Source of the DNA: an uncultured Lachnospiraceae bacterium
Lineage (GTDB): Bacteria > Bacillota > Clostridia > Lachnospirales > Lachnospiraceae
DNA: 56,089 bases
NCBI GenBank assembly: GCA_946403625.1
Contig: CAMJAP010000011.1
Coordinates: 1-56,089 of the forward strand
Reading direction: 5' to 3'
The notes beneath the pieces are model-generated. The model was not told the origin of the DNA. It saw only the letters and a list, made by a program, of their open reading frames with translations, and did not search any database. Positions 1 to 56,089 of this stretch are shown here, in pieces (positions within the stretch are counted from its first letter, which is position 1; the number at the start of each line of letters is the position of its first letter). A program made the position numbers and the translations under genes.

Positions 1-1468
1 TGATCGGTTCATACCATTGGGAAAACTCCTGTTCTGAAAGGGGCGTAGCATCCAGACCCTTCATGCAAGTATATCCATTTGTTACCAACTCCGTTATAAG
101 TACCAGAAAAACAGCAAAGGAGAATAAGAAGGTAAACTTACATTTTTGGTTAAAATGGGATGCTTTAGCAAAATACAGATAGGCGAGAGCACACCAAATG
201 ACAATAAAGATAAAATTAATACCGAATTCATCCATAGAATTCATTTTGTTCCATGGAACCGTGAGTAAGGGACCCAAAGCAATCATAACAGAGTATAATA
301 ATAACAATAATACACTCCAAAGAGTCAGGAAGCGCAGATCTGTTTTCTTTAGTTCGGGAAATACACGCATCGCCAGCACACAGAAGATAAAGCAGATCAT
401 ATATGAGAAGCGATACCCGTACCAGTTAGGGAAATCAAAAGCATGCATAAATACATATAAAGGCAGGATCAACATGCTGAAAATATAGAACAGGACTAAT
501 CCACCGGCGATAAGTCGCTCTTTTTTGGAAAATACGGATTTACGAAAATAGAGCGGAAGTAGCAGCAGCACAGGAAGACCGCAGTATAAAAGCGGTAGTC
601 GATTGTCCAAATCCGGTAATTGGCCGATAAACATACTATTGATAATTGCGGGGATAGAGGTATCAAGCGTTTCAAAGGCGGTATTGTCTTCGGCCATATG
701 AGAAAGCAGGTAAAATGCCGCCGGGAATAACACCGCTCCGGCCATTCCGGCAGCTAACACAACAGATCCTCCAAAACGGATTAAAATAGAAAGACATTCT
801 TTGAGTGCTTTTTTGTCAAAGCGATCAAAGTGAAGGATCAAAAGACAGAAGAGAATCACTACGGCGAAAACACCGACCATAAAGGACATATAAAAATTGG
901 TGACAAACAGATAAAACCATGCAAAGCAAAGCGGGAAAAAAGTTCTTGACCTGACGGCAGATACCAGTAGAGTTACAATTACCGGGACCATAAATACTGC
1001 GTCCAGCCAAATGATATTAAAATGCAGGGAGATCACAAAACTGTTCAGGGCATAGCAGAGAGAAAAGAAAAGGATCCAAATATCATTTCGTTTCAGTACC
1101 TTTTGTGAAAAAAAGGAAAAAGTAGCAGCAGCTAAAGAGATTTTCATCGTTATGATGAAAACAGTCATGGTCGGGATCGATATAAAATCTAATAAATAGA
1201 GCAGATTAAAGGGACTGAGCGTATAATAGGCATAGGTTAATGCCGTGCCGGAACCGTAATAAATCGAAAAAGAGTACCAATAACTCTCCTCACCACGCAG
1301 TACTTTCAGAAAAAGGGAGATAAAATCAATATATTGGGCATAAAGGTCGCCGCGCAGAATGGTATAGTTACCCAAACCCAGAACGCGATATACGCCCAGA
1401 AATAAAGTGAAAACAAATATGGTCAGAAAAAAAGCAAATAAGGGAAGGAAGCGTTTATTTTTTTCCAT
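1..1468 (-). CDS. YfhO-family membrane protein, 3' part beyond the window
   Basis: The reading frame is open from an ATG at 1468 down to the first base of the window, giving about 489 residues with no stop, so the C-terminal half lies outside. The protein begins MEKNKRFLPLFAFF and runs through many hydrophobic segments. It carries the early YfhO pattern seen in its neighbour: a GDLYAQYIDF stretch, then SYWYSFSIYYGSGTALTYA, then YYTLSPFNLLYLL. YfhO proteins are GT-C-type membrane enzymes linked in Bacillus and Listeria to glycosylation of lipoteichoic acid. The start lies 2 bases after the stop of the 862-residue YfhO gene and has a GGAGG ribosome binding site inside that gene's end, so the two are co-transcribed and probably translationally coupled. 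The family call is sound; the substrate is unknown. Confidence 0.85.
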   Translation of the reverse strand, partial: MEKNKRFLPLFAFFLTIFVFTLFLGVYRVLGLGNYTILRGDLYAQYIDFISLFLKVLRGEESYWYSFSIYYGSGTALTYAYYTLSPFNLLYLLDFISIPTMTVFIITMKISLAAATFSFFSQKVLKRNDIWILFFSLCYALNSFVISLHFNIIWLDAVFMVPVIVTLLVSAVRSRTFFPLCFAWFYLFVTNFYMSFMVGVFAVVILFCLLILHFDRFDKKALKECLSILIRFGGSVVLAAGMAGAVLFPAAFYLLSHMAEDNTAFETLDTSIPAIINSMFIGQLPDLDNRLPLLYCGLPVLLLLPLYFRKSVFSKKERLIAGGLVLFYIFSMLILPLYVFMHAFDFPNWYGYRFSYMICFIFCVLAMRVFPELKKTDLRFLTLWSVLLLLLYSVMIALGPLLTVPWNKMNSMDEFGINFIFIVIWCALAYLYFAKASHFNQKCKFTFLFSFAVFLVLITELVTNGYTCMKGLDATPLSEQEFSQWYEPI

Positions 1469-1470
1469 TT

Positions 1471-4059
1471 TTATTTTTCCTCCGATGCTTTATTTTCTTT
1501 TTTAACACTTTTCAGCCAGATCAAAAGCCACAGCAGAAGACATACGGAAGTGATTGCAGTGGAGATCAACTGATAAGGGGGCTCAAAGGAAAGCAGGATT
1601 TCATGAGGTCCGGGCGTAAGCGCAAGAGCAATGAAACTGCCATTAACAGAGGCTAATACTTTTTCAGGAACACCATCCACATAAGCCTGCCAGCCCTTTT
1701 CATAGGGAATGGAGGTGAAAAGCACCGGACGATCTTCGGTTGCATTTACGACACCACGGATCTCTCCGTTCTTCCAATTCGTAACATAAAGTGGTTGACG
1801 GATCAGGTCATTATAGCAGTCAGCCAAAAATTCCGGATGGTAAGTATATAAGAACAGATTCTTTATGCGGTAGTCATAATTGGGACCGGAGATGAACTGC
1901 AGGGTGAGTTCCGGTATCCCATCTTCATTCGGAGTAAATGCAGCGATGGAATGGTCGGAAAGCGTGGAGATTTTATTAAAGCCTTCCGAAGCTCCGATTA
2001 CCTGAGGAGCGGTCATATCCATGCTAACCTCGTTCCAAGGTTCGATGAAGATCATAATAGGATCTTCGAGCTTGTCTTGGGGGGAAAGAGAAAGCAAGCC
2101 GTTATTGGTAATATCGGAAATATGTTGGAAGACCAGAGAGTCGCCTAAAGGAATGGTTTCCATGTTTTTAGTCTTGATATCAAAATTTTCCAAAGATAAT
2201 TCCTCGTAGAAAGGATAGTTGTGATCTGTCATGTGGAGGATCAGGTCCATTTGTGTCGTAAACGGATTATTGGAGGGCATAAATGAAGCAATAGAGGTCG
2301 AAACCATATAGCCAATCGGCAGTGCATAGGGAAAGGACTGTATGCTGCCGGTTTGAAGATTGCCTTCATAACGAACATCTAATAACATCTTGGTAATATC
2401 AGTATATCCATGGTCGTACAATGTCATAAAAGAGGTAGAGATACCCAACGATGACAGCGCATTTCGTAAATGCGGAGTGTCAGTTGTGGAGAAGGAAACC
2501 AGCCCGGGGTATTGGAAATAGGACGGAGCATTCAGGCTTTGTTCCCCATGAAAACGAATTCTGGAAAAATAGGTATCGCGGTCCGGCAAGGCCTGCAGAA
2601 GGTCGGCCTCGGTGGCTTCCCAAGAATTGACATAATCTTTGGAAAGAAGGCCGATGTTGTTACCACGGAAACAAAAGATGCCGTTTAACACCAGTTCAGT
2701 GATGAAGAACAGCGTTGCCAGCACCGGTGTGATGCGGGGGAAGCGGTTCTCTTTCAAAAGCAGGATTAATGCAGTATACACCACAATAAAAAATGCATTT
2801 AACAAAAGCATATTGTGATTGTTGGCTGAAGCATATGGTAAGGTGGTCTGCTGGAACGGGATCATAACGGAGTAGAAGAGTATAAGTCCGGCAGCATAAA
2901 TAAGAAGTGCTCGCTTAGGAATCTCTTTTAGAAAAGGGATTACACGCGCGGTTACGCAAAGTAGTAGGAAAACAACGCAGTAGGAAAAACGAAAAGCATA
3001 CCAGTTAGGAGCTTCAAACGCATGCAAAAACTTATAGATCGGCATGAATTGCATACCTAAAAGATAGAAGATCAAAAGACCGGCAGACAGCCCTTTTTCT
3101 TTTCGGGAGATACCGGCACTGGTAAAATAAAACGGAAGGAGCAGCAGAATCGGTAGTCCGCAGTACAACAACGGAATCGGGCTACTCATTCCCTGATTCT
3201 CTCCGAGAAACAGATTGTTGAACAGATCCGGCAATGTAAAACTGATCGATTGGAAACCGGTGGAAGCGGAGTCTCGGGAAGAGAGCAACTGATCGGCAGC
3301 AGGAAGCAGAATGGCACAACAGATACCGGCAGCTAAAAGAACAGAACCGGAAAAAATCCCGCTTTTTTTCAAGAGCGGTTTTATGTTTGTTTTGTCAATG
3401 ACCGGGGTGTGATAGAACAAAAAGGCAAGAAAGACAAGTGCAGAAAATACACCTGTGATATAGCCCATATAAAAATTCGTGAAGAAAAGATAAGCATATA
3501 CCAGCGGCAGATAAGTATATCGTCCGGTTTGTACAAAGTGATCGATTGCATAGATCAGGATCGGCAGGATATAGAGTGCATCCAGCCAGATCATATTATA
3601 CTGCATCATTAAAGCAAAACTGCTGAGCGGGAACGCTATAGAAAGCAGAATAGTATAGGCCTGATCGCGTTTCAGTGTTTTTGCAAAAAAGAACTGGAGT
3701 GCAGCAGCGGCCAAAGACAGTTTGCTGATGATGATCGCAAGGGTTAATGTGTAGACGGGGATGCCGGGGAGCAAATACAACAGATTGAGCGGACTCAGGC
3801 AATAATATGCGTAAGAGGCAGCCGTATTGCTACCAAGGTATAGAGAAAATGAATACCAAATATTATCTCCCTTTTTCAGAGCTTCCAGAAAACCGCGAAT
3901 AAAAGCGATATATTGGGAAAAGAGATCTCCGGAGAGGATGGTAATAGTATTGTTAGCCAGTAGATTTACTATCGCAAAGATCAGAAGATATGTTAGCAGT
4001 GTTCCAAAAGCTGCATATAATGGATAGAGTCTTTTTTTCTGAAGCAGTTTGTTAAGCAT
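1471..4059 (-). CDS. yfhO: YfhO-family membrane protein (862 aa)
   Basis: An 862-residue polytopic membrane protein. It has about a dozen hydrophobic segments in residues 1-470 and a C-terminal extracytoplasmic region ending in one more membrane segment and a lysine-rich tail. Family signatures are GDLFSQYIAF near residue 45, SLYLGSNTAASYAYYCLSP near residue 75, and the late RPVLFTSIPYEKGWQAYVDG region typical of YfhO. Members of this GT-C-like family are needed for sugar decoration of lipoteichoic acid in Bacillus and Listeria, using a lipid-linked sugar outside the membrane; the acceptor here is inferred. It is the first gene of a two-YfhO unit behind a SigA promoter at 4097-4125. AAAGGAC precedes the ATG. 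Confidence 0.9.
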   Translation of the reverse strand: MLNKLLQKKRLYPLYAAFGTLLTYLLIFAIVNLLANNTITILSGDLFSQYIAFIRGFLEALKKGDNIWYSFSLYLGSNTAASYAYYCLSPLNLLYLLPGIPVYTLTLAIIISKLSLAAAALQFFFAKTLKRDQAYTILLSIAFPLSSFALMMQYNMIWLDALYILPILIYAIDHFVQTGRYTYLPLVYAYLFFTNFYMGYITGVFSALVFLAFLFYHTPVIDKTNIKPLLKKSGIFSGSVLLAAGICCAILLPAADQLLSSRDSASTGFQSISFTLPDLFNNLFLGENQGMSSPIPLLYCGLPILLLLPFYFTSAGISRKEKGLSAGLLIFYLLGMQFMPIYKFLHAFEAPNWYAFRFSYCVVFLLLCVTARVIPFLKEIPKRALLIYAAGLILFYSVMIPFQQTTLPYASANNHNMLLLNAFFIVVYTALILLLKENRFPRITPVLATLFFITELVLNGIFCFRGNNIGLLSKDYVNSWEATEADLLQALPDRDTYFSRIRFHGEQSLNAPSYFQYPGLVSFSTTDTPHLRNALSSLGISTSFMTLYDHGYTDITKMLLDVRYEGNLQTGSIQSFPYALPIGYMVSTSIASFMPSNNPFTTQMDLILHMTDHNYPFYEELSLENFDIKTKNMETIPLGDSLVFQHISDITNNGLLSLSPQDKLEDPIMIFIEPWNEVSMDMTAPQVIGASEGFNKISTLSDHSIAAFTPNEDGIPELTLQFISGPNYDYRIKNLFLYTYHPEFLADCYNDLIRQPLYVTNWKNGEIRGVVNATEDRPVLFTSIPYEKGWQAYVDGVPEKVLASVNGSFIALALTPGPHEILLSFEPPYQLISTAITSVCLLLWLLIWLKSVKKENKASEEK

Positions 4060-4096
4060 AGAACCGATGTCCTTTCAAAGTATTACTAATGATTTG

Positions 4097-4125
4097 ATTA
4101 TATAGTGCTTTGGAATGTAACGCAA
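4097..4125 (-). promoter_or_regulatory. SigA-type promoter of the YfhO pair
   Basis: Read on the minus strand, TTGCGT (4125-4120) and TATAAT (4102-4097) are separated by exactly 17 bases. It lies 38 bases upstream of the ATG at 4059 and directs transcription of the two minus-strand YfhO genes. Confidence 0.75.
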
Positions 4126-4167
4126 TATGGGAGTGGATCAATAGCCACCGTTTCCCGGGCAATTCGA

Positions 4168-5952
4168 TTAGATTTCGTCATAGGATGGGATTGAGGGAGC
4201 ATCTCCGTATGCTTCATGAAGTTGTTCGGATAGATCGATCAAATCCGTCAGGGTAATTTCTATGGCATCTGCACCGGGATAATTCACAAGTAGCGACGGG
4301 GCAGAAATGTATAAGCAGTCAGCACAATAGAAGATCCTATAATCTTCGGGAATGGTGACAGGATAAATATAATGAGCGTATTTTAGGGGGAGAACATAAA
4401 GTGTATCGGATCGTAGTTCTCCGGAGCGTACTTTTTCGGTGTCAAGTTGCTGGGAATTTTTTAGGCCTCGTCCTACCTTTGAGGCGTTGAGGGTCATATG
4501 ATTGTGCGCAGCAAATACAGCAGCGTCTGTAATGAAAACCGGTCCCAAAAAGGAAAGGTGTTTTGTTTCAGGAGAATAGCAATTCTCAAATGCGACAGCC
4601 GGGATACTGCAATAACCGTCTATGACGGTATCAGTACCGCCGTTTGCTGTTTTCGGAACGACATCTGCATATTGCAACAAAGTACAGATTGCAAGCAGAA
4701 TGCAGAGCAGATTGCGAGATTTGAACATTCGGTTGATGACCGTAAGGCACCCCAATAGAATCAGATACCAAACCGGCCAGAAGAATCGGGCGGAAGATCG
4801 AAAATTGGAAAGCATAATAGATGTCTTCTCATTTAAAAGCGGGCGCAGATCGTAAAGCGGATGGCCGGCGAATCGGGCACATACTCCAAAAGAAAGAAGG
4901 GTGATCAGCAATACGGAGAAGAGACAAAAACGAAATTCCATAGATTTTTTTTGAAACTGTTTTTTTACGGCGTTTTTTTCTTTTAAAAGCAATATAATAG
5001 AAAAAAACAGCAAAATGATGATACCTATTCCCAGATAAAATGCGTTTTCTGTGGAAAAGGGCGGCTGTATTGCAGGAAAGAAAGCAGAATAGGAAGTAGG
5101 ATTGAGCAAGTCGGTCAGATCAAAGGTAAGTAGACCGAGTCCCCAAACAGGAATGTTCGGATAGGCGATAAAACCGCCACCTTCATAGTAACAAAACAGA
5201 GTTACTATGACACAACTAAAAAATATGGCAAGAACCGGTTTGATTTGATGACCTATCAGAAAACGATAGATGCAGTTCAATGTCATAAGGAGCCCCACCA
5301 TGATAAACAGGTATCCGTGAATCCACACAGACAGTCCGCACAACAGGCTCCAGAAAAGGATCTGCTTCTTCAATGTAAGGCGGGGGTGGTCCAGGATTAA
5401 CAAAAAGCAAAGCAGGATCAGCCATTGCCCGGCCAGGGCGCTGTGATGAAAACAACGGAACAGTAAAGGTACATTACAGATGAATAAAGGAACAGTGCAC
5501 ATTGCCGCAGCAAATCGGACTTTTAGGCGATGAAGCAGAAGGGCGGCACAGAGTCCCTGCAAGGCAAAACATAAAAGAGTCCATAATCCGAAATATTGGA
5601 AATATTCCGGAAGTAATGGAGAGATCAGTTTGAAAAAGAAGGCAAAGATCGGGATAGAATCGCTGTTGATGATGGAGGACATATACGGATAGGGATAATG
5701 ATCTGTTTGTCCTAATGGATGTTGCCAAGGGGAATAACGGTAAAAATCAAATCCAAACTGATGTGACATGACATCCTGATCCGGACTAGTGTATAAAAAA
5801 GAAACATTGGTAGGAACCAACGGAGCGATACCGTATATGAGAAGAAAAAGGACGATACCGATAAAAGCACCGCAAAGAACATATACCTTTGGCTGTGCAA
5901 GAAAATCGGCGGAGGCTTTTTCGACCGGGGTCATATTATCGTTCGAATGCAT
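4168..5952 (-). CDS. DUF6311-like GT-C membrane protein (594 aa)
   Basis: A 594-residue integral membrane protein with a short cytoplasmic N-terminus, a first membrane helix near residues 22-44 and then about ten more. After the first helix it has DQDVMSHQFGFDFYRYSPW (58-76) followed by HPLG and YPYPY. This D-x(4)-H-x-FG-x-DFYR-x-SPW pattern resembles the DUF6311 family of putative GT-C glycosyltransferases; I recall the family from memory and have not searched. The C-terminal 150 residues form a soluble extracytoplasmic part ending in an acidic tail. AAAGGAG lies 8 bases before the ATG. It follows the GT39-like gene by 42 bases on the same strand, so the two form an operon. Its sugar and acceptor are unknown. 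Confidence 0.75.
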   Translation of the reverse strand: MHSNDNMTPVEKASADFLAQPKVYVLCGAFIGIVLFLLIYGIAPLVPTNVSFLYTSPDQDVMSHQFGFDFYRYSPWQHPLGQTDHYPYPYMSSIINSDSIPIFAFFFKLISPLLPEYFQYFGLWTLLCFALQGLCAALLLHRLKVRFAAAMCTVPLFICNVPLLFRCFHHSALAGQWLILLCFLLILDHPRLTLKKQILFWSLLCGLSVWIHGYLFIMVGLLMTLNCIYRFLIGHQIKPVLAIFFSCVIVTLFCYYEGGGFIAYPNIPVWGLGLLTFDLTDLLNPTSYSAFFPAIQPPFSTENAFYLGIGIIILLFFSIILLLKEKNAVKKQFQKKSMEFRFCLFSVLLITLLSFGVCARFAGHPLYDLRPLLNEKTSIMLSNFRSSARFFWPVWYLILLGCLTVINRMFKSRNLLCILLAICTLLQYADVVPKTANGGTDTVIDGYCSIPAVAFENCYSPETKHLSFLGPVFITDAAVFAAHNHMTLNASKVGRGLKNSQQLDTEKVRSGELRSDTLYVLPLKYAHYIYPVTIPEDYRIFYCADCLYISAPSLLVNYPGADAIEITLTDLIDLSEQLHEAYGDAPSIPSYDEI

Positions 5953-5994
5953 AAAGGTAGCTCCTTTGAAATAAACATATATTCGGTGTTTTGA

Positions 5995-7584
5995 TTATAA
6001 ACCGGCTACGAAATGATAAACGGAAAAAGACTCGGAGGTATACTTACATTCACCGCTCAAACGGGCACGCAGATCATAATGTGCATTGTCTTTCTCCAGA
6101 TCATAGAGTTCTGCCGTTTCGGAATTCATAACCAAATAGATTTCAGTTCCGGCAGGGAAGCACTGGTTGATATAGGATTGCAAGAAATCATTCATGCCAC
6201 TTCCGGTATAGCCGTCAATTCCCATGGAGACATTATTCTCTATGACAGCGTCATAAATGTAGAATAACAGGTAGTTGGTATCAGAACGCTCGGGAGACCA
6301 TAACGGAAACGCAGCATAGCATCCCTCTGTTATATCCCAAACACGGAGATTACGGTTTAAGTATGCTGTGACAGAGGTTTCATATGCATTATCCAGAAAA
6401 ACCAGAATATCCTGTTCGGTGCAGGTTTGGTTCAGATAATCGGCAGTTGCTTTTCCCATAGAGTAGGGCTCCCGAATTTCATAGATAATAGTATTTGGAT
6501 ATCCGGTTACGCACATAATTGCATACATAAAAGATAATGAAATATGCATTGAATGATGTAAACGAAGGGTAACTTGCGCATCATTCGGCGCCGGTATTAT
6601 CCATAAAACAAAAAGAAAGGTTGAAAAAAGCAAATACGGTTTTTGGCCGCTGGGCATAACGAAAATCAGAATATACCAAACAAACAGTATTTCAAAAAAG
6701 TAGATGATCAATGTACCCCATTGTTTGCGGGTGATAAGATAGAATGCAAGAAAAAATTGAAATGCAAACAGGAAGAGGGCCAAAAAAGTAAGAATTTTTT
6801 TATGGGCAAAAACGGGGAAAAACATAAATATTTCCCCATAAAGACGATTTTTGATCAGCTCCGGATCATTGAGAATGGCAATGTTCCAATTCCCTGTATC
6901 CGGACTGCCTAATAATTGCAGAACCATTAAAAAACAGCCGAATATGCCAATCAGAGTACCGATATAGGGCTTCCAGATGATTTTCTTTTTCGAACGATAC
7001 TCTTGGTAGATTTCCCATACATCAACTAAAAGAATGCCGCCTACGATTCCGGCAACCATCAAGTGCAGATTGATCAGGCAAAAAAGCAGCGCACCATATA
7101 AGAGAGCTTTTTGTTTGCGCTTTGGATATAGGACTGCCAACAAGATTAAAAGACAGCTGACCGGCGAATAGCTTCTGGATACCACCGGATACCAGTATAT
7201 AAACATAGGACTGAGCATCAAAAGAGACTTTGTTACGATATGAAAAGGAGATTTTAAGGCAATAGTAAACACAGCTATGGCAGTAAAAAACCAGCTGATA
7301 TAGTTGAGACATATTATCGGAAAACCGGCTTTGGCAAAGGGCATTAAAATAAGGAACCACAGTGCCGGATGTCCTTCGTGTTTTAAAACCTGAAAAAGGT
7401 TTTTTAGGGGAGTATCCCGAGCAATCAACCAGGCTTGAGCTTCGTCGCGCCATACCTCGTGGTAGGGAATTAACAGAAAAGAAAGCATTACAGACAATAT
7501 AGCGATAGCAATACAGGCAACTTGTTCTGATGAGTATTGCTTAAGTCCGGTATGTTTTTTTGTGCTATTCTCAAAATTATTCAT
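5995..7584 (-). CDS. GT39-like (GT-C) membrane glycosyltransferase (529 aa)
   Basis: The frame is open further upstream to 7833, but that extension crosses the promoter at 7627-7655 and has no family likeness. The ATG at 7584, preceded by AAGGTG, is the likely start. The 529-residue protein has about ten membrane helices. Just after the first helix comes EVWRDEAQAWLIARD (43-57), then EGHPALW (70-76). An acidic D-E pair in the first outer loop is the hallmark of GT-C enzymes of the ArnT/PMT (GT39) type, which use polyprenyl-phosphate sugars. The C-terminal 110 residues are soluble and outside. Function in surface glycan or lipoteichoic-acid-type decoration is inferred from the neighbouring YfhO and DUF6311-like genes. 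Confidence 0.75.
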   Translation of the reverse strand: MNNFENSTKKHTGLKQYSSEQVACIAIAILSVMLSFLLIPYHEVWRDEAQAWLIARDTPLKNLFQVLKHEGHPALWFLILMPFAKAGFPIICLNYISWFFTAIAVFTIALKSPFHIVTKSLLMLSPMFIYWYPVVSRSYSPVSCLLILLAVLYPKRKQKALLYGALLFCLINLHLMVAGIVGGILLVDVWEIYQEYRSKKKIIWKPYIGTLIGIFGCFLMVLQLLGSPDTGNWNIAILNDPELIKNRLYGEIFMFFPVFAHKKILTFLALFLFAFQFFLAFYLITRKQWGTLIIYFFEILFVWYILIFVMPSGQKPYLLFSTFLFVLWIIPAPNDAQVTLRLHHSMHISLSFMYAIMCVTGYPNTIIYEIREPYSMGKATADYLNQTCTEQDILVFLDNAYETSVTAYLNRNLRVWDITEGCYAAFPLWSPERSDTNYLLFYIYDAVIENNVSMGIDGYTGSGMNDFLQSYINQCFPAGTEIYLVMNSETAELYDLEKDNAHYDLRARLSGECKYTSESFSVYHFVAGL

Positions 7585-7613
7585 ACAATACACCTTGCTA
7601 TTTTCAAAATTAT
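7564..7613. repeat. Two 17-base direct repeats around the start codon
   Basis: GCTATTCTCAAAATTAT (7564-7580) recurs as GCTATTTTCAAAATTAT (7597-7613) with one change, 33 bases apart. The first copy is in the start of the GT39-like gene, the second in its leader. Each copy holds an ATTTTNAAAAT-like near-palindrome. They may be operator copies or a small duplication. Confidence 0.5.
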
Positions 7614-7626
7614 AAAAGCGTGTTAA

Positions 7627-7655
7627 ATTATACACTTTACCATAAAATATGTCAA
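7627..7655 (-). promoter_or_regulatory. Consensus SigA promoter for the GT39-like/DUF6311-like operon
   Basis: On the minus strand TTGACA (7655-7650) and TATAAT (7632-7627) are separated by 17 bases, a perfect match to the housekeeping consensus. Transcription should begin near 7620, leaving a leader of about 36 bases before the ATG at 7584. Confidence 0.85.
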
Positions 7656-7793
7656 AACTGCATATGGATATTTTGAGAAAATACTTGTAAAATATAAAGA
7701 ATAATTGTGTTAGTCTATGAAAGATGTGAAAGAATCTGTAAGGTATTGCGATCAGTAATAGGCGGCAGGAAAAACTTTCACGGTGGTGATCGG

Positions 7794-10391
7794 ATGAAGG
7801 GGAAAATGGAGAGGCATAGCATCTGGATTTCAATGATTGCGGCCGGATTATTGTGCGCGATGATATTTATCATTTCTACTGGTCTATCGAGGATGCTGCC
7901 GGGACAGGAATACTATTTCTTATACGGTGACGCAACACTGCAGTTCACTATTTTTCCGAAGGCTGTAATGAACAGATTGTTTCACGGTAAAAGCCTGATT
8001 TATAGTTTTGACATAGGGATGGGCACGCCGACAGTTGCGTTATACGGGTTCTATGCACTCAGTCCGATCAATATCCTGTTTGGATTGATAGCGGATATTG
8101 AACTGGCAGGATTCTTGGTAATCGTAGCGAAACTGATGTGTGCTGCTGCGACCATGTGTTTTCTACTCAGAGCATGGATAAAAACAGACGCCCGTATGTC
8201 CGTATTGCTCTCTGTTGCGTATGGATTGTGTTCTTATGCAATGGCATTCTATGTTTCGTTTGTTCTTCTGGATGCATTGTATATCTTCCCGGTTTTGACC
8301 TTCTGCTTGATCCGCTTAGTGAAAAAGGGAAAATTTGGAGCGCTCAGTTTGGTATATGCCTATAGTTTTGTTATTCATTTCTATACAGCATATATGATGG
8401 GAGTTTTTTCGTTTGTTCTGCTCATGACCTATTCATGGTTCTGCTTTGGCAGGAATTGGAAATGCTGGAGAAAGATGCTTGGGAAATTTGTATTTAGCGT
8501 CTCTCTGGCAGTTTTGATGGCAGCACCATTGCTGGTGCCGGCCGCGTATGAGTTGTTTTCCATGCGAACCTCCGATGTGAAAACGATGCAGAAAATATCC
8601 GGGAATTTGTTTGATTTTTGGGCAGGGTTTTATCCGGGGCAGGGACAGGGCGTATTTAATCATAGTCCGATGGTATACTGCGGTTTATTGACATTTATAC
8701 TGGCGGGGAGCTTCTTGCTTTCTCGTGAAATAACGAGAAGGGAGAAAATTCTGGCAGGGGTTCCCCTATTCTTTTTGGCGCTATGTACTTTTGTTCGACC
8801 ATTGTACTTATTTATGCATGCTTTTGATGCGCCGGACGGATACGGATTCCGTTTTTCCTGGATGTTCTGTTTCTGTTTGGCGCTGATGGCAGCAAGGGAA
8901 TACGGAAATCGAACGGAAGATAAGAAATCGTATATGGATGTTGTGGCGGCGGAGGCATTGGCCGTGGTGGTTATTTTACTGGTACAGTATCAACCCGGAT
9001 ATGCGTATGAGCGTACGATGACAATAGGAAAAACACTTTTTGTTTTGACGGTTTTGGGCACGAACCTGGTTTTCTTATGCAATCGAAAGAGTGAAAAATA
9101 CATCACGATCGGATTGGGAATGGTTCTTTGCCTGGAGTTGTTTTTGAATTTCTATTGGGGACAACAAACTGTTCTGGATAGTGCTACGAAAAGAAATGAA
9201 TACAATGTAACGGAGCAACAGGCACAAACGGGACTGGAATTGGTGAGACAGTGTGAGACGGAGGATCCCTGGGAATTTTACAGAATTCGGTATCTGAATT
9301 CAATTAATGATAATATATCGGCGCTATATGGTTTTCACGGATTGGGGTGGTACTCCTCTGTGGAAGATGAAAAGGTTCGGGTGCTGATGCAGAATTGCGG
9401 ATATGCAGCCCTTCCGTACATGCTTTTTGATTATGGATCTACAGCGTTTACCCGGATGCTCTTCGCACAGAAGTATTCCATTCAGTGTGGGTTTTATTAT
9501 GACGAAAAAAGGGATTATTACGAGGTGAGCCGTAATCCGTATACCCTTCCGTTGGGGTATATGGCGGATGAAAAAGCAAAGGACTGGATCAATGAAAGTG
9601 AAAATCCCTTTGAGACGCAGAATTCGATTGCGGAAGCCTTGTGTGGTACTGCACATAGCATTTTCAGTATGCATGAAAGCGGTTATGCGATCGAACAAGA
9701 GGGGATGGAGTTTGCATTTTCGGATGAAGGGGTTAAAGTAAGCGCTGCAACCGGTCAAGGGGGCGCAGCATATTTATTTGAGCCGGAGAAAAAGGGAAAT
9801 ATTTACGGTTATATGAGACGATGGGGGCTGTCAAACTATTTATTTCCGGATGCACCCAGAGTTTTCTCTATGTTGGATAAAGGCGGGATGACCAATTATT
9901 CCATGGTCACGATGCCGCATGCGATCCCGTTGGCATTGAATGATGATGGATACTGCAGATTGTTTTTGCAGATCAATTCGGAAACCAATAATACATTCGA
10001 TTACGAATCACTTTACTTTGCTTATGAGGATGCGGATGAAATAAAGGCGGTATATGATGAACTGATCCCGGGCGCTATGGAAGTGTGCTCATTTGATGAT
10101 ACGGAAATTACCGGAAAAGTGACTGTACAGGAGGATAAGCCAATCTTATTCACCAGCATACCCTACAATAAGTATTGGAATGTGTATGTGGATGGAGAAC
10201 CGGTAGAGACAACACCGGTTCTGGCCGAAGCTTTTCTTGGGGTAAGACTTGCGCCTGGTGATCATGAAGTGCGTTTTTGGTATTCCAGTCCATGGGTTCT
10301 GGCCGGGAGATGGATCGGGGTTGCCGGATGGGTATTATTCGTGGTGCTTTGTTATACAGGAAAGCGGAAAGAATGTCATAAGAGTGCATGA
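7794..10391 (+). CDS. yfhO: YfhO-family membrane protein, divergent copy (865 aa)
   Basis: The third YfhO-family protein, transcribed away from the other two. The ATG at 7794 is chosen because MKGKMERHSIWISMI leads straight into the first membrane helix; a longer frame starting at 7707 adds 29 unlikely residues. The family pattern is present: LYGDATLQFTIFPK, then SFDIGMGTPTVALYGFYALS, and at the C-terminus KPILFTSIPYNKYWNVYVDG followed by a last membrane helix. It has about twelve membrane segments in the first 450 residues and a large extracytoplasmic domain. Three diverged YfhO copies within 10 kb suggest separate acceptors or donors. The leader is A+T-rich; no promoter is clear, although TTTTGA with TATAAA near 7671-7698 is possible. 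Confidence 0.88.
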   Translation: MKGKMERHSIWISMIAAGLLCAMIFIISTGLSRMLPGQEYYFLYGDATLQFTIFPKAVMNRLFHGKSLIYSFDIGMGTPTVALYGFYALSPINILFGLIADIELAGFLVIVAKLMCAAATMCFLLRAWIKTDARMSVLLSVAYGLCSYAMAFYVSFVLLDALYIFPVLTFCLIRLVKKGKFGALSLVYAYSFVIHFYTAYMMGVFSFVLLMTYSWFCFGRNWKCWRKMLGKFVFSVSLAVLMAAPLLVPAAYELFSMRTSDVKTMQKISGNLFDFWAGFYPGQGQGVFNHSPMVYCGLLTFILAGSFLLSREITRREKILAGVPLFFLALCTFVRPLYLFMHAFDAPDGYGFRFSWMFCFCLALMAAREYGNRTEDKKSYMDVVAAEALAVVVILLVQYQPGYAYERTMTIGKTLFVLTVLGTNLVFLCNRKSEKYITIGLGMVLCLELFLNFYWGQQTVLDSATKRNEYNVTEQQAQTGLELVRQCETEDPWEFYRIRYLNSINDNISALYGFHGLGWYSSVEDEKVRVLMQNCGYAALPYMLFDYGSTAFTRMLFAQKYSIQCGFYYDEKRDYYEVSRNPYTLPLGYMADEKAKDWINESENPFETQNSIAEALCGTAHSIFSMHESGYAIEQEGMEFAFSDEGVKVSAATGQGGAAYLFEPEKKGNIYGYMRRWGLSNYLFPDAPRVFSMLDKGGMTNYSMVTMPHAIPLALNDDGYCRLFLQINSETNNTFDYESLYFAYEDADEIKAVYDELIPGAMEVCSFDDTEITGKVTVQEDKPILFTSIPYNKYWNVYVDGEPVETTPVLAEAFLGVRLAPGDHEVRFWYSSPWVLAGRWIGVAGWVLFVVLCYTGKRKECHKSA

Positions 10392-10420
10392 AACCCACTA
10401 TTTTGCGAATGAATTTGTAC

Positions 10421-10450
10421 TTTACAGATATAAGTAAAGTTTGTTATAAT
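10421..10450 (+). promoter_or_regulatory. SigA-type promoter of pilT
   Basis: TTTACA (10421-10426) and TATAAT (10445-10450) lie 18 bases apart, about 92 bases upstream of the pilT start. The leader contains a short hairpin with arms CCGGTT (10467-10472) and AACCGG (10479-10484). Confidence 0.75.
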
Positions 10451-10541
10451 ACAACTTGAGTTTGAGCCGGTTTTGCAGAACCGGTAAATGAAAAATAACG
10501 GGGTTAAGAGTAAAAATCTTTAAGAGAAAGAGGGTAAAAGG

Positions 10542-11603
10542 ATGTCAATCAGAATCAATGACGTGCTATTGGTAGCACAGCAGGCAAAGGCTTCCGATAT
10601 TCACTTGACGGTACAGTTGCCGCCGATGATGCGTGTGAACGGTCACCTGGTAAGGATGGAGCAGTTCCCGATCCTGACACCGGACGATACTTTGGAAGTA
10701 CTTCTTTCCATCACAACAGACCATCAGCGAGAGATCTTCAACAGCAAGGGCGAGCTGGATATGTCCTTCGCAGTTGACCCGATCGGCCGTTACCGTGTTA
10801 ATGCATTCCGTCAGCGTGGTTCCGTAGCTATGGCGCTTCGAACCGTAAATACCGTAGTTCCGAATCCGGAGCAGTTGGGTCTGCCGGAAGCATTCGTAGA
10901 ATTGTACACCAGAAAGAGAGGTCTGATCCTGGTAACAGGTCCTACCGGTTCCGGTAAGTCCACCTCCCTTGCATCCATCATCAATATGGTTAACGATCAC
11001 CGTGATGCACATATCATCACTCTGGAGGACCCGATCGAGTACCTGCACTTGCACAAGACCTCCATGGTTAACCAGCGTGAGATCGGATTTGACTCTATGA
11101 GTTACGCAAATGCACTTCGTGCAGCACTTCGTGAAGACCCTGACGTTATCCTCGTCGGTGAGATGCGTGACTTCGAGACCATCTCCGTTGCGGTAACCGC
11201 TGCAGAAACCGGTCACTTGGTGCTTTCCACCCTGCATACCATCGGTGCAGCATCTACCGTAGACCGTATCATCGACGTATTCCCGCCGCATCAGCAGCAG
11301 CAGATCCGCGTACAGCTGGCAAACGTGCTGGAAGCCGTTATTTCCCAGCAGTTGATCCCGACGGCAGACGGTATGGGCCGTGCGGCAGCATTCGAAGTTA
11401 TGATCGCAAACTCCGCAGTACGTGCATTGATCCGTGAAGGTAAATCACACCAGTTGCTTTCTGTAATGCAGACCAACGCAAAATTGGGTATGATCTCTAT
11501 GGATACTTCCATTACCAACCTGTTCCAGGAAGGCCGTATCACCAGAGATATGGCAATCCAGTATGCGGTAGATCCGGACGGTATGGCAAACAAGTTGAGA
11601 TAA
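10542..11603 (+). CDS. pilT: Type IV pilus retraction ATPase PilT
   Basis: A 353-residue secretion ATPase of normal PilT length. It has Walker A GPTGSGKST (133-141), the Asp box ITLEDPIEY (159-167), a Walker B region around VILVGEMRD (202-210) and the His box TGHLVLSTLHT (223-233). The late motif AVRALIREGKSHQ (292-304) corresponds to the AIRNLIRE signature that separates PilT from PilB. It would act as a cytoplasmic hexamer at the pilus base, depolymerising pilin and pulling the pilus in; it could thus drive twitching or DNA uptake. It is transcribed alone: promoter at 10421, terminator at 11628, and about 4 kb from pilB. GAGGG-type ribosome binding site. Confidence 0.95.
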   Translation: MSIRINDVLLVAQQAKASDIHLTVQLPPMMRVNGHLVRMEQFPILTPDDTLEVLLSITTDHQREIFNSKGELDMSFAVDPIGRYRVNAFRQRGSVAMALRTVNTVVPNPEQLGLPEAFVELYTRKRGLILVTGPTGSGKSTSLASIINMVNDHRDAHIITLEDPIEYLHLHKTSMVNQREIGFDSMSYANALRAALREDPDVILVGEMRDFETISVAVTAAETGHLVLSTLHTIGAASTVDRIIDVFPPHQQQQIRVQLANVLEAVISQQLIPTADGMGRAAAFEVMIANSAVRALIREGKSHQLLSVMQTNAKLGMISMDTSITNLFQEGRITRDMAIQYAVDPDGMANKLR

Positions 11604-11627
11604 TTGAAATAAGAATGCAAAGTAAGT

Positions 11628-11660
11628 ATGGGGCAGCCGTTGTGCTGCTCCATATTTTTT
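11628..11660 (+). terminator. Rho-independent terminator of pilT
   Basis: Arms ATGGGGCAGC (11628-11637) and GCTGCTCCAT (11644-11653) pair with one G-U, followed by six T (11655-11660). Confidence 0.85.
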
Positions 11661-11686
11661 AAAAAGATAAATATTTGAAAAACTGC

Positions 11687-11715
11687 TTGCGTGAAACAGG
11701 AATGTGTGATAGTAT
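11687..11715 (+). promoter_or_regulatory. Candidate promoter of the GT2 gene
   Basis: TTGCGT (11687-11692) and TAGTAT (11710-11715) with a 17-base spacer, just after the pilT terminator. It leaves a leader of about 135 bases before the ATG at 11856. Confidence 0.5.
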
Positions 11716-11855
11716 TGCAGACAGTTTGGAATTGGATTCTGTAAAGAGCCTTATAGGCAGATGCCGGGCGCACTCAGCGGCGGTGATGGTTTTCCGGGTT
11801 GTGATTTGGAAGAACGGAGTTTTCGGAGCGGGAGACAGATAGGGGATTTTGGTAT

Positions 11856-12605
11856 ATGTCGGATAGTTTAAAAAACGGGATCAGTATGGTGTTACTTTCC
11901 TACAAGGAAGAAGAGAATCTGCGTGTTTTTTTGCCACAGATCAAGGAGAAACTGCAGGAGTGCGGGGAACCTTATGAGATCCTTGTGGTGGATGCCATGG
12001 AGCCGCAGGATAACAGCCGACAGGTCTGCGAAGAAAACGGCGTGCGCTATGTGAATCAGGAAGAGATCGGATTTGGCGGGGCGTTTCGTACCGGGATCCG
12101 TTATGCGGAGTATCAGAAGTTCTTTATCATGGACAGTGACGGATCACACAATCCGGTGTATATTCCGGATATTTATCGTATCTTTATGTCGGAACGGGCG
12201 GATGTTGCCATCGGATCCCGTTATACGGAAGGCGGAGTGAATAATGACAGTATCACTTCGCAGATCATGTCCCATATTTTGAATACGGTATACGGTTTTG
12301 TTTTGGGAATCCGCGCGAAGGATATGTCGACGGATTTTCGCTTGTATCATACTTGTCGTCTGAAAGAGGTGGAGCCGGAACTGATCTGCCGGCATTACGA
12401 TGTGCTGCAGGAGGTGCTGCTCAAACTGAAATTGAAAAAGCAGGCACGCGGTAAAAAACTGAAGGTTGTGGAAACGCCGATCACTTTTGATAAAAGGCTT
12501 TTCGGCAATTCCAAGCGCCGGCTGATCGCATTTATCATCAGCTATATGAAGAGCGTGTTCTATTTGAGCGGAATCCGTCTGAAGGCCGCGCTGAAAGGAA
12601 GGTGA
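11856..12605 (+). CDS. Family 2 glycosyltransferase, dolichol-phosphate-mannose-synthase-like (249 aa)
   Basis: A soluble 249-residue GT-A-fold enzyme. SMVLLSYKEEENL opens the nucleotide-binding fold, EILVVDAMEPQD replaces the usual VDD region, and FIMDSDGSH (92-100) carries the DxD metal site. The following VAIGSRYTEGG and MSTDFRLYHTCRL segments resemble the polyprenol-phosphate hexose synthase branch. Such enzymes move a sugar from a nucleotide sugar onto polyprenyl phosphate, giving the donor used by GT-C membrane enzymes. The window holds several GT-C-type proteins (1-10391) that could use such a donor; that link is inference. There is no C-terminal membrane anchor. It sits alone between pilT and yifB. 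Confidence 0.8.
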   Translation: MSDSLKNGISMVLLSYKEEENLRVFLPQIKEKLQECGEPYEILVVDAMEPQDNSRQVCEENGVRYVNQEEIGFGGAFRTGIRYAEYQKFFIMDSDGSHNPVYIPDIYRIFMSERADVAIGSRYTEGGVNNDSITSQIMSHILNTVYGFVLGIRAKDMSTDFRLYHTCRLKEVEPELICRHYDVLQEVLLKLKLKKQARGKKLKVVETPITFDKRLFGNSKRRLIAFIISYMKSVFYLSGIRLKAALKGR

Positions 12606-12631
12606 AATAAGTTGTAGAGAAAAAGGATGTA

Positions 12632-12660
12632 TTTTCGGACATTTTGAAGTAAGGTATAAA
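12632..12660 (+). promoter_or_regulatory. Candidate promoter of yifB-dprA
   Basis: TTTTCG (12632-12637) and TATAAA (12655-12660) are separated by 17 bases in the 212-base gap before yifB. The leader also holds a small hairpin, CCGGC-GAAT-GCCGG. The -35 match is weak. Confidence 0.4.
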
Positions 12661-12817
12661 GATTTAGAAAGAAACTGTAGTTTTCTTTTCCGGCGAATGC
12701 CGGAGTTCTGTTGCTTTCTGCGGCAGAAAACATTTCACATTCAGAACGAAAGAAGTAAAGGAATCTGTGTTTTTTGCATGGATTTAGGGTTTTACAACAA
12801 AAAAAGGAGGTTTTATT

Positions 12818-14362
12818 TTGGTTACAAAAGTGAATACCGGTGCCATTACGGGGATTGACTGCCGGATCGTCTGTGTGGAGGTGGATGTCTCTAACGGGCT
12901 GCCGCAGTTGGACATGGTCGGGCGGCTCTCGGCGGAGGTGCGGGAGGCGGAGAAACGCGTGCGCGTTGCGCTGAAGAATACGGGGATCACATTGCCGCCG
13001 CAGAGGATCACGGTAAATCTTGCGCCGGCGGATCTGTACAAGGAAGGCACACAATACGATCTGCCTATTGCGGTCGGGATGCTGGCATCTGCGGGGATGC
13101 TGCCGACAGAGAGCGTAGAGGGCCTGTTTATTGCCGGCGAACTCGGATTGGAGGGAAATGTCGGTCCGATCCGCGGTGTGTTGCCGATGGTATTGGAAGG
13201 ACGGGCACAGGGAATCAAACATTTTTTGCTGCCGAAGGAGAATGCAAAGGAAGGAGCGGCGGTCAGCGGGATCGAAGTGGTCGGCATCGGAAGCCTGCAG
13301 GAGGCTTATCGATACCTGGGCTTACCGCGGGATAAGCAAAGGCAGGAATATCCGCCGCTGCAGGAAGATGCCTGGTCTGCGGAATGTGGCTTGGCGGAGG
13401 ACTTTGCGGATCTGTACGGGCAGGAATGTGTCAAATGCGTGATGGAGATCGCGGCGGCCGGCTTTCATAATGTTTTGATGATCGGACCACCCGGAGCAGG
13501 CAAGACCATGGCAGCAAGAAGACTGCCCGGAATCCTGCCGCCGATCACAGAGGAGGAAAGCCTGGAAGTATCCAAGATTTATAGCGTGGCCGGGCTGCTC
13601 GGTGCGGACCGTACGCTGATCCGTACCAGACCGTTTGTGGCACCGCATCATTCGGCTACTTTGCAGGCCTTGGCGGGAGGCGGGCGTGTACCCAAACCGG
13701 GGCTGATCAGCCAGGCGCATAAAGGAGTGTTGTTTTTGGATGAAGTGGTACATTTTTCTTCCGGCGCATTGGAAGTGCTCCGACAGCCGATGGAAGAAAA
13801 GAGACTGCTGATCGCCAGAAGTACGGCAAGTTATGAGTTTCCTGCAGATTTTATGCTGGTGGCGGCGCTGAATCCATGTCCCTGCGGTAATTATCCGGAT
13901 TCTGCCCGGTGCCGCTGCACGGGGGAGCAGGTGCGCAGGTACTTGGCGCGTTTGTCCGGACCGTTACTGGATCGCATCGATCTGTGTGTGGAAATGGGAA
14001 GGATGAGCGCGGAAGAACTGCATGGAAAGGCGGCGGCGCAGAAACGGTATGGGAGTGCCGAGATGCGTGCGCATGTGACGGAAGCCCGGAAACGGCAGCA
14101 GAAAAGATTCGCCGGAACTACACTTCAATTCAATGCGCAGATGGGCGTGAAGGAATTGGAACAGCTGGTGCAATTGGGAAAGAAAGAACGGGAGTTTATG
14201 GACCGGGTTTATGAAAAAATGCATATGAGCCTGCGCTCGTACCATCGGATTTTAAAGGTGGCGCGGACCATTGCGGATTTGGATGATTCGGACGAGATCG
14301 TACTGAAACATATTCAGGAAGCGCTGTGTTATCGCGGTGTGGAAGAAAGGTACTGGGGCTGA
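12818..14362 (+). CDS. yifB: YifB/ComM-type Mg-chelatase-like AAA+ protein
   Basis: A 514-residue protein of the family that includes ComM, a branch-migration helicase that helps integrate DNA during natural transformation in Gram-negative bacteria. The N-terminal Lon-C-like ChlI domain covers about 20-165. Walker A is GPPGAGKT (223-230), Walker B GVLFLDEV (303-310), and a cysteine cluster NPCPCGNYPDSARCRC lies at 352-367. GPLLDRIDL (381-389) is the arginine-finger region. The start is TTG at 12818, 7 bases after a strong AAGGAGG, and no better ATG exists. The usual LDELPEF after Walker B reads LDEVVHF. dprA follows after 3 bases, so the two form a transformation-type operon. Confidence 0.93.
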   Translation: MVTKVNTGAITGIDCRIVCVEVDVSNGLPQLDMVGRLSAEVREAEKRVRVALKNTGITLPPQRITVNLAPADLYKEGTQYDLPIAVGMLASAGMLPTESVEGLFIAGELGLEGNVGPIRGVLPMVLEGRAQGIKHFLLPKENAKEGAAVSGIEVVGIGSLQEAYRYLGLPRDKQRQEYPPLQEDAWSAECGLAEDFADLYGQECVKCVMEIAAAGFHNVLMIGPPGAGKTMAARRLPGILPPITEEESLEVSKIYSVAGLLGADRTLIRTRPFVAPHHSATLQALAGGGRVPKPGLISQAHKGVLFLDEVVHFSSGALEVLRQPMEEKRLLIARSTASYEFPADFMLVAALNPCPCGNYPDSARCRCTGEQVRRYLARLSGPLLDRIDLCVEMGRMSAEELHGKAAAQKRYGSAEMRAHVTEARKRQQKRFAGTTLQFNAQMGVKELEQLVQLGKKEREFMDRVYEKMHMSLRSYHRILKVARTIADLDDSDEIVLKHIQEALCYRGVEERYWG

Positions 14363-14365
14363 AAA

Positions 14366-15550
14366 ATGGAAAAAAGAGATGAAATGCAGTTGTTGCATCG
14401 ATTGTATCTTGCGGAGCTCGCTTATGTTATGCCGGGAGCGGTTCGGAGATTATTGGATGAATACGGTACGGCAGAACAGATCCGGGAGTTGACGGAGACG
14501 GAGATCGATCGTATCGGCTATTTGAAAAAGGACCAAAAGGAAGAACTGAAGCGTGCGAAGAAGCGCCCCTTGCCGGAAGGAAGGTTACGGGAGTTGGAAG
14601 AAAAACAGATCCGGACGGTATGCGTGGAAGAGGAAGGCTATCCCCTGCGTCTGGCACAGTTATCCGATCCACCGTATATGTTATTTTACAAGGGACATTT
14701 GCCGGAGGAAGCGCAGCGATCGGTGGCGGTGATCGGGGCCAGACGCTGCAGTGATTACGGAAGGCGGGCGGCAGATTATTTCGGAAGAGAACTGGCAAAA
14801 GCCGGCGTTCCGGTGATCAGCGGTCTGGCAGTGGGGATTGACGGGCTGAGTCAGTCGGCCTGCGTCGAAGAAGGCGGTACCAGTTACGGCGTGCTGGGTT
14901 CCGGAGTGGATATCATATATCCGGCGGGAAACCGGAAACTGTATTATGACCTGCAGGAGAAAGGCGGTATATTGAGTGAGTATCTGCCGGGTACAGAATC
15001 CATAGCGTGGCATTTTCCGCAGCGCAACCGTATCATATCGGGGCTGGCGGATCTGGTTCTGGTGGTGGAAGCGCGAGAAAAAAGCGGTACACTGATCACC
15101 GTGGAATATGCTTTACAGCAGGGGCGTGAGGTGTTTGCCGTACCGGGAAGAGTCGGGGATAATCTGAGCCTGGGGTGTAATCGTCTGATCCGGGATGGTG
15201 CCGGGATTGCGACCTGTGCGGAGGATCTGGTCTTTGCGTTGCAGGATCTCGGAAACCGGACGGGAGAGGAACAAAAGGCCAGGCAGGACAAAATCCGAAG
15301 GAAGATGCATGATGATGTGACCGATAGGGATAAGATTCCGGAAGGACTGGCGACGGATACAGGAAACTGGAGGGGCGAACGCAGACAGAAGATTCGCAGA
15401 GTATTATTAGATAATCCGGCATCGGCGGAAGAATTGTATCCGGTGGTGGTAACGGATGGCGGGAGCATTCAGGAATTGCTGACGGATCTGATGGTGATGG
15501 AGATTGAAGGGCTGCTGGTCTGCAAGGGAGGTAAATATGAGCTGCAATAA
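14366..15550 (+). CDS. dprA: DNA processing protein DprA
   Basis: A 394-residue DprA/Smf protein. An N-terminal SAM-like helical part (about 1-75) is followed by the Rossmann-like core with VIGARRCSDYG (122-132), ISGLAVGIDGLSQ (151-163), YPAGN (185-189) and NRIISGL (221-227). A C-terminal winged-helix domain, separated by a charged linker, fills about 330-394. DprA binds incoming single-stranded DNA and loads RecA on it during natural transformation. The gene starts 3 bases after yifB. Its closeness to the type IV pilus locus fits a pilus-driven DNA uptake route, although no comEA or comEC gene is in the window. Confidence 0.95.
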   Translation: MEKRDEMQLLHRLYLAELAYVMPGAVRRLLDEYGTAEQIRELTETEIDRIGYLKKDQKEELKRAKKRPLPEGRLRELEEKQIRTVCVEEEGYPLRLAQLSDPPYMLFYKGHLPEEAQRSVAVIGARRCSDYGRRAADYFGRELAKAGVPVISGLAVGIDGLSQSACVEEGGTSYGVLGSGVDIIYPAGNRKLYYDLQEKGGILSEYLPGTESIAWHFPQRNRIISGLADLVLVVEAREKSGTLITVEYALQQGREVFAVPGRVGDNLSLGCNRLIRDGAGIATCAEDLVFALQDLGNRTGEEQKARQDKIRRKMHDDVTDRDKIPEGLATDTGNWRGERRQKIRRVLLDNPASAEELYPVVVTDGGSIQELLTDLMVMEIEGLLVCKGGKYELQ

Positions 15551-15639
15551 AGCATTTCTGCATTTTGCACAAGGCGAAACGGTTTTATTGTGGAGAATGG
15601 AAAAATTATGAAATAATAAGAAAAATGCACAGATGGGAC

Positions 15640-15668
15640 TTTCCATTTCTGCTTTTCTATGGCATAAT
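15640..15668 (+). promoter_or_regulatory. Candidate promoter of pilB-pilC
   Basis: TTTCCA (15640-15645) and CATAAT (15663-15668) with a 17-base spacer; TGG before the -10 gives an extended -10. The leader would be about 90 bases. No terminator is evident after dprA, so read-through from dprA is also possible. Confidence 0.45.
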
Positions 15669-15764
15669 ATAGCGGTACAAGTATGCATCTTTGGGAAAGG
15701 TGTGTTCTTTTGTGCGGTTAGGTATATGTTTTTGAGAAAAATATCTACAGGAGGCTTTGGGGGT

Positions 15765-17540
15765 ATGGCGCTATTTGGCAGTGGCGGAAGAACACTCTTT
15801 GGTGAGAAAAAACGACTTGGTGAGCAGTTGATCGATGAAGGGCTGATCACAGCGGATCAGTTGGAGGCGGCGCTCGCGCAGCAAAAGGATACCGGGAAGA
15901 AACTTGGTGAGACCTTGATGGCTTTAGGCTATATGTCTGCACAGAGTTTCAGCACATTCTTTGAAGAGGCCTATGGTATTCCGTCCGTATCGGATGAAGT
16001 GCTCAAGAATTACGACCCCAATGTGCTCGCACTGGTGGATGAGAAGATCATCCGTGAGAAAGCGGTACTTCCGTTCGGAGGAGAGGGTGCGACACTGTAT
16101 GTTGCCATGGCCGAGCCGAACAACCTGGCAGTAGTCGATGATATTGAAATATCTACCGGTTTTACGGTAGAGCCTTATTTTGCTCCGCAGGTGTCCATTG
16201 ACCTGGTATTGGACAAACTGTATGGCAAGAAGTCCAATGAAGAAGCAGCACAGGAATTCATTGACCAGTATAGGGCAGAATTCGGTGATGAGGAAGAAAA
16301 GGAAGAGGATGATTCCGTCGGTGAGGCGCCGATCGTAAAGATCGTTCGTTCCATGATCCAGCAGTCGGTTCGTGAAGGCGCGTCTGATATCCATATCGAA
16401 CCGATGGAAAAACAGTTGCGTGTTCGCAGCCGTGTTGACGGTATGTTGCAGGAAGATGCGGTATACTCGTTGAACATGTTGGCGGCTATGACGGCGCGTA
16501 TCAAGATCATTTCCGGTTTGGATATTTCCGAAAAGAGAAAACCGCAGGACGGCCGTCTTACCTATATCGTTGACGGTGTGGAATTCGATGTCCGTGTTTC
16601 TATTTTGCCGACGGTTTACGGCGAAAAGACCGTAATGCGACTTACCAAGAAACAGGGTTTGACGCAGGAAAAGAAATACCTCGGTCTGTATCCGGATGAT
16701 GAAGCCAGACTGGACGGCATTATGAATAACCCACACGGTATTATCCTGGTAACAGGACCTACCGGTTCCGGTAAGTCTACTACCTGTTATACTGTATTGA
16801 ACGAATTAAACAAACCGGATGTAAATATCATCACGGTAGAAGACCCGGTCGAGGCAAATATTGCCGGTATCAATCAGGTGCAGGTAAATGTAAAAGCGGG
16901 TTTGACCTTTGCGTCGGCACTTCGCTCCATTCTTCGTCAGGACCCGGATATCATTATGATCGGTGAGATCCGTGACTCTGAAACGGCACAGATTGCAGTT
17001 CAGGCGTCGATTACGGGTCACTTGGTTATCTCGACATTGCATACCAACTCGACATCGGCATCGGTAACGCGTTTGATCGATATGGGTGTGGAACCGTATA
17101 TGATCGGTGATGCAGTGGTGGGTATCATTGCGCAGCGTCTGGTACGTCGCTTGTGTCCGGAGTGCAAGGTTCCGCACGAAGCTACAACACAGGAAAAGAT
17201 TTTGCTGGATTATCCGCAGGAACAGCCGCTTATGATCTATGAGCCGGGCGGATGCGAAAAGTGTGGTAACGGATATAAAGGCCGTCGTGCAATTTATGAG
17301 ATCATGCCGATCTCTGCTGCAATCCGTCGTGTGTTGCACGATACGGTAACTGCGGAACTGATCGAGCAGGCAGCGGTTTCGGAAGGCATGCATACACTGC
17401 GTATGGCCGGTGCACGAAATGTTATCGAAGGCATTACCACTGTATCGGAAATGGTTCGTGTAGCATACGATATGGATGCGCAGACGGCTGCAACGCAGAG
17501 TTTGACAGATAGTTTGTCTACATCTGCTGTAACGGAGTAA
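15765..17540 (+). CDS. pilB: Type IV pilus assembly ATPase PilB
   Basis: A 591-residue GspE/PilB ATPase. The ATG at 15765 is preferred to an upstream start because AGGAGG (15749-15754) is well placed and MALFGSGGRTLFGEKKRLGE fits family N-termini. An MshEN domain (about 10-160) could bind cyclic di-GMP or ATP. A very acidic linker (174-183) leads to the ATPase core with Walker A GPTGSGKST (331-339), Asp box TVEDPVE (357-363), Walker B DPDIIMIGEIRD (393-404) and His box TGHLVISTLHT (417-427). The tetracysteine zinc site is CPEC (464-467) and CEKC (497-500). It would power pilus extension in the cytoplasm, with PilC as its membrane partner. Confidence 0.95.
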   Translation: MALFGSGGRTLFGEKKRLGEQLIDEGLITADQLEAALAQQKDTGKKLGETLMALGYMSAQSFSTFFEEAYGIPSVSDEVLKNYDPNVLALVDEKIIREKAVLPFGGEGATLYVAMAEPNNLAVVDDIEISTGFTVEPYFAPQVSIDLVLDKLYGKKSNEEAAQEFIDQYRAEFGDEEEKEEDDSVGEAPIVKIVRSMIQQSVREGASDIHIEPMEKQLRVRSRVDGMLQEDAVYSLNMLAAMTARIKIISGLDISEKRKPQDGRLTYIVDGVEFDVRVSILPTVYGEKTVMRLTKKQGLTQEKKYLGLYPDDEARLDGIMNNPHGIILVTGPTGSGKSTTCYTVLNELNKPDVNIITVEDPVEANIAGINQVQVNVKAGLTFASALRSILRQDPDIIMIGEIRDSETAQIAVQASITGHLVISTLHTNSTSASVTRLIDMGVEPYMIGDAVVGIIAQRLVRRLCPECKVPHEATTQEKILLDYPQEQPLMIYEPGGCEKCGNGYKGRRAIYEIMPISAAIRRVLHDTVTAELIEQAAVSEGMHTLRMAGARNVIEGITTVSEMVRVAYDMDAQTAATQSLTDSLSTSAVTE

Positions 17541-17584
17541 TATATTTTGTAATATTATAAATAAATGAAAGAGGTGGAGGGCGT

Positions 17585-18796
17585 ATGGCACAGTTTGTTT
17601 ACAAAGTGATCACCCCGCAAGGCAAGGAAAAGAAAGGAAGCCTGGAGGCAAAGTCGCGTGATGCGGCAATGGCGATGCTCAAGCAGGACAAAAATGTTGT
17701 GCTGAGTTGTGAGGAAGGAACGGGGCTGAAAACACCGATTGACTTTATGTCAAAGGGTAAGAAGATCCAGCCACGAGATTTTGCATTGTTCTGTCATCAG
17801 TTTTCTTCGATCAACGGCGCCGGCGTGAGCGTGGTGGATTCCTTTATGATGCTGGCGGATCAGACGGAAAATGAAGCGTTGGCAGCTGCGATCAAGGAAG
17901 TTCATACCAGTATTTCCAAAGGTGAGACTTTGGCGAATTCTATGAGAAAGCAGTCCGGTGTATTTCCGGAAATGCTTGTAAACATGGTAGATGCCGGTGA
18001 AACTTCCGGTTCGTTGGATAAGGCGTTCGAACGAATGGCGGTTCAGTTCGAAAAAGACGCAGCATTGCAGCAGGCGGTTAAAAAGGCAATCACTTACCCG
18101 ATCATCCTGTTAATCGTTATGGCGGGCGTTATCTTTGTCGTTATGACATTCGTAATTCCTACTTTCATGAATATGTTCGCAGATTTGGATGTAGAAATGC
18201 CTGCGATCACTATGGCGGTCATTCATATTTCTGACTTCTTTGTTGCATGGTGGTGGTTGATGCTCATTTTGATTGTCGGAATCATATTTGGATGGAAGGC
18301 ATATGCTTCTACGGAGTCCGGTAAAGAAGTGACTTCTTCGTTGGCGTTGAAACTCCCGGTACTTGGTCCGGTAAAGACCAAATCGGCCTGCGCAAGATTG
18401 GGACGTACGCTTTGTACATTGCTTTCTGCCGGTGTGCCGATGGTAGATGCGATCGAAATCACAGGTCGTTCCATGGAGAACCTTTTGTACAAGAGAGCAA
18501 TGAAGGAAGCGAAAGAGCAGGTTATGCGAGGCGTGCCTCTGTCCAAGCCGCTGAAGTCCTGCGGTCTGTTCCCGTCAATGGTTGTACACATGGTTGCCAT
18601 CGGTGAAGAAACCGGTAATATCGAGAAGATGCTTGAAAATGTGGCAAACTATTATGAAGACGATGTGCAGTTGGCTACCGAGCAGATGATGACCATTCTG
18701 GAACCGGCTATTATCGTTGTAATGGCTGTTGTAGTAGGTTTCCTGGTAATCGCAATCCTGAGCCCGATGTTCACACTGTACGATGCGTTGTCATAA
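17585..18796 (+). CDS. pilC: Type IV pilus inner-membrane platform protein PilC
   Basis: A 403-residue GspF/PilC protein with the two repeated T2SSF domains (about 70-195 and 270-395), each followed by membrane helices; predicted helices lie near 168-195, 215-238 and 372-398. It begins with the usual FVYKVITPQGKEKKGSLEA region. It links the PilB motor to the growing pilus base. It follows pilB by 44 bases with a GAGGTGGAGG-type ribosome binding site and ends before a clear terminator at 18825, so pilB-pilC can be a separate transcript from the genes that follow. Confidence 0.95.
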   Translation: MAQFVYKVITPQGKEKKGSLEAKSRDAAMAMLKQDKNVVLSCEEGTGLKTPIDFMSKGKKIQPRDFALFCHQFSSINGAGVSVVDSFMMLADQTENEALAAAIKEVHTSISKGETLANSMRKQSGVFPEMLVNMVDAGETSGSLDKAFERMAVQFEKDAALQQAVKKAITYPIILLIVMAGVIFVVMTFVIPTFMNMFADLDVEMPAITMAVIHISDFFVAWWWLMLILIVGIIFGWKAYASTESGKEVTSSLALKLPVLGPVKTKSACARLGRTLCTLLSAGVPMVDAIEITGRSMENLLYKRAMKEAKEQVMRGVPLSKPLKSCGLFPSMVVHMVAIGEETGNIEKMLENVANYYEDDVQLATEQMMTILEPAIIVVMAVVVGFLVIAILSPMFTLYDALS

Positions 18797-18824
18797 AAGC
18801 GAGTAGGAAAAAGGTAAATTTATA

Positions 18825-18859
18825 TACAGGGATTCGAAAAATCGGATCCCTGTATTTTT
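18825..18859 (+). terminator. Rho-independent terminator after pilC
   Basis: Arms TACAGGGAT (18825-18833) and ATCCCTGTA (18846-18854) pair perfectly and are followed by five T. The 281-base gap to the next gene holds this terminator and the promoter at 19041; I saw nothing else in it. Confidence 0.85.
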
Positions 18860-19040
18860 GGGAAAAACGGCGTGCTAATACTGTTTTTTGAGGTTAAAAA
18901 TCGATCCGAAAAACGGATGAAAGAGTAGTTTTTTGGACAATAATTTGTTGGTGACATTTTTTGCTTTATTTGTGAAGAAAGTGTGAAATCTTCTACGGAA
19001 AACACCGTGTTTTTTTGGTGAAAATACGATAAAATATGAT

Positions 19041-19069
19041 TTGACTATGCAGGGTGCCTTTGCTATAAT
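19041..19069 (+). promoter_or_regulatory. Strong SigA promoter with extended -10 for the second pilus operon
   Basis: TTGACT (19041-19046), 17-base spacer, TATAAT (19064-19069), with TGC directly before the -10. Transcription should begin near 19076, at or next to the GTG start codon of the following gene. Confidence 0.85.
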
Positions 19070-19077
19070 TCTCATAA

Positions 19078-19827
19078 GTGGATGTATGCGTATTTTTATT
19101 GACAATTAGTGCTGGTGTGTGTTTGGGGGCTCTCCTGCATCGCTATGCGGCATACAAGATCGTATTGGGACCGGAGCCGGAGGAGGAAGACGAAGAGGCA
19201 TTGAAAAGGTTCTATGCTGCGCAGCGTTTTTCCTTCCGGAAATATCTGGAATTCGGCGAGAAACGATCAACCACGGAACGAATTTTCTTTGTGCTTCTTT
19301 CTGCGGCGTTATGGGGGATATACCTGTATATATATAAATTAGACTGGCAGACACCGTTGTATGGTTTTACGGCGTCGATCCTGTTGGCTCAGTCTCTGGT
19401 AGACAGCGAGATTCAGGAATTACCGCCGGAGTTGAATCTGTTGATCGCCATACTTGGAGTGGTGCGATTGCTGACGGATCTGAAACATTGGTCGGAATAT
19501 CTGATTGGTGCAGTGGCAGTAAGCGGTTTGTTTCTACTGATCGGATTGATCAAATATCGTGGCCAGGGAGCAATGGGTGGCGGCGATGTGAAGTTGATGG
19601 CTGCGCTCGGATTGCTTTTGGGATGGAAGAACATCCTATTGGTGATGATACTGGGATGCCTTTTGGGGGCGGTTATTCATCTGGGAATGATGATTATTTT
19701 AAAAAAGGGACGTGTTTTGGCCTTTGGACCGTATCTCTCTGCGGGGGCAATCATAACAATGATCTGCGGACAGAAGATAATCGATTGGTATATCGGTTTT
19801 TTGACATCTGCAATGAGGCATCAGTAA
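19078..19827 (+). CDS. pilD: Prepilin peptidase (A24 family), possibly leaderless
   Basis: A 249-residue membrane protein with about seven hydrophobic segments. The two catalytic aspartates of A24 peptidases are placed in SLVDSEIQELP (near residue 105) and in GGGDVKLMAALG (near 172), the GxGDxK motif. It would cut the leader peptides of the pilins encoded downstream. The N-terminal part lacks the paired cysteines of the methylase-type domain and instead has an acidic cytoplasmic loop (residues 32-40). The frame opens with GTG at 19078 and no ribosome binding site precedes it; the promoter start point falls on the same few bases, which suggests a leaderless message. Other in-frame starts would cut into the first helix and also lack a ribosome binding site. 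Confidence 0.88.
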   Translation: MDVCVFLLTISAGVCLGALLHRYAAYKIVLGPEPEEEDEEALKRFYAAQRFSFRKYLEFGEKRSTTERIFFVLLSAALWGIYLYIYKLDWQTPLYGFTASILLAQSLVDSEIQELPPELNLLIAILGVVRLLTDLKHWSEYLIGAVAVSGLFLLIGLIKYRGQGAMGGGDVKLMAALGLLLGWKNILLVMILGCLLGAVIHLGMMIILKKGRVLAFGPYLSAGAIITMICGQKIIDWYIGFLTSAMRHQ

Positions 19828-19865
19828 TATAGAATTACAGTAAAATATTGTTATTTTGGGATTTG

Positions 19866-19880
19866 GCCCGGGTAACCGGC
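19866..19880 (+). other. GNRA-loop hairpin before the pilM-like gene
   Basis: CCGG (19868-19871), loop GTAA, CCGG (19876-19879), with a G-C beyond a one-base bulge. No T run follows, so it is not an obvious terminator; it may be a processing or stabilising element. Confidence 0.35.
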
Positions 19881-19926
19881 TTTTATCCATAAATATTCTT
19901 AAATTTACGAAAGGGGAACAGCAAGG

Positions 19927-21801
19927 ATGGCCAGTAAGGTATTGACTATCTACATCTCATCGGACGCGATTCGCGTAGCGGAGATGCAGAAGAACAACAA
20001 CAAAACGGTAGTCCTTAGCAACGCAGCAGAAATCGCTACACCGGCCGGATGCTTTAATGATGGTTATCTGGTAGATGTGACAGCTGCAGCGGAAGCAATC
20101 CGACAGGCGATTTTCGGACGTGGTTTCACAGCAAAGGAAGCCATTTTCACAGTCTCCAGTAAGAAGATTGCGAGCAAGGAAGTTGAGATCAACTACTTTA
20201 AGAACACGAGGAAACTGGGGCAGGTATTGCAGGCAAACTCTAGCGAATATTTTCCGATGAGTAATTCCGGCGATTATCTGTTCGCGTATTCTGTCCTGGA
20301 AGACTACATGACAGAAGAGGGGCGCAAGTATCGTGTATCGGCGGTAGCAGCACCGTTGGATCTCGTAAAGGGCTACTATGAAGTGGCGGAGGAACTGAAA
20401 TTAAAGGTACAGTCGATTGACTATTTCGGTAACTCGGTTATCCAGCTGCTCTCATTACAGATGCAGGAAGGACGCACCGATCTGGTACTTCAGATTGAAA
20501 AAGATGCCACCTATGTCAATGTAATGCGTGGTAAGGTACTTGTCCTTCAGAGAAGTGTCAACTACGGTAAAAACGCTGTTATCAACGCTTTGATGGATGT
20601 TAAGAAGATTTCCGAGAAGGATGCAAAAACTCTTCTTTCCAACGAGGCTCTTTTGGATCAGCATGTTACCGCAGATGAATATGCACAGACGGTTTCTTAC
20701 TTGGTTAACGGTATCGGCCGTGCGGTAGAGTACCACAGAACAAAGAACCCGGGCGAGTTGCTTCAGGGCATCAAGATCTTCGGTGAAGGTTCTGCAATTG
20801 CCGGTATCGAAAAGATCCTGCAGCGAGAGTTGGGTGCTCCGGTAGAGCATTTTGAGACTCTGGCAGGTGTTTCCATTAAGGGACAGGCTGCGTTGACCGC
20901 AGAAGAAGTTCTTCGTTATCTGCCGAATATTGGTTCTGTCATTGATCCGATGAATCTGACGATCGGCTCCGCAAAGAAGTCGGTGATCGAATCCTCCGAC
21001 CTGCTCAAGTATTTGAAGATCGGATTGGTGATTGCGGCTGTTGGTTCTGCAGGGTTTGCTGGGGTTACCTGGTATCAGCATGATCAGGTAATGAAGCGCC
21101 AGAGACAATTGGAAGATGATATCAAAAAGATCGAAGATATCGAATTGATCGCGCAGGATTATGAGAGAGCTCAGAGAGAGTACGATCTGGTGAAGGCGTT
21201 TGAACGCTCTACTCATAATAACGATGAAATGGTGCTTACATTTATTGAAGATATGGAAGAACTGATGCCATCAGAATCTTATGTATCCCAGATTTCCTTT
21301 GCATCCGGAGAAGTGGCCTTTGATATTACATCCGGTTGGCATGATCCGACGAAGAACGAAGTTGCGGATACTATGGTAAGTATTTCCGGTTTGGATTATG
21401 TGACAAACTTCAGCATCCCGTCAATCGTAGAGTCCTATAAGACATTGATCTGGTTGTGCGATGAAGAAGGCAATCCGTTAGTGGATGAAGAAGGTAATCC
21501 GGTATATCTGACTGAAAGTTTTGAAGCAAAGGAAGAGAAGCCGATTTATTCGCTTTCGGATCTGGAAGAGGAAGAGGAAGAAGAAATCAAAACAGAAGAC
21601 GGCGTGCTTGTAGAATATGAGGAAGGTATGGTATTCCCGGAGGGCGTGGAGAATTACATGTTGGTTACCTTGCGCCAGACAACATATTCGGCAAGTTGTA
21701 CTATTAACCGACCGGCTGATCCCGCAGAAGATGAAGCGGTGACGCCCGGCGGACCGGGATCAGCTCCTGCAGAGGCACCCGCAGAAGGAGGTGCACAATA
21801 A
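19927..21801 (+). CDS. pilM: PilM-PilN fusion, pilus assembly (624 aa)
   Basis: Residues 1 to about 355 read as the actin-like PilM ATPase: KVLTIYISSDAIRVAEM at the start, VVLSNAAEI, an IDYFGNS segment (164-170) and a late GIKIFGEGSAIAGI (281-294). A single membrane helix follows at about 363-383 (IGLVIAAVGSAGFAGVTW), then a coiled coil (385-430), then an alpha/beta region (about 445-500) like the periplasmic core of PilN. The tail holds an acidic stretch and a proline/alanine-rich end. PilM and PilN are separate proteins in most type IV pilus systems, where PilM binds the cytoplasmic tail of PilN; here they appear to be one chain. The strong AAAGGGG ribosome binding site fits the ATG. It overlaps the PilO-like gene by one base. 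Confidence 0.82.
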   Translation: MASKVLTIYISSDAIRVAEMQKNNNKTVVLSNAAEIATPAGCFNDGYLVDVTAAAEAIRQAIFGRGFTAKEAIFTVSSKKIASKEVEINYFKNTRKLGQVLQANSSEYFPMSNSGDYLFAYSVLEDYMTEEGRKYRVSAVAAPLDLVKGYYEVAEELKLKVQSIDYFGNSVIQLLSLQMQEGRTDLVLQIEKDATYVNVMRGKVLVLQRSVNYGKNAVINALMDVKKISEKDAKTLLSNEALLDQHVTADEYAQTVSYLVNGIGRAVEYHRTKNPGELLQGIKIFGEGSAIAGIEKILQRELGAPVEHFETLAGVSIKGQAALTAEEVLRYLPNIGSVIDPMNLTIGSAKKSVIESSDLLKYLKIGLVIAAVGSAGFAGVTWYQHDQVMKRQRQLEDDIKKIEDIELIAQDYERAQREYDLVKAFERSTHNNDEMVLTFIEDMEELMPSESYVSQISFASGEVAFDITSGWHDPTKNEVADTMVSISGLDYVTNFSIPSIVESYKTLIWLCDEEGNPLVDEEGNPVYLTESFEAKEEKPIYSLSDLEEEEEEEIKTEDGVLVEYEEGMVFPEGVENYMLVTLRQTTYSASCTINRPADPAEDEAVTPGGPGSAPAEAPAEGGAQ

Positions 21802-22655
21802 TGTTTAATTTATCAGACAGAGATGCCAAAATCATTATGTTGCTTTTGATCTTTGCGGTGATTGCGTTGCCGTATGTATTCTATACTAAGGATACGCGAG
21901 AGGATACCGAGGTTCAAAAGGCAAAGAACATTCAGTTGGAAGAACGATACAATCAATTGATGGAGATGAACCAGTATCGAGATTGGTACATCGCTGAAAC
22001 AGAGCGATTGGATAAGGCGCGCAATGATTTGATCGTATCCTTCCCGGCGGATGTCAGACCTGAAAACTACACAATGTTCCTGTTAAATATGGAATATAAT
22101 TCACAGCTTCTTGCTCTGGATAACATGAAAGAGATTGAAGAAGACGAAGAGTTGCAGCGTCCGGGTATGACTAATATTGATGGCAATACCACCATCTATA
22201 TTGATACTGTAGCTTATGGTGCAAATGATATTATACCAATTTCGGAAGAGGGAGCAGAGGAACAGTTGGAAGGTATTATTAATACTTCTGTTTTGACCTA
22301 TTTCTGCTATTATGATGGTATGAAGTATTTGACCCGGTATCTGAATGGCTACTATCAGGAGAATCAGGATGATGCAATGCCGGATCGTGATCCGATGATC
22401 TATAAGTCAATAGATATGGCATTTGATCCTAGTACAGGTGTTATTAAGGGTAGTATCACGATGGAGCAGTATGCAATCTCGGGTCTTGACAGAGAACTGC
22501 CTGCAGCAGAGATCTGGCCGGATCTGGATGAGTTTGAGAATCGTGGTAATGAGGAGGATGGTATCTTCGGCCCTTTGGATCCTCAGGTTATTCAGGAACG
22601 TATCGAATGGTACGAGAGTGAAGAAGAGGAAGAAGAGCAGCAGGTAGTAGAATAA
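21801..22655 (+). CDS. pilO: PilO-like pilus alignment protein (284 aa)
   Basis: A bitopic membrane protein with a short cytoplasmic N-terminus, one membrane helix (about 11-29), a coiled coil (about 36-80) and an extracytoplasmic alpha/beta part, the plan of PilO. The C-terminus is very acidic (YESEEEEEEQQ). The ATG overlaps the stop of the PilM-PilN gene (TAATG), so translation is coupled. PilO normally pairs with PilN; here its partner would be the C-terminal half of the fusion. Sequence likeness is modest, so position and topology carry the call. Confidence 0.75.
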   Translation: MFNLSDRDAKIIMLLLIFAVIALPYVFYTKDTREDTEVQKAKNIQLEERYNQLMEMNQYRDWYIAETERLDKARNDLIVSFPADVRPENYTMFLLNMEYNSQLLALDNMKEIEEDEELQRPGMTNIDGNTTIYIDTVAYGANDIIPISEEGAEEQLEGIINTSVLTYFCYYDGMKYLTRYLNGYYQENQDDAMPDRDPMIYKSIDMAFDPSTGVIKGSITMEQYAISGLDRELPAAEIWPDLDEFENRGNEEDGIFGPLDPQVIQERIEWYESEEEEEEQQVVE

Positions 22656-22666
22656 GAAGTATTTAG

Positions 22667-22702
22667 GCGTTGCCCATCTCTCAAAAAAGAGATGGGAAAC
22701 GC
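22667..22702 (+). other. Long hairpin between pilO and the first minor pilin, no T run
   Basis: GCGTT-G-CCCATCTCT (22667-22681) pairs with AGAGATGGG-A-AACGC (22688-22702): fourteen pairs and one mismatch around a six-base loop. No T tract follows, so it may protect or process the upstream message rather than stop transcription. Confidence 0.6.
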
Positions 22703-22742
22703 TATTTCCACAAATGGATGTGCAGTTTAAGGAGGATGATTG

Positions 22743-23711
22743 GTGAAAATGATTCGTAGGAGAAAAAGAATAAATCAAGGTTTGACGATCTTTGAAGTAA
22801 TGATCGCTGTTGCGCTTTTTGCCATTATCGTTACTCCTATTATGAGAACATTTGTTAACTCTATCAAAGTTAATGAGAAGGCAAGAAAAGTGATGGTTGC
22901 GACGGATGTGGCGCAAACGATCATGGAAGGCTTTTCCGGTAAGACATATCAGCAGGTATGGAAAGGTCTGGATACATCCATAACAGGCTTTGATTTCACG
23001 ACAGGAACCGGAAATGGAGCGTTGGCGTTTTCGTCGATTAATAAGAATTATTTTAATCATGGTCATACGGTTTATTTGGATGAATCATATTTTCCGGCAA
23101 TGATCTCTTATGATAGGACACAGCCGCATGGCTATTCGATTACGGATACCGCCTATGCCGGAATTTCGTATGATAAATTGGTATCCTCAAAGGCTGTAGC
23201 AGAACTTCGAACTGCAATTGCATCAGAAACTCCTAAGATGCCCTATGAGGATAATCCGGATGATGCCGATCATCCGTATGAGATTGATGATGTGAAAACG
23301 TCGGCAACCGTAGATAAGCGAATATATTATGGAGGATCTCCGGATAAATATACGGCGGTTCCTGATTTTGGGGAAGTTCCGAAACTGGCGTATATGGTAT
23401 ATAATCGTGTACAAAAGGATAGATATTTCTTTGATGTGGTTGTAACATTTACACCGGAATCAGTGGATGAAGGGAAGGATGCAAAAGGGAATGATTGGTT
23501 GGATGATCTGGGAGATATAAAAGTAGATGATTATTTTTCCTACCAGGTCACGGTGTATGTTTATGAATATATGTATGTAGGTAATGATCCGGTAACCGGA
23601 GATTCTTATGGTTTTAACGAATCATCGGGAGAATGGCCGAGCAGATTTGAGGATAGTTATTTCGAAGGCACACCTTTGGCAATAATGGAATCGGGTATAC
23701 AGTATCAGTAA
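22743..23711 (+). CDS. Minor pilin, PilV/GspI-like (322 aa)
   Basis: A type III prepilin leader, KMIRRRKRINQG, is followed by the mature N-terminus LTIFEVMIAVALFAIIV with Glu at +5 and a long hydrophobic alpha-helix. The next part, KARKVMVATDVAQTIMEG, resembles PilV/GspI minor pilins. The rest (about 230 residues) is a unique extracytoplasmic domain rich in Tyr and Asp. TTG (22740), GTG (22743) and ATG (22749) are all in frame; GTG at 22743 is best spaced (7 bases) from AAGGAGG (22729-22735). It is the first of four linked pilin-like genes. Confidence 0.85.
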   Translation: MKMIRRRKRINQGLTIFEVMIAVALFAIIVTPIMRTFVNSIKVNEKARKVMVATDVAQTIMEGFSGKTYQQVWKGLDTSITGFDFTTGTGNGALAFSSINKNYFNHGHTVYLDESYFPAMISYDRTQPHGYSITDTAYAGISYDKLVSSKAVAELRTAIASETPKMPYEDNPDDADHPYEIDDVKTSATVDKRIYYGGSPDKYTAVPDFGEVPKLAYMVYNRVQKDRYFFDVVVTFTPESVDEGKDAKGNDWLDDLGDIKVDDYFSYQVTVYVYEYMYVGNDPVTGDSYGFNESSGEWPSRFEDSYFEGTPLAIMESGIQYQ

Positions 23712-23725
23712 GGAGGAGAAAAACG

Positions 23726-25618
23726 ATGAAGAAACGAAAAAATGAAGGTGCAGCGCTGGTTGCTGTATTGATCGGGGTGTTATTCATCACGATTCTTGCC
23801 AGTTCGTTGCTGTATATGTCCACAATGAATTATCAGATGAAAAGTATGCGTTATTTTTCAACGGATAATTTTTATACCGCAGAGTTTGCTATGGAAGATA
23901 TGCTTGCGCAGTTGCGGCAAAAGACAGAACTGCATGTGGATACAGAAACAACATATGGGGAATTGGAAGAACTGCTTCATGTGCAGACTATAGATGGTTT
24001 CAAAGTATATGACTGCGATAAGTTGCGGAATCTGATTCACATTGATGGCAGAGATGTGGATGGAAATGCGGTTGGTACTAAAGTAGTTGACGGAATCGCC
24101 GGAGTAAAGGTAAGCACGATCTACAGAGAAAAGCATGCAAATGATAATCCTTGGAAGGATTATGGCAGTTATACTTATAATACATATGAAGAAACGGGTG
24201 AAGGCGTAATTCTTCATGGTGTAAAGATCACAGTTACTACATTAACTCCGGATGGTATGTCTGCAAATTATTATGATGTAGCAGATATGACACAGTATAG
24301 TGATTATGAGAGTACCATTTCATTTGATTTGGAAATAGCTTTTCCGAAGTATGCAACAACCAGATCAGGATCAATCAGTGATTTCAGTATTCTTTCGGAT
24401 ACACCGGTACTTGTTGATGGTGGTAATCATGTGTTTACCGGTAGTTTATATACAAGAGCAAACGGTAATACACAGATTGGTGCAACAAATGCGTTTAAGG
24501 TTGGTAGTAAAGCTGTTTGTACTATAGCGGGGCCGTTTGCATTTTTCCAGGGAAATGTTGTAGTGGAAGATGGAGGTGTTCTGTTCATCAGCGGTAATTG
24601 TACAGTAAACGGAAATATTAAATTGGGCTCAAAATCCATTCTGTATGTTGCAGGTGATTTGAAAGTACGAGGCAGTATAACCAATTCCAATCGTGTGAGA
24701 CATTCCGGTACGGTAACGGTAAATGATACCTCAGTGGATTGGACACATTATGATGATAACTATGCAGATGGACTCGCTGCTAAACTTGCCCCGCCTAATA
24801 TGCACTTATTTGTAGGTGAAGATGCGAACGGAATTACTGGTTATACCGGAAATAAGACAAATCTGGAGTTAACACCGGCACAGTTTAGAACTATGTGTGG
24901 TGATGCAAATGTATCGGATTTCTGCTCTGTGTCAACGGATGCTTCCTTAAAGATTGACGGAGAACCGGTAAAAGCCATTTTGTCTATGGCAAGCACAAAT
25001 AATACTGTAACATATAATAATGCTTTAGTAATTGGATTTAATAATGTAAAGATTCATGGCGAGTTTAGAAATTCTACATTCATAAATCTTGGAAGATATC
25101 CGAATGGAGGTACAGGATTTACGCAGGATCTGATCGTAATGGAGGAAGGATTACAGGCGCATCCGAATACCTGGGGACATATGACAGATAAAACCTATGC
25201 AGAGGCTTGTGACCTGCTTTTCGCTTATGGTTCTGCACCTTCAACCAATAAGGATTGTCAGATACCCGGATCCAGTTATCATGTTTCCTTCCCGGCGAGT
25301 GGTTTGAAGAGAAGTGATATAGTTCCCGATACTGCGGCGGCTGCATCAAGTGGGACAACGGATGCTTTTAAACTGGGAAGTATAAGTCTTAGAAAATTTG
25401 ATGAGCATGGAACCGGTTATTTCAGAACTACGAATCAGGTTAGTGGAAAATATGTGAATTATTTCGCATATGGGAATTTCTTTTCGGATGATATGGGCGC
25501 AATAATGGATGATTTTATGAGTGCCGGAGCAAGCACCACGGTTTCTACAGGTTCTACATCCGGATTTGATGAAACTGCTTCGCCCGCTTTGATCGTTACA
25601 CACTGGACCAAGGAATAA
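23726..25618 (+). CDS. PilX-like minor pilin with bactofilin-like beta-helix (630 aa)
   Basis: The N-terminus MKKRKNEGAALVAVLIGVLF gives a short basic leader, a Gly and a hydrophobic helix without Glu at +5, as in the PilX_N family; SMRYFSTDNFYTAEFAMEDML (40-60) is the matching second part. Residues about 228-325 hold repeated short strands with Gly/Asn turns (GSLYTRANGNT, GNVVVEDGGVLFISGNC, GNIKLGSKSILYVAGDLKVRG), resembling the right-handed beta-helix of bactofilins. The remaining 300 residues are novel. The total is far larger than a normal PilX (about 200 residues). It lies 14 bases after the PilV-like gene. A surface-exposed pilus tip role is inferred. Confidence 0.8.
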   Translation: MKKRKNEGAALVAVLIGVLFITILASSLLYMSTMNYQMKSMRYFSTDNFYTAEFAMEDMLAQLRQKTELHVDTETTYGELEELLHVQTIDGFKVYDCDKLRNLIHIDGRDVDGNAVGTKVVDGIAGVKVSTIYREKHANDNPWKDYGSYTYNTYEETGEGVILHGVKITVTTLTPDGMSANYYDVADMTQYSDYESTISFDLEIAFPKYATTRSGSISDFSILSDTPVLVDGGNHVFTGSLYTRANGNTQIGATNAFKVGSKAVCTIAGPFAFFQGNVVVEDGGVLFISGNCTVNGNIKLGSKSILYVAGDLKVRGSITNSNRVRHSGTVTVNDTSVDWTHYDDNYADGLAAKLAPPNMHLFVGEDANGITGYTGNKTNLELTPAQFRTMCGDANVSDFCSVSTDASLKIDGEPVKAILSMASTNNTVTYNNALVIGFNNVKIHGEFRNSTFINLGRYPNGGTGFTQDLIVMEEGLQAHPNTWGHMTDKTYAEACDLLFAYGSAPSTNKDCQIPGSSYHVSFPASGLKRSDIVPDTAAAASSGTTDAFKLGSISLRKFDEHGTGYFRTTNQVSGKYVNYFAYGNFFSDDMGAIMDDFMSAGASTTVSTGSTSGFDETASPALIVTHWTKE

Positions 25619-25641
25619 GCAGTATGGAAAGGGGAATGTGT

Positions 25642-26157
25642 ATGAGAAAAGGGAACAATAAAGGTTTCACACTTGTAGAGATGATGATCGTTTTGGGAAT
25701 TTCGGCGATTATATTGACGATCGTGGTATTTTCCTACAATGTCATCAACAACGCAAATGTACAGAAATCTGCCAGAAGACTGGAAAATGTGATTCGTATT
25801 GCAAGAACGAGATGTATGACGAAAGGCACCAAAAGAGGCGAGTTAAAGCTTTACCAGCAAAATGGTAATATTTATGCGGTGATTGGCGAGGATCCGTTAC
25901 CGGAATTGATCTGTAACAGTGGTGTGACGATGGAATCATTAGCAACCACGGATTATGGCTTGAATCCGATTTCGATGGAAGCTTCCGCAGCTGCAATTCC
26001 GCCATATCCGGGAATTTCGCTGAAGTTTAACACATCCGGAACTGTACAGACTTATGCCGGTGATCCCAATAATGTGTTCCTTTTGCACAACGGTGGAAGG
26101 AATTATGAGGTGATCGTGTATAGAGAAACCGGAAGTATTGAAGTAAATCTGTATTAA
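25642..26157 (+). CDS. Minor pilin, FimT/GspH-like (171 aa)
   Basis: The leader MRKGNNKG is followed by FTLVEMMIVLGISAIILTIV with Glu at +5. ARRLENVIRIARTRCMTKG then matches the FimT/GspH family, and a beta-rich body ends in RETGSIEVNLY. In-frame ATG codons occur at 25624, 25636 and 25642; the last is 7 bases from AAAGGGG and gives a normal leader length. It is the shortest of the four pilins, but its family match is to a minor pilin rather than a major one. It follows the PilX-like gene by 23 bases. Confidence 0.85.
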   Translation: MRKGNNKGFTLVEMMIVLGISAIILTIVVFSYNVINNANVQKSARRLENVIRIARTRCMTKGTKRGELKLYQQNGNIYAVIGEDPLPELICNSGVTMESLATTDYGLNPISMEASAAAIPPYPGISLKFNTSGTVQTYAGDPNNVFLLHNGGRNYEVIVYRETGSIEVNLY

Positions 26158-26185
26158 TATTGTGAGGAGAGAAAGGAGGAGGGCA

Positions 26186-28573
26186 ATGAAAAGTAATAAA
26201 GGATACACACTTGTAGAACTCCTTGTGGCGGTTGCCTTGTTATTGGTCGTTATGGCAGAGGTTGGTGCGTTGATGATCAATAGCCAGAATCTGTATAGCC
26301 ACGGGTTTTATGAGGTGAATCTGCAGGAAGAATCGCAGCTGGTAATTCAGCAGATTGAAGATCTGTTAATGGGGGCAGCGATAGATGTACAGTATGAAAC
26401 CAAGACCTATAATGGGATTGATTCGGATGTACTTACTATTGTGACTGCGGAACCGAGATTAAGTGCAACTGGCGTGCCGACCGGTGATTATGATGAAGTG
26501 ACATATAAGATCGGCTTAGCTTTTGATGTTCAGAGAAGTGACGGTACTTTGCCCGGAGGCGGCGTTGTACGACCGAGTGATGATTTCGGTACGGAGTATC
26601 ATAAGTTTGATTCATTAGTAATGTCCAGACAGGTGGGAACCGGAGATGCGACATATTCGACTATGGCAGAAGGTGTTAGATCTCTTCGCGTGTATGTTTT
26701 CCAAGAAAAGAGTTCCGGTGCTGTAACAGATGAGTATCTGCAGAATTACAAAGACGGTGACTATGTAACAATTTATCTGGAAATGCAGAATGAGCAGTAT
26801 TCTTATAAAACGGATACTTCTGCACACAGTATTTACCTTCGTAATATGCCTGGTTCCGGCGGAACGCCGAAGCCGACGGTCAGCCCGGTCAGTGGTGGCG
26901 GTAATAATGACAAGGTTGTGAATGTACTGCGTGAGCATACTTTTGATCTGCATGATTATGTAGGGGATGATTATGTTGAGTTCAAGTGGAAAGAAATAAA
27001 CGGCAGTACAGCAAAATATACATTAGGAACATCTACCGGTAAGTTGTCATGTGTTGAATCGCTGAATAAAAACTGGACGGATGAAGTACCGATGGGCAAC
27101 GCTGTGATTTTGGCAAAAAAAGCCGGGGCGGATTGGAGTGATTCAATTGAAATCCAGATGTATACTGAAAAAGTAACTTTTTCAAATATGCCGTTGTATA
27201 TTTATGACAATATGACTGCAGAAGCAACAAGCGTTTTCCCAATTACCGGTATTTGTCCTGATGACGCAACGAAAGTTAATATTGTTCCGGTAATGGTTCT
27301 TAAGAAACTTCCGGCATCAGCAGATGCGTTTCAATTTGATGATTCCTGGGGATGCGGAAAAGAAATAGACTGTAAAGTAAGCCCTGCACCGACTGAATGG
27401 TTTCAGCAAGTTCTTTGGAAGGGACTCCAGATCGATGAAGATGGAAATACAATTGTTAACACTGATGGTAATGCAATTACAATGTCAAACTATGCTGATT
27501 CCAGTATGAAAACAGTTGCAATACCGCAGAGCGGAATATTGCATTATTCAACTTATACTCATACAGGCGGAAATACACTTTCTGCAGGAGGAACTTTAGG
27601 GGCTAATTATTCACTGGTGACTAATAATGCTGACTTCTTGAATCTGGGTGGTGGAAATGCTACATATCATTATGGTACATTATGTACTCATGATGCAAAT
27701 TGTGTAGTAATGCATACGACAACACATCTGCCTAACAATGTACCTGAATATTGGCAGAAAGTGGTAGAAGATTGTGAAGGATTTATTGCTTTAAGATTCA
27801 AGATGGAATGGGCGCATATGGGTACAAATACCTGTGAGTTTTATGGATATTGGTATCCGCAGCAAAGTGGTACAGCTGCTCAGCATGATAAGATCATGGA
27901 AAGAATTGCTACGGTTTACGGTGGAGCTGATGGTACAGAGTACAACTTTGTGGTAACAACACCGACAGCCTATCCGACACCGCCTCTGGGTGCATCCGGA
28001 GCAGCAGCAGGATCCAACTTGGAATCTACCGGTGTTAGTCTGATAAGTACTACGGAAGGATTGATTACCATTAAGAATACCGGTACTGCAAACAGTGGTA
28101 GCAGTAGTTGGACATTCACGGTAGATGCCGGAATTTCATTGGAGTCTATTAGTTGTTCGACTACCGGTTTTGGTATGAGCTGTAGCGGTAATATAATTAC
28201 GATTACCGGTTATACTGATATTGCAGCAGGTGATGAAGTAGATCTGGCATTTACTTATACCAAGGCGCCCGAGCCGTTAACAATACCGGACGGTAGCGGT
28301 GGATATGCATTGTCCGGAAGAAATGCCTGGGCAGATAATGCACAATATAATGTATCCTTTACTAACCCGACAGGAAACAAGATTTCTTCTATTACAGTAA
28401 CAATGCATGTTACAGCAGGAACTGTTACAACTATTGGCGGTGGATGTACGGGAACTGTTAGTGGAGATACACTTACTGTAACATTTGATAATTATGGTAA
28501 TGGTATTCCGGCCGGAGGAACGGTATCTACAAACATTGCGCTTAGTGGTGCAGGAGATATTGAGATTAACTGA
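26186..28573 (+). CDS. PilW/GspJ-like minor pilin with tandem CBM2-like C-terminal domains (795 aa)
   Basis: Leader MKSNKG, mature YTLVELLVAVALLLVVMAEV with Glu at +5, then LQEESQLVIQQIEDLLMGA, which resembles PilW/GspJ. ATG at 26186 is preferred to GTG at 26162 because AAGGAGG precedes it. After a GSGGTPKPTVSP linker (near 225) come Ig-like and unique domains. The last 185 residues hold two similar beta-sandwich repeats: about 610-693 (IKNTGTANSGSSSWTFTV) and about 700-795 (VSFTNPTGNKISSITVTM, then NGIPAGGTVSTNI). Their order of motifs recalls family 2 carbohydrate-binding modules. Only one Trp is placed as expected in each repeat, so sugar binding is not shown. At 795 residues it is a candidate pilus-tip adhesin. 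It ends the operon before a terminator. Confidence 0.8.
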   Translation: MKSNKGYTLVELLVAVALLLVVMAEVGALMINSQNLYSHGFYEVNLQEESQLVIQQIEDLLMGAAIDVQYETKTYNGIDSDVLTIVTAEPRLSATGVPTGDYDEVTYKIGLAFDVQRSDGTLPGGGVVRPSDDFGTEYHKFDSLVMSRQVGTGDATYSTMAEGVRSLRVYVFQEKSSGAVTDEYLQNYKDGDYVTIYLEMQNEQYSYKTDTSAHSIYLRNMPGSGGTPKPTVSPVSGGGNNDKVVNVLREHTFDLHDYVGDDYVEFKWKEINGSTAKYTLGTSTGKLSCVESLNKNWTDEVPMGNAVILAKKAGADWSDSIEIQMYTEKVTFSNMPLYIYDNMTAEATSVFPITGICPDDATKVNIVPVMVLKKLPASADAFQFDDSWGCGKEIDCKVSPAPTEWFQQVLWKGLQIDEDGNTIVNTDGNAITMSNYADSSMKTVAIPQSGILHYSTYTHTGGNTLSAGGTLGANYSLVTNNADFLNLGGGNATYHYGTLCTHDANCVVMHTTTHLPNNVPEYWQKVVEDCEGFIALRFKMEWAHMGTNTCEFYGYWYPQQSGTAAQHDKIMERIATVYGGADGTEYNFVVTTPTAYPTPPLGASGAAAGSNLESTGVSLISTTEGLITIKNTGTANSGSSSWTFTVDAGISLESISCSTTGFGMSCSGNIITITGYTDIAAGDEVDLAFTYTKAPEPLTIPDGSGGYALSGRNAWADNAQYNVSFTNPTGNKISSITVTMHVTAGTVTTIGGGCTGTVSGDTLTVTFDNYGNGIPAGGTVSTNIALSGAGDIEIN

Positions 28574-28611
28574 TGCCACGTAGATGTATTATAATTGGAT
28601 AAATTAAGATC

Positions 28612-28645
28612 AAAAGGGAGCAGCCTCGCGCGGCTCCCTTTTTAT
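28612..28645 (+). terminator. Rho-independent terminator of the pilus operon
   Basis: GGGAGC (28616-28621) pairs with GCTCCC (28633-28638), with an A tract upstream pairing with the T tract after it (TTTTT, 28639-28643). Confidence 0.85.
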
Positions 28646-28705
28646 AATTGTATAAGACATCTTTTACAAAACAAAAAATTCACCATTTTGTTCACACAAT
28701 TTTAC

Positions 28706-28734
28706 TTGCATTATAATTTCTTTTATAGTATATT
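28706..28734 (+). promoter_or_regulatory. Promoter region of topA-codY
   Basis: TTGCAT (28706-28711), 17 bases, TATATT (28729-28734). An overlapping alternative uses TTGTTC (28688-28693) with TATAAT (28712-28717) at 18 bases. Which one is used cannot be settled by reading. Confidence 0.6.
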
Positions 28735-28809
28735 GTAGAGCGTGACATCATATTGAGAAAAATACTGCCCGAAGAGAAGGGGCAGAAAGAAGCAGTTGAA
28801 GGAGTTAGT

Positions 28810-30858
28810 ATGGCAAAGAACCTGGTCATTGTGGAGTCGCCTGCAAAGGTAAAGACCATCAAGAAGTTTTTAGGAACGAATTATGAAGTGCTGGCAAGTA
28901 ACGGACATGTTCGTGATTTGCCGAAATCAACACTGGGCATCGATGTAGAGCACGACTATGAGCCGAAGTATATCACGATCCGCGGTAAGGGAGATGTGCT
29001 AGCAAAGCTTCGGAAAGAGGTAAAGAAGGCAGATAATATCTATCTCGCAACCGACCCCGATCGTGAGGGAGAGGCGATCAGCTGGCATTTGTATGAAGCG
29101 CTGAAATTGGGCGAGAAGAAGGTGCATCGTATCACATTCAACGAGATCACCAAGAATGCGGTGAAAGAGTCCTTGAAGCATCCCAGAGATATCGATATGG
29201 ACCTGGTAGACGCACAGCAGGCAAGGCGTATTTTGGACCGTATGGTAGGTTATCGTATTTCGCCGTTGCTGTGGGCCAAGATCAAAAGAGGGCTCTCTGC
29301 GGGGCGTGTACAGTCCGTAGCACTGCGCATCATCTGCGACCGCGAGGATGAGATCGCTGCATTCATCCCGAAGGAATACTGGACATTAGAAGCGATCCTG
29401 AAAGCGGGATCCGGCAAGAAGAACTTTACGGCATCCTTCTATAGCGATGAGAACGGCAAGAAGACCATTGACAGCAAGGCAGAGGCGGACAGGATCGAAG
29501 CATTGCTACAGGGGGCAGAATTCGCCATTCAGGAGGTAAAGCACGGCGAGCGTACCAGAAAGACACCGCTGCCGTTTACGACCTCTACGCTGCAGCAGGA
29601 GGCCAGTAAGGCGCTGAACTATTCCACGCAGAAGACGATGCGTACGGCACAGAGTTTGTACGAGGACGGTTATATTTCCTATCTGCGTACGGATTCCACC
29701 CGTGTATCGGAAGAGGCCGCTGCGATGGCACACGACTATATCGTGGCACAGTTTGGCGAATCGTATTTAAAGGCGGAAGGCGCGGCAAAGAAGGACGATA
29801 AGAAGATCCAGGATGCGCACGAAGCCATTCGTCCGACCGATATCTCCAAAACACCGGAGATGCTCAAGGCAAAGCTGCCGAGAGAGCAGTATCGCCTGTA
29901 TCAGTTGATCTGGAAGCGTTTTGCAGCCAGCCAGATGGCTCCGGCAGTTTACGACACGCTTTCGATGAAACTGAAGGCAAAGGGGATCACATTTTCCGCA
30001 AGTGCATCCGGCATCCGTTTTGACGGTTTTATGAAGGTCTATACCGATACGGAGAACGAGAAAGCGGAAAACAGCTTTTTGCTTAAGGATGTGGATGAAA
30101 AGACCAAGATCAGTTTTGATTCCCTGGAGAAGAAGCAGCACTTTACCCAGCCGCCTGCGCATTATACCGAAGCAAGCCTGGTACGCGCACTGGAGGAACT
30201 GGGCATCGGCAGACCGTCTACATATTCGCCGACGATCACGACCATTTTGGGGCGCCGCTATATATTGAAGGAAAACAAAAATCTGTATGTCTCAGAGCTT
30301 GGTGAAGTCGTTAACAAGGTTATGAAGGACGAGTTCCCGGCAATCGTGGATGTGAAGTTTACGGCTACGATGGAAGGCCTGCTGGACAGCGTAGGAGAGG
30401 GCAGCACCAATTGGCGGACGATCATCTCCAATTTCTATCCGGACCTGGATGAGGCGGTAAAGCACGCGGAAGAGGAAATGTCGCATATTGAGATCCGCGA
30501 TGAGGAATCGGATGTCGAGTGCGAGAATTGCGGCCGTAAGATGGTGATCAAGTACGGACCGCACGGAAGATTCCTGGCTTGCCCGGGATTTCCGGAGTGC
30601 CGCAATACCAAGCCGTATTATGAAAAGGTCGGAGTGGCTTGCCCGAAGTGCGGTAAAGAAGTCGTCATTCGTATGACGAAAAAAGGACGTCGTTATTATG
30701 GCTGCGAGAACATACCGGAATGCGATTTTATGGTATGGAACCGGCCGGTAAAGGAAAAATGTCCGCAGTGCGGCGGTGTGATGCTCAGAAAGGGCAGCAA
30801 ACTGGTGTGTGCGGATGAACAATGTGGTTACGTGGGGGAAGTAAAGGAAGATGAGTAG
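28810..30858 (+). CDS. topA: DNA topoisomerase I
   Basis: A type IA topoisomerase of 682 residues. The ATG at 28810 follows GAAGGAG and starts the canonical MAKNLVIVESPAKVKTI; an upstream in-frame start adds 19 unsupported residues. The Toprim domain spans 4-110 with ATDPDREGE (80-88). The catalytic tyrosine is Tyr291 in ISYLRTDSTR (289-298). Three C-terminal zinc-finger modules begin CENCGRKM, CPKCGKEV and CPQCGGVM. The enzyme relaxes negative supercoils in the cytoplasm. codY starts 8 bases before its stop, so the two are co-transcribed and translationally coupled. Confidence 0.97.
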   Translation: MAKNLVIVESPAKVKTIKKFLGTNYEVLASNGHVRDLPKSTLGIDVEHDYEPKYITIRGKGDVLAKLRKEVKKADNIYLATDPDREGEAISWHLYEALKLGEKKVHRITFNEITKNAVKESLKHPRDIDMDLVDAQQARRILDRMVGYRISPLLWAKIKRGLSAGRVQSVALRIICDREDEIAAFIPKEYWTLEAILKAGSGKKNFTASFYSDENGKKTIDSKAEADRIEALLQGAEFAIQEVKHGERTRKTPLPFTTSTLQQEASKALNYSTQKTMRTAQSLYEDGYISYLRTDSTRVSEEAAAMAHDYIVAQFGESYLKAEGAAKKDDKKIQDAHEAIRPTDISKTPEMLKAKLPREQYRLYQLIWKRFAASQMAPAVYDTLSMKLKAKGITFSASASGIRFDGFMKVYTDTENEKAENSFLLKDVDEKTKISFDSLEKKQHFTQPPAHYTEASLVRALEELGIGRPSTYSPTITTILGRRYILKENKNLYVSELGEVVNKVMKDEFPAIVDVKFTATMEGLLDSVGEGSTNWRTIISNFYPDLDEAVKHAEEEMSHIEIRDEESDVECENCGRKMVIKYGPHGRFLACPGFPECRNTKPYYEKVGVACPKCGKEVVIRMTKKGRRYYGCENIPECDFMVWNRPVKEKCPQCGGVMLRKGSKLVCADEQCGYVGEVKEDE

Positions 30859-31639
30859 TATTGCATTATTGGATAAAACCAGAAAGATAGGAAGACTGTT
30901 GCACAATAACCTGTCATGTAAGGTGGTGTTTTCGGACATCTGCGATGTTATACAGGATGTGCTGGCTTCCGATGTATTTGTGTTCAGTAGGCGCGGTAAG
31001 GTGCTGGGTTGTTCACAGGCAAAAGGCGTGCAGCGCATCGGCGAATTGCTGGCGTATGAAGAAGGCGAATTGATCGATAAGAGCCTGAATGAGCGTTTTC
31101 TTTCGATCCTGTCCACACAGGATAATGTGAACCTGATGACATTGGGCTTTTCGACCGATGTGGCTACGGAGGGAGCACGCTATCACGCAGTGGCATCCCC
31201 GATCATTATCGGTGGTGAGCGATTGGGTACTTTGTTCCTATATAAAGATCGCGGCTGGTATGATATGGATGATATCATCCTGGTGGAATACGCCGTATCG
31301 GTGATCGGTCTGGAATTGATGCGTTCGCTGACGGAAGAAGCGGATGAGAGTGACCGCCGTGAGCAGGTGGTACACGCAGCACTGGAAGCAATGACCAAGT
31401 CGGAGCGTAAGGCGGCATCGGCGATCCTGAGCCAGGTAAAGCCGGGCGAGGAAGCGCTGGTTGTCACCAGTCACGTGGCAGAAGAGATCGAGATCGCCAG
31501 ATCCGTTGTGGTCAACGCGGTGCGTAAGCTGGAAGGCGCTGGCATTATCGAGACCCATTCTGCCGGCGTAAAGGGAACCCGTGTAAAGGTTGTTAATGAT
31601 GTGATCTTTGCAACGGATATCGTGCGGAAAAAGCGATAA
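30851..31639 (+). CDS. codY: GTP-sensing global regulator CodY
   Basis: A 262-residue CodY of normal length. The N-terminal GAF domain (about 1-155) senses branched-chain amino acids in this family, and the C-terminal winged helix includes ARSVVVNAVRKLEGAGIIE (216-234) followed by VKGTRVKVVND, very close to the Bacillus motif. CodY with GTP represses nutrient-limitation genes, often including motility and competence genes, which are its neighbours here; a direct link is inference. The ATG lies within the end of topA, and a terminator follows at 31662. Confidence 0.97.
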   Translation: MSSIALLDKTRKIGRLLHNNLSCKVVFSDICDVIQDVLASDVFVFSRRGKVLGCSQAKGVQRIGELLAYEEGELIDKSLNERFLSILSTQDNVNLMTLGFSTDVATEGARYHAVASPIIIGGERLGTLFLYKDRGWYDMDDIILVEYAVSVIGLELMRSLTEEADESDRREQVVHAALEAMTKSERKAASAILSQVKPGEEALVVTSHVAEEIEIARSVVVNAVRKLEGAGIIETHSAGVKGTRVKVVNDVIFATDIVRKKR

Positions 31640-31661
31640 GAAGAGCAAAAATGTAACAATA

Positions 31662-31695
31662 GCCCCCGGTCATATCAGGCCGGGGGCATATTTTA
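31662..31695 (+). terminator. Rho-independent terminator after codY
   Basis: GCCCCCGG (31662-31669) pairs perfectly with CCGGGGGC (31680-31687), followed by ATATTTTA. Confidence 0.85.
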
Positions 31696-31740
31696 TTATA
31701 GAAGAGGAATATTTTTGGTTGAATTTTTCACAAAAACCAC

Positions 31741-31769
31741 TTGGAAAAAGTGCAAAAGTATGGTAATAT
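31741..31769 (+). promoter_or_regulatory. SigA-type promoter with extended -10, first flagellin
   Basis: TTGGAA (31741-31746), 17 bases, TAATAT (31764-31769), with TGG before the -10. The 303-base gap between codY and the flagellin gene holds the codY terminator, this promoter, a SigD-like promoter and a leader hairpin. Confidence 0.55.
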
Positions 31770-31832
31770 TTATCTATCGGCACGGAAGCTGATCGACTTT
31801 GAAAAAAGATAAAATTTTTTCAAGAACGGTAT

Positions 31833-31859
31833 TAAGTATTGGGAGATCTCTTCCGATAC
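31833..31859 (+). promoter_or_regulatory. SigD (sigma-28)-type promoter of the first flagellin
   Basis: TAAG (31833-31836), exactly 15 bases, TCCGATAC (31852-31859), against the sigma-28 consensus TAAA-N15-GCCGATAT. It leaves a leader of about 75 bases before the flagellin ATG. Confidence 0.8.
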
Positions 31860-31899
31860 ATATAATACAAGCGGGGTAGAACCCCAAAAACCAATCAAC

Positions 31900-31915
31900 G
31901 TGGCAAGGACGCCAC
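31900..31915 (+). promoter_or_regulatory. CsrA-type hairpin in the flagellin leader
   Basis: Arms GTGGC (31900-31904) and GCCAC (31911-31915) present AAGGAC in the loop, and a second GGA-rich site is the ribosome binding site AAGGAGGA (31928-31935). The pairing of an ANGGA loop with a GGA in the ribosome binding site is the plan of CsrA-controlled flagellin leaders such as Bacillus hag. Confidence 0.65.
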
Positions 31916-31942
31916 TCAAACAAATTCAAGGAGGAATGAGTT

Positions 31943-32770
31943 ATGGTAGTACAGCACAATTTAAGAGCAATGAACAGCAACAGACAGTTAGGTCTTACGA
32001 CCAGCGCGCAGGCGAAGTCCACTGAGAAGTTGTCTTCCGGTTATCGCGTAAACCGTGCAGCAGATGATGCAGCAGGTTTGGCTATCTCCGAAAAGATGAG
32101 ACGTCAGGTTAAGGGTCTTACCCAGGCTTCCCGTAATGCACAGGATGGTATTTCCGCAGTGCAGACCGCAGAAGGTGCATTGACTGAAGTGCACGATATG
32201 CTGCAGAGAATGAACGTTCTTGCTAACCAGGCTTCCAACGGAACCAATACTTCTACTGACCGTGCATACCTTCAGCAGGAGTTCAAGGCTCTTCAGAGCG
32301 AGATCGACCGTGTAGCCAGCACCACTACTTTCAACGAGAAGAATCTGCTTACAGGTTCCTTCAGCGATGTAAAGCTTCAGGTAGGTGCAGAGGCTGGCCA
32401 GTTCATCACCGTTAAGATTCAGGCTATGAAGGCTTCCAATCTGGGTGTTGCATCGACCGGTACCAACAAGGTTAGCATTTCTACTTCTGCAAGTGCACAG
32501 ACCGCAATCACCAGCGTTAAAGAAGCACTCAAGAGTGTTTCCTCTATGAGAGCTGATCTCGGTGCTGTTCAGAACCGTCTGGAGCACACCATCAAGAATC
32601 TGGATAACGTAGTTGAGAATACTACCGCAGCAGAGAGCCAGATCAGAGATACCGATATGGCTACAGAGATGGTTGCTTACAGCAACAACAACATTCTGGC
32701 TCAGGCTGGTACGTCTATGTTGGCACAGTCCAATCAGGCAAACCAAAGCGTTCTGTCGCTGCTTGGCTAA
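31943..32770 (+). CDS. fliC: Flagellin, short form (275 aa)
   Basis: A minimal flagellin with only the conserved D0 and D1 parts. The N-terminus MVVQHNLRAMNSNRQLG leads to STEKLSSGYRVNRAADDAAG and SEKMRRQVKGL; the C-terminus has QNRLEHTIKNL, ESQIRDTDMATEMV and ends QANQSVLSLLG. No D2/D3 domain is present. The central surface region (about 140-200) is rich in Ser and Thr, possible O-glycosylation sites for the enzymes encoded just downstream. It has a very strong AAGGAGGA ribosome binding site, SigD and SigA promoters, and its own terminator at 32810, as fits a highly expressed structural gene. Confidence 0.97.
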   Translation: MVVQHNLRAMNSNRQLGLTTSAQAKSTEKLSSGYRVNRAADDAAGLAISEKMRRQVKGLTQASRNAQDGISAVQTAEGALTEVHDMLQRMNVLANQASNGTNTSTDRAYLQQEFKALQSEIDRVASTTTFNEKNLLTGSFSDVKLQVGAEAGQFITVKIQAMKASNLGVASTGTNKVSISTSASAQTAITSVKEALKSVSSMRADLGAVQNRLEHTIKNLDNVVENTTAAESQIRDTDMATEMVAYSNNNILAQAGTSMLAQSNQANQSVLSLLG

Positions 32771-32809
32771 TTAGGAATGTTGCAGATTGTATCATTCAAT
32801 TGCTCATCG

Positions 32810-32836
32810 AAAGGCCGTCCGAATGGACGGCCTTTT
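32810..32836 (+). terminator. Rho-independent terminator of the first flagellin
   Basis: AAAGGCCGTCC (32810-32820), loop GAAT, GGACGGCC followed by TTTT (32825-32836). Confidence 0.9.
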
Positions 32837-32848
32837 ATTGTAGATGTG

Positions 32849-32877
32849 TGGTTTTTACGGGCAATTTATGGTATACT
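32849..32877 (+). promoter_or_regulatory. Promoter of the flagellar glycosylation operon
   Basis: TATACT (32872-32877) with TGG before it (extended -10) and a weak -35, TGGTTT (32849-32854), at 17 bases. It lies 29 bases before the first gene at 32907. No further terminator or clear promoter was seen before 52525. Confidence 0.55.
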
Positions 32878-32906
32878 TAAATCTGTGAGATATTGGGGGG
32901 ACGGTA

Positions 32907-33878
32907 ATGGATAAAGAGAACTATGATGCGCTTGTGGTAGTGACATCAAAAGATTTCGATCGTATGCATATGCATCACCGGCGGATCGCGGAAGATCTTC
33001 CTGTGCGAAGGGTTTTGTTCTGCGGAAATGAAGCAACCGGAAAAGCTTTGCAGCGCGAGATCGAAGAGGGTGTCTTCCGGGGCTGTGAAGACCGGGTTGG
33101 TTTTATTGCCGAAGACGAGATCCTATCCATTGCGGAGGTACGAAGTCTGTGGGAAAGCCTGGAAAGAGAATACCTGCCGGAAGAAGAACGAAATAAGGTA
33201 GGGGTGGGCTGGTATTATCAGCAGTTTATTAAATATGCGTATTCCTTTATTTGCAAAGACAGGTTTTATCTGGCCTGGGACGGGGATACGGTTCCTTGCA
33301 AAAAGTTTTCAATGTTTTCCGAAAACGGCGTTCCATATTTTGATTATAAGAGAGAAGTACACCAAGAGTATTTTGTTACTATGGAGAGATTGCTGGGACT
33401 GAAAAAAGTCATGGCGCCCTCATTTATTGCAGAACACATGCTTTTCCGGTGTGATATTGTTCAGGAGCTGCTTCGCGAGATCGAGGCGAATCCGCAGATC
33501 CGGGGGAGGATTTGGTGGGAAAAGATCCTTTATTCCATAAGACCGGAAAAACTGTTTCAAAACAGTTTCAGTGAGTTTGAAACCTATGGTACCTATACGG
33601 CACTGCGGCATTTGGATGAATACAGGCTGCGGGAGTGGCATTCCTTGCGTTACGCCGGTTTTTTCTTTGAGATCGATCAGGTGGAGGAAAAGGACTGGAT
33701 ATGGCTGGGAAAGGATTTTGGAGCCATCTCTTTTGAGAAGGGACATCAGGTCCGGCCGGATACCGCAAATCTGATGAATAATCCCAGATATCAGGAAAAA
33801 CTGAGTGCGCGTCAGGTGTTGGAGATCGTGCAGGAAGAGTTTGAAGAAGATAGTCTGCGTGAGATCTGGGATCAATAA
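32907..33878 (+). CDS. DUF6492-type putative glycosyltransferase (323 aa)
   Basis: A soluble protein that begins YDALVVVTSKDFDRM and holds GWYYQQFIKYAYSF (101-114), YLAWDGDTVPC (121-131) and later SFIAEHMLF. This arrangement matches the DUF6492 family as I know it; WDGDT looks like the metal-binding DxD of a GT-A fold, so a nucleotide-sugar transferase is the best guess. The same domain recurs in two fusions in this operon (43958 and 46854). It is the first gene of thirteen spaced by 10-40 bases after the flagellin gene. GGGGGGACGG precedes the ATG. Substrate unknown. Confidence 0.72.
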   Translation: MDKENYDALVVVTSKDFDRMHMHHRRIAEDLPVRRVLFCGNEATGKALQREIEEGVFRGCEDRVGFIAEDEILSIAEVRSLWESLEREYLPEEERNKVGVGWYYQQFIKYAYSFICKDRFYLAWDGDTVPCKKFSMFSENGVPYFDYKREVHQEYFVTMERLLGLKKVMAPSFIAEHMLFRCDIVQELLREIEANPQIRGRIWWEKILYSIRPEKLFQNSFSEFETYGTYTALRHLDEYRLREWHSLRYAGFFFEIDQVEEKDWIWLGKDFGAISFEKGHQVRPDTANLMNNPRYQEKLSARQVLEIVQEEFEEDSLREIWDQ

Positions 33879-33912
33879 TAACTACGGCAGATGCTTAAGT
33901 GAGGCAGAGATT

Positions 33913-36195
33913 ATGAAGTATTCCCGAGAGTTCTTTTATGATGAAGTAAAAGAAGGGTTTTATATCAGCAGCATAATGAAGAGCGTGAGAGCGGCACAGC
34001 TGGATGTACTGGATCAGATTGCTGCGGTATGCGAGAGGCATAATATCAAATGGTTTGCAGACTGCGGAACGCTGTTGGGAGCGGTTCGTCATGGGGGATA
34101 TATACCATGGGATGATGATCTGGACATTTGTATGCTCCGGGCGGATTATACACGCTTTCATCAGTATGTTCAGGACGAATTGCCCGAAGGCTATCTGGTT
34201 CGGACTCATGAGAATGGGGAACTCTGGCAGATCAAGTTGCACATTGTGAATCGCAGTAAGATGACGCTGGAAAGAAAAGAGTTTGAAGCGACACAGGGCT
34301 GTCCGTTTTGCACGGGCGTGGATATCTTTGTTTTGGATTATCTGGCACCCAACCCGGGTGAAGAAGAGGTACGGAAAAAACTGATCCAGTCGGCATTGGC
34401 GATCGCAGATAACGGCAGCGCGGAGGAGACCTTTACGGATGATGTGATGGAACTGCTGAAGATGGCTGAGGAAACATGCGGTGTTACGCTGGATCATAGC
34501 ACACATTTGCGAAGACAGATGTACGGACTGGCGGAAAAACTGGCAGCACTGTATCCGGAGGAAGGCGCCAAAGAAGTAGCGCTGATGCCATTCTGGTCTT
34601 ATTACAATACACACAGATATCCGATCGAGTGCGTAAATAATATTACACAGATTCCGTTTGAAGACCGTATGATCAATGTACCGGCGGGATATGATCAGGT
34701 GTTGAAGATCGAGTACGGGGATTACCTGCGTGTGGTGAGAGGCGGAGGAATGCATGATTATCCGATCTTTCAGAATCAGGTGGAAGAACTGGCAGCGATC
34801 GTAGAGATGCCGGATCTGTTTGAGTATATCTTTGACGAAAAGGATCTGATCACGGAGCGTGAGCCAAAGCCGCTGCGGTTACGGGAAAAAAGTTTAAAGA
34901 TCTGCGAACTGTTAGAACAGGTACAGAAGCATATCTCCGGGGCTATGGAGATGTTTTCGACCGAAGAAGTGATCACGATGCTGGAACAATGCCAGGATAG
35001 TGCGATTCAGATCGGAAATGAGATCGAGCAGACCTACGGGGAAGGGTTTGCTACGGTTTCGCATATCGAAAGATACTGCGAAAAACTGTATGAGATCTCA
35101 CAGATATTGTATGGTGAGGAAGGGGAACTTTCGGAAAGTCTGGGGAATTTGGCAGAAATACTCCGTAATATCCGTGGCAGTATTATGACTGATCTGCGGG
35201 ATCGGAAAACCATATTGTTTTTGCCGTTTCGTGACCGCTATTGGGATAGCTTTGCACCGATGTACCAAAAGGCGACGGAAGATCCGGACAATGATGTGTA
35301 TGTGATGCCGCTGCCGTATTATGACAGGGATTTTTTGGGCAAATTAGGCGACCTGCATTATGAGATTTCCGGTTATCCTAAGAATGTCAGACTGCTGGAT
35401 TACCGAAACTATGATATTAAAGAACACCATCCGGATGTGATCTATACCCAGTATGCTTATGATCTGTTCCATTTCAGCATCACATTGCCGTCGCAGTATT
35501 ATACTTCGGAATTGAAAAAGTATACGGAAGAATTGATCTATGTTCCGTACTTTAGGATCGGGGCGTTTGAAAACAGCGATGAGAAATTCCGTCAGACAAC
35601 ACGGTACTTTGTAAAGATACCGGGGCTGATGCATGCGGATAAAGTATTGGTGGAATCGGAGCAGATGCGGGATCTGTATATCAGCGAACTAACATCTTTT
35701 TGCGGAGAAGAAACCAAAGCAATCTGGGAGAAAAAGATCACGCAGTATACGGAGGAACAGACGGCGGATACCGATAAAAATTTGATTCCCGAGAAATGGA
35801 AAGCGCTGCTGTCGGATGCAAACGGAAAGAAGAAAAAAACAGTATTGTATATGGTAACAGTCAGTTCGCTGTACCGTTATCGCCGCCAAATGACGGAAAA
35901 GATCGAGCGTGTCTTACAGATGTTTTATGAACGGCGGGATCAGGTGGCCTTGGTATTTCACCCGCATCCCGCGATTCAATATTCCATGGATCTCTTTGAC
36001 CGGGATACTTGGCTGGATTATCAAAAGATCGTAGCGGAATACCGAAGAGCCGGCTGGGGCGTACTGGATGAAAGTGAAGATGCAACGGATGCGATCGCAG
36101 TTGCCGATGCGTATTACGGCGATGCGGATGTAGTGATGCATAAATGCAGGAATATGGGCAAACCGGTTATGATCGGAGATCCGATGATACCGTAG
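33913..36195 (+). CDS. LicD-TagF-like bifunctional phosphotransferase (760 aa)
   Basis: Residues about 1-330 are a LicD-family nucleotidyltransferase-fold domain with WFADCGTLLGAVRHGG (47-62) and IPWDDDLDICM (64-74); the DDD cluster is the metal site. LicD-like enzymes move phosphocholine, or in the related fukutins ribitol phosphate, onto sugars. After a helical linker, residues about 430-760 start RKTILFLPFRDRYWDS and hold YYTSELKKYTEELIYVPYF and, at the end, FHPHPA and ADAYYGDAD followed by GKPVMIGD, resembling the GT-B fold of CDP-glycerol glycerophosphotransferases (TagF). The start at 33913 fits family N-termini. It is nearly the twin of the 41660 gene, of the same length. The acceptor is probably a flagellin glycan, by position. 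Confidence 0.78.
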   Translation: MKYSREFFYDEVKEGFYISSIMKSVRAAQLDVLDQIAAVCERHNIKWFADCGTLLGAVRHGGYIPWDDDLDICMLRADYTRFHQYVQDELPEGYLVRTHENGELWQIKLHIVNRSKMTLERKEFEATQGCPFCTGVDIFVLDYLAPNPGEEEVRKKLIQSALAIADNGSAEETFTDDVMELLKMAEETCGVTLDHSTHLRRQMYGLAEKLAALYPEEGAKEVALMPFWSYYNTHRYPIECVNNITQIPFEDRMINVPAGYDQVLKIEYGDYLRVVRGGGMHDYPIFQNQVEELAAIVEMPDLFEYIFDEKDLITEREPKPLRLREKSLKICELLEQVQKHISGAMEMFSTEEVITMLEQCQDSAIQIGNEIEQTYGEGFATVSHIERYCEKLYEISQILYGEEGELSESLGNLAEILRNIRGSIMTDLRDRKTILFLPFRDRYWDSFAPMYQKATEDPDNDVYVMPLPYYDRDFLGKLGDLHYEISGYPKNVRLLDYRNYDIKEHHPDVIYTQYAYDLFHFSITLPSQYYTSELKKYTEELIYVPYFRIGAFENSDEKFRQTTRYFVKIPGLMHADKVLVESEQMRDLYISELTSFCGEETKAIWEKKITQYTEEQTADTDKNLIPEKWKALLSDANGKKKKTVLYMVTVSSLYRYRRQMTEKIERVLQMFYERRDQVALVFHPHPAIQYSMDLFDRDTWLDYQKIVAEYRRAGWGVLDESEDATDAIAVADAYYGDADVVMHKCRNMGKPVMIGDPMIP

Positions 36196-36213
36196 GGTGT
36201 GGGCAGGTGACGG

Positions 36214-37278
36214 ATGAAAAGTATAAGCGTGGTAATACCTTGTTATAATGCGGCAAACTATATCGATCGCTGTATGGATTCGGTGGTAGCGCAGACGATG
36301 GGATTGGACGGACTGGAGATCATTTTGGTCAATGATGCTTCTGCGGATGATACCATCGGTAAACTGCTGGAGTGGGAAGAGAAATATTCGGAGCAGGTGC
36401 TGGTGGTGGATTGCGAGGAGAATAACGGATGCGGAGGCGCCAGAAATGTCGGTATCCAATATGCATCCGGCGAATATCTCTTTTTCCTGGATGCCGATGA
36501 CTGGATCGAACCGGATGCATTGGAACAGCTGTTATTCTGTTCCGATGGCAACAGGTATGATATCGTCAGCGGAAAAATGATCTTTGACCGGCCGGATGAT
36601 CAGACCGATCTGCAGGAGATCCGAAACTATGAGGCGTTACATCGCTGTGATCAGAGGTATCAGGCGAAGAAGGTAAATGATCTGTATGTCTGGGAACAAA
36701 GGCGCATGAACGAGGGAAATGTCGGAGGAATGCCGACTTCCGTCGGCGCACTGTATCGGAGAAAAAGGATTATCGATCACGAATTGTTTTTCCCGGAGAA
36801 AGTAGATTATGAAGATAATTTCTGGAAAGATACACTGAAGATTTATTTCCCGAATATGTATGTGATGGATAAAGTGATCTACCATTATTGCTATAACGGG
36901 GATTCCATAACGCAAAAGCGCAATTCGATCAAACTGGATAATCGTCTGTTTATGGAATTGAATATTCTGGAATATTATAAGCAGACGGGAGCGTATGAAT
37001 ATTATCAGGAGGATCTGGAGAGTAATTTTATCCGGCGATTCTATCTAAATACGGTTTTTGTGATCTTCACCAATTATGATTATATTCCGGATATCATTAA
37101 TTATCTGCGAAAGACTGTAAAGAGACTGTTTCCGGATTATGAAAAAAGCTACCTTATGGATACGCTGAATGTAAGAGAACAGATGCTGATCCGCCTGCTG
37201 CAAACCGATGCGGATATAGAGATGGATGAAATGATAAAAATACGCTCGGAATATCTGCAACTGCTTCGGGCAGAATAG
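36214..37278 (+). CDS. Family 2 glycosyltransferase (354 aa)
   Basis: Classical GT2 start ISVVIPCYNAANYIDRCMDS, with EIILVNDASADDT (about 33-45), GGARNVGIQYASGEYLFFLDADDW (DxD near 92-95). The C-terminal 230 residues are helical and lack membrane segments, so it acts in the cytoplasm on a nucleotide sugar. It lies 18 bases after the LicD-TagF-like gene. The sugar cannot be told from the sequence. Confidence 0.85.
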   Translation: MKSISVVIPCYNAANYIDRCMDSVVAQTMGLDGLEIILVNDASADDTIGKLLEWEEKYSEQVLVVDCEENNGCGGARNVGIQYASGEYLFFLDADDWIEPDALEQLLFCSDGNRYDIVSGKMIFDRPDDQTDLQEIRNYEALHRCDQRYQAKKVNDLYVWEQRRMNEGNVGGMPTSVGALYRRKRIIDHELFFPEKVDYEDNFWKDTLKIYFPNMYVMDKVIYHYCYNGDSITQKRNSIKLDNRLFMELNILEYYKQTGAYEYYQEDLESNFIRRFYLNTVFVIFTNYDYIPDIINYLRKTVKRLFPDYEKSYLMDTLNVREQMLIRLLQTDADIEMDEMIKIRSEYLQLLRAE

Positions 37279-37292
37279 GAAGGAGAGGGATC

Positions 37293-38348
37293 GTGGAAAA
37301 CGGACCGGAAGAACTGTATCGCCGCATCGCAGCTTTGGAAGAAGAAAATGCACAGTTGCGTGACTGGCAAAAGCAGATGAATATGCTCTGCTCACAAATG
37401 CTGGATATGCTGGAAAAGCAGAAGACAGATCTGGAGGAAAAGAGCGGGAGGATGGAGGAACTGTGGAGGTTCGAATCGATCAATCGATGGCGGATCGACA
37501 GCCTTCCTTATGAGTTGCGGGATCCGGATTTTCAGCCGGAAGTATTTAAACCGCATTTTCTGACATCCCGGGAAACCAGAAGGCTGATCCGGGAGGAACA
37601 CCGATCCATTGCCAGACTGGGAGACGGTGAGTTTGCGGCGATCGCGGGAAGGCAGCGCTGGAATTTTCAGGGACAATCCGAGTTGCTGGGCAAACGGCTG
37701 AAGGAAGTCCTTCAAAGTAACCGGGAGGATCTGCTGATCGGATTGAATCCGACTTTTTATATGGATCTGAGCAGTCTGCCCGAATTGGATGCGGATGGAG
37801 TCAGAGCGTATATGCGCCCCGAAGTGCGCAGACAGCATGCGGCTTTGCTGGATCGTGATCGCTATTATGCGGATGCGCTTTTCCATAATATGTATTCGGA
37901 ACAGGATGTTGCAGAGATAAAGAGTATCTGGCAGGGACGGGATTGTGTCATCATCGAAGGCGTACATACCGGAAGCGGCGTAGGGAACGATCTGTTTGCA
38001 GGATGTCACAGTATAAAGCGTATCCTGTGTCCTGCGGAAAATGCGTTTGACCGTTATGATGAGATATTGAGTGTGGCTTCGGAACAGAGCAGGGACAGCC
38101 TGATGCTGCTGGCGTTGGGACCGACCGCTACGGTTCTGGCGTATGATCTGTGTTGCAGGGGGTATCAGGCAGTGGATATCGGGCATACGGATCTGATCTA
38201 TGAAAAATACCGAAGCGGGCTGCAGGACCTGTATCAGGTCAAGATACCGTATAAGTATTGCAGTGCGGATGAGCGGATCAAAGGCCGTGAGATACCGGGG
38301 ATCGAGGAGCCGGAGTATCTGCAGCAGGTGATCGCGCGTATCGTGTAG
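37293..38348 (+). CDS. GT-D-fold glycosyltransferase (DUF1792-like) with N-terminal coiled coil (351 aa)
   Basis: Starts with GTG after GGAAGGAGAGGG. Residues 5-60 form a heptad-rich coiled coil (LYRRIAALEEENAQLRDW). SIARLGDGEFAAI (105-117) is the hallmark of the GT-D fold described for streptococcal DUF1792 enzymes that add sugars to serine-rich repeat adhesins; DGE is the metal site. VIIEGVHTGSGVGNDLF and LLALGPTATVLAYDL further match the family. An enzyme type known to extend O-glycans on a surface protein fits a role on flagellin. The coiled coil may bring it to a partner in a complex. Confidence 0.8.
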   Translation: MENGPEELYRRIAALEEENAQLRDWQKQMNMLCSQMLDMLEKQKTDLEEKSGRMEELWRFESINRWRIDSLPYELRDPDFQPEVFKPHFLTSRETRRLIREEHRSIARLGDGEFAAIAGRQRWNFQGQSELLGKRLKEVLQSNREDLLIGLNPTFYMDLSSLPELDADGVRAYMRPEVRRQHAALLDRDRYYADALFHNMYSEQDVAEIKSIWQGRDCVIIEGVHTGSGVGNDLFAGCHSIKRILCPAENAFDRYDEILSVASEQSRDSLMLLALGPTATVLAYDLCCRGYQAVDIGHTDLIYEKYRSGLQDLYQVKIPYKYCSADERIKGREIPGIEEPEYLQQVIARIV

Positions 38349-38367
38349 AATTACGGGGGATGTGTTA

Positions 38368-39180
38368 TTGAGAAATGTAAGTGTGATCATACCGACCTAT
38401 AACAGAGCACAGCTGATCGGAAATGCTTTGAAAAGTGTTTTGCAACAAAAGGGTCAGGGGGAAACTTTTTGTATACAGGAAGTATTGATCATTGATGACG
38501 GATCGGTTGATGATACCGAGGCGGTTGTGCGTAAGTTTACGGATGAGCGGGTGCACTTTCATAAACTGGAGAAGAATGGCGGAGCCGGTCATGCCAGAAA
38601 TGCCGGGGCAGAACTGGCAAAGGGTGCATGGATCGCATTTCAGGACAGCGATGATCTGTGGGAAGAGAACAAATTGCAGACCCAGATGAAATACCTGGAG
38701 GAACATCCGGAGTGCTGTCTGGTAACACATCCGATCCGTGCGGAATTGAGCGGCGGGCGTGAGATCGTAACACAGATGCCCAAAGAGGAAGATCAGGTAA
38801 GTGTGCTGCTGGAGCGCAATTTTGCGGATACGCCGACGATGGTGATCCGACGCGATACCTTTTTGACACTGGGCGGATTTGATGAAAACCTGAGAGCATT
38901 GGAAGACTGGGATCTGGCGCTGCGTTTTGCGATGCAGGATCGGATCGGCATCGTTGATCAACCGCTGCTATGGGCAGATATGCGGATCGAAGGGGTATCA
39001 TCCAATATGGCAAATTATTATGACGCGCGTTGCAGGATGATCGGAAAGAATCGACAGGCATTGCAGGAAAGAGGATTGTTGAATACGGCAATGGAAAAAC
39101 TGCTGTTGCACGCACAGGAAAACGGTGTGTTGGAGCAGACCGGTAAAATGCTGGAACTGTATCTGACCGGTCTCGGATGA
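38368..39180 (+). CDS. Family 2 glycosyltransferase (270 aa)
   Basis: RNVSVIIPTYNRAQLIGNAL opens a GT2 domain, with VLIIDDGSVDDT and AFQDSDDLWEENKL (DxD). GGFDENLRALEDWDLALRF is the usual acceptor-side motif. GTG at 38362 and TTG at 38368 are in frame; TTG is better, since GGGGGA lies 7 bases upstream of it. No membrane segments. Donor unknown. Confidence 0.85.
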   Translation: MRNVSVIIPTYNRAQLIGNALKSVLQQKGQGETFCIQEVLIIDDGSVDDTEAVVRKFTDERVHFHKLEKNGGAGHARNAGAELAKGAWIAFQDSDDLWEENKLQTQMKYLEEHPECCLVTHPIRAELSGGREIVTQMPKEEDQVSVLLERNFADTPTMVIRRDTFLTLGGFDENLRALEDWDLALRFAMQDRIGIVDQPLLWADMRIEGVSSNMANYYDARCRMIGKNRQALQERGLLNTAMEKLLLHAQENGVLEQTGKMLELYLTGLG

Positions 39181-39195
39181 GAATAGGAAAAGTGT

Positions 39196-40185
39196 ATGGA
39201 TAATATTACGAAATTGCTTTTGCAGGCGTATGATCTGATCGAGCAGGACAAACAGGAAGAAGCCTATCAGTTGTTGATGCGGGAAACGCAGGAACATCCG
39301 GAATGGGTGGATGCGCGTTTTCAGGCTGAACTGCGTTTGCTCACCAGGCAAATGGAGAACCGGATGGCGCTAAACGAATTCGGTTTTTTGAGAAGCATCT
39401 CACTGGCCTATCGACTGTGTGAGACGGATTACAGTCAGGTTGGCCTTTCGGTAAAAGAACAAAGCGATATCGGAAACATCCTGCCGGAACGGGATACGAT
39501 CTGGTGGAGTTGGCTGCAGGGCCTTGAAAATGCTCCGGAGATCGTGCAGTGTTGTTATCGTTCCCTGGAAAAACTGGGCAAAAAGATCGTGATCCTGGAT
39601 GAGAATACGATGGCGGATTATGTCAGACTGCCGGAGTATATCGAAGCAAAATACCGTGACGGAAAGATCGGCAAAGCGCATTATGCGGATCTGGTACGAC
39701 TGGAATTGCTGACCACATACGGCGGATGCTGGATCGATGCAACGACATTTATATCCGGGACAAAACAGATATTGCCGGTACTGGAGAACGAAGATCTGTT
39801 TTTGTATCGTTCCGGAAATGTGAGCGAATATATCATTTTCGATAACTGGTTTATGCTGGCCAAACGCAAGAGCGCTATACTGGAAGCAACGAAGCAAATG
39901 CTGTTTGCTTTTTGGAAAAAGGAAGATAAGGTCAGTCACTATTATATCTTCCATTTGATGATGAGCATTGCGTGCAAGCAGTATACGCAGGAGTATGAGC
40001 AGATACCGGTGTTCAGTAACGAGCCGGCGCACATTCTTCAATATGAACTGGGCAAGGCATCGCTGGAAAAGCGCTGGGAGCAGATCCTGGCAATGAGTGA
40101 TGTGCATAAACTGACCTATAAACTGGAAGATACCAAGCAGGATGGAACTTTTCTGGGGGATATCCTGACAGGAAAAGTACAATAA
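39196..40185 (+). CDS. Caps_synth/GT32-like glycosyltransferase (329 aa)
   Basis: After about 90 helical residues come TIWWSWLQGLENAPEIVQCC (101-120) and HYADLVRLELLTTYGGCWID (162-181). The D-x(2)-R-x-x-x-L-x-x-x-GG-x-W-x-D string is the core of the capsular polysaccharide synthesis (Caps_synth) and GT32 families. It is a paralogue of the gene at 45854, same length and plan. It probably moves a sugar in the cytoplasm onto the same glycan. AGGAAAAG-type ribosome binding site, 15 bases after the preceding GT2. Confidence 0.82.
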   Translation: MDNITKLLLQAYDLIEQDKQEEAYQLLMRETQEHPEWVDARFQAELRLLTRQMENRMALNEFGFLRSISLAYRLCETDYSQVGLSVKEQSDIGNILPERDTIWWSWLQGLENAPEIVQCCYRSLEKLGKKIVILDENTMADYVRLPEYIEAKYRDGKIGKAHYADLVRLELLTTYGGCWIDATTFISGTKQILPVLENEDLFLYRSGNVSEYIIFDNWFMLAKRKSAILEATKQMLFAFWKKEDKVSHYYIFHLMMSIACKQYTQEYEQIPVFSNEPAHILQYELGKASLEKRWEQILAMSDVHKLTYKLEDTKQDGTFLGDILTGKVQ

Positions 40186-40220
40186 GCAGATTTGAAAGAA
40201 CATGTATTACGGGAGATCGG

Positions 40221-41663
40221 ATGCGGGGGCTGGAGTTTTCGGAACAATTCTATGAGCGGGAAACAAGAGACGGATTTGTGGTCGGCGAGGTTATGAAACG
40301 CTGCTGGGCAGCAGGTTTGCAGGCACTCGAAGATGTGAAGGAGTTTTGTAAGTCGCAGGACATTCGTTTTTTTGCCGTGTACGGAACGCTGTTGGGAACC
40401 GTCCGGCATGGCGGTTTTATCCCGTGGGATGATGATATCGATATCGGCATGGTCCGGGATGATTACATCCGTTTTACGGAACGGTTTCCGCAACTGGCGG
40501 AGCATACGGGGGAGGATTATCAGATCTTTAATCCGTATACGCGAGACTGGTATTGTATGAATTTTTCGCATATGGTGAACGGCAGGGATCTTTCGTTTGA
40601 AAGAGAACATCTGCAGAAATGGCATGGCTGTCCGTTTCTGGTAGGTCCCGATATCTATCCGTATTATTATATTCCCAGAAATAAAGAGGAAGAAGAATAT
40701 ATTATGGGGTTGTTGGCCAGGATCGATTCGGCCATAGCGCTGAGCAGACAATCCGCAAAGCAGTCGCAGGAAGAGGGCAAGTTTGTAACCGACAGCCGTT
40801 TAAATGAAATGCTGGCGTATGCCCTGGTGGAACTGCAGCACGAGACCGGGTATGAGTTTTCAACCGACCGGCCCATCGGCAATCAGTTGGAGATACTGTA
40901 TGATCAGGTGTGCCGTCTGACTCCGTCGGAAGAAGCGGATTACCTGACACGATATGATGAATATGCAAAAGACCGCAGCAAGAAATTTCCGAAAGAATGG
41001 CTGGAAAATGTAGTGGAATTGCCATTTGAAAATATCCGTATGCCGGTTCCGGTGGTGTATGATGAGGTGTTGAAAAAAAGATTCGGAGATCGTTTTATGA
41101 TGCCGGCGCGGGAGCCGTCACTGCATGGCTATCCGTTCTATGCAAAACAGATGCGTGAAGTCGGCAACAAGATCGAAGAGAGAGAGAGGACCATTCAGAC
41201 CACGGACCAAAGTAATGTTGCGCTGCAGGCGGACGGCAGATGTGTTGTGTTGTTTTATACTGCAGTGCGTGAAATGATCATCAGCAGCGCAGAGGCTGTG
41301 GCAAAGATCGAAAAGATATTGCGCTTCTTTCAAACGCAGCAGGAGCGCTATCTGCTATGGTGGGTGCCGGGAAGATTTATCGAAGAGAAGGATATGGCCA
41401 TGGATCTGACGGCGCCGCAAATGAAACGGGCTTATGAAAAAATGATTGACGATTATCGAACGGAAGGATACGGAATCTGTGATCTGTCCGGGGATATGGA
41501 GCAGGCCGTGAGGTGTTGTGATCTTTTTTACGGAGATCAGGGGATGCTTTCGGAAAAAGCGACAGAAGCCGGAAAGCGGGTATACCTGCAGGATTACGGA
41601 TGCGATGATACGGATCTTGTGCTGAAATTAATTGACGAGAAACAAGCGGAGGAGCAGTCATGA
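40221..41663 (+). CDS. LicD-family phosphotransferase (480 aa)
   Basis: A LicD domain with FFAVYGTLLGTVRHGG and IPWDDDIDIGM in the first 75 residues. The C-terminal part (about 345-480) resembles only the last third of the TagF-like region in its neighbours (LLWWVPGRF in place of the HPHP segment, then CDLFYGDQG), so the GT-B-like module is cut down and its histidine motif is lost. It may be specialised for phosphocholine-type transfer, with the tail kept for structure. The stop overlaps the next start by four bases (ATGA), so translation is coupled to the 760-residue LicD-TagF-like protein. Confidence 0.78.
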   Translation: MRGLEFSEQFYERETRDGFVVGEVMKRCWAAGLQALEDVKEFCKSQDIRFFAVYGTLLGTVRHGGFIPWDDDIDIGMVRDDYIRFTERFPQLAEHTGEDYQIFNPYTRDWYCMNFSHMVNGRDLSFEREHLQKWHGCPFLVGPDIYPYYYIPRNKEEEEYIMGLLARIDSAIALSRQSAKQSQEEGKFVTDSRLNEMLAYALVELQHETGYEFSTDRPIGNQLEILYDQVCRLTPSEEADYLTRYDEYAKDRSKKFPKEWLENVVELPFENIRMPVPVVYDEVLKKRFGDRFMMPAREPSLHGYPFYAKQMREVGNKIEERERTIQTTDQSNVALQADGRCVVLFYTAVREMIISSAEAVAKIEKILRFFQTQQERYLLWWVPGRFIEEKDMAMDLTAPQMKRAYEKMIDDYRTEGYGICDLSGDMEQAVRCCDLFYGDQGMLSEKATEAGKRVYLQDYGCDDTDLVLKLIDEKQAEEQS

Positions 41664-43942
41664 CTTTTCCAAAAGAGTATTTCTACGATGAAGTCAGGGA
41701 AGGCTTTTATATCAGCGGAATGATGAAACGCTCTTGGGCGGCGCAGCTGGAAGTACTGGATGAAGTGGCGCGCGTATGCAAAAAGTACGGGATTCAGTGG
41801 TTTGCGGATTGCGGTACTTTGTTGGGAGCGGTGCGTCACGGCGGATATGTGCCGTGGGATGATGATCTGGATATCTGCATGCTGCGGGACGATTATATCA
41901 AGTTTCACAAATATGCGGTGCCGGAATTGCCGGAGCGGTATGTGACCCTGACCTTTGAAAATGAAGAGTACTGGCAGATGATCACGCGTGTGGTGAATCG
42001 CGGCGGCATCAGTTTTGAAAAAGAAGAGTTGGAAAAGTATCATGGCTTTCCTTATGCTGCGGGGATCGATGTGTTTGTGCTGGATTATGTAGCACCCGAT
42101 CCGGGAGAGGAAGAGGTGCGCCGAAAGCTGGTGAACTCGGTACTGGAAGTGGGTGCGATCGAAGGCATCGATGGGGATGATCCTCCGCAGTCCGGACTGG
42201 AATTGCTGCAGATGGTGGAGGAAACCTATCAGGTAAAACTGGATCGAAAGAATCATCTGCGCAGACAGTTGTATCAGATCGGCGAGCGACTGTCGTGCCT
42301 GTATCCGTCGGAAGGCGCAAAAGAGGTGGTACTGATGCCGTTCTGGTGTTCGCATCACGATCACAAGTATCCGATCGAATGCGTGGACCGGGTGGTTCAG
42401 ATCCCCTTTGAGACGACGATGATCAATGTACCGGCCGGGTATGATGCGGTATTGAAAGTGGAATACGGAGATTATCTGAGAGTGGTGCGAAAAGGCGGAA
42501 TACACGAATATCCGCTCTATCAGATACAGGAAGATTATATCGCGGAAAGACTGGAAAGCGGAAATCCGTATGTATACCGTTTTCACAGGGAGGATCTGAA
42601 CAAAGAACGGGAACAGTGTCCGCCGCGTATCAAACAACGGGCATCCGAGTTTTGCGGATTGTTGCGGCAGATCCACGGAATGCTGTCTGCTGCAGCCGGA
42701 AACAATCCGGAGCAGTGTCTGGACTTGCTGGAACAGAGCCAGGAGGGGATCATCCGCATCGGAGAAGAGATCGAAAACCGGGACGGAGAAGGTACGGTTA
42801 CGGTTTCGTGTATTGAGCGCTATTGTGAATGTATCTATGAGACGGCGCAGGTATTGACCGGGGAGTCAGACCGGGGGATCGATGCGGTGATGCAGGAAAT
42901 GGGAGAGTCACTGGATGCGCTGGAAGACAGTATACAAGCGGATCTGAAGGAGAAAAAAGAAATCCTGTTCCTTCCGTTTCGCAGTGATCTGTGGGAAAGC
43001 CTGGATCCGATCTACCGAAAGTCGATCGCGGATCCGGATGTGCATGTAACCGTTATGCCCCTGCCGTTCTATGATAAAGATGCCGCCGGCAATCCGGGAG
43101 AAATGCATTATGATGTGGCAGGCTATCCGCAGGATCTGAATATAACAAACTATCAGAACTATGATATCCGCGCCGTTCATCCGGATGTGATCTATATACA
43201 GAATGGTTATGACGGATTCAATTACACCTATATGTTACCGCCGGCGTATTTTACTTCGGAACTGAAAAAATATACGGAGCAGCTCATCTATGTACCCTAT
43301 TTTAAATTGGGCGGGTATGAACCGGAAGATCAGAAACTGCGACAGACGACACGGTATTTTATGAAGATCCCGGGAGTGATGCACGCGGACAGGGTATGGA
43401 TCGAAAACGAAGAGATCCGTCAGCTCTACATCGAAGAACTGGTAAGCTTTTGCGGAGAGGATACCGCACAGATCTGGGAGGAAAAACTGGAAGTGATGGC
43501 GATGCAGCAGGAAGAGCAAAACAAAAAAGATATTCCCAAGTCTTGGGAGAGTGTGCTGTATAAAGCAAACGGTGAAAAAAAGAAAACCGTTTTGTTTATG
43601 AATGCGGTTTGTTCTTTGTATCAGCATCAGGAACAGGCACTGACCAAACTGAAAGATGTGTTGCGTATCTTTGCGGAGAAGCAGGAAGAGATCGCGCTGA
43701 TCTGGAGACCGCATCCGTCGGTGGCAATTTCTGCGGATCTGTTTGACCGGCAACTGTGGCTGGAATATCGCAGGATCGTGGAAGAGTACAGATCTGCCGG
43801 ATGGGGGATTCTGGATGAAACGCCGGATGCGGATCTTTCCATCGGGCTGGCAGACGCTTATTACGGAGATCCGGATCCGGTAATGCAGCGTTGCAGAGTG
43901 GCAGGCAAGCCGGTGATGATCGCAGATGCAAGGATCATGTAG
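41660..43942 (+). CDS. LicD-TagF-like bifunctional phosphotransferase, second copy (760 aa)
   Basis: Same length and plan as the 33913 product: FPKEYFYDEVREGFYISGMM, WFADCGTLLGAVRHGG and VPWDDDLDICM near the N-terminus; KEILFLPFRSDLWES near 435; YFTSELKKYTEQLIYVPYF; RPHPSV and ADAYYGDPD at the end. The two copies are clearly paralogues yet well diverged in the linker (about 335-430), which suggests separate donors or acceptors rather than recent duplication. Activity as a phospho-alditol or phosphocholine transferase is inferred from family. It overlaps the upstream LicD gene by four bases. Confidence 0.78.
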   Translation: MTFPKEYFYDEVREGFYISGMMKRSWAAQLEVLDEVARVCKKYGIQWFADCGTLLGAVRHGGYVPWDDDLDICMLRDDYIKFHKYAVPELPERYVTLTFENEEYWQMITRVVNRGGISFEKEELEKYHGFPYAAGIDVFVLDYVAPDPGEEEVRRKLVNSVLEVGAIEGIDGDDPPQSGLELLQMVEETYQVKLDRKNHLRRQLYQIGERLSCLYPSEGAKEVVLMPFWCSHHDHKYPIECVDRVVQIPFETTMINVPAGYDAVLKVEYGDYLRVVRKGGIHEYPLYQIQEDYIAERLESGNPYVYRFHREDLNKEREQCPPRIKQRASEFCGLLRQIHGMLSAAAGNNPEQCLDLLEQSQEGIIRIGEEIENRDGEGTVTVSCIERYCECIYETAQVLTGESDRGIDAVMQEMGESLDALEDSIQADLKEKKEILFLPFRSDLWESLDPIYRKSIADPDVHVTVMPLPFYDKDAAGNPGEMHYDVAGYPQDLNITNYQNYDIRAVHPDVIYIQNGYDGFNYTYMLPPAYFTSELKKYTEQLIYVPYFKLGGYEPEDQKLRQTTRYFMKIPGVMHADRVWIENEEIRQLYIEELVSFCGEDTAQIWEEKLEVMAMQQEEQNKKDIPKSWESVLYKANGEKKKTVLFMNAVCSLYQHQEQALTKLKDVLRIFAEKQEEIALIWRPHPSVAISADLFDRQLWLEYRRIVEEYRSAGWGILDETPDADLSIGLADAYYGDPDPVMQRCRVAGKPVMIADARIM

Positions 43943-43957
43943 AAGAGGAGCGGATGT

Positions 43958-45814
43958 ATGATGAAACTGGTATCGCATATTCAGACGAAGGAGGATGCAC
44001 TGCTATGTCTTTGGAATGAGGTGGCAGAGTTCTTTTCGGGTACCGAGATCGGAGAAGTACAGTTTCTGAAAAGAGCTTCGGTAAGCGGGATCGATTCGGA
44101 ACATTTTTCCGATGCGGACCATGTGCTTGATTATGCCGAGGTGCATCGCCTTGTAAGTGCGCATAAAGATGCAGCCTTTTTGTCCGAAGCGGATATCCGG
44201 GAGACCGCAGACCGGTATTATGATGAATTCCTGAAGCTGGCTTATGCCAAAACTTGCGGGAACAACGAGTATCTGTTTTGGGATGCGAATACCGTTCCGT
44301 GCAGGTATCTTTCGCTTTTCGGAAAGCAGGATCTTACACTGCTGGATATACAAACGAAACCCGGAGAGGGCGAAGGTGCGGTGCTTGGGCGGCTGATCCC
44401 GGGATTGGAAAAAAAGATAACGAAAAGTTTTTCGACCGGGCATATGTTGATCCGCGGAGCGATCATGCGGGAGATCCTGGAGAAGATCGAAGCAAACGAT
44501 GTACTTGCGGGAGATACGGTCTGGGAAAAGATCCTGCGTGCAACGGAAGAAGGAATGCTTACCGCCAACGGGTTCAGTGCGTATGAACTGTACGGGAATT
44601 ATATGCTGGAATATTACCCGCAGGAATGTCTGTTGCGGGAGTGGAATACCTTCCGGCAGGGAGGGGATCTGCTGGAACTAAGCGAGCAGACCTTTTCGGA
44701 TCTGGAATGGATCGGCATGGATTTTGATTCGATCTGTTTTGAACGGGGGCATCTGGTACGGGAAGATAATAAAGGGCTGTTTACCAATCCGGAATACCGC
44801 AGGAAATTAAGACCGCTGCAGATGTTGCAGGCAGCGCAGGGAGAATATGCAGAGAAGCGGGCCGCAGAAAGGCTCGTGGAACCGCAGGCGGCGATCGCAG
44901 CGTACCGGGAGAAGAAAGCATTCGATGAATACCGTATGTATGAGGCGATCGGAGACGAACGGAAGGATACAAACCGGAAACAGGCGTGGCTTTCGTATCA
45001 GCATGCATGTTATCTGTGCAAGGACGCTTCGGAAAAACAGCGCTTATCGGAAAAGATGGATTCACTGCAAACAAGTGTTGCTCCGGCAGCGATCGTGATC
45101 GTATCCTACCAGTCGCAGAAACTGATCCGCGAGTGCCTGGAGAGTATACGCAGAACTTCCGGTGCGGATGAATACTCTATTATCGTCGTGGATAATGCAT
45201 CGACGGACGGGGCACGGGAATATCTTCAGAAACAAAACGATATCACGCTGGTCTGTAACGAAAAGAATGAGGGCTTTCCCAAGGCGTGCAATCAGGGCAT
45301 AGAAGTGGCGGCACCGGGAGAAGATATTTTCTTTCTGAATAACGATACGCGTATGACACACAATGCATTGTATTGGCTGCGCATGGGATTGTACGAATCG
45401 GAAGATACCGGAGCGGCGGGATGCGTCGGCAATTATGCCGGTGTAGGACAGATCGTCGAACTGATGCTGGCAACACCGGAGAGTTATACCGGCTATGCCT
45501 GTCTGCGAAATCAGCCGATGCAGGATCCGTATGCGGATGCAAAGATCCTCTGCGGATTTGCCATGCTGGTACGAAGAAGTGTGATCGATGCATACGGCGG
45601 AATGGACGAAGCATTTACGCCCGGTTATTATGAAGATACGGATCTGAGTCTGCGGATCCGTTCCAAGGGATACCGTCTACGGATTTGTCATAATAGTTTT
45701 ATCTATCATGCCGGCGGGCAGAGTTTCAACAAGAGAAAAGATCTGGATGAATTTACGGATCGGAATCTGCTTTTGCTGGTCAACCGCTGGGGAACGGATT
45801 TTATGGAACGATAA
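43958..45814 (+). CDS. DUF6492-like and GT2 fusion (618 aa)
   Basis: Residues about 1-300 resemble the DUF6492 domains of this operon: RYYDEFLKLAYA in place of GWYYQQFLKLEL, YLFWDANTVPC (105-115), and later SFSTGHMLIRG. The metal motif WDGDT is changed to WDANT, losing the second Asp, so this half may be inactive or altered. Residues about 370-618 form a GT2 domain (AAIVIVSYQSQKLIRECLES, IIVVDNASTDGARE, FFLNNDTRMTHNAL, PGYYEDTDLSLRIRSKGY) of the rhamnosyl-transferase-like type. The start could be 43958 or the next codon. The GT2 half should be active. Confidence 0.75.
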   Translation: MMKLVSHIQTKEDALLCLWNEVAEFFSGTEIGEVQFLKRASVSGIDSEHFSDADHVLDYAEVHRLVSAHKDAAFLSEADIRETADRYYDEFLKLAYAKTCGNNEYLFWDANTVPCRYLSLFGKQDLTLLDIQTKPGEGEGAVLGRLIPGLEKKITKSFSTGHMLIRGAIMREILEKIEANDVLAGDTVWEKILRATEEGMLTANGFSAYELYGNYMLEYYPQECLLREWNTFRQGGDLLELSEQTFSDLEWIGMDFDSICFERGHLVREDNKGLFTNPEYRRKLRPLQMLQAAQGEYAEKRAAERLVEPQAAIAAYREKKAFDEYRMYEAIGDERKDTNRKQAWLSYQHACYLCKDASEKQRLSEKMDSLQTSVAPAAIVIVSYQSQKLIRECLESIRRTSGADEYSIIVVDNASTDGAREYLQKQNDITLVCNEKNEGFPKACNQGIEVAAPGEDIFFLNNDTRMTHNALYWLRMGLYESEDTGAAGCVGNYAGVGQIVELMLATPESYTGYACLRNQPMQDPYADAKILCGFAMLVRRSVIDAYGGMDEAFTPGYYEDTDLSLRIRSKGYRLRICHNSFIYHAGGQSFNKRKDLDEFTDRNLLLLVNRWGTDFMER

Positions 45815-45853
45815 CGATCGGGGTATTGCAAATAATATTTTGCGGAGGGGTTC

Positions 45854-46843
45854 ATGAGTATTAACGAGAAGGTTGCAAATGTACTGTTGGAGGCGATGGA
45901 ACAGATCGACAGGGAAGATTACGGCTCGTTTGTATCTTCACTGAACCGGATGATGTCGGAGCATCCGGAAGCAGTGGATGCCAGGATGATCGCGGAATAC
46001 AAAATGATCGAGCGGCTGGTACAGTACAAAAAAGAACAGACCGAGTGGTATGATCTGAAAGCGACACGGTTGATCTACGAATATCTGGAAGATACTTACG
46101 CAAAGGATCTGCCGGAGTTTGCTGTCGGGAAGGGACTGCCGGATGCAGATGTGATCTGGTGCTGCTGGTTTCAGGGATTGGAGCAGGCACCGGAGGTTGT
46201 GAAAAAATGCATCGCATCACTGGAGCGATTCGGAAAGGAAGTCCGGATACTTACGGCAGATAATTTTTCGGAGTATGTAACGATGCCGGAATCCATGGTT
46301 CAAAAATGGAAGGAAGGCGTGATCAATAACACGCATTTTTCGGATCTGCTGCGTATCGAACTGCTGGCGGAAAGAGGCGGGCTTTGGATCGATGCGACGG
46401 TGTTCTGCTCCGACGCAACGGATATTTTGAGCGTGTTGGAGGGAACGGATCTGTTTGCGTATAGTTTTGTCATGCGTGTGGATCCGACCAAACATATTTT
46501 GTTTGACAGTTGGTTTTTGTATGCGCCCAAGAGCAATATCCTGATACAGGAAACCAGAGAAATGCTGCGCCGGTATTGGGAGAATGAAGACGGTCTGTTG
46601 CATTATTTCCTGTTCCATCTGTGTTTTTCAAATTGCTGCAGACGGCATTTGGATGCGTGGGCAGAGATCCCGGTATACAGTATGGAACCGTGTCATGTCC
46701 TGCAACAGGAAATGCTGGGACCCTATTCCGAAAAACGCTGGAGACAGATCATGAAGATGAGCGGGATCCATAAGCTGACTTACAAATATGATACAGATAC
46801 GGATGTCACAGGAAGTATGCTGGAACACTTATTGAGATCGTGA
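45854..46843 (+). CDS. Caps_synth/GT32-like glycosyltransferase, second copy (329 aa)
   Basis: A paralogue of the 39196 product with the same length: VIWCCWFQGLEQAPEVVKKC and HFSDLLRIELLAERGGLWID, then the same C-terminal PYSEKRWRQIMKMSGIHKL. AGGGG ribosome binding site. It precedes the Maf-DUF6492 gene by 10 bases. Two such paralogues in one operon suggest the glycan has two related linkages. Confidence 0.82.
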   Translation: MSINEKVANVLLEAMEQIDREDYGSFVSSLNRMMSEHPEAVDARMIAEYKMIERLVQYKKEQTEWYDLKATRLIYEYLEDTYAKDLPEFAVGKGLPDADVIWCCWFQGLEQAPEVVKKCIASLERFGKEVRILTADNFSEYVTMPESMVQKWKEGVINNTHFSDLLRIELLAERGGLWIDATVFCSDATDILSVLEGTDLFAYSFVMRVDPTKHILFDSWFLYAPKSNILIQETREMLRRYWENEDGLLHYFLFHLCFSNCCRRHLDAWAEIPVYSMEPCHVLQQEMLGPYSEKRWRQIMKMSGIHKLTYKYDTDTDVTGSMLEHLLRS

Positions 46844-46853
46844 GGTGCAGACT

Positions 46854-49361
46854 ATGGCAGAACAGTTTTTGGAAGAGATCTATGAGGATGCAATGATCAT
46901 CGAACAGATCCGGGAGTATGTGGAGTATACGCTGTCGGGAAGAGAGCGGGATGCAAGACGGATCTACAATCAGGCGGCACAGGGAATCGAGCGTATCCTG
47001 CCGGGGCTGCAGCAGGAACAGCCGCAACTGGCGGAGCAGATCGTTACGGCAGCGCTTGCGATCCGGGAGCATTTTGCGGATGTGTCCGACGCGGTAGCCA
47101 TCGCCGAGAGCAGGCTCCTTCCGGCATTGTTTTCGTATATGCAGTTCTTTACGGGGATCGAAGTGGAAGAGGGACTGTATTGTCTGAAGAGTGCGGACAG
47201 TGGTTTTTTGACGATACGGGATCTCGAGAGGAATATCACTTTGCACAGCACCTATGACCCGATGTGGGAGGCGTATGGTATCGCCCGTTCGGTTTTTGCG
47301 CCGGAAAAAGAATGCTATCATATCCTGGGGATGGGCCTGGGGTATCTGCCGTATCAGTTGTGGAATCTGTCGGAAGGTGCCGTTCGTCTGGTGATCTATG
47401 AAGAGGATCCGGTGATGATCGAATATGCAAAGGCATACGGTGTGCTGGACCGGATCGATGACAAATGTGTGGAGCTGGTGCATTGTGCGGATCCGAAGAA
47501 ACTGGCGGAAACTTTTCTGCAAAATATCGAAACGGCAAAAGATGCGGTAGTCTATATCTCACCGCAGAAGAAGGAGATCTATCGCAGTGTTTGTGACGGC
47601 AGAGTTGCAGTGGCGGCAGCCAATTATGAACTGGATCGCAGTATGCGGTGCCGCACGGCGATCAATCTGCGGATGAACAAACAGCATAAGCAGATCAGCT
47701 TTGCGCAGATAAAAGAACGCTTTGGTCAAAAAGAGTGGATCGTAGTATCAGCAGGACCTTCGCTGGACGATTCGCTGGAGTTTTTGCGAGAGAGGAAAGG
47801 TGAATACGGGATCATTGCGGTCAATACCGTGCTGCGCAGACTGTTTCGGGAAGGCATCCGTCCGGATCTGGTGGCGGCAGCAGATCAGTATGTGCAGATG
47901 CGGGAGCATATCGAAGGGATCGGCGAGCAGACGGATGGGATACCGCTGGTTGCGGAGCGACGGCTGAACTGGCAGTACCTGCAGCAGTACCGGGGACCGG
48001 TCTGCTTCGTGCGATCGGAGGATGAGGAGAATGCTTCGGAAGAGGTGTGGAGCTTCAGTGGCAGTGTAGCAGGACTTGCGCTGGAAACGGCAGTAAGACT
48101 GGGAGCGAAAAAGGTTTACCTGGTGGGGCAGGATCTGGCGTATCCGGATGGCAAGACCTATGCGGAAGGTATGCCGTATCACGCCGATGCGGAATCCAGA
48201 GGAACGGTATTGGTTCCGGCAGTGCACGGGGGGATGGTCCCGACCAGTGAGGCATTTTGCTGGTTTCGAATGGGACTGGAAGAACAGATCGCCCGCTATG
48301 ATCAGGTAGAGTTTTTTAATCTCTCAAAAAACGGTGCGTTGATCCGCGGCTGTAAAGAACTGCCGGAGGAAAGAAAAGAGCCGGCAGAAGAGCCGGTGTA
48401 TGATACCTATATCGTTATCACACCCAAGGATTTTGAACGACTGAAAACGCAGTACGGCTGGATGGTAAAAATGCTGCCGGGGGGCAGACTGATCTTTGTA
48501 GGCAGCAGCAGAGTCGGAGAACTGGTGGAAGAACTGGGACTGGGAGAACGCGTCGGTTTTCTGAACGAAGACAGCCTGTTGCCGTTCCGAAGCGTATGGG
48601 ATGTGCTCAACGACCATATGAGCGGTCTGCTGAACGGTGAGGAAGTTCCTCGACCGGCTGTGGGATGGTATTATCAGCAGTTTTTAAAACTGGAACTGGC
48701 GGAGCAATGTAACGGCGAGTATTACATGACCTGGGACGGAGATACCATTCCGTGCAGGCCGGTAAAGATGTTTGCCGAAGATGGCAGGCCGTATCTGGAC
48801 AATAAGAATGAGTATCATGAACTGTATTTTAAGACGATGGAAAAACTCATTCCGGGATTGCATAAAGTAGTGCGTTCCTCGTTTATTTCCGAGCACCTGA
48901 TGTTTCATGCACCGACGGTAAAAGAGCTGAAGGCGGCGATCGCGGCGAACGCGGCGCTGGAAGGAAAGAACTATTGGGAAAAGATACTGCGTGCGATCGA
49001 TCCGATGGAGATCCATCAGAGTGCGTTCAGTGAATTTGAAACTTACGGTACATTTGTAGCACTGCGGGATTCGGGAAGATACAAGATCCGCAACTGGCAT
49101 TCCTTCCGACTGGGCGGGGAATTCTTTGATCCCAATACCATTTGCGAAAGAGATTATGTATGGCTGGGGAAAGATTTTGACGCGATCTCTTTTGAAAAAG
49201 GACATAGCGTGAAAGAAGGCAACGGAAATCTGTTTGATAATCCGGAGTACCAGAAAAAAATGTCTGCCAGAAAGATGCTGGAGGTAGCGCAGGAAGGTGC
49301 CGGAGGCGGATACATCGAGAGCTGGGACGGATCCGCGGTAGGAACGGATCCGCTGGCGTAA
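46854..49361 (+). CDS. Maf (DUF115/MptE-like) flagellin-glycosylation protein fused to DUF6492 (835 aa)
   Basis: ATG at 46854 follows GAGGTG; a GTG at 46845 is also in frame. Residues about 10-505 read as a motility accessory factor of the Maf/DUF115 family: HILGMGLGYLPYQLWNL (about 156-172), EWIVVSAGPSLDDSLEFLRE (294-313) and IAVNTVLRRLFREGIRPDLV (321-340), ending FFNLSKNGALIRG. Maf proteins transfer nonulosonic acids or other sugars to flagellin Ser/Thr in the cytoplasm. From about 515 a complete DUF6492 domain follows, with VGWYYQQFLKLEL and MTWDGDTIPC (near 626). This joins the enzyme that probably starts or caps the flagellin glycan to a second transferase. It is the strongest link between the operon and flagellin. 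No sialic- or pseudaminic-acid synthesis genes are in the window. Confidence 0.82.
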   Translation: MAEQFLEEIYEDAMIIEQIREYVEYTLSGRERDARRIYNQAAQGIERILPGLQQEQPQLAEQIVTAALAIREHFADVSDAVAIAESRLLPALFSYMQFFTGIEVEEGLYCLKSADSGFLTIRDLERNITLHSTYDPMWEAYGIARSVFAPEKECYHILGMGLGYLPYQLWNLSEGAVRLVIYEEDPVMIEYAKAYGVLDRIDDKCVELVHCADPKKLAETFLQNIETAKDAVVYISPQKKEIYRSVCDGRVAVAAANYELDRSMRCRTAINLRMNKQHKQISFAQIKERFGQKEWIVVSAGPSLDDSLEFLRERKGEYGIIAVNTVLRRLFREGIRPDLVAAADQYVQMREHIEGIGEQTDGIPLVAERRLNWQYLQQYRGPVCFVRSEDEENASEEVWSFSGSVAGLALETAVRLGAKKVYLVGQDLAYPDGKTYAEGMPYHADAESRGTVLVPAVHGGMVPTSEAFCWFRMGLEEQIARYDQVEFFNLSKNGALIRGCKELPEERKEPAEEPVYDTYIVITPKDFERLKTQYGWMVKMLPGGRLIFVGSSRVGELVEELGLGERVGFLNEDSLLPFRSVWDVLNDHMSGLLNGEEVPRPAVGWYYQQFLKLELAEQCNGEYYMTWDGDTIPCRPVKMFAEDGRPYLDNKNEYHELYFKTMEKLIPGLHKVVRSSFISEHLMFHAPTVKELKAAIAANAALEGKNYWEKILRAIDPMEIHQSAFSEFETYGTFVALRDSGRYKIRNWHSFRLGGEFFDPNTICERDYVWLGKDFDAISFEKGHSVKEGNGNLFDNPEYQKKMSARKMLEVAQEGAGGGYIESWDGSAVGTDPLA

Positions 49362-49376
49362 GAGGGCTGTTGGGTA

Positions 49377-50564
49377 ATGAATATTCTGGTGATGGACTGG
49401 CCGGCATTTGGCAGCGAAACAATGAAACGGACACTTGCGGAACTGGGGCATACCGTGTCGGTATTTGATTTTCCCTATGACAGTCCGGAAGTAAAAAACG
49501 GAGAGGATCTTTGCAGGCGGATCGCAGAACGGATCTTGCAGGATGCTGCGGATATCGTCTTTTCATTCAATTATTTTCCGGTGATCGCAACGGCGGTGTA
49601 TGCGTGCAGAAAAAAATATGTTTCCTGGGTGTATGACAGCCCGGCGATCCATCTGTACTCCATGACGGTTTTTTTGGAGACAAATCATATCTTCCATTTT
49701 GATTCTCACGAGGCAGAGCGGATGAAGAGGGAGGGCGTACCGCATGTTTATTATCTGCCGCTGGCGGCCGATACAGAGGCGTATGACCGGATCGTACCGG
49801 GTGAGGAACACAAAAGAAAGTATGCAGCCGAGGTTGCGATGCTTGGCTCGTTATACAGCGAGAAGTATGGCTATTTTGATAAATACGCCCGTTTTGACGA
49901 ATATATCAAGGGATTTCTGGATGGCGTAGTGAATGCGCAGGAGCAGATCCATGGCGTGAACTTTTTGGAACAGACGCTGACGCAGGATATCATGGAACGA
50001 TTGCTCAGGACCGTTCCTTTGATCGCGGAAAAAGAGGATAGTTACGATACCCCGGCGTGGGTGTTTGCCAATTACTATCTGGCGATGCGGGTGACGGAGC
50101 AGGAACGCAGACGGATGCTGGAGAAGATGGCGGAGCATTATGATGTGGCGCTGTATACCGGAAGTGATGCGAGCGGCCTGCGGAATGTCAGAAATATGGG
50201 CAGTGTGGAATATTACCGGGAAGCACCCTACGCCATCAAATGTGCCAAGATCCATCTGAATGTGACACTGCGCAGTATTCAAAAAGGCATCCCGCTGCGG
50301 ATCCTGGATATCATGGGTTGCGGCGGTTTTGTGCTGTCGAACTATCAGGAGGATCTGTGCAGCGAGTTCGTACCGGATGAGGATTTTGTTTATTACGAAA
50401 GTATGGAAGATGCGGTAGAGAAGGCAGGGTATTATCTGGAACATGAGGATGAGCGCCGGCGCATTGCGGAGAACGGTTATCGTAAGGTGAAGGAGTATCA
50501 CAATTTCAAACAGAAGTGTTGTCAGATCCTGCAGATGATACAGAGTGCAGACGGAATGGTTTGA
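49377..50564 (+). CDS. CgeB/DUF3880-type glycosyltransferase (395 aa)
   Basis: A GT-B-like protein. The N-terminal half has MNILVMDWPAFGSETMKRTL, DIVFSFNYFPVIA and YVSWVYDSPAIHLYS, as in DUF3880. The C-terminal half has APYAIKCAKIHLNVTLRSIQ, GIPLRILDIMGCGGFVLSNY and ERRRIAENGYRKV, the glycosyltransferase family 1-like end of CgeB-type proteins. It lies 15 bases after the Maf fusion gene. Similar genes occur beside flagellin and spore-coat glycosylation genes in Firmicutes. Donor unknown. Confidence 0.82.
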   Translation: MNILVMDWPAFGSETMKRTLAELGHTVSVFDFPYDSPEVKNGEDLCRRIAERILQDAADIVFSFNYFPVIATAVYACRKKYVSWVYDSPAIHLYSMTVFLETNHIFHFDSHEAERMKREGVPHVYYLPLAADTEAYDRIVPGEEHKRKYAAEVAMLGSLYSEKYGYFDKYARFDEYIKGFLDGVVNAQEQIHGVNFLEQTLTQDIMERLLRTVPLIAEKEDSYDTPAWVFANYYLAMRVTEQERRRMLEKMAEHYDVALYTGSDASGLRNVRNMGSVEYYREAPYAIKCAKIHLNVTLRSIQKGIPLRILDIMGCGGFVLSNYQEDLCSEFVPDEDFVYYESMEDAVEKAGYYLEHEDERRRIAENGYRKVKEYHNFKQKCCQILQMIQSADGMV

Positions 50565-50575
50565 GGCGGAAATAT

Positions 50576-52525
50576 ATGTCGGAGTTTTCGGTAGATGATT
50601 TCAGGGATGAAGTGCGCTGCGGTTTTTATATCCCGACTGCGGTAAAACAGGCATGGGCAGCCGAATTGGAAGTGCTGGCCGAGATCGACAGGATCTGCGA
50701 GAAACACGGGATCCGTTATTTTGCTGACTGGGGAACGATACTCGGGGCGGTGCGTCATGGCGGATTTGTGCCATGGGATGACGATCTGGATGTCTGTATG
50801 CTGCGGGATGATTATATCCGTTTCCGACAGGTGGCGGATGCGGAACTGCCGCAGGACTATGTGATCCATGATTATGCTCGACAGGAAGATCACTGGCTTT
50901 TCCTGGCGCGCGTCGTGAATCATCAAAAGATCTGCTTTGCACCGGAGTATCTGAATGCACATCACAATTTTCCGTGGCTGGTGGGCGTGGATATCTTTGT
51001 AAAAGATTATCTGTATGAAGATCCTGTGAAAGAAAAAGAACGGGATGATGAGATCATGCATATTCTGGCAGTTGCGGACGGGATCGTTGCAGGTAGTATA
51101 AAAACAGAGACCGTTGCGCAGTGGCTGCAGAAGTTTCGTGAGAAGTATGGGTTTCAAATGGTTGCGGAATCGGATCCGAGACAGCAGGGGATCGCTCTCT
51201 ATCGTCTGGCAGAAGAGCAGATGGCGCGGGTAGCTCCGGAAGAAACCGATACAATAGGACAGATCTTTCCGTTTATTCTGAAGGGCGGACAGGGACAACC
51301 GAAGAAGTATTATGAAGATATCCTGCGGATTCCGTTTGAGAATACGACGATCCCGGTGCCGGCGAGTTATGATACGATCCTGCGCAGCCGATACGGTGAT
51401 TATCTGAAGATCCACAAGGTGTGGGGCGGCCATGGTTATCCGTTTTTTGAAGGACAGAAGGCGGAACTGCTTTCCCATGCGGATTTTGCTTTCCCGGAAT
51501 ATCGGTTTGACCGCAGTCTTATGCAGGCGAGGGATGTATCGGCGTGGCAGCAGCCGCATCGCAGGAAGGTGCTGTTTTTGGCAGCAGGACCGATGTGGTG
51601 GGAAGGACTGGCGGACCGGTATCGGCAGGAAAGGGAACAGCCGGATACCGATGTGGTAGTGATTGCGTTGCCGGTGCTGTTTAAGAACTGCTGCGGAGAG
51701 ATCGCGGCATCCGATGCGGAACTGGCATCCGCGGCGCGGGAGAGTGAATATCCGGAAGATCTGATCATGGCGGCCTGGTATGATGTTCAGATCGAGAAGG
51801 AACTGCCGGATCGCGTGTATATCCAGGATGTATATGACGGGGAGAATCCGTGCCTTTGCATTCCGCCCATGTTTTATGCATCCTATGTGCGAAACTATAC
51901 GAAAGAACTGATCCTGATGCCGCCGTTCTGTGCGGATGATTTCGGACCACAGGATCGTAATGATGTGTACGGAATGAAACACTATGTGACCTCGCCGGGC
52001 GTGGCTTGTGCGGACCGGGTGCTGCTGCAGAGCGAGACGATACGACAACGCTATCTGGAAGCGCTCACGGATTGGGCAGGAGAGGACACACGGGCGTATT
52101 GGGAGCATAAGCTGCAGGTACCGGACAGGAAAAAGGAGAAAATCTCTGACCGACAGGCAACAGAAAAAAAGACGATCCTCTTTATGATCGGTGCCAATGA
52201 GGCGGCGGAATATAAAGAACGGGCTGCGGATCTGCTGCAAAAGAAGCTGGATGTTTTGCAGGAAAAGGCAGATACTCTGGATGTTTTGATCAGTCTGTAT
52301 CCACCGGAGCCGGAAGCCTGGGAGCTGTGTCTTAAGGAGGTTGCACAGTCGTTTTTGGCGCAGGTTGAAAAAGCGCTCGACCGGTGCGGCTACTGTGACC
52401 TGCGGGAAAACAGTACCCGCGAGATCGTATCGGAATGCGATGCCTATTACGGCAGTGCATCCCCTTTGGTTGTCGAATTTGTGCGGGCCGGAAAGCCGGT
52501 TATGATCGCAGATTATAAATGTTAA
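50576..52525 (+). CDS. LicD-TagF-like phosphotransferase, short form (649 aa)
   Basis: The fourth LicD-type protein. YFADWGTILGAVRHGG and VPWDDDLDVCM are near the N-terminus. From about 345 a TagF-like region starts RKVLFLAAGPMWWEG, with FYASYVRNYTKELILMPPF, and ends CDAYYGSASPLVVEFVRAGK. It is 111 residues shorter than the 760-residue pair, mostly by loss of the helical linker, and the HPHP motif of the pair is not evident (SLYPPEPEAW instead). ATG at 50576 is chosen from family N-termini; GAGGCGG precedes it. It is the last gene of the operon. Confidence 0.75.
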   Translation: MSEFSVDDFRDEVRCGFYIPTAVKQAWAAELEVLAEIDRICEKHGIRYFADWGTILGAVRHGGFVPWDDDLDVCMLRDDYIRFRQVADAELPQDYVIHDYARQEDHWLFLARVVNHQKICFAPEYLNAHHNFPWLVGVDIFVKDYLYEDPVKEKERDDEIMHILAVADGIVAGSIKTETVAQWLQKFREKYGFQMVAESDPRQQGIALYRLAEEQMARVAPEETDTIGQIFPFILKGGQGQPKKYYEDILRIPFENTTIPVPASYDTILRSRYGDYLKIHKVWGGHGYPFFEGQKAELLSHADFAFPEYRFDRSLMQARDVSAWQQPHRRKVLFLAAGPMWWEGLADRYRQEREQPDTDVVVIALPVLFKNCCGEIAASDAELASAARESEYPEDLIMAAWYDVQIEKELPDRVYIQDVYDGENPCLCIPPMFYASYVRNYTKELILMPPFCADDFGPQDRNDVYGMKHYVTSPGVACADRVLLQSETIRQRYLEALTDWAGEDTRAYWEHKLQVPDRKKEKISDRQATEKKTILFMIGANEAAEYKERAADLLQKKLDVLQEKADTLDVLISLYPPEPEAWELCLKEVAQSFLAQVEKALDRCGYCDLRENSTREIVSECDAYYGSASPLVVEFVRAGKPVMIADYKC

Positions 52526-52582
52526 TGAATAATAACATTTTGCCCAAAGCGTATGGGGGATTTTGGACAGTATGCCGAAAGC

Positions 52583-52613
52583 GGGCGGATGTCACGAATC
52601 ATCATAGCCGCCC
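52583..52613. repeat. Inverted repeat before the flagellin-like gene
   Basis: GGGCGG (52583-52588) and CCGCCC (52608-52613) pair across 19 bases, next to the palindrome CCCGGCCGGG (52611-52620). No T run follows. It may be a weak terminator of the glycosylation operon or an operator close to the promoter at 52628. Confidence 0.35.
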
Positions 52614-52624
52614 GGCCGGGATTG

Positions 52625-52633
52625 TGCTATACT
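52625..52633 (+). promoter_or_regulatory. Extended -10 promoter of the flagellin-like gene
   Basis: TATACT (52628-52633) preceded by TGC; the -35 is poor. The leader of about 155 bases has several GGA triplets in small stems (for example GATCCGGGATC, 52769-52779), which could be CsrA contacts, but this is weak. Confidence 0.45.
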
Positions 52634-52795
52634 GTAATTGTAGGTACAGTTTGTCGCATACAGGGACTGATCGGATACCGTTGTGTTAAGTACTTGCCGT
52701 CCCATTGAGGGGAAGGCGACCGAATGCCGGATGAGGTGTTCATAAGAGATATTTAACACCATTGGGATAGATCCGGGATCAGAGGAGGTGGAAAT

Positions 52796-53569
52796 ATGAG
52801 TAGCATTAATAGCATAGGACAACCGGGGAGCGACTATCTGTATAGTTCTCTTTCGAGCGGAAGCAGAGTGAACAGGGCTGCCGATGGCGCAGCACAAATG
52901 GCCATCAGTCAGGAGTTTGACCGTCAGAACGGCGGATACGAGGTGGGTACACGCAACCTGCAGGATGCGCGAAATGCGGCCAATATCGCAGACGGCGGCC
53001 TGAGCAATGTGGCGGATTCTCTGCAGCGAATGCGGGAACTGGCAGTACAGGCTGGAAACGGACTGCTGAGCGATGATGATAAGCAGTATATCCAGGCCGA
53101 GATCGACCAGCTCAAAAAGGGTATCAGCGATATGACGGACAAGACCGACTTTAACGGTATCCCGTTGCTTCAGAATGAAGACGGCAAGGTACTGTTGATC
53201 AATTCGGATACCAACGGTACGCAGATGGGGCTGAGCCGTCCGGATACCGGATTGGAGGCTCTTGGGATCGCGGATTTTGATGTGACCGGAGACTTTGATA
53301 TCAGCAAGCTGGACAAAGCGCTGGAAGCCATCGGAGGCAGCCGGGCCACCATCGGTGCGGAAACCAATGCCTTTGATGTGGCCATCGATGTGAATGGTGT
53401 GAGCAATTACAATACTTATGCGGCAAAGAGCACCATGATGGATACGGAATACGGTGACTATGTATCCAAACTCAAGAATCAGGCGGTGCTGGAGACCGTG
53501 AATGCCCAGATGCAAAAGAAGCGCCAGGAAGACGCTGCCAACCGGATGATGGGTATAATGGGGAACTGA
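52796..53569 (+). CDS. Divergent flagellin-like protein (257 aa)
   Basis: The flagellin D1 core is clear: LSSGSRVNRAADGAAQMAISQEF (from residue 19), RNLQDARNAANIADGGLSNV and QRMRELAVQAGNGLLSDDDK. The N-terminal D0 helix is cut to about 18 residues (SSINSIGQPGSDYLYSSL) and the C-terminus ends KKRQEDAANRMMGIMGN instead of the LLQ/LLG end of the two other flagellins. Such ends suggest that it does not polymerise in the ordinary way; it could be a filament cap or junction component, a secreted paralogue or a chaperone decoy. It has an AGAGGAGGTGG ribosome binding site and two terminators after it. Confidence 0.85.
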   Translation: MSSINSIGQPGSDYLYSSLSSGSRVNRAADGAAQMAISQEFDRQNGGYEVGTRNLQDARNAANIADGGLSNVADSLQRMRELAVQAGNGLLSDDDKQYIQAEIDQLKKGISDMTDKTDFNGIPLLQNEDGKVLLINSDTNGTQMGLSRPDTGLEALGIADFDVTGDFDISKLDKALEAIGGSRATIGAETNAFDVAIDVNGVSNYNTYAAKSTMMDTEYGDYVSKLKNQAVLETVNAQMQKKRQEDAANRMMGIMGN

Positions 53570-53604
53570 AAATGCGTGAATCCCAACGATAAGAGGAGAC
53601 GGAT

Positions 53605-53634
53605 CGAGGCTGCACTTATGTGCGGCCTCGTTTT
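53605..53634 (+). terminator. Rho-independent terminator, first of two
   Basis: CGAGGCTGCAC (53605-53615), loop TTAT, GTGCGGCCTCG (53620-53630) with one G-U pair, then TTTT. Confidence 0.85.
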
Positions 53635-53648
53635 ACAAGATTTTGCTT

Positions 53649-53693
53649 AAAATCCTGATGCGAAGTATGAAATATGATGCATCAGGATTTTTT
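53649..53693 (+). terminator. Rho-independent terminator, second of two
   Basis: AAAATCCTGATGC (53649-53661) pairs with GCATCAGGATTTT (53679-53691), followed by further T. Part of the 363-base gap 53570-53932, which holds two terminators, two inverted repeats and a promoter, but no gene. Confidence 0.8.
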
Positions 53694-53699
53694 ATACTC

Positions 53700-53748
53700 G
53701 CAAACGCAATTATCCGCCTTTTCCTATTCCGGATATCCGCGCGTTTGC
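53700..53748. repeat. Nested inverted repeat between terminators and promoter
   Basis: Outer arms GCAAACGC (53700-53707) and GCGTTTGC (53741-53748) are perfect; inner arms TATCCG (53711-53716) and CGGATA (53730-53735) are also perfect. Together they could fold as one long interrupted stem or a cruciform. Purpose unknown. Confidence 0.6.
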
Positions 53749-53833
53749 TCGTTATTCGTTTTACCTATTGGCAGTGATTTATGTTACTGCGTATATATTG
53801 TTAATATTCCGCGAAAACACAAGATATACTTGA

Positions 53834-53858
53834 TTTTTCGGAGCATAATGCCGAAAAA
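53834..53858. promoter_or_regulatory. Inverted repeat overlapping the large-flagellin promoter
   Basis: TTTTTCGG (53834-53841), nine bases, CCGAAAAA (53851-53858). It covers the expected -35 region of the promoter at 53864 and so could be an operator. Confidence 0.45.
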
Positions 53859-53860
53859 TA

Positions 53861-53869
53861 TGATATAAT
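53861..53869 (+). promoter_or_regulatory. Extended -10 promoter of the large flagellin
   Basis: TGATATAAT: TATAAT at 53864-53869 with TG one base upstream; no good -35. No sigma-28 match was found here, unlike the first flagellin. Leader about 57 bases. Confidence 0.5.
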
Positions 53870-53932
53870 AAATTTATTATTTATTTTTTGGAGTAGTTTT
53901 CATTATAACCCGGTGCCATGGAGGGTGACTGT

Positions 53933-55933
53933 ATGAATGTATCCATTCAAAACAATATATTGGCGATGAATGCGGAACGCATGGTGGGGATCACTTCGGG
54001 GAAGAAGTCGAAATCTACGGAGAAACTGTCTTCCGGATATCGCGTGAACCGGGCCGCTGACGATGCTGCCGGGTTGGCTATTTCTGAGAAAATGCGCAGG
54101 CAGATCCGGGGACTGGATCAGGCGTCCAGGAATATTATGGCCGGCGTAGGGTATGTGCAGACAGCAGAAGGAGCGTTAAATGAGGTAGATGAGATGTTGC
54201 ACCGAATGACGGAATTGTCGGTGCAGGCGGCCAACGACACGAATAGTGATCAGGACCGTGAATATATAGATATGGAGTTTCAACAGATCAAAGGTGAAAT
54301 GGGCAGGATCTTTGACACCACATCTTTTAATGAACAGCTCATATGGGAACCGGATCCGGATAAACTGGTGCAGGTGGGCACGGAACAACAGAATACGATC
54401 GCATATCGGGCGACAAGCAGCGGAACAGACACTACCTATGCAAATAAAGGAGTGCTGCCTTATCAGAGTATCAAACTGGTGGCGGATGAAGAAGGGATTA
54501 AGGCAAGCTGGAAGGGATATGACGGCAACAGTTATGAGACAACCAAGGCGGACTGGGAAAGTCTGCAAGCGAATAATTATTCCTTCTCTTTGGAAAATTA
54601 TATGCCGGATAGTATAAAAGACGGTAGTGGAAATCCGCCTTTTAACTATACGGTAAAGTTCACGCCCAATCAGTATGCCACGCAGGATGATATTATTGCG
54701 GCGATTAACCAGACCAGTATCAGCACCGGAGCCGGTTCGTACGCCAGATTGCAATTTGAGGATGCTGCGGGGAACGGGATCGCATTACCGGCAGGAGTGT
54801 CTATCTCGAATAGTGTTTCCCTTTCTTATGCGGCAGCGTATACTTCATCTGTAAACGGGAGTCATGATCTGGATGCACCGGATGATACATTTATAGAACC
54901 GGCTCCGGCGAAGAATCTGGTTTCTTATCCTGCAGCAACTACGGTAGAAGAGGCACGAAACAGTACGGATTCTTGGACTTTTAAGTTTAATATGACCGGG
55001 ATCGGCGGGGTTACGGCTTCGTGTACGGGAATCAGTTATTATTCCAATGACAGGGCGGCAGATGACGAAAACTATTGGTGGAAGTGGAATGACGCCTGGT
55101 TGGACAATCATACGCGCTATGAGCCGCATTACAGTCAAAGTACGATATCGCGTTCTGTGGGAAAAGCTTTGGGCGGTGTTATGGATGCGCTTACGGGCGC
55201 CAAAGGTTCCGCAACACCGGGGTTATTGCGCTCTGCTAATGGTGGTGATGCCGACAGCGGTGGTTACATCACCATGTCATTCCGGGCAGATGCAGATGCT
55301 GCGTTCAGTTCCGGCAGCGTATCCGGAAAAGACAGGCTGTTTTCTTTCGATATCACTATCCGTGTGGATAGCAGCGATACAGAAGAGTCGGTGCTTGGAA
55401 AAATCAATTCCTTCCTAAATGCCAATACCAGACTGGATGTTTTTTCGCAGTCGCCGAAGGGGGATGAGAGCGTAAGTATCTATAGTCCGAGTACTTCACA
55501 CAAGATCGAAACACCGGTGTATGATTATGATCATTACAGGAAGCATATTCCGATCCAGGCAGGTGTTGAGGCAGGACAGATCATCGACATCAATTATCCG
55601 ATCCTGAATCTGAACAGTCTTGGTCTGGTACAGAGCAATACGCTTACACGGGAAGATGCTGAAAATGCGATCGAAGAGGTCAAGGAGGCACTGGCCACGG
55701 TCAATGGTGAACGGGCAGAGTTTGGAGCGTGGCAAAATCGACTGGAACATGCGTACAATATCAATCAAAACAGTGCGGAAAACACTCAGTATGCAGAGTC
55801 GCAGATCCGGGATACGGATATGGCGACCGAGATGGTGGAATATTCCAACCAAAACATTCTGGAACAGGCAGGGGTATCAATGCTCAGCCAGGCCAATCAG
55901 CAGACACAGGGGATTTTGAGCTTATTGCAGTGA
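53933..55933 (+). CDS. fliC: Flagellin, long form with large central insertion (666 aa)
   Basis: D0/D1 at both ends match the short flagellin: MNVSIQNNILAMNAERM, STEKLSSGYRVNRAADDAAG and SEKMRRQIRGL at the start; QNRLEHAYNIN, ESQIRDTDMATEMV and QQTQGILSLLQ at the end. Between them (about 150-560) lies an unrelated surface region of about 400 residues, rich in Ser, Thr, Tyr and Asn, which should form D2/D3 domains and offers many glycosylation sites. Start at 53933 follows GAGGGTG and is preferred to an upstream in-frame ATG at 53918. Having short and long flagellins suggests a mixed or switching filament. Confidence 0.95.
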   Translation: MNVSIQNNILAMNAERMVGITSGKKSKSTEKLSSGYRVNRAADDAAGLAISEKMRRQIRGLDQASRNIMAGVGYVQTAEGALNEVDEMLHRMTELSVQAANDTNSDQDREYIDMEFQQIKGEMGRIFDTTSFNEQLIWEPDPDKLVQVGTEQQNTIAYRATSSGTDTTYANKGVLPYQSIKLVADEEGIKASWKGYDGNSYETTKADWESLQANNYSFSLENYMPDSIKDGSGNPPFNYTVKFTPNQYATQDDIIAAINQTSISTGAGSYARLQFEDAAGNGIALPAGVSISNSVSLSYAAAYTSSVNGSHDLDAPDDTFIEPAPAKNLVSYPAATTVEEARNSTDSWTFKFNMTGIGGVTASCTGISYYSNDRAADDENYWWKWNDAWLDNHTRYEPHYSQSTISRSVGKALGGVMDALTGAKGSATPGLLRSANGGDADSGGYITMSFRADADAAFSSGSVSGKDRLFSFDITIRVDSSDTEESVLGKINSFLNANTRLDVFSQSPKGDESVSIYSPSTSHKIETPVYDYDHYRKHIPIQAGVEAGQIIDINYPILNLNSLGLVQSNTLTREDAENAIEEVKEALATVNGERAEFGAWQNRLEHAYNINQNSAENTQYAESQIRDTDMATEMVEYSNQNILEQAGVSMLSQANQQTQGILSLLQ

Positions 55934-56004
55934 CTTGTATAGTTGACAGGATCCTGAAACTGAGTGATTCATTTCCAAAAGGGAGGAATATAGAAAAGTC
56001 GGAT

Positions 56005-56089
56005 GTGGAAGTGACCGTTCATATGTATAATATTCGACCTCTGTGCCGAAGCAATATCCTGGATGGATGCAAGCCACTGATAGAGTATT
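56005..56089 (+). CDS. Possible start of a further gene, cut by the window edge
   Basis: The frame containing GTG at 56005 (VEVTVHMYNIRPLCRSNILD) stays open to the end of the window, with GGGAGGA at 55981-55987 upstream; the spacing to the GTG is too long, and the real start may differ. Too short to assign. Confidence 0.3.
   Translation, partial: MEVTVHMYNIRPLCRSNILDGCKPLIEY

Follow-up and report, generated by a model that had tools for sequence, protein, structure and literature searches.

A flagellin-flanked operon with four LicD genes in a Lachnospiraceae genome and its possible pentitol phosphate chemistry

The 13-gene operon described here, from a gut bacterium, is read, with a probability of about 0.5, as a flagellin glycosylation island in which LicD-type proteins add a CDP-derived pentitol phosphate, the donor coming from an RPE-TarI-TarJ trio (ribulose-phosphate epimerase, TarI-like and TarJ-like proteins) located apart from the operon, on another contig (C34). 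The operon probably builds a flagellar sugar chain decorated with phosphate-linked sugar alcohols, by chemistry like that of human dystroglycan. The reading starts from the observed gene content, the finding of LicD genes nowhere but in the operon, the modelled LicD fold, and the trio with its co-occurrences. The window (the whole stretch of DNA that was analysed, 56,089 nt) is an entire contig ending at 56089, and its positions 32907-52525 are filled by 13 plus-strand open reading frames, listed here with the features beside them.

31943..32770, + strand: flagellin 1, the upstream flank (275 aa, N and C domains; PF00669 144 bits, PF00700 95 bits)
32795..32850, + strand: terminator-like hairpin after flagellin 1 and ahead of gene 1 (-25 kcal/mol, z -5.8, equalled by 0 of 200 shuffles)
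32907..33878, + strand: gene 1, DUF6492 (above the Pfam cut-off; modelled as a GT-A fold)
33913..36195, + strand: gene 2, LicD with a helical linker and a TagF-like GT-B domain (760 aa; PF04991 133 bits)
36214..37278, + strand: gene 3, GT2 glycosyltransferase (PF00535 118 bits)
37293..38348, + strand: gene 4, GT-D fold glycosyltransferase (PF08759 205 bits)
38362..39180, + strand: gene 5, GT2 glycosyltransferase (PF00535 112 bits)
39196..40185, + strand: gene 6, Caps_synth-type transferase (PF05704 223 bits)
40221..41663, + strand: gene 7, LicD with a shorter C-terminus (480 aa; PF04991 120 bits)
41660..43942, + strand: gene 8, LicD with a linker and a TagF-like GT-B domain (760 aa; LicD above the Pfam cut-off)
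43958..45814, + strand: gene 9, DUF6492-like N-terminus (BLAST to gene 1) and GT2 (PF00535 66.6 bits)
45854..46843, + strand: gene 10, Caps_synth-type transferase (PF05704 244 bits)
46845..49361, + strand: gene 11, fusion of a Maf/MptE-like domain with DUF6492 (PF01973 107 bits, PF20102 37.5 bits)
49377..50564, + strand: gene 12, CgeB-type glycosyltransferase (DUF3880 and Glyco_trans_1_2; PF13524 91 bits, PF12996 66.5 bits)
50576..52525, + strand: gene 13, LicD with a TagF-like domain (649 aa; PF04991 109 bits)
52796..53569, + strand: short flagellin-like protein, downstream (PF00669 102 bits; N-domain only, without PF00700)
53918..55933, + strand: large flagellin, downstream (671 aa; PF00669 134.5 bits, PF00700 78 bits)

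From gene 1 to gene 13 the intergenic gaps are 34, 18, 14, 13, 15, 35, -4, 15, 39, 1, 15 and 11 bases, as computed with ATG starts that we picked (gene 2 at 33913, gene 13 at 50576), and 136 bases separate the operon from the upstream flagellin, 270 from the downstream one. A preliminary description of 13 same-strand genes with gaps of at most 39 bases between flagellins was borne out by these reading frames and by the Pfam matches of the flanks, as were the Maf, two Caps_synth, GT2, GT-D and CgeB-type enzymes that it named, all of which scored above the Pfam cut-off. Flagellin 1 is a likely substrate of the operon; the central insert (~445 aa) of the large flagellin contains 19.6% Ser and Thr, no higher than in flagellin 1 (20.0%). 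The strong hairpin between flagellin 1 and gene 1, which was not flagged by the terminator scan, suggests that the operon may be transcribed separately from this flagellin. A sigma-D-type promoter consensus occurs 21 times in the window, where 18.8 occurrences are expected, which is no signal, and the Rfam scan of 28000-56089 matched nothing.

Window bases 38215-53938 are found at 98.5% identity, with the order preserved, in a sheep-rumen metagenome-assembled genome representing a near-identical second strain (L115). In two further genomes of the same genus, G132 and G134, the LicD frames have lengths equal or nearly equal to those of the window, and LicD genes sharing one contig are spaced as in the window. 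The operon is therefore not a chance arrangement.

As previously proposed, four LicD-type proteins are present: PF04991 matched genes 2, 7, 8 and 13 with 109-133 bits, against a cut-off of 22.6. All four sit in the operon, and the search of the 3.5-Mb genome gave no fifth LicD gene. Genes 2 and 8 share 54% identity. The LicD domain fold was modelled with high confidence, and its match in fold is human FKRP, a CDP-ribitol-dependent phosphotransferase; the domain may itself use CDP-ribitol, for which the context is the association with the trio.

The Maf/DUF115 (MptE-like) domain typical of a flagellin island was found in gene 11 (PF01973), whose score against the NCBIfam PseD model was 55.8 bits, far under the cut-off of 670. 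Two matches to the nonulosonic acid synthase NeuB were found in the genome, both on other contigs, with 233 bits and, for a gene clipped by its contig end, 105 bits. Pfam placed GT2 domains in genes 3, 5 and 9, Caps_synth in genes 6 and 10, and DUF6492 in genes 1 and 11, all above cut-off. The third DUF6492 domain of the preliminary description, at the N-terminus of gene 9, has no Pfam match at E 0.01 and rests on BLAST: its near-identical counterpart in L115 aligns with gene 1 at 36% identity over 250 aa (E 3e-48). The model of the gene 1 domain appears nearest to the sugar-1-phosphotransferases GNPTAB (a GlcNAc-1-phosphotransferase) and CpsY, a resemblance of fold only, and makes this family without an assigned function a candidate phosphotransferase. 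At the level of sequence, DUF6492 showed no link to the Stealth sugar-1-phosphotransferases: at E ≤ 10, the nine members scanned matched no Stealth model, and no PDB match was obtained.

The donor supply was examined in the same genome. The C34 trio is expected to make a CDP-pentitol. Its TarI scored 118 bits against the NCBIfam ribitol cut-off of 166, and TarJ fell below every NCBIfam cut-off shown; the top two PDB matches of TarI bear IspD-type names, with ribitol enzymes and ISPD also among the matches. Beside the trio lie a gene of CgeB type and a match to Wzy_C under its cut-off, with no flagellin near. Four partial PF04464 matches elsewhere in the genome (23-48 bits, cut-off 22) could be alternative users of its product. 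No match to choline kinase (PF01633) was obtained in the genome at E ≤ 0.001, and none of five PF01467 genes was read as TagD (four were judged by eye; the one on contig C13 scored 32 bits against the TagD cut-off of 165). Because the trio is present and neither choline kinase nor TagD was found, ribitol or another pentitol phosphate is favoured among the three groups proposed earlier, and a pentitol phosphate is our best guess for the group transferred by LicD.

A less probable but serious alternative is that flagellin is modified with phosphate-type groups for which the phosphonate CMP-2-aminoethylphosphonate, a donor beyond the three groups of the preliminary description, serves LicD wholly or in part; the four LicD proteins may differ in donor. 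Genes for a 2-aminoethylphosphonate aminotransferase (PhnW-AepZ, 465 bits, cut-off 361) and for a PEP mutase (403 bits, cut-off 320) whose N-terminal domain is cytidylyltransferase-like lie on contig C13, adjoined by an NTP transferase gene, and a passage of PMC6697681 places LicD-like phosphotransferases in neighbourhoods for aminoethylphosphonate production. However, no flagellin lies near the C13 genes within the stretch read, and the pentitol trio, the donor pathway followed across genomes, accompanies long LicD frames.

The distribution of the LicD proteins bears on their carrier. In Lachnospiraceae, LicD fusions were found repeatedly next to flagellin (beside or near it in Oribacterium sp. 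P6A1, L093, and in Butyrivibrio sp. XPD2006, L113, and NC2007, L102), gene orders of the type FliD-FlgN-LicD-flagellin occur in relatives, and in some relatives the longest fusions adjoin the trio; LicD-flagellin distances were taken from 89 LicD rows among the matches listed for flagellated genomes, so that the hits are at least those counted. The preliminary description held that homologous operons regularly lying away from flagellin and next to capsule loci would speak against it, and on this point the outcome is divided. LicD overall is not associated with flagella (39 of 76 genomes with LicD are flagellated, against 23 of 44 others; p = 1.0, with 120 genomes from 119 genera treated as independent), whereas LicD with long reading frames is associated with flagellated genomes. 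The trio co-occurs both with long LicD frames and with flagella. Among the best 80 of 571 confirmed loci, ranked by likeness to gene 8 and counted with the near-copy L115, flagellin was present at 8 of 31 loci with LicD frames of at least 690 and at 14 of 20 with frames of 440-689, and a trio gene at 0 of these 20; the linkages to trio and to flagellin thus fall partly on different LicD proteins. Relatives of gene 13 (at least 55% identity, L115 left out) have a trio gene at 9 of 13 loci, or 8 of 12 without L048, and one of the nine also shows flagellin in the stretch examined. Since the trio queries came partly from the LicD-fusion loci L043 and L048, the trio-LicD association is not fully independent, and the 100 other comparison loci contain duplicates (L041 equals L085 and, apparently, L042 equals L116, on the same contigs). 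Within the genus, excluding the three genomes with the operon, 2 of 13 long LicD frames lie within 10 kb of flagellin, a count from fragmented genomes that leaves out flagellins of genomes lacking LicD and Flagellin_N matches scoring up to about 75 bits (for the most part frames of ~500-550 aa, which are probably hook-associated proteins). In the same-genus genome G003, the contigs that carry the listed flagellins have no LicD.

Loci for cell walls and capsules are the best-known setting of the LicD and Caps_synth families. An operon for a cell-surface polysaccharide or a polymer of teichoic type, placed among flagellins by chance or for shared regulation and not acting on flagellin, would fit this background, the lack of association of LicD overall with flagellated genomes, and the hairpin that sets the operon apart from flagellin 1. 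We consider it unlikely: none of the 13 genes has a Pfam match to a flippase, polymerase, ABC exporter or initiating phosphotransferase, none of the proteins is clearly a membrane protein or has a clearly hydrophobic segment, a Maf domain is present, and the recurrent flagellin linkage of LicD fusions argues against it.

Three of the LicD proteins had been assigned a TagF-like partner, which forms the C-terminal half of each fusion. At E ≤ 10, this half does not match PF04464 in gene 2 or in gene 8; that of gene 8 matched no Pfam family, and that of gene 2 gave one irrelevant weak match. The label holds only through a PF04464 member at locus L139, which aligns with gene 8 at 31% identity over 336 aa (E 2e-47). 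By fold, the modelled domain resembles UDP-GlcNAc 2-epimerase. TagF is absent among the 50 rows listed in either whole-fusion fold comparison, an absence that is uninformative on kinship. The SDYSS motif is missing from all 35 fusions examined (two of them identical to each other, and one nearly a copy of gene 8), which makes catalysis by this half doubtful, and HP is retained in 8 of the 35 by our own reading of the alignment; gene 2 keeps HP and lacks SDYSS, and gene 13 lacks both. A working CDP-glycerol polymerase is disfavoured for this half, given the missing PF04464 match and SDYSS motif.

These losses indicate that part of the fusions may be non-catalytic, as would be expected if sugar transferases alone built a flagellin glycan without stable phosphodiesters and LicD had another or degenerate role. 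This seems rather improbable, since the PWDDDxD motif is invariant in 25 of 25 sequences of one LicD alignment, the four operon proteins likewise carrying it, and the LicD fold was modelled with high confidence. Transfer of phosphocholine or phosphoglycerol is very improbable in view of the missing choline kinase and TagD, even though known LicD enzymes transfer phosphocholine according to an excerpt of PMC539331 and genes 8 and 13 match a single NCBIfam model, that of a cholinephosphotransferase (44-59 bits, far under the cut-off of 225). The phospho-linked flagellin glycan suggested at the outset is thus supported in part: LicD-type phosphotransferases in an operon for flagellin glycosylation, with pentitol favoured and these two groups disfavoured.

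For the preferred reading of pentitol phosphate on flagellin, we infer the donor, the acceptor, the order of the steps and flagellin as carrier as follows. The island would act in the cytosol, on flagellin that is yet to be exported. Through its Maf domain, gene 11 would link an initial sugar (a nonulosonic acid, if analogy holds) to flagellin Ser/Thr, and chain extension would fall to the GT2, GT-D, CgeB-type and Caps_synth-type enzymes. The transfer of pentitol 5-phosphate (ribitol or an isomer) from the CDP-pentitol supplied by the C34 trio onto glycan hydroxyls would be the task of the LicD proteins, of gene 13 at least and probably of genes 2 and 8. A more far-reaching version, which we put forward tentatively and think unlikely to hold in full, is an O-glycan on Lachnospiraceae flagellins that bears pentitol phosphate (through FKRP-like LicD and an ISPD/TarI-like synthase) together with sugar-1-phosphates from DUF6492, up to seven phosphotransfer domains serving a single flagellin glycan, as a bacterial counterpart of the dystroglycan pathway.

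Flagellins of gut Lachnospiraceae are immune antigens, and no described glycan for them was met in the literature searched. If the reading is true, a phosphopentitol glycan would form an anionic, teichoic-like coat on the filament, recognition by host receptors, antibodies and phages could be altered, and the LicD/CDP-ribitol chemistry of human dystroglycan would act on a bacterial protein too. Gene-specific predictions follow for gene 13 and the C34 trio.

The system had been thought undescribed. Among the titles and abstracts listed in searches of the open-licence PMC literature, none placed LicD in a flagellin island, LicD being met with flagellin glycosylation only as the Campylobacter lic genes, in a different role; however, phosphodiester flagellin glycans and ribitol genes in such islands are known. 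The former occur in C. difficile (type A) and P. aeruginosa, as stated in part of PMC10714395. The type A cluster of C. difficile 630 (CD0240-CD0244) is, like the window operon, clostridial and flagellin-linked, and its O-glycan bears a phosphodiester; its protein CD0244 is described as like TagF and also like UDP-GlcNAc 2-epimerase (PMC10714395), the enzyme that the C-terminal domain of the window fusions resembles by fold. In contrast, its proposed donor is CDP-threonine, whereas the operon has 13 genes, TagF-like domains without SDYSS, and no Pfam match to phosphoserine phosphatase or cytidylyltransferase among its genes. Neither PMC4441256 nor PMC10714395, on C. difficile, mentions LicD in its main text, and nor does a 2026 Clostridium survey (PMC13317340). 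Maf-type islands of Aeromonas and Clostridium share the Maf domain beside flagellin, and NeuB in the genome, but the window has four LicD and three DUF6492 domains, with both NeuB genes on other contigs. In Enterobacteriaceae, island type 12 contains ribitol biosynthesis genes, in two strains only according to part of PMC4875605, and resembles the present reading in combining ribitol genes with flagellin; LicD has no occurrence in its main text. Teichoic acid and capsule loci (TarI/TarJ, LicD; phosphoribitol or phosphocholine) have the enzyme families for donor synthesis and transfer in common with it, whereas the window LicD genes stand among flagellins, with no gene for polymer export recognised in the locus. 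Lastly, the ISPD-FKTN-FKRP system combines an IspD-family CDP-ribitol synthase with LicD-family transferases on the protein-bound O-glycan of alpha-dystroglycan (PMC4873967, in part). It is eukaryotic and makes another glycan, and the bacterial proteins, whose transferase activity is predicted, have a TagF-like half in addition; the likeness lies in the match of the LicD fold to FKRP and in the presence of ISPD among the PDB matches of TarI.

The 13 genes of the operon (32907-52525, + strand) are separated by gaps of -4 to 39 bases, and the window is one entire contig of a 3.5 Mb genome (195 contigs, 99% complete). The operon and the features around it were located as follows:

1471-10391: large proteins reading as membrane proteins, one of which (7707-10391) has a YfhO match
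10542-28573: type IV pilus/type II secretion-like cluster upstream of topA and codY, with T2SSE ATPases, T2SSF, prepilin peptidase, PilM and N_methyl pilin-like proteins
31640-31943: TAAG-N16-CCGATA upstream of flagellin 1, resembling a sigma-D promoter by eye
31943-32770: flagellin 1
32907-33878, 43958-45814 and 46845-49361: the DUF6492 genes (genes 1, 9 and 11)
52796-55933: flagellin genes on the other flank
52796-53569: short flagellin-like protein with the N domain and no Flagellin_C match

A scan with a sigma-D consensus gave matches not in excess of chance. A protein with equal score and frame length to the short flagellin-like protein was found beside the LicD genes of a same-genus genome (G134). 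The operon genes named in the preliminary description were borne out by Pfam, with two points weaker than stated there: DUF6492 in gene 9, the third copy, was visible by BLAST only, and the TagF-like halves gave no PF04464 match. For gene 1, the one DUF6492 gene modelled, the predicted structure resembled a GT-A fold, with Stealth-type sugar-1-phosphotransferases as its nearest counterparts; Pfam assigns DUF6492 no function. The region 38215-53938 was kept at 98.5% identity in the sheep-rumen MAG Lachnospiraceae bacterium RGIG6658.

All four LicD genes found in the genome lie inside the operon. By a simple hydropathy scan, none of the 13 operon proteins was clearly a membrane protein (maximum 0.81-1.77, with genes 4 and 13 borderline, compared with 2.4-3.2 for three membrane protein controls), and no export or polymerase gene was recognised by Pfam among them, a pattern consistent with protein glycosylation in the cytosol; Maf-type glycosylation takes place there according to PMC4065374. 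The operon is likely a flagellin glycosylation operon, and the product is probably a flagellin glycan with phosphate-type substituents, the chemistry of which we infer. Against flagellin as the target stand a strong terminator-like hairpin, which sets the operon apart from flagellin 1, and the same-genus genome G003, in which the listed flagellin contigs carry no LicD. Close to the G003 flagellins (L061, L062) are CgeB-type genes and a DUF6492 relative that matches gene 1 at 50%.

The linkage of LicD to flagella was surveyed in 120 genomes of the family, counted as independent, with LicD frames binned as at least 690 aa, 440-689 aa or shorter. LicD overall was not associated with flagella (39/76 LicD genomes flagellated vs 23/44 others, p=1.0), and all 10 genomes with frames of at least 690 aa were flagellated, compared with 52 of the 110 others (p=0.0014). 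A listed flagellin was no more than 10 kb away from at least 9 of the 13 longest frames (0.22 expected; two of the nine are the window's), at least 3/11 of the 440-689 aa frames (0.19 expected; two of the three are the window's) and at least 5/65 of the shorter ones (0.84 expected). In the window's own genus (35 genomes, all flagellated), 24/74 LicD genes were within 10 kb of flagellin vs 1.1 expected; once the three genomes sharing the window's type of operon were excluded, the count was 17/63 vs 0.96 expected (2/13, 6/17 and 9/33 from the longest to the shortest bin). Among the best 80 of 571 confirmed loci, ranked by likeness to gene 8, flagellin was on the locus in 8/31 with a frame of at least 690 aa, 14/20 with one of 440-689 aa and 4/29 with only shorter frames. 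Flagellin linkage of LicD fusions is therefore recurrent, yet not limited to the longest frames.

At loci L040, L084, L085 and L119 of relatives, the LicD fusion is embedded in a late flagellar cluster whose genes run FliD, FlgN, LicD fusion, flagellin; at L040 a trio of genes is placed in between:

ribulose-phosphate 3-epimerase
IspD/TarI-type cytidylyltransferase
zinc alcohol dehydrogenase of TarJ type

The trio is directly 3' of the LicD gene at L040 and L048 and one gene further on at L043 (the L040 genes were named by Pfam, TarI and TarJ of L048 by NCBIfam at family level only, and the rest by similarity or reading). By the established TarI/TarJ pathway, the trio would convert a pentulose 5-phosphate into some form of CDP-pentitol. 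A tandem pair of IspD-type cytidylyltransferases, differing in type from that of the trio, was observed upstream of FliD on the contig of L041 and L085 (L041 5743-7187), in the flagellar cluster together with the LicD fusion, and possibly serves a different CDP-alcohol. Of the two IspD-family genes in the window's genome, the high-scoring one (208 bits) was taken as housekeeping; the other belongs to a trio of this kind on another contig:

C34 (L058) 5900-8333: trio, then a CgeB-type gene

Trio-type TarI separated cleanly among the 120 genomes (18 at 237 bits or more, the next at 142). Flagella were present in 17 of these 18 genomes vs 45/102 others (p=5e-5), and trio-type TarI occurred in 7/10 genomes with LicD frames of at least 690 aa vs 11/110 (p=5e-5), or 7/10 vs 10/52 among flagellated genomes only (p=0.003). 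Within the best 80 of 571 loci, a trio gene accompanied 12/31 with the longest frames vs 0/49 others (p=2e-6); of these 12, three (L084, L087, L105) had all three genes, L088 had two and the remaining eight had one each. For proteins related to gene 13 at ≥55% identity, the locus carried a trio gene in 9/13 cases vs 8/100 other loci, and flagellin in 2/13; for full-length proteins related to genes 2 and 8 (≥34%), it carried flagellin in 7 of 14 cases, one contig being counted twice and one being a near copy of the window. The window therefore unites two LicD lineages more often found apart, and gene 13 is the best candidate for pentitol-phosphate transfer. Pentitol phosphate is our best single guess for the main substituent, at about even odds, as a predicted chemistry.

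The main rival is CMP-aminoethylphosphonate, as the LicD donor in place of CDP-pentitol or as a second donor, since the same genome encodes an aminoethylphosphonate pathway that includes a cytidylyltransferase-like domain, and LicD-like phosphotransferases are reported near such pathways in PMC6697681:

C13 (L163) 5971-9119: AEP aminotransferase, PEP mutase with cytidylyltransferase-like domain, and NTP transferase

The next gene on this contig (9271-10407) reads by eye as a phosphonopyruvate decarboxylase. Phosphocholine and phosphoglycerol, proposed earlier, are disfavoured, as the genome gave no choline kinase match and no gene read as TagD.

The operon parallels ISPD-FKTN-FKRP on dystroglycan (PMC4873967) as a functional analogy between homologous enzyme families, which does not prove the same product. 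A flagellin cluster resembling the C. difficile type A cluster, plus LicD, was observed in Bacillus sinesaloumensis, with two methyltransferases read by eye:

L139 7077-16689: GT2-like gene, TagF-like transferase (SDYSS intact), aminotransferase, two NTP transferases, LicD and HAD phosphatase

Phosphodiester flagellin glycans are already known: PMC4441256 and PMC10714395 describe GlcNAc-phospho-N-methylthreonine on C. difficile flagellin and a phosphodiester in the P. aeruginosa flagellin glycan. Ribitol genes are noted in the flagellin island of two enterobacterial strains (PMC4875605, section 8), yet the top-ranked matches in the open-licence literature included none that reports LicD from such an island, so that the LicD-bearing operon represents a new form of a known system.
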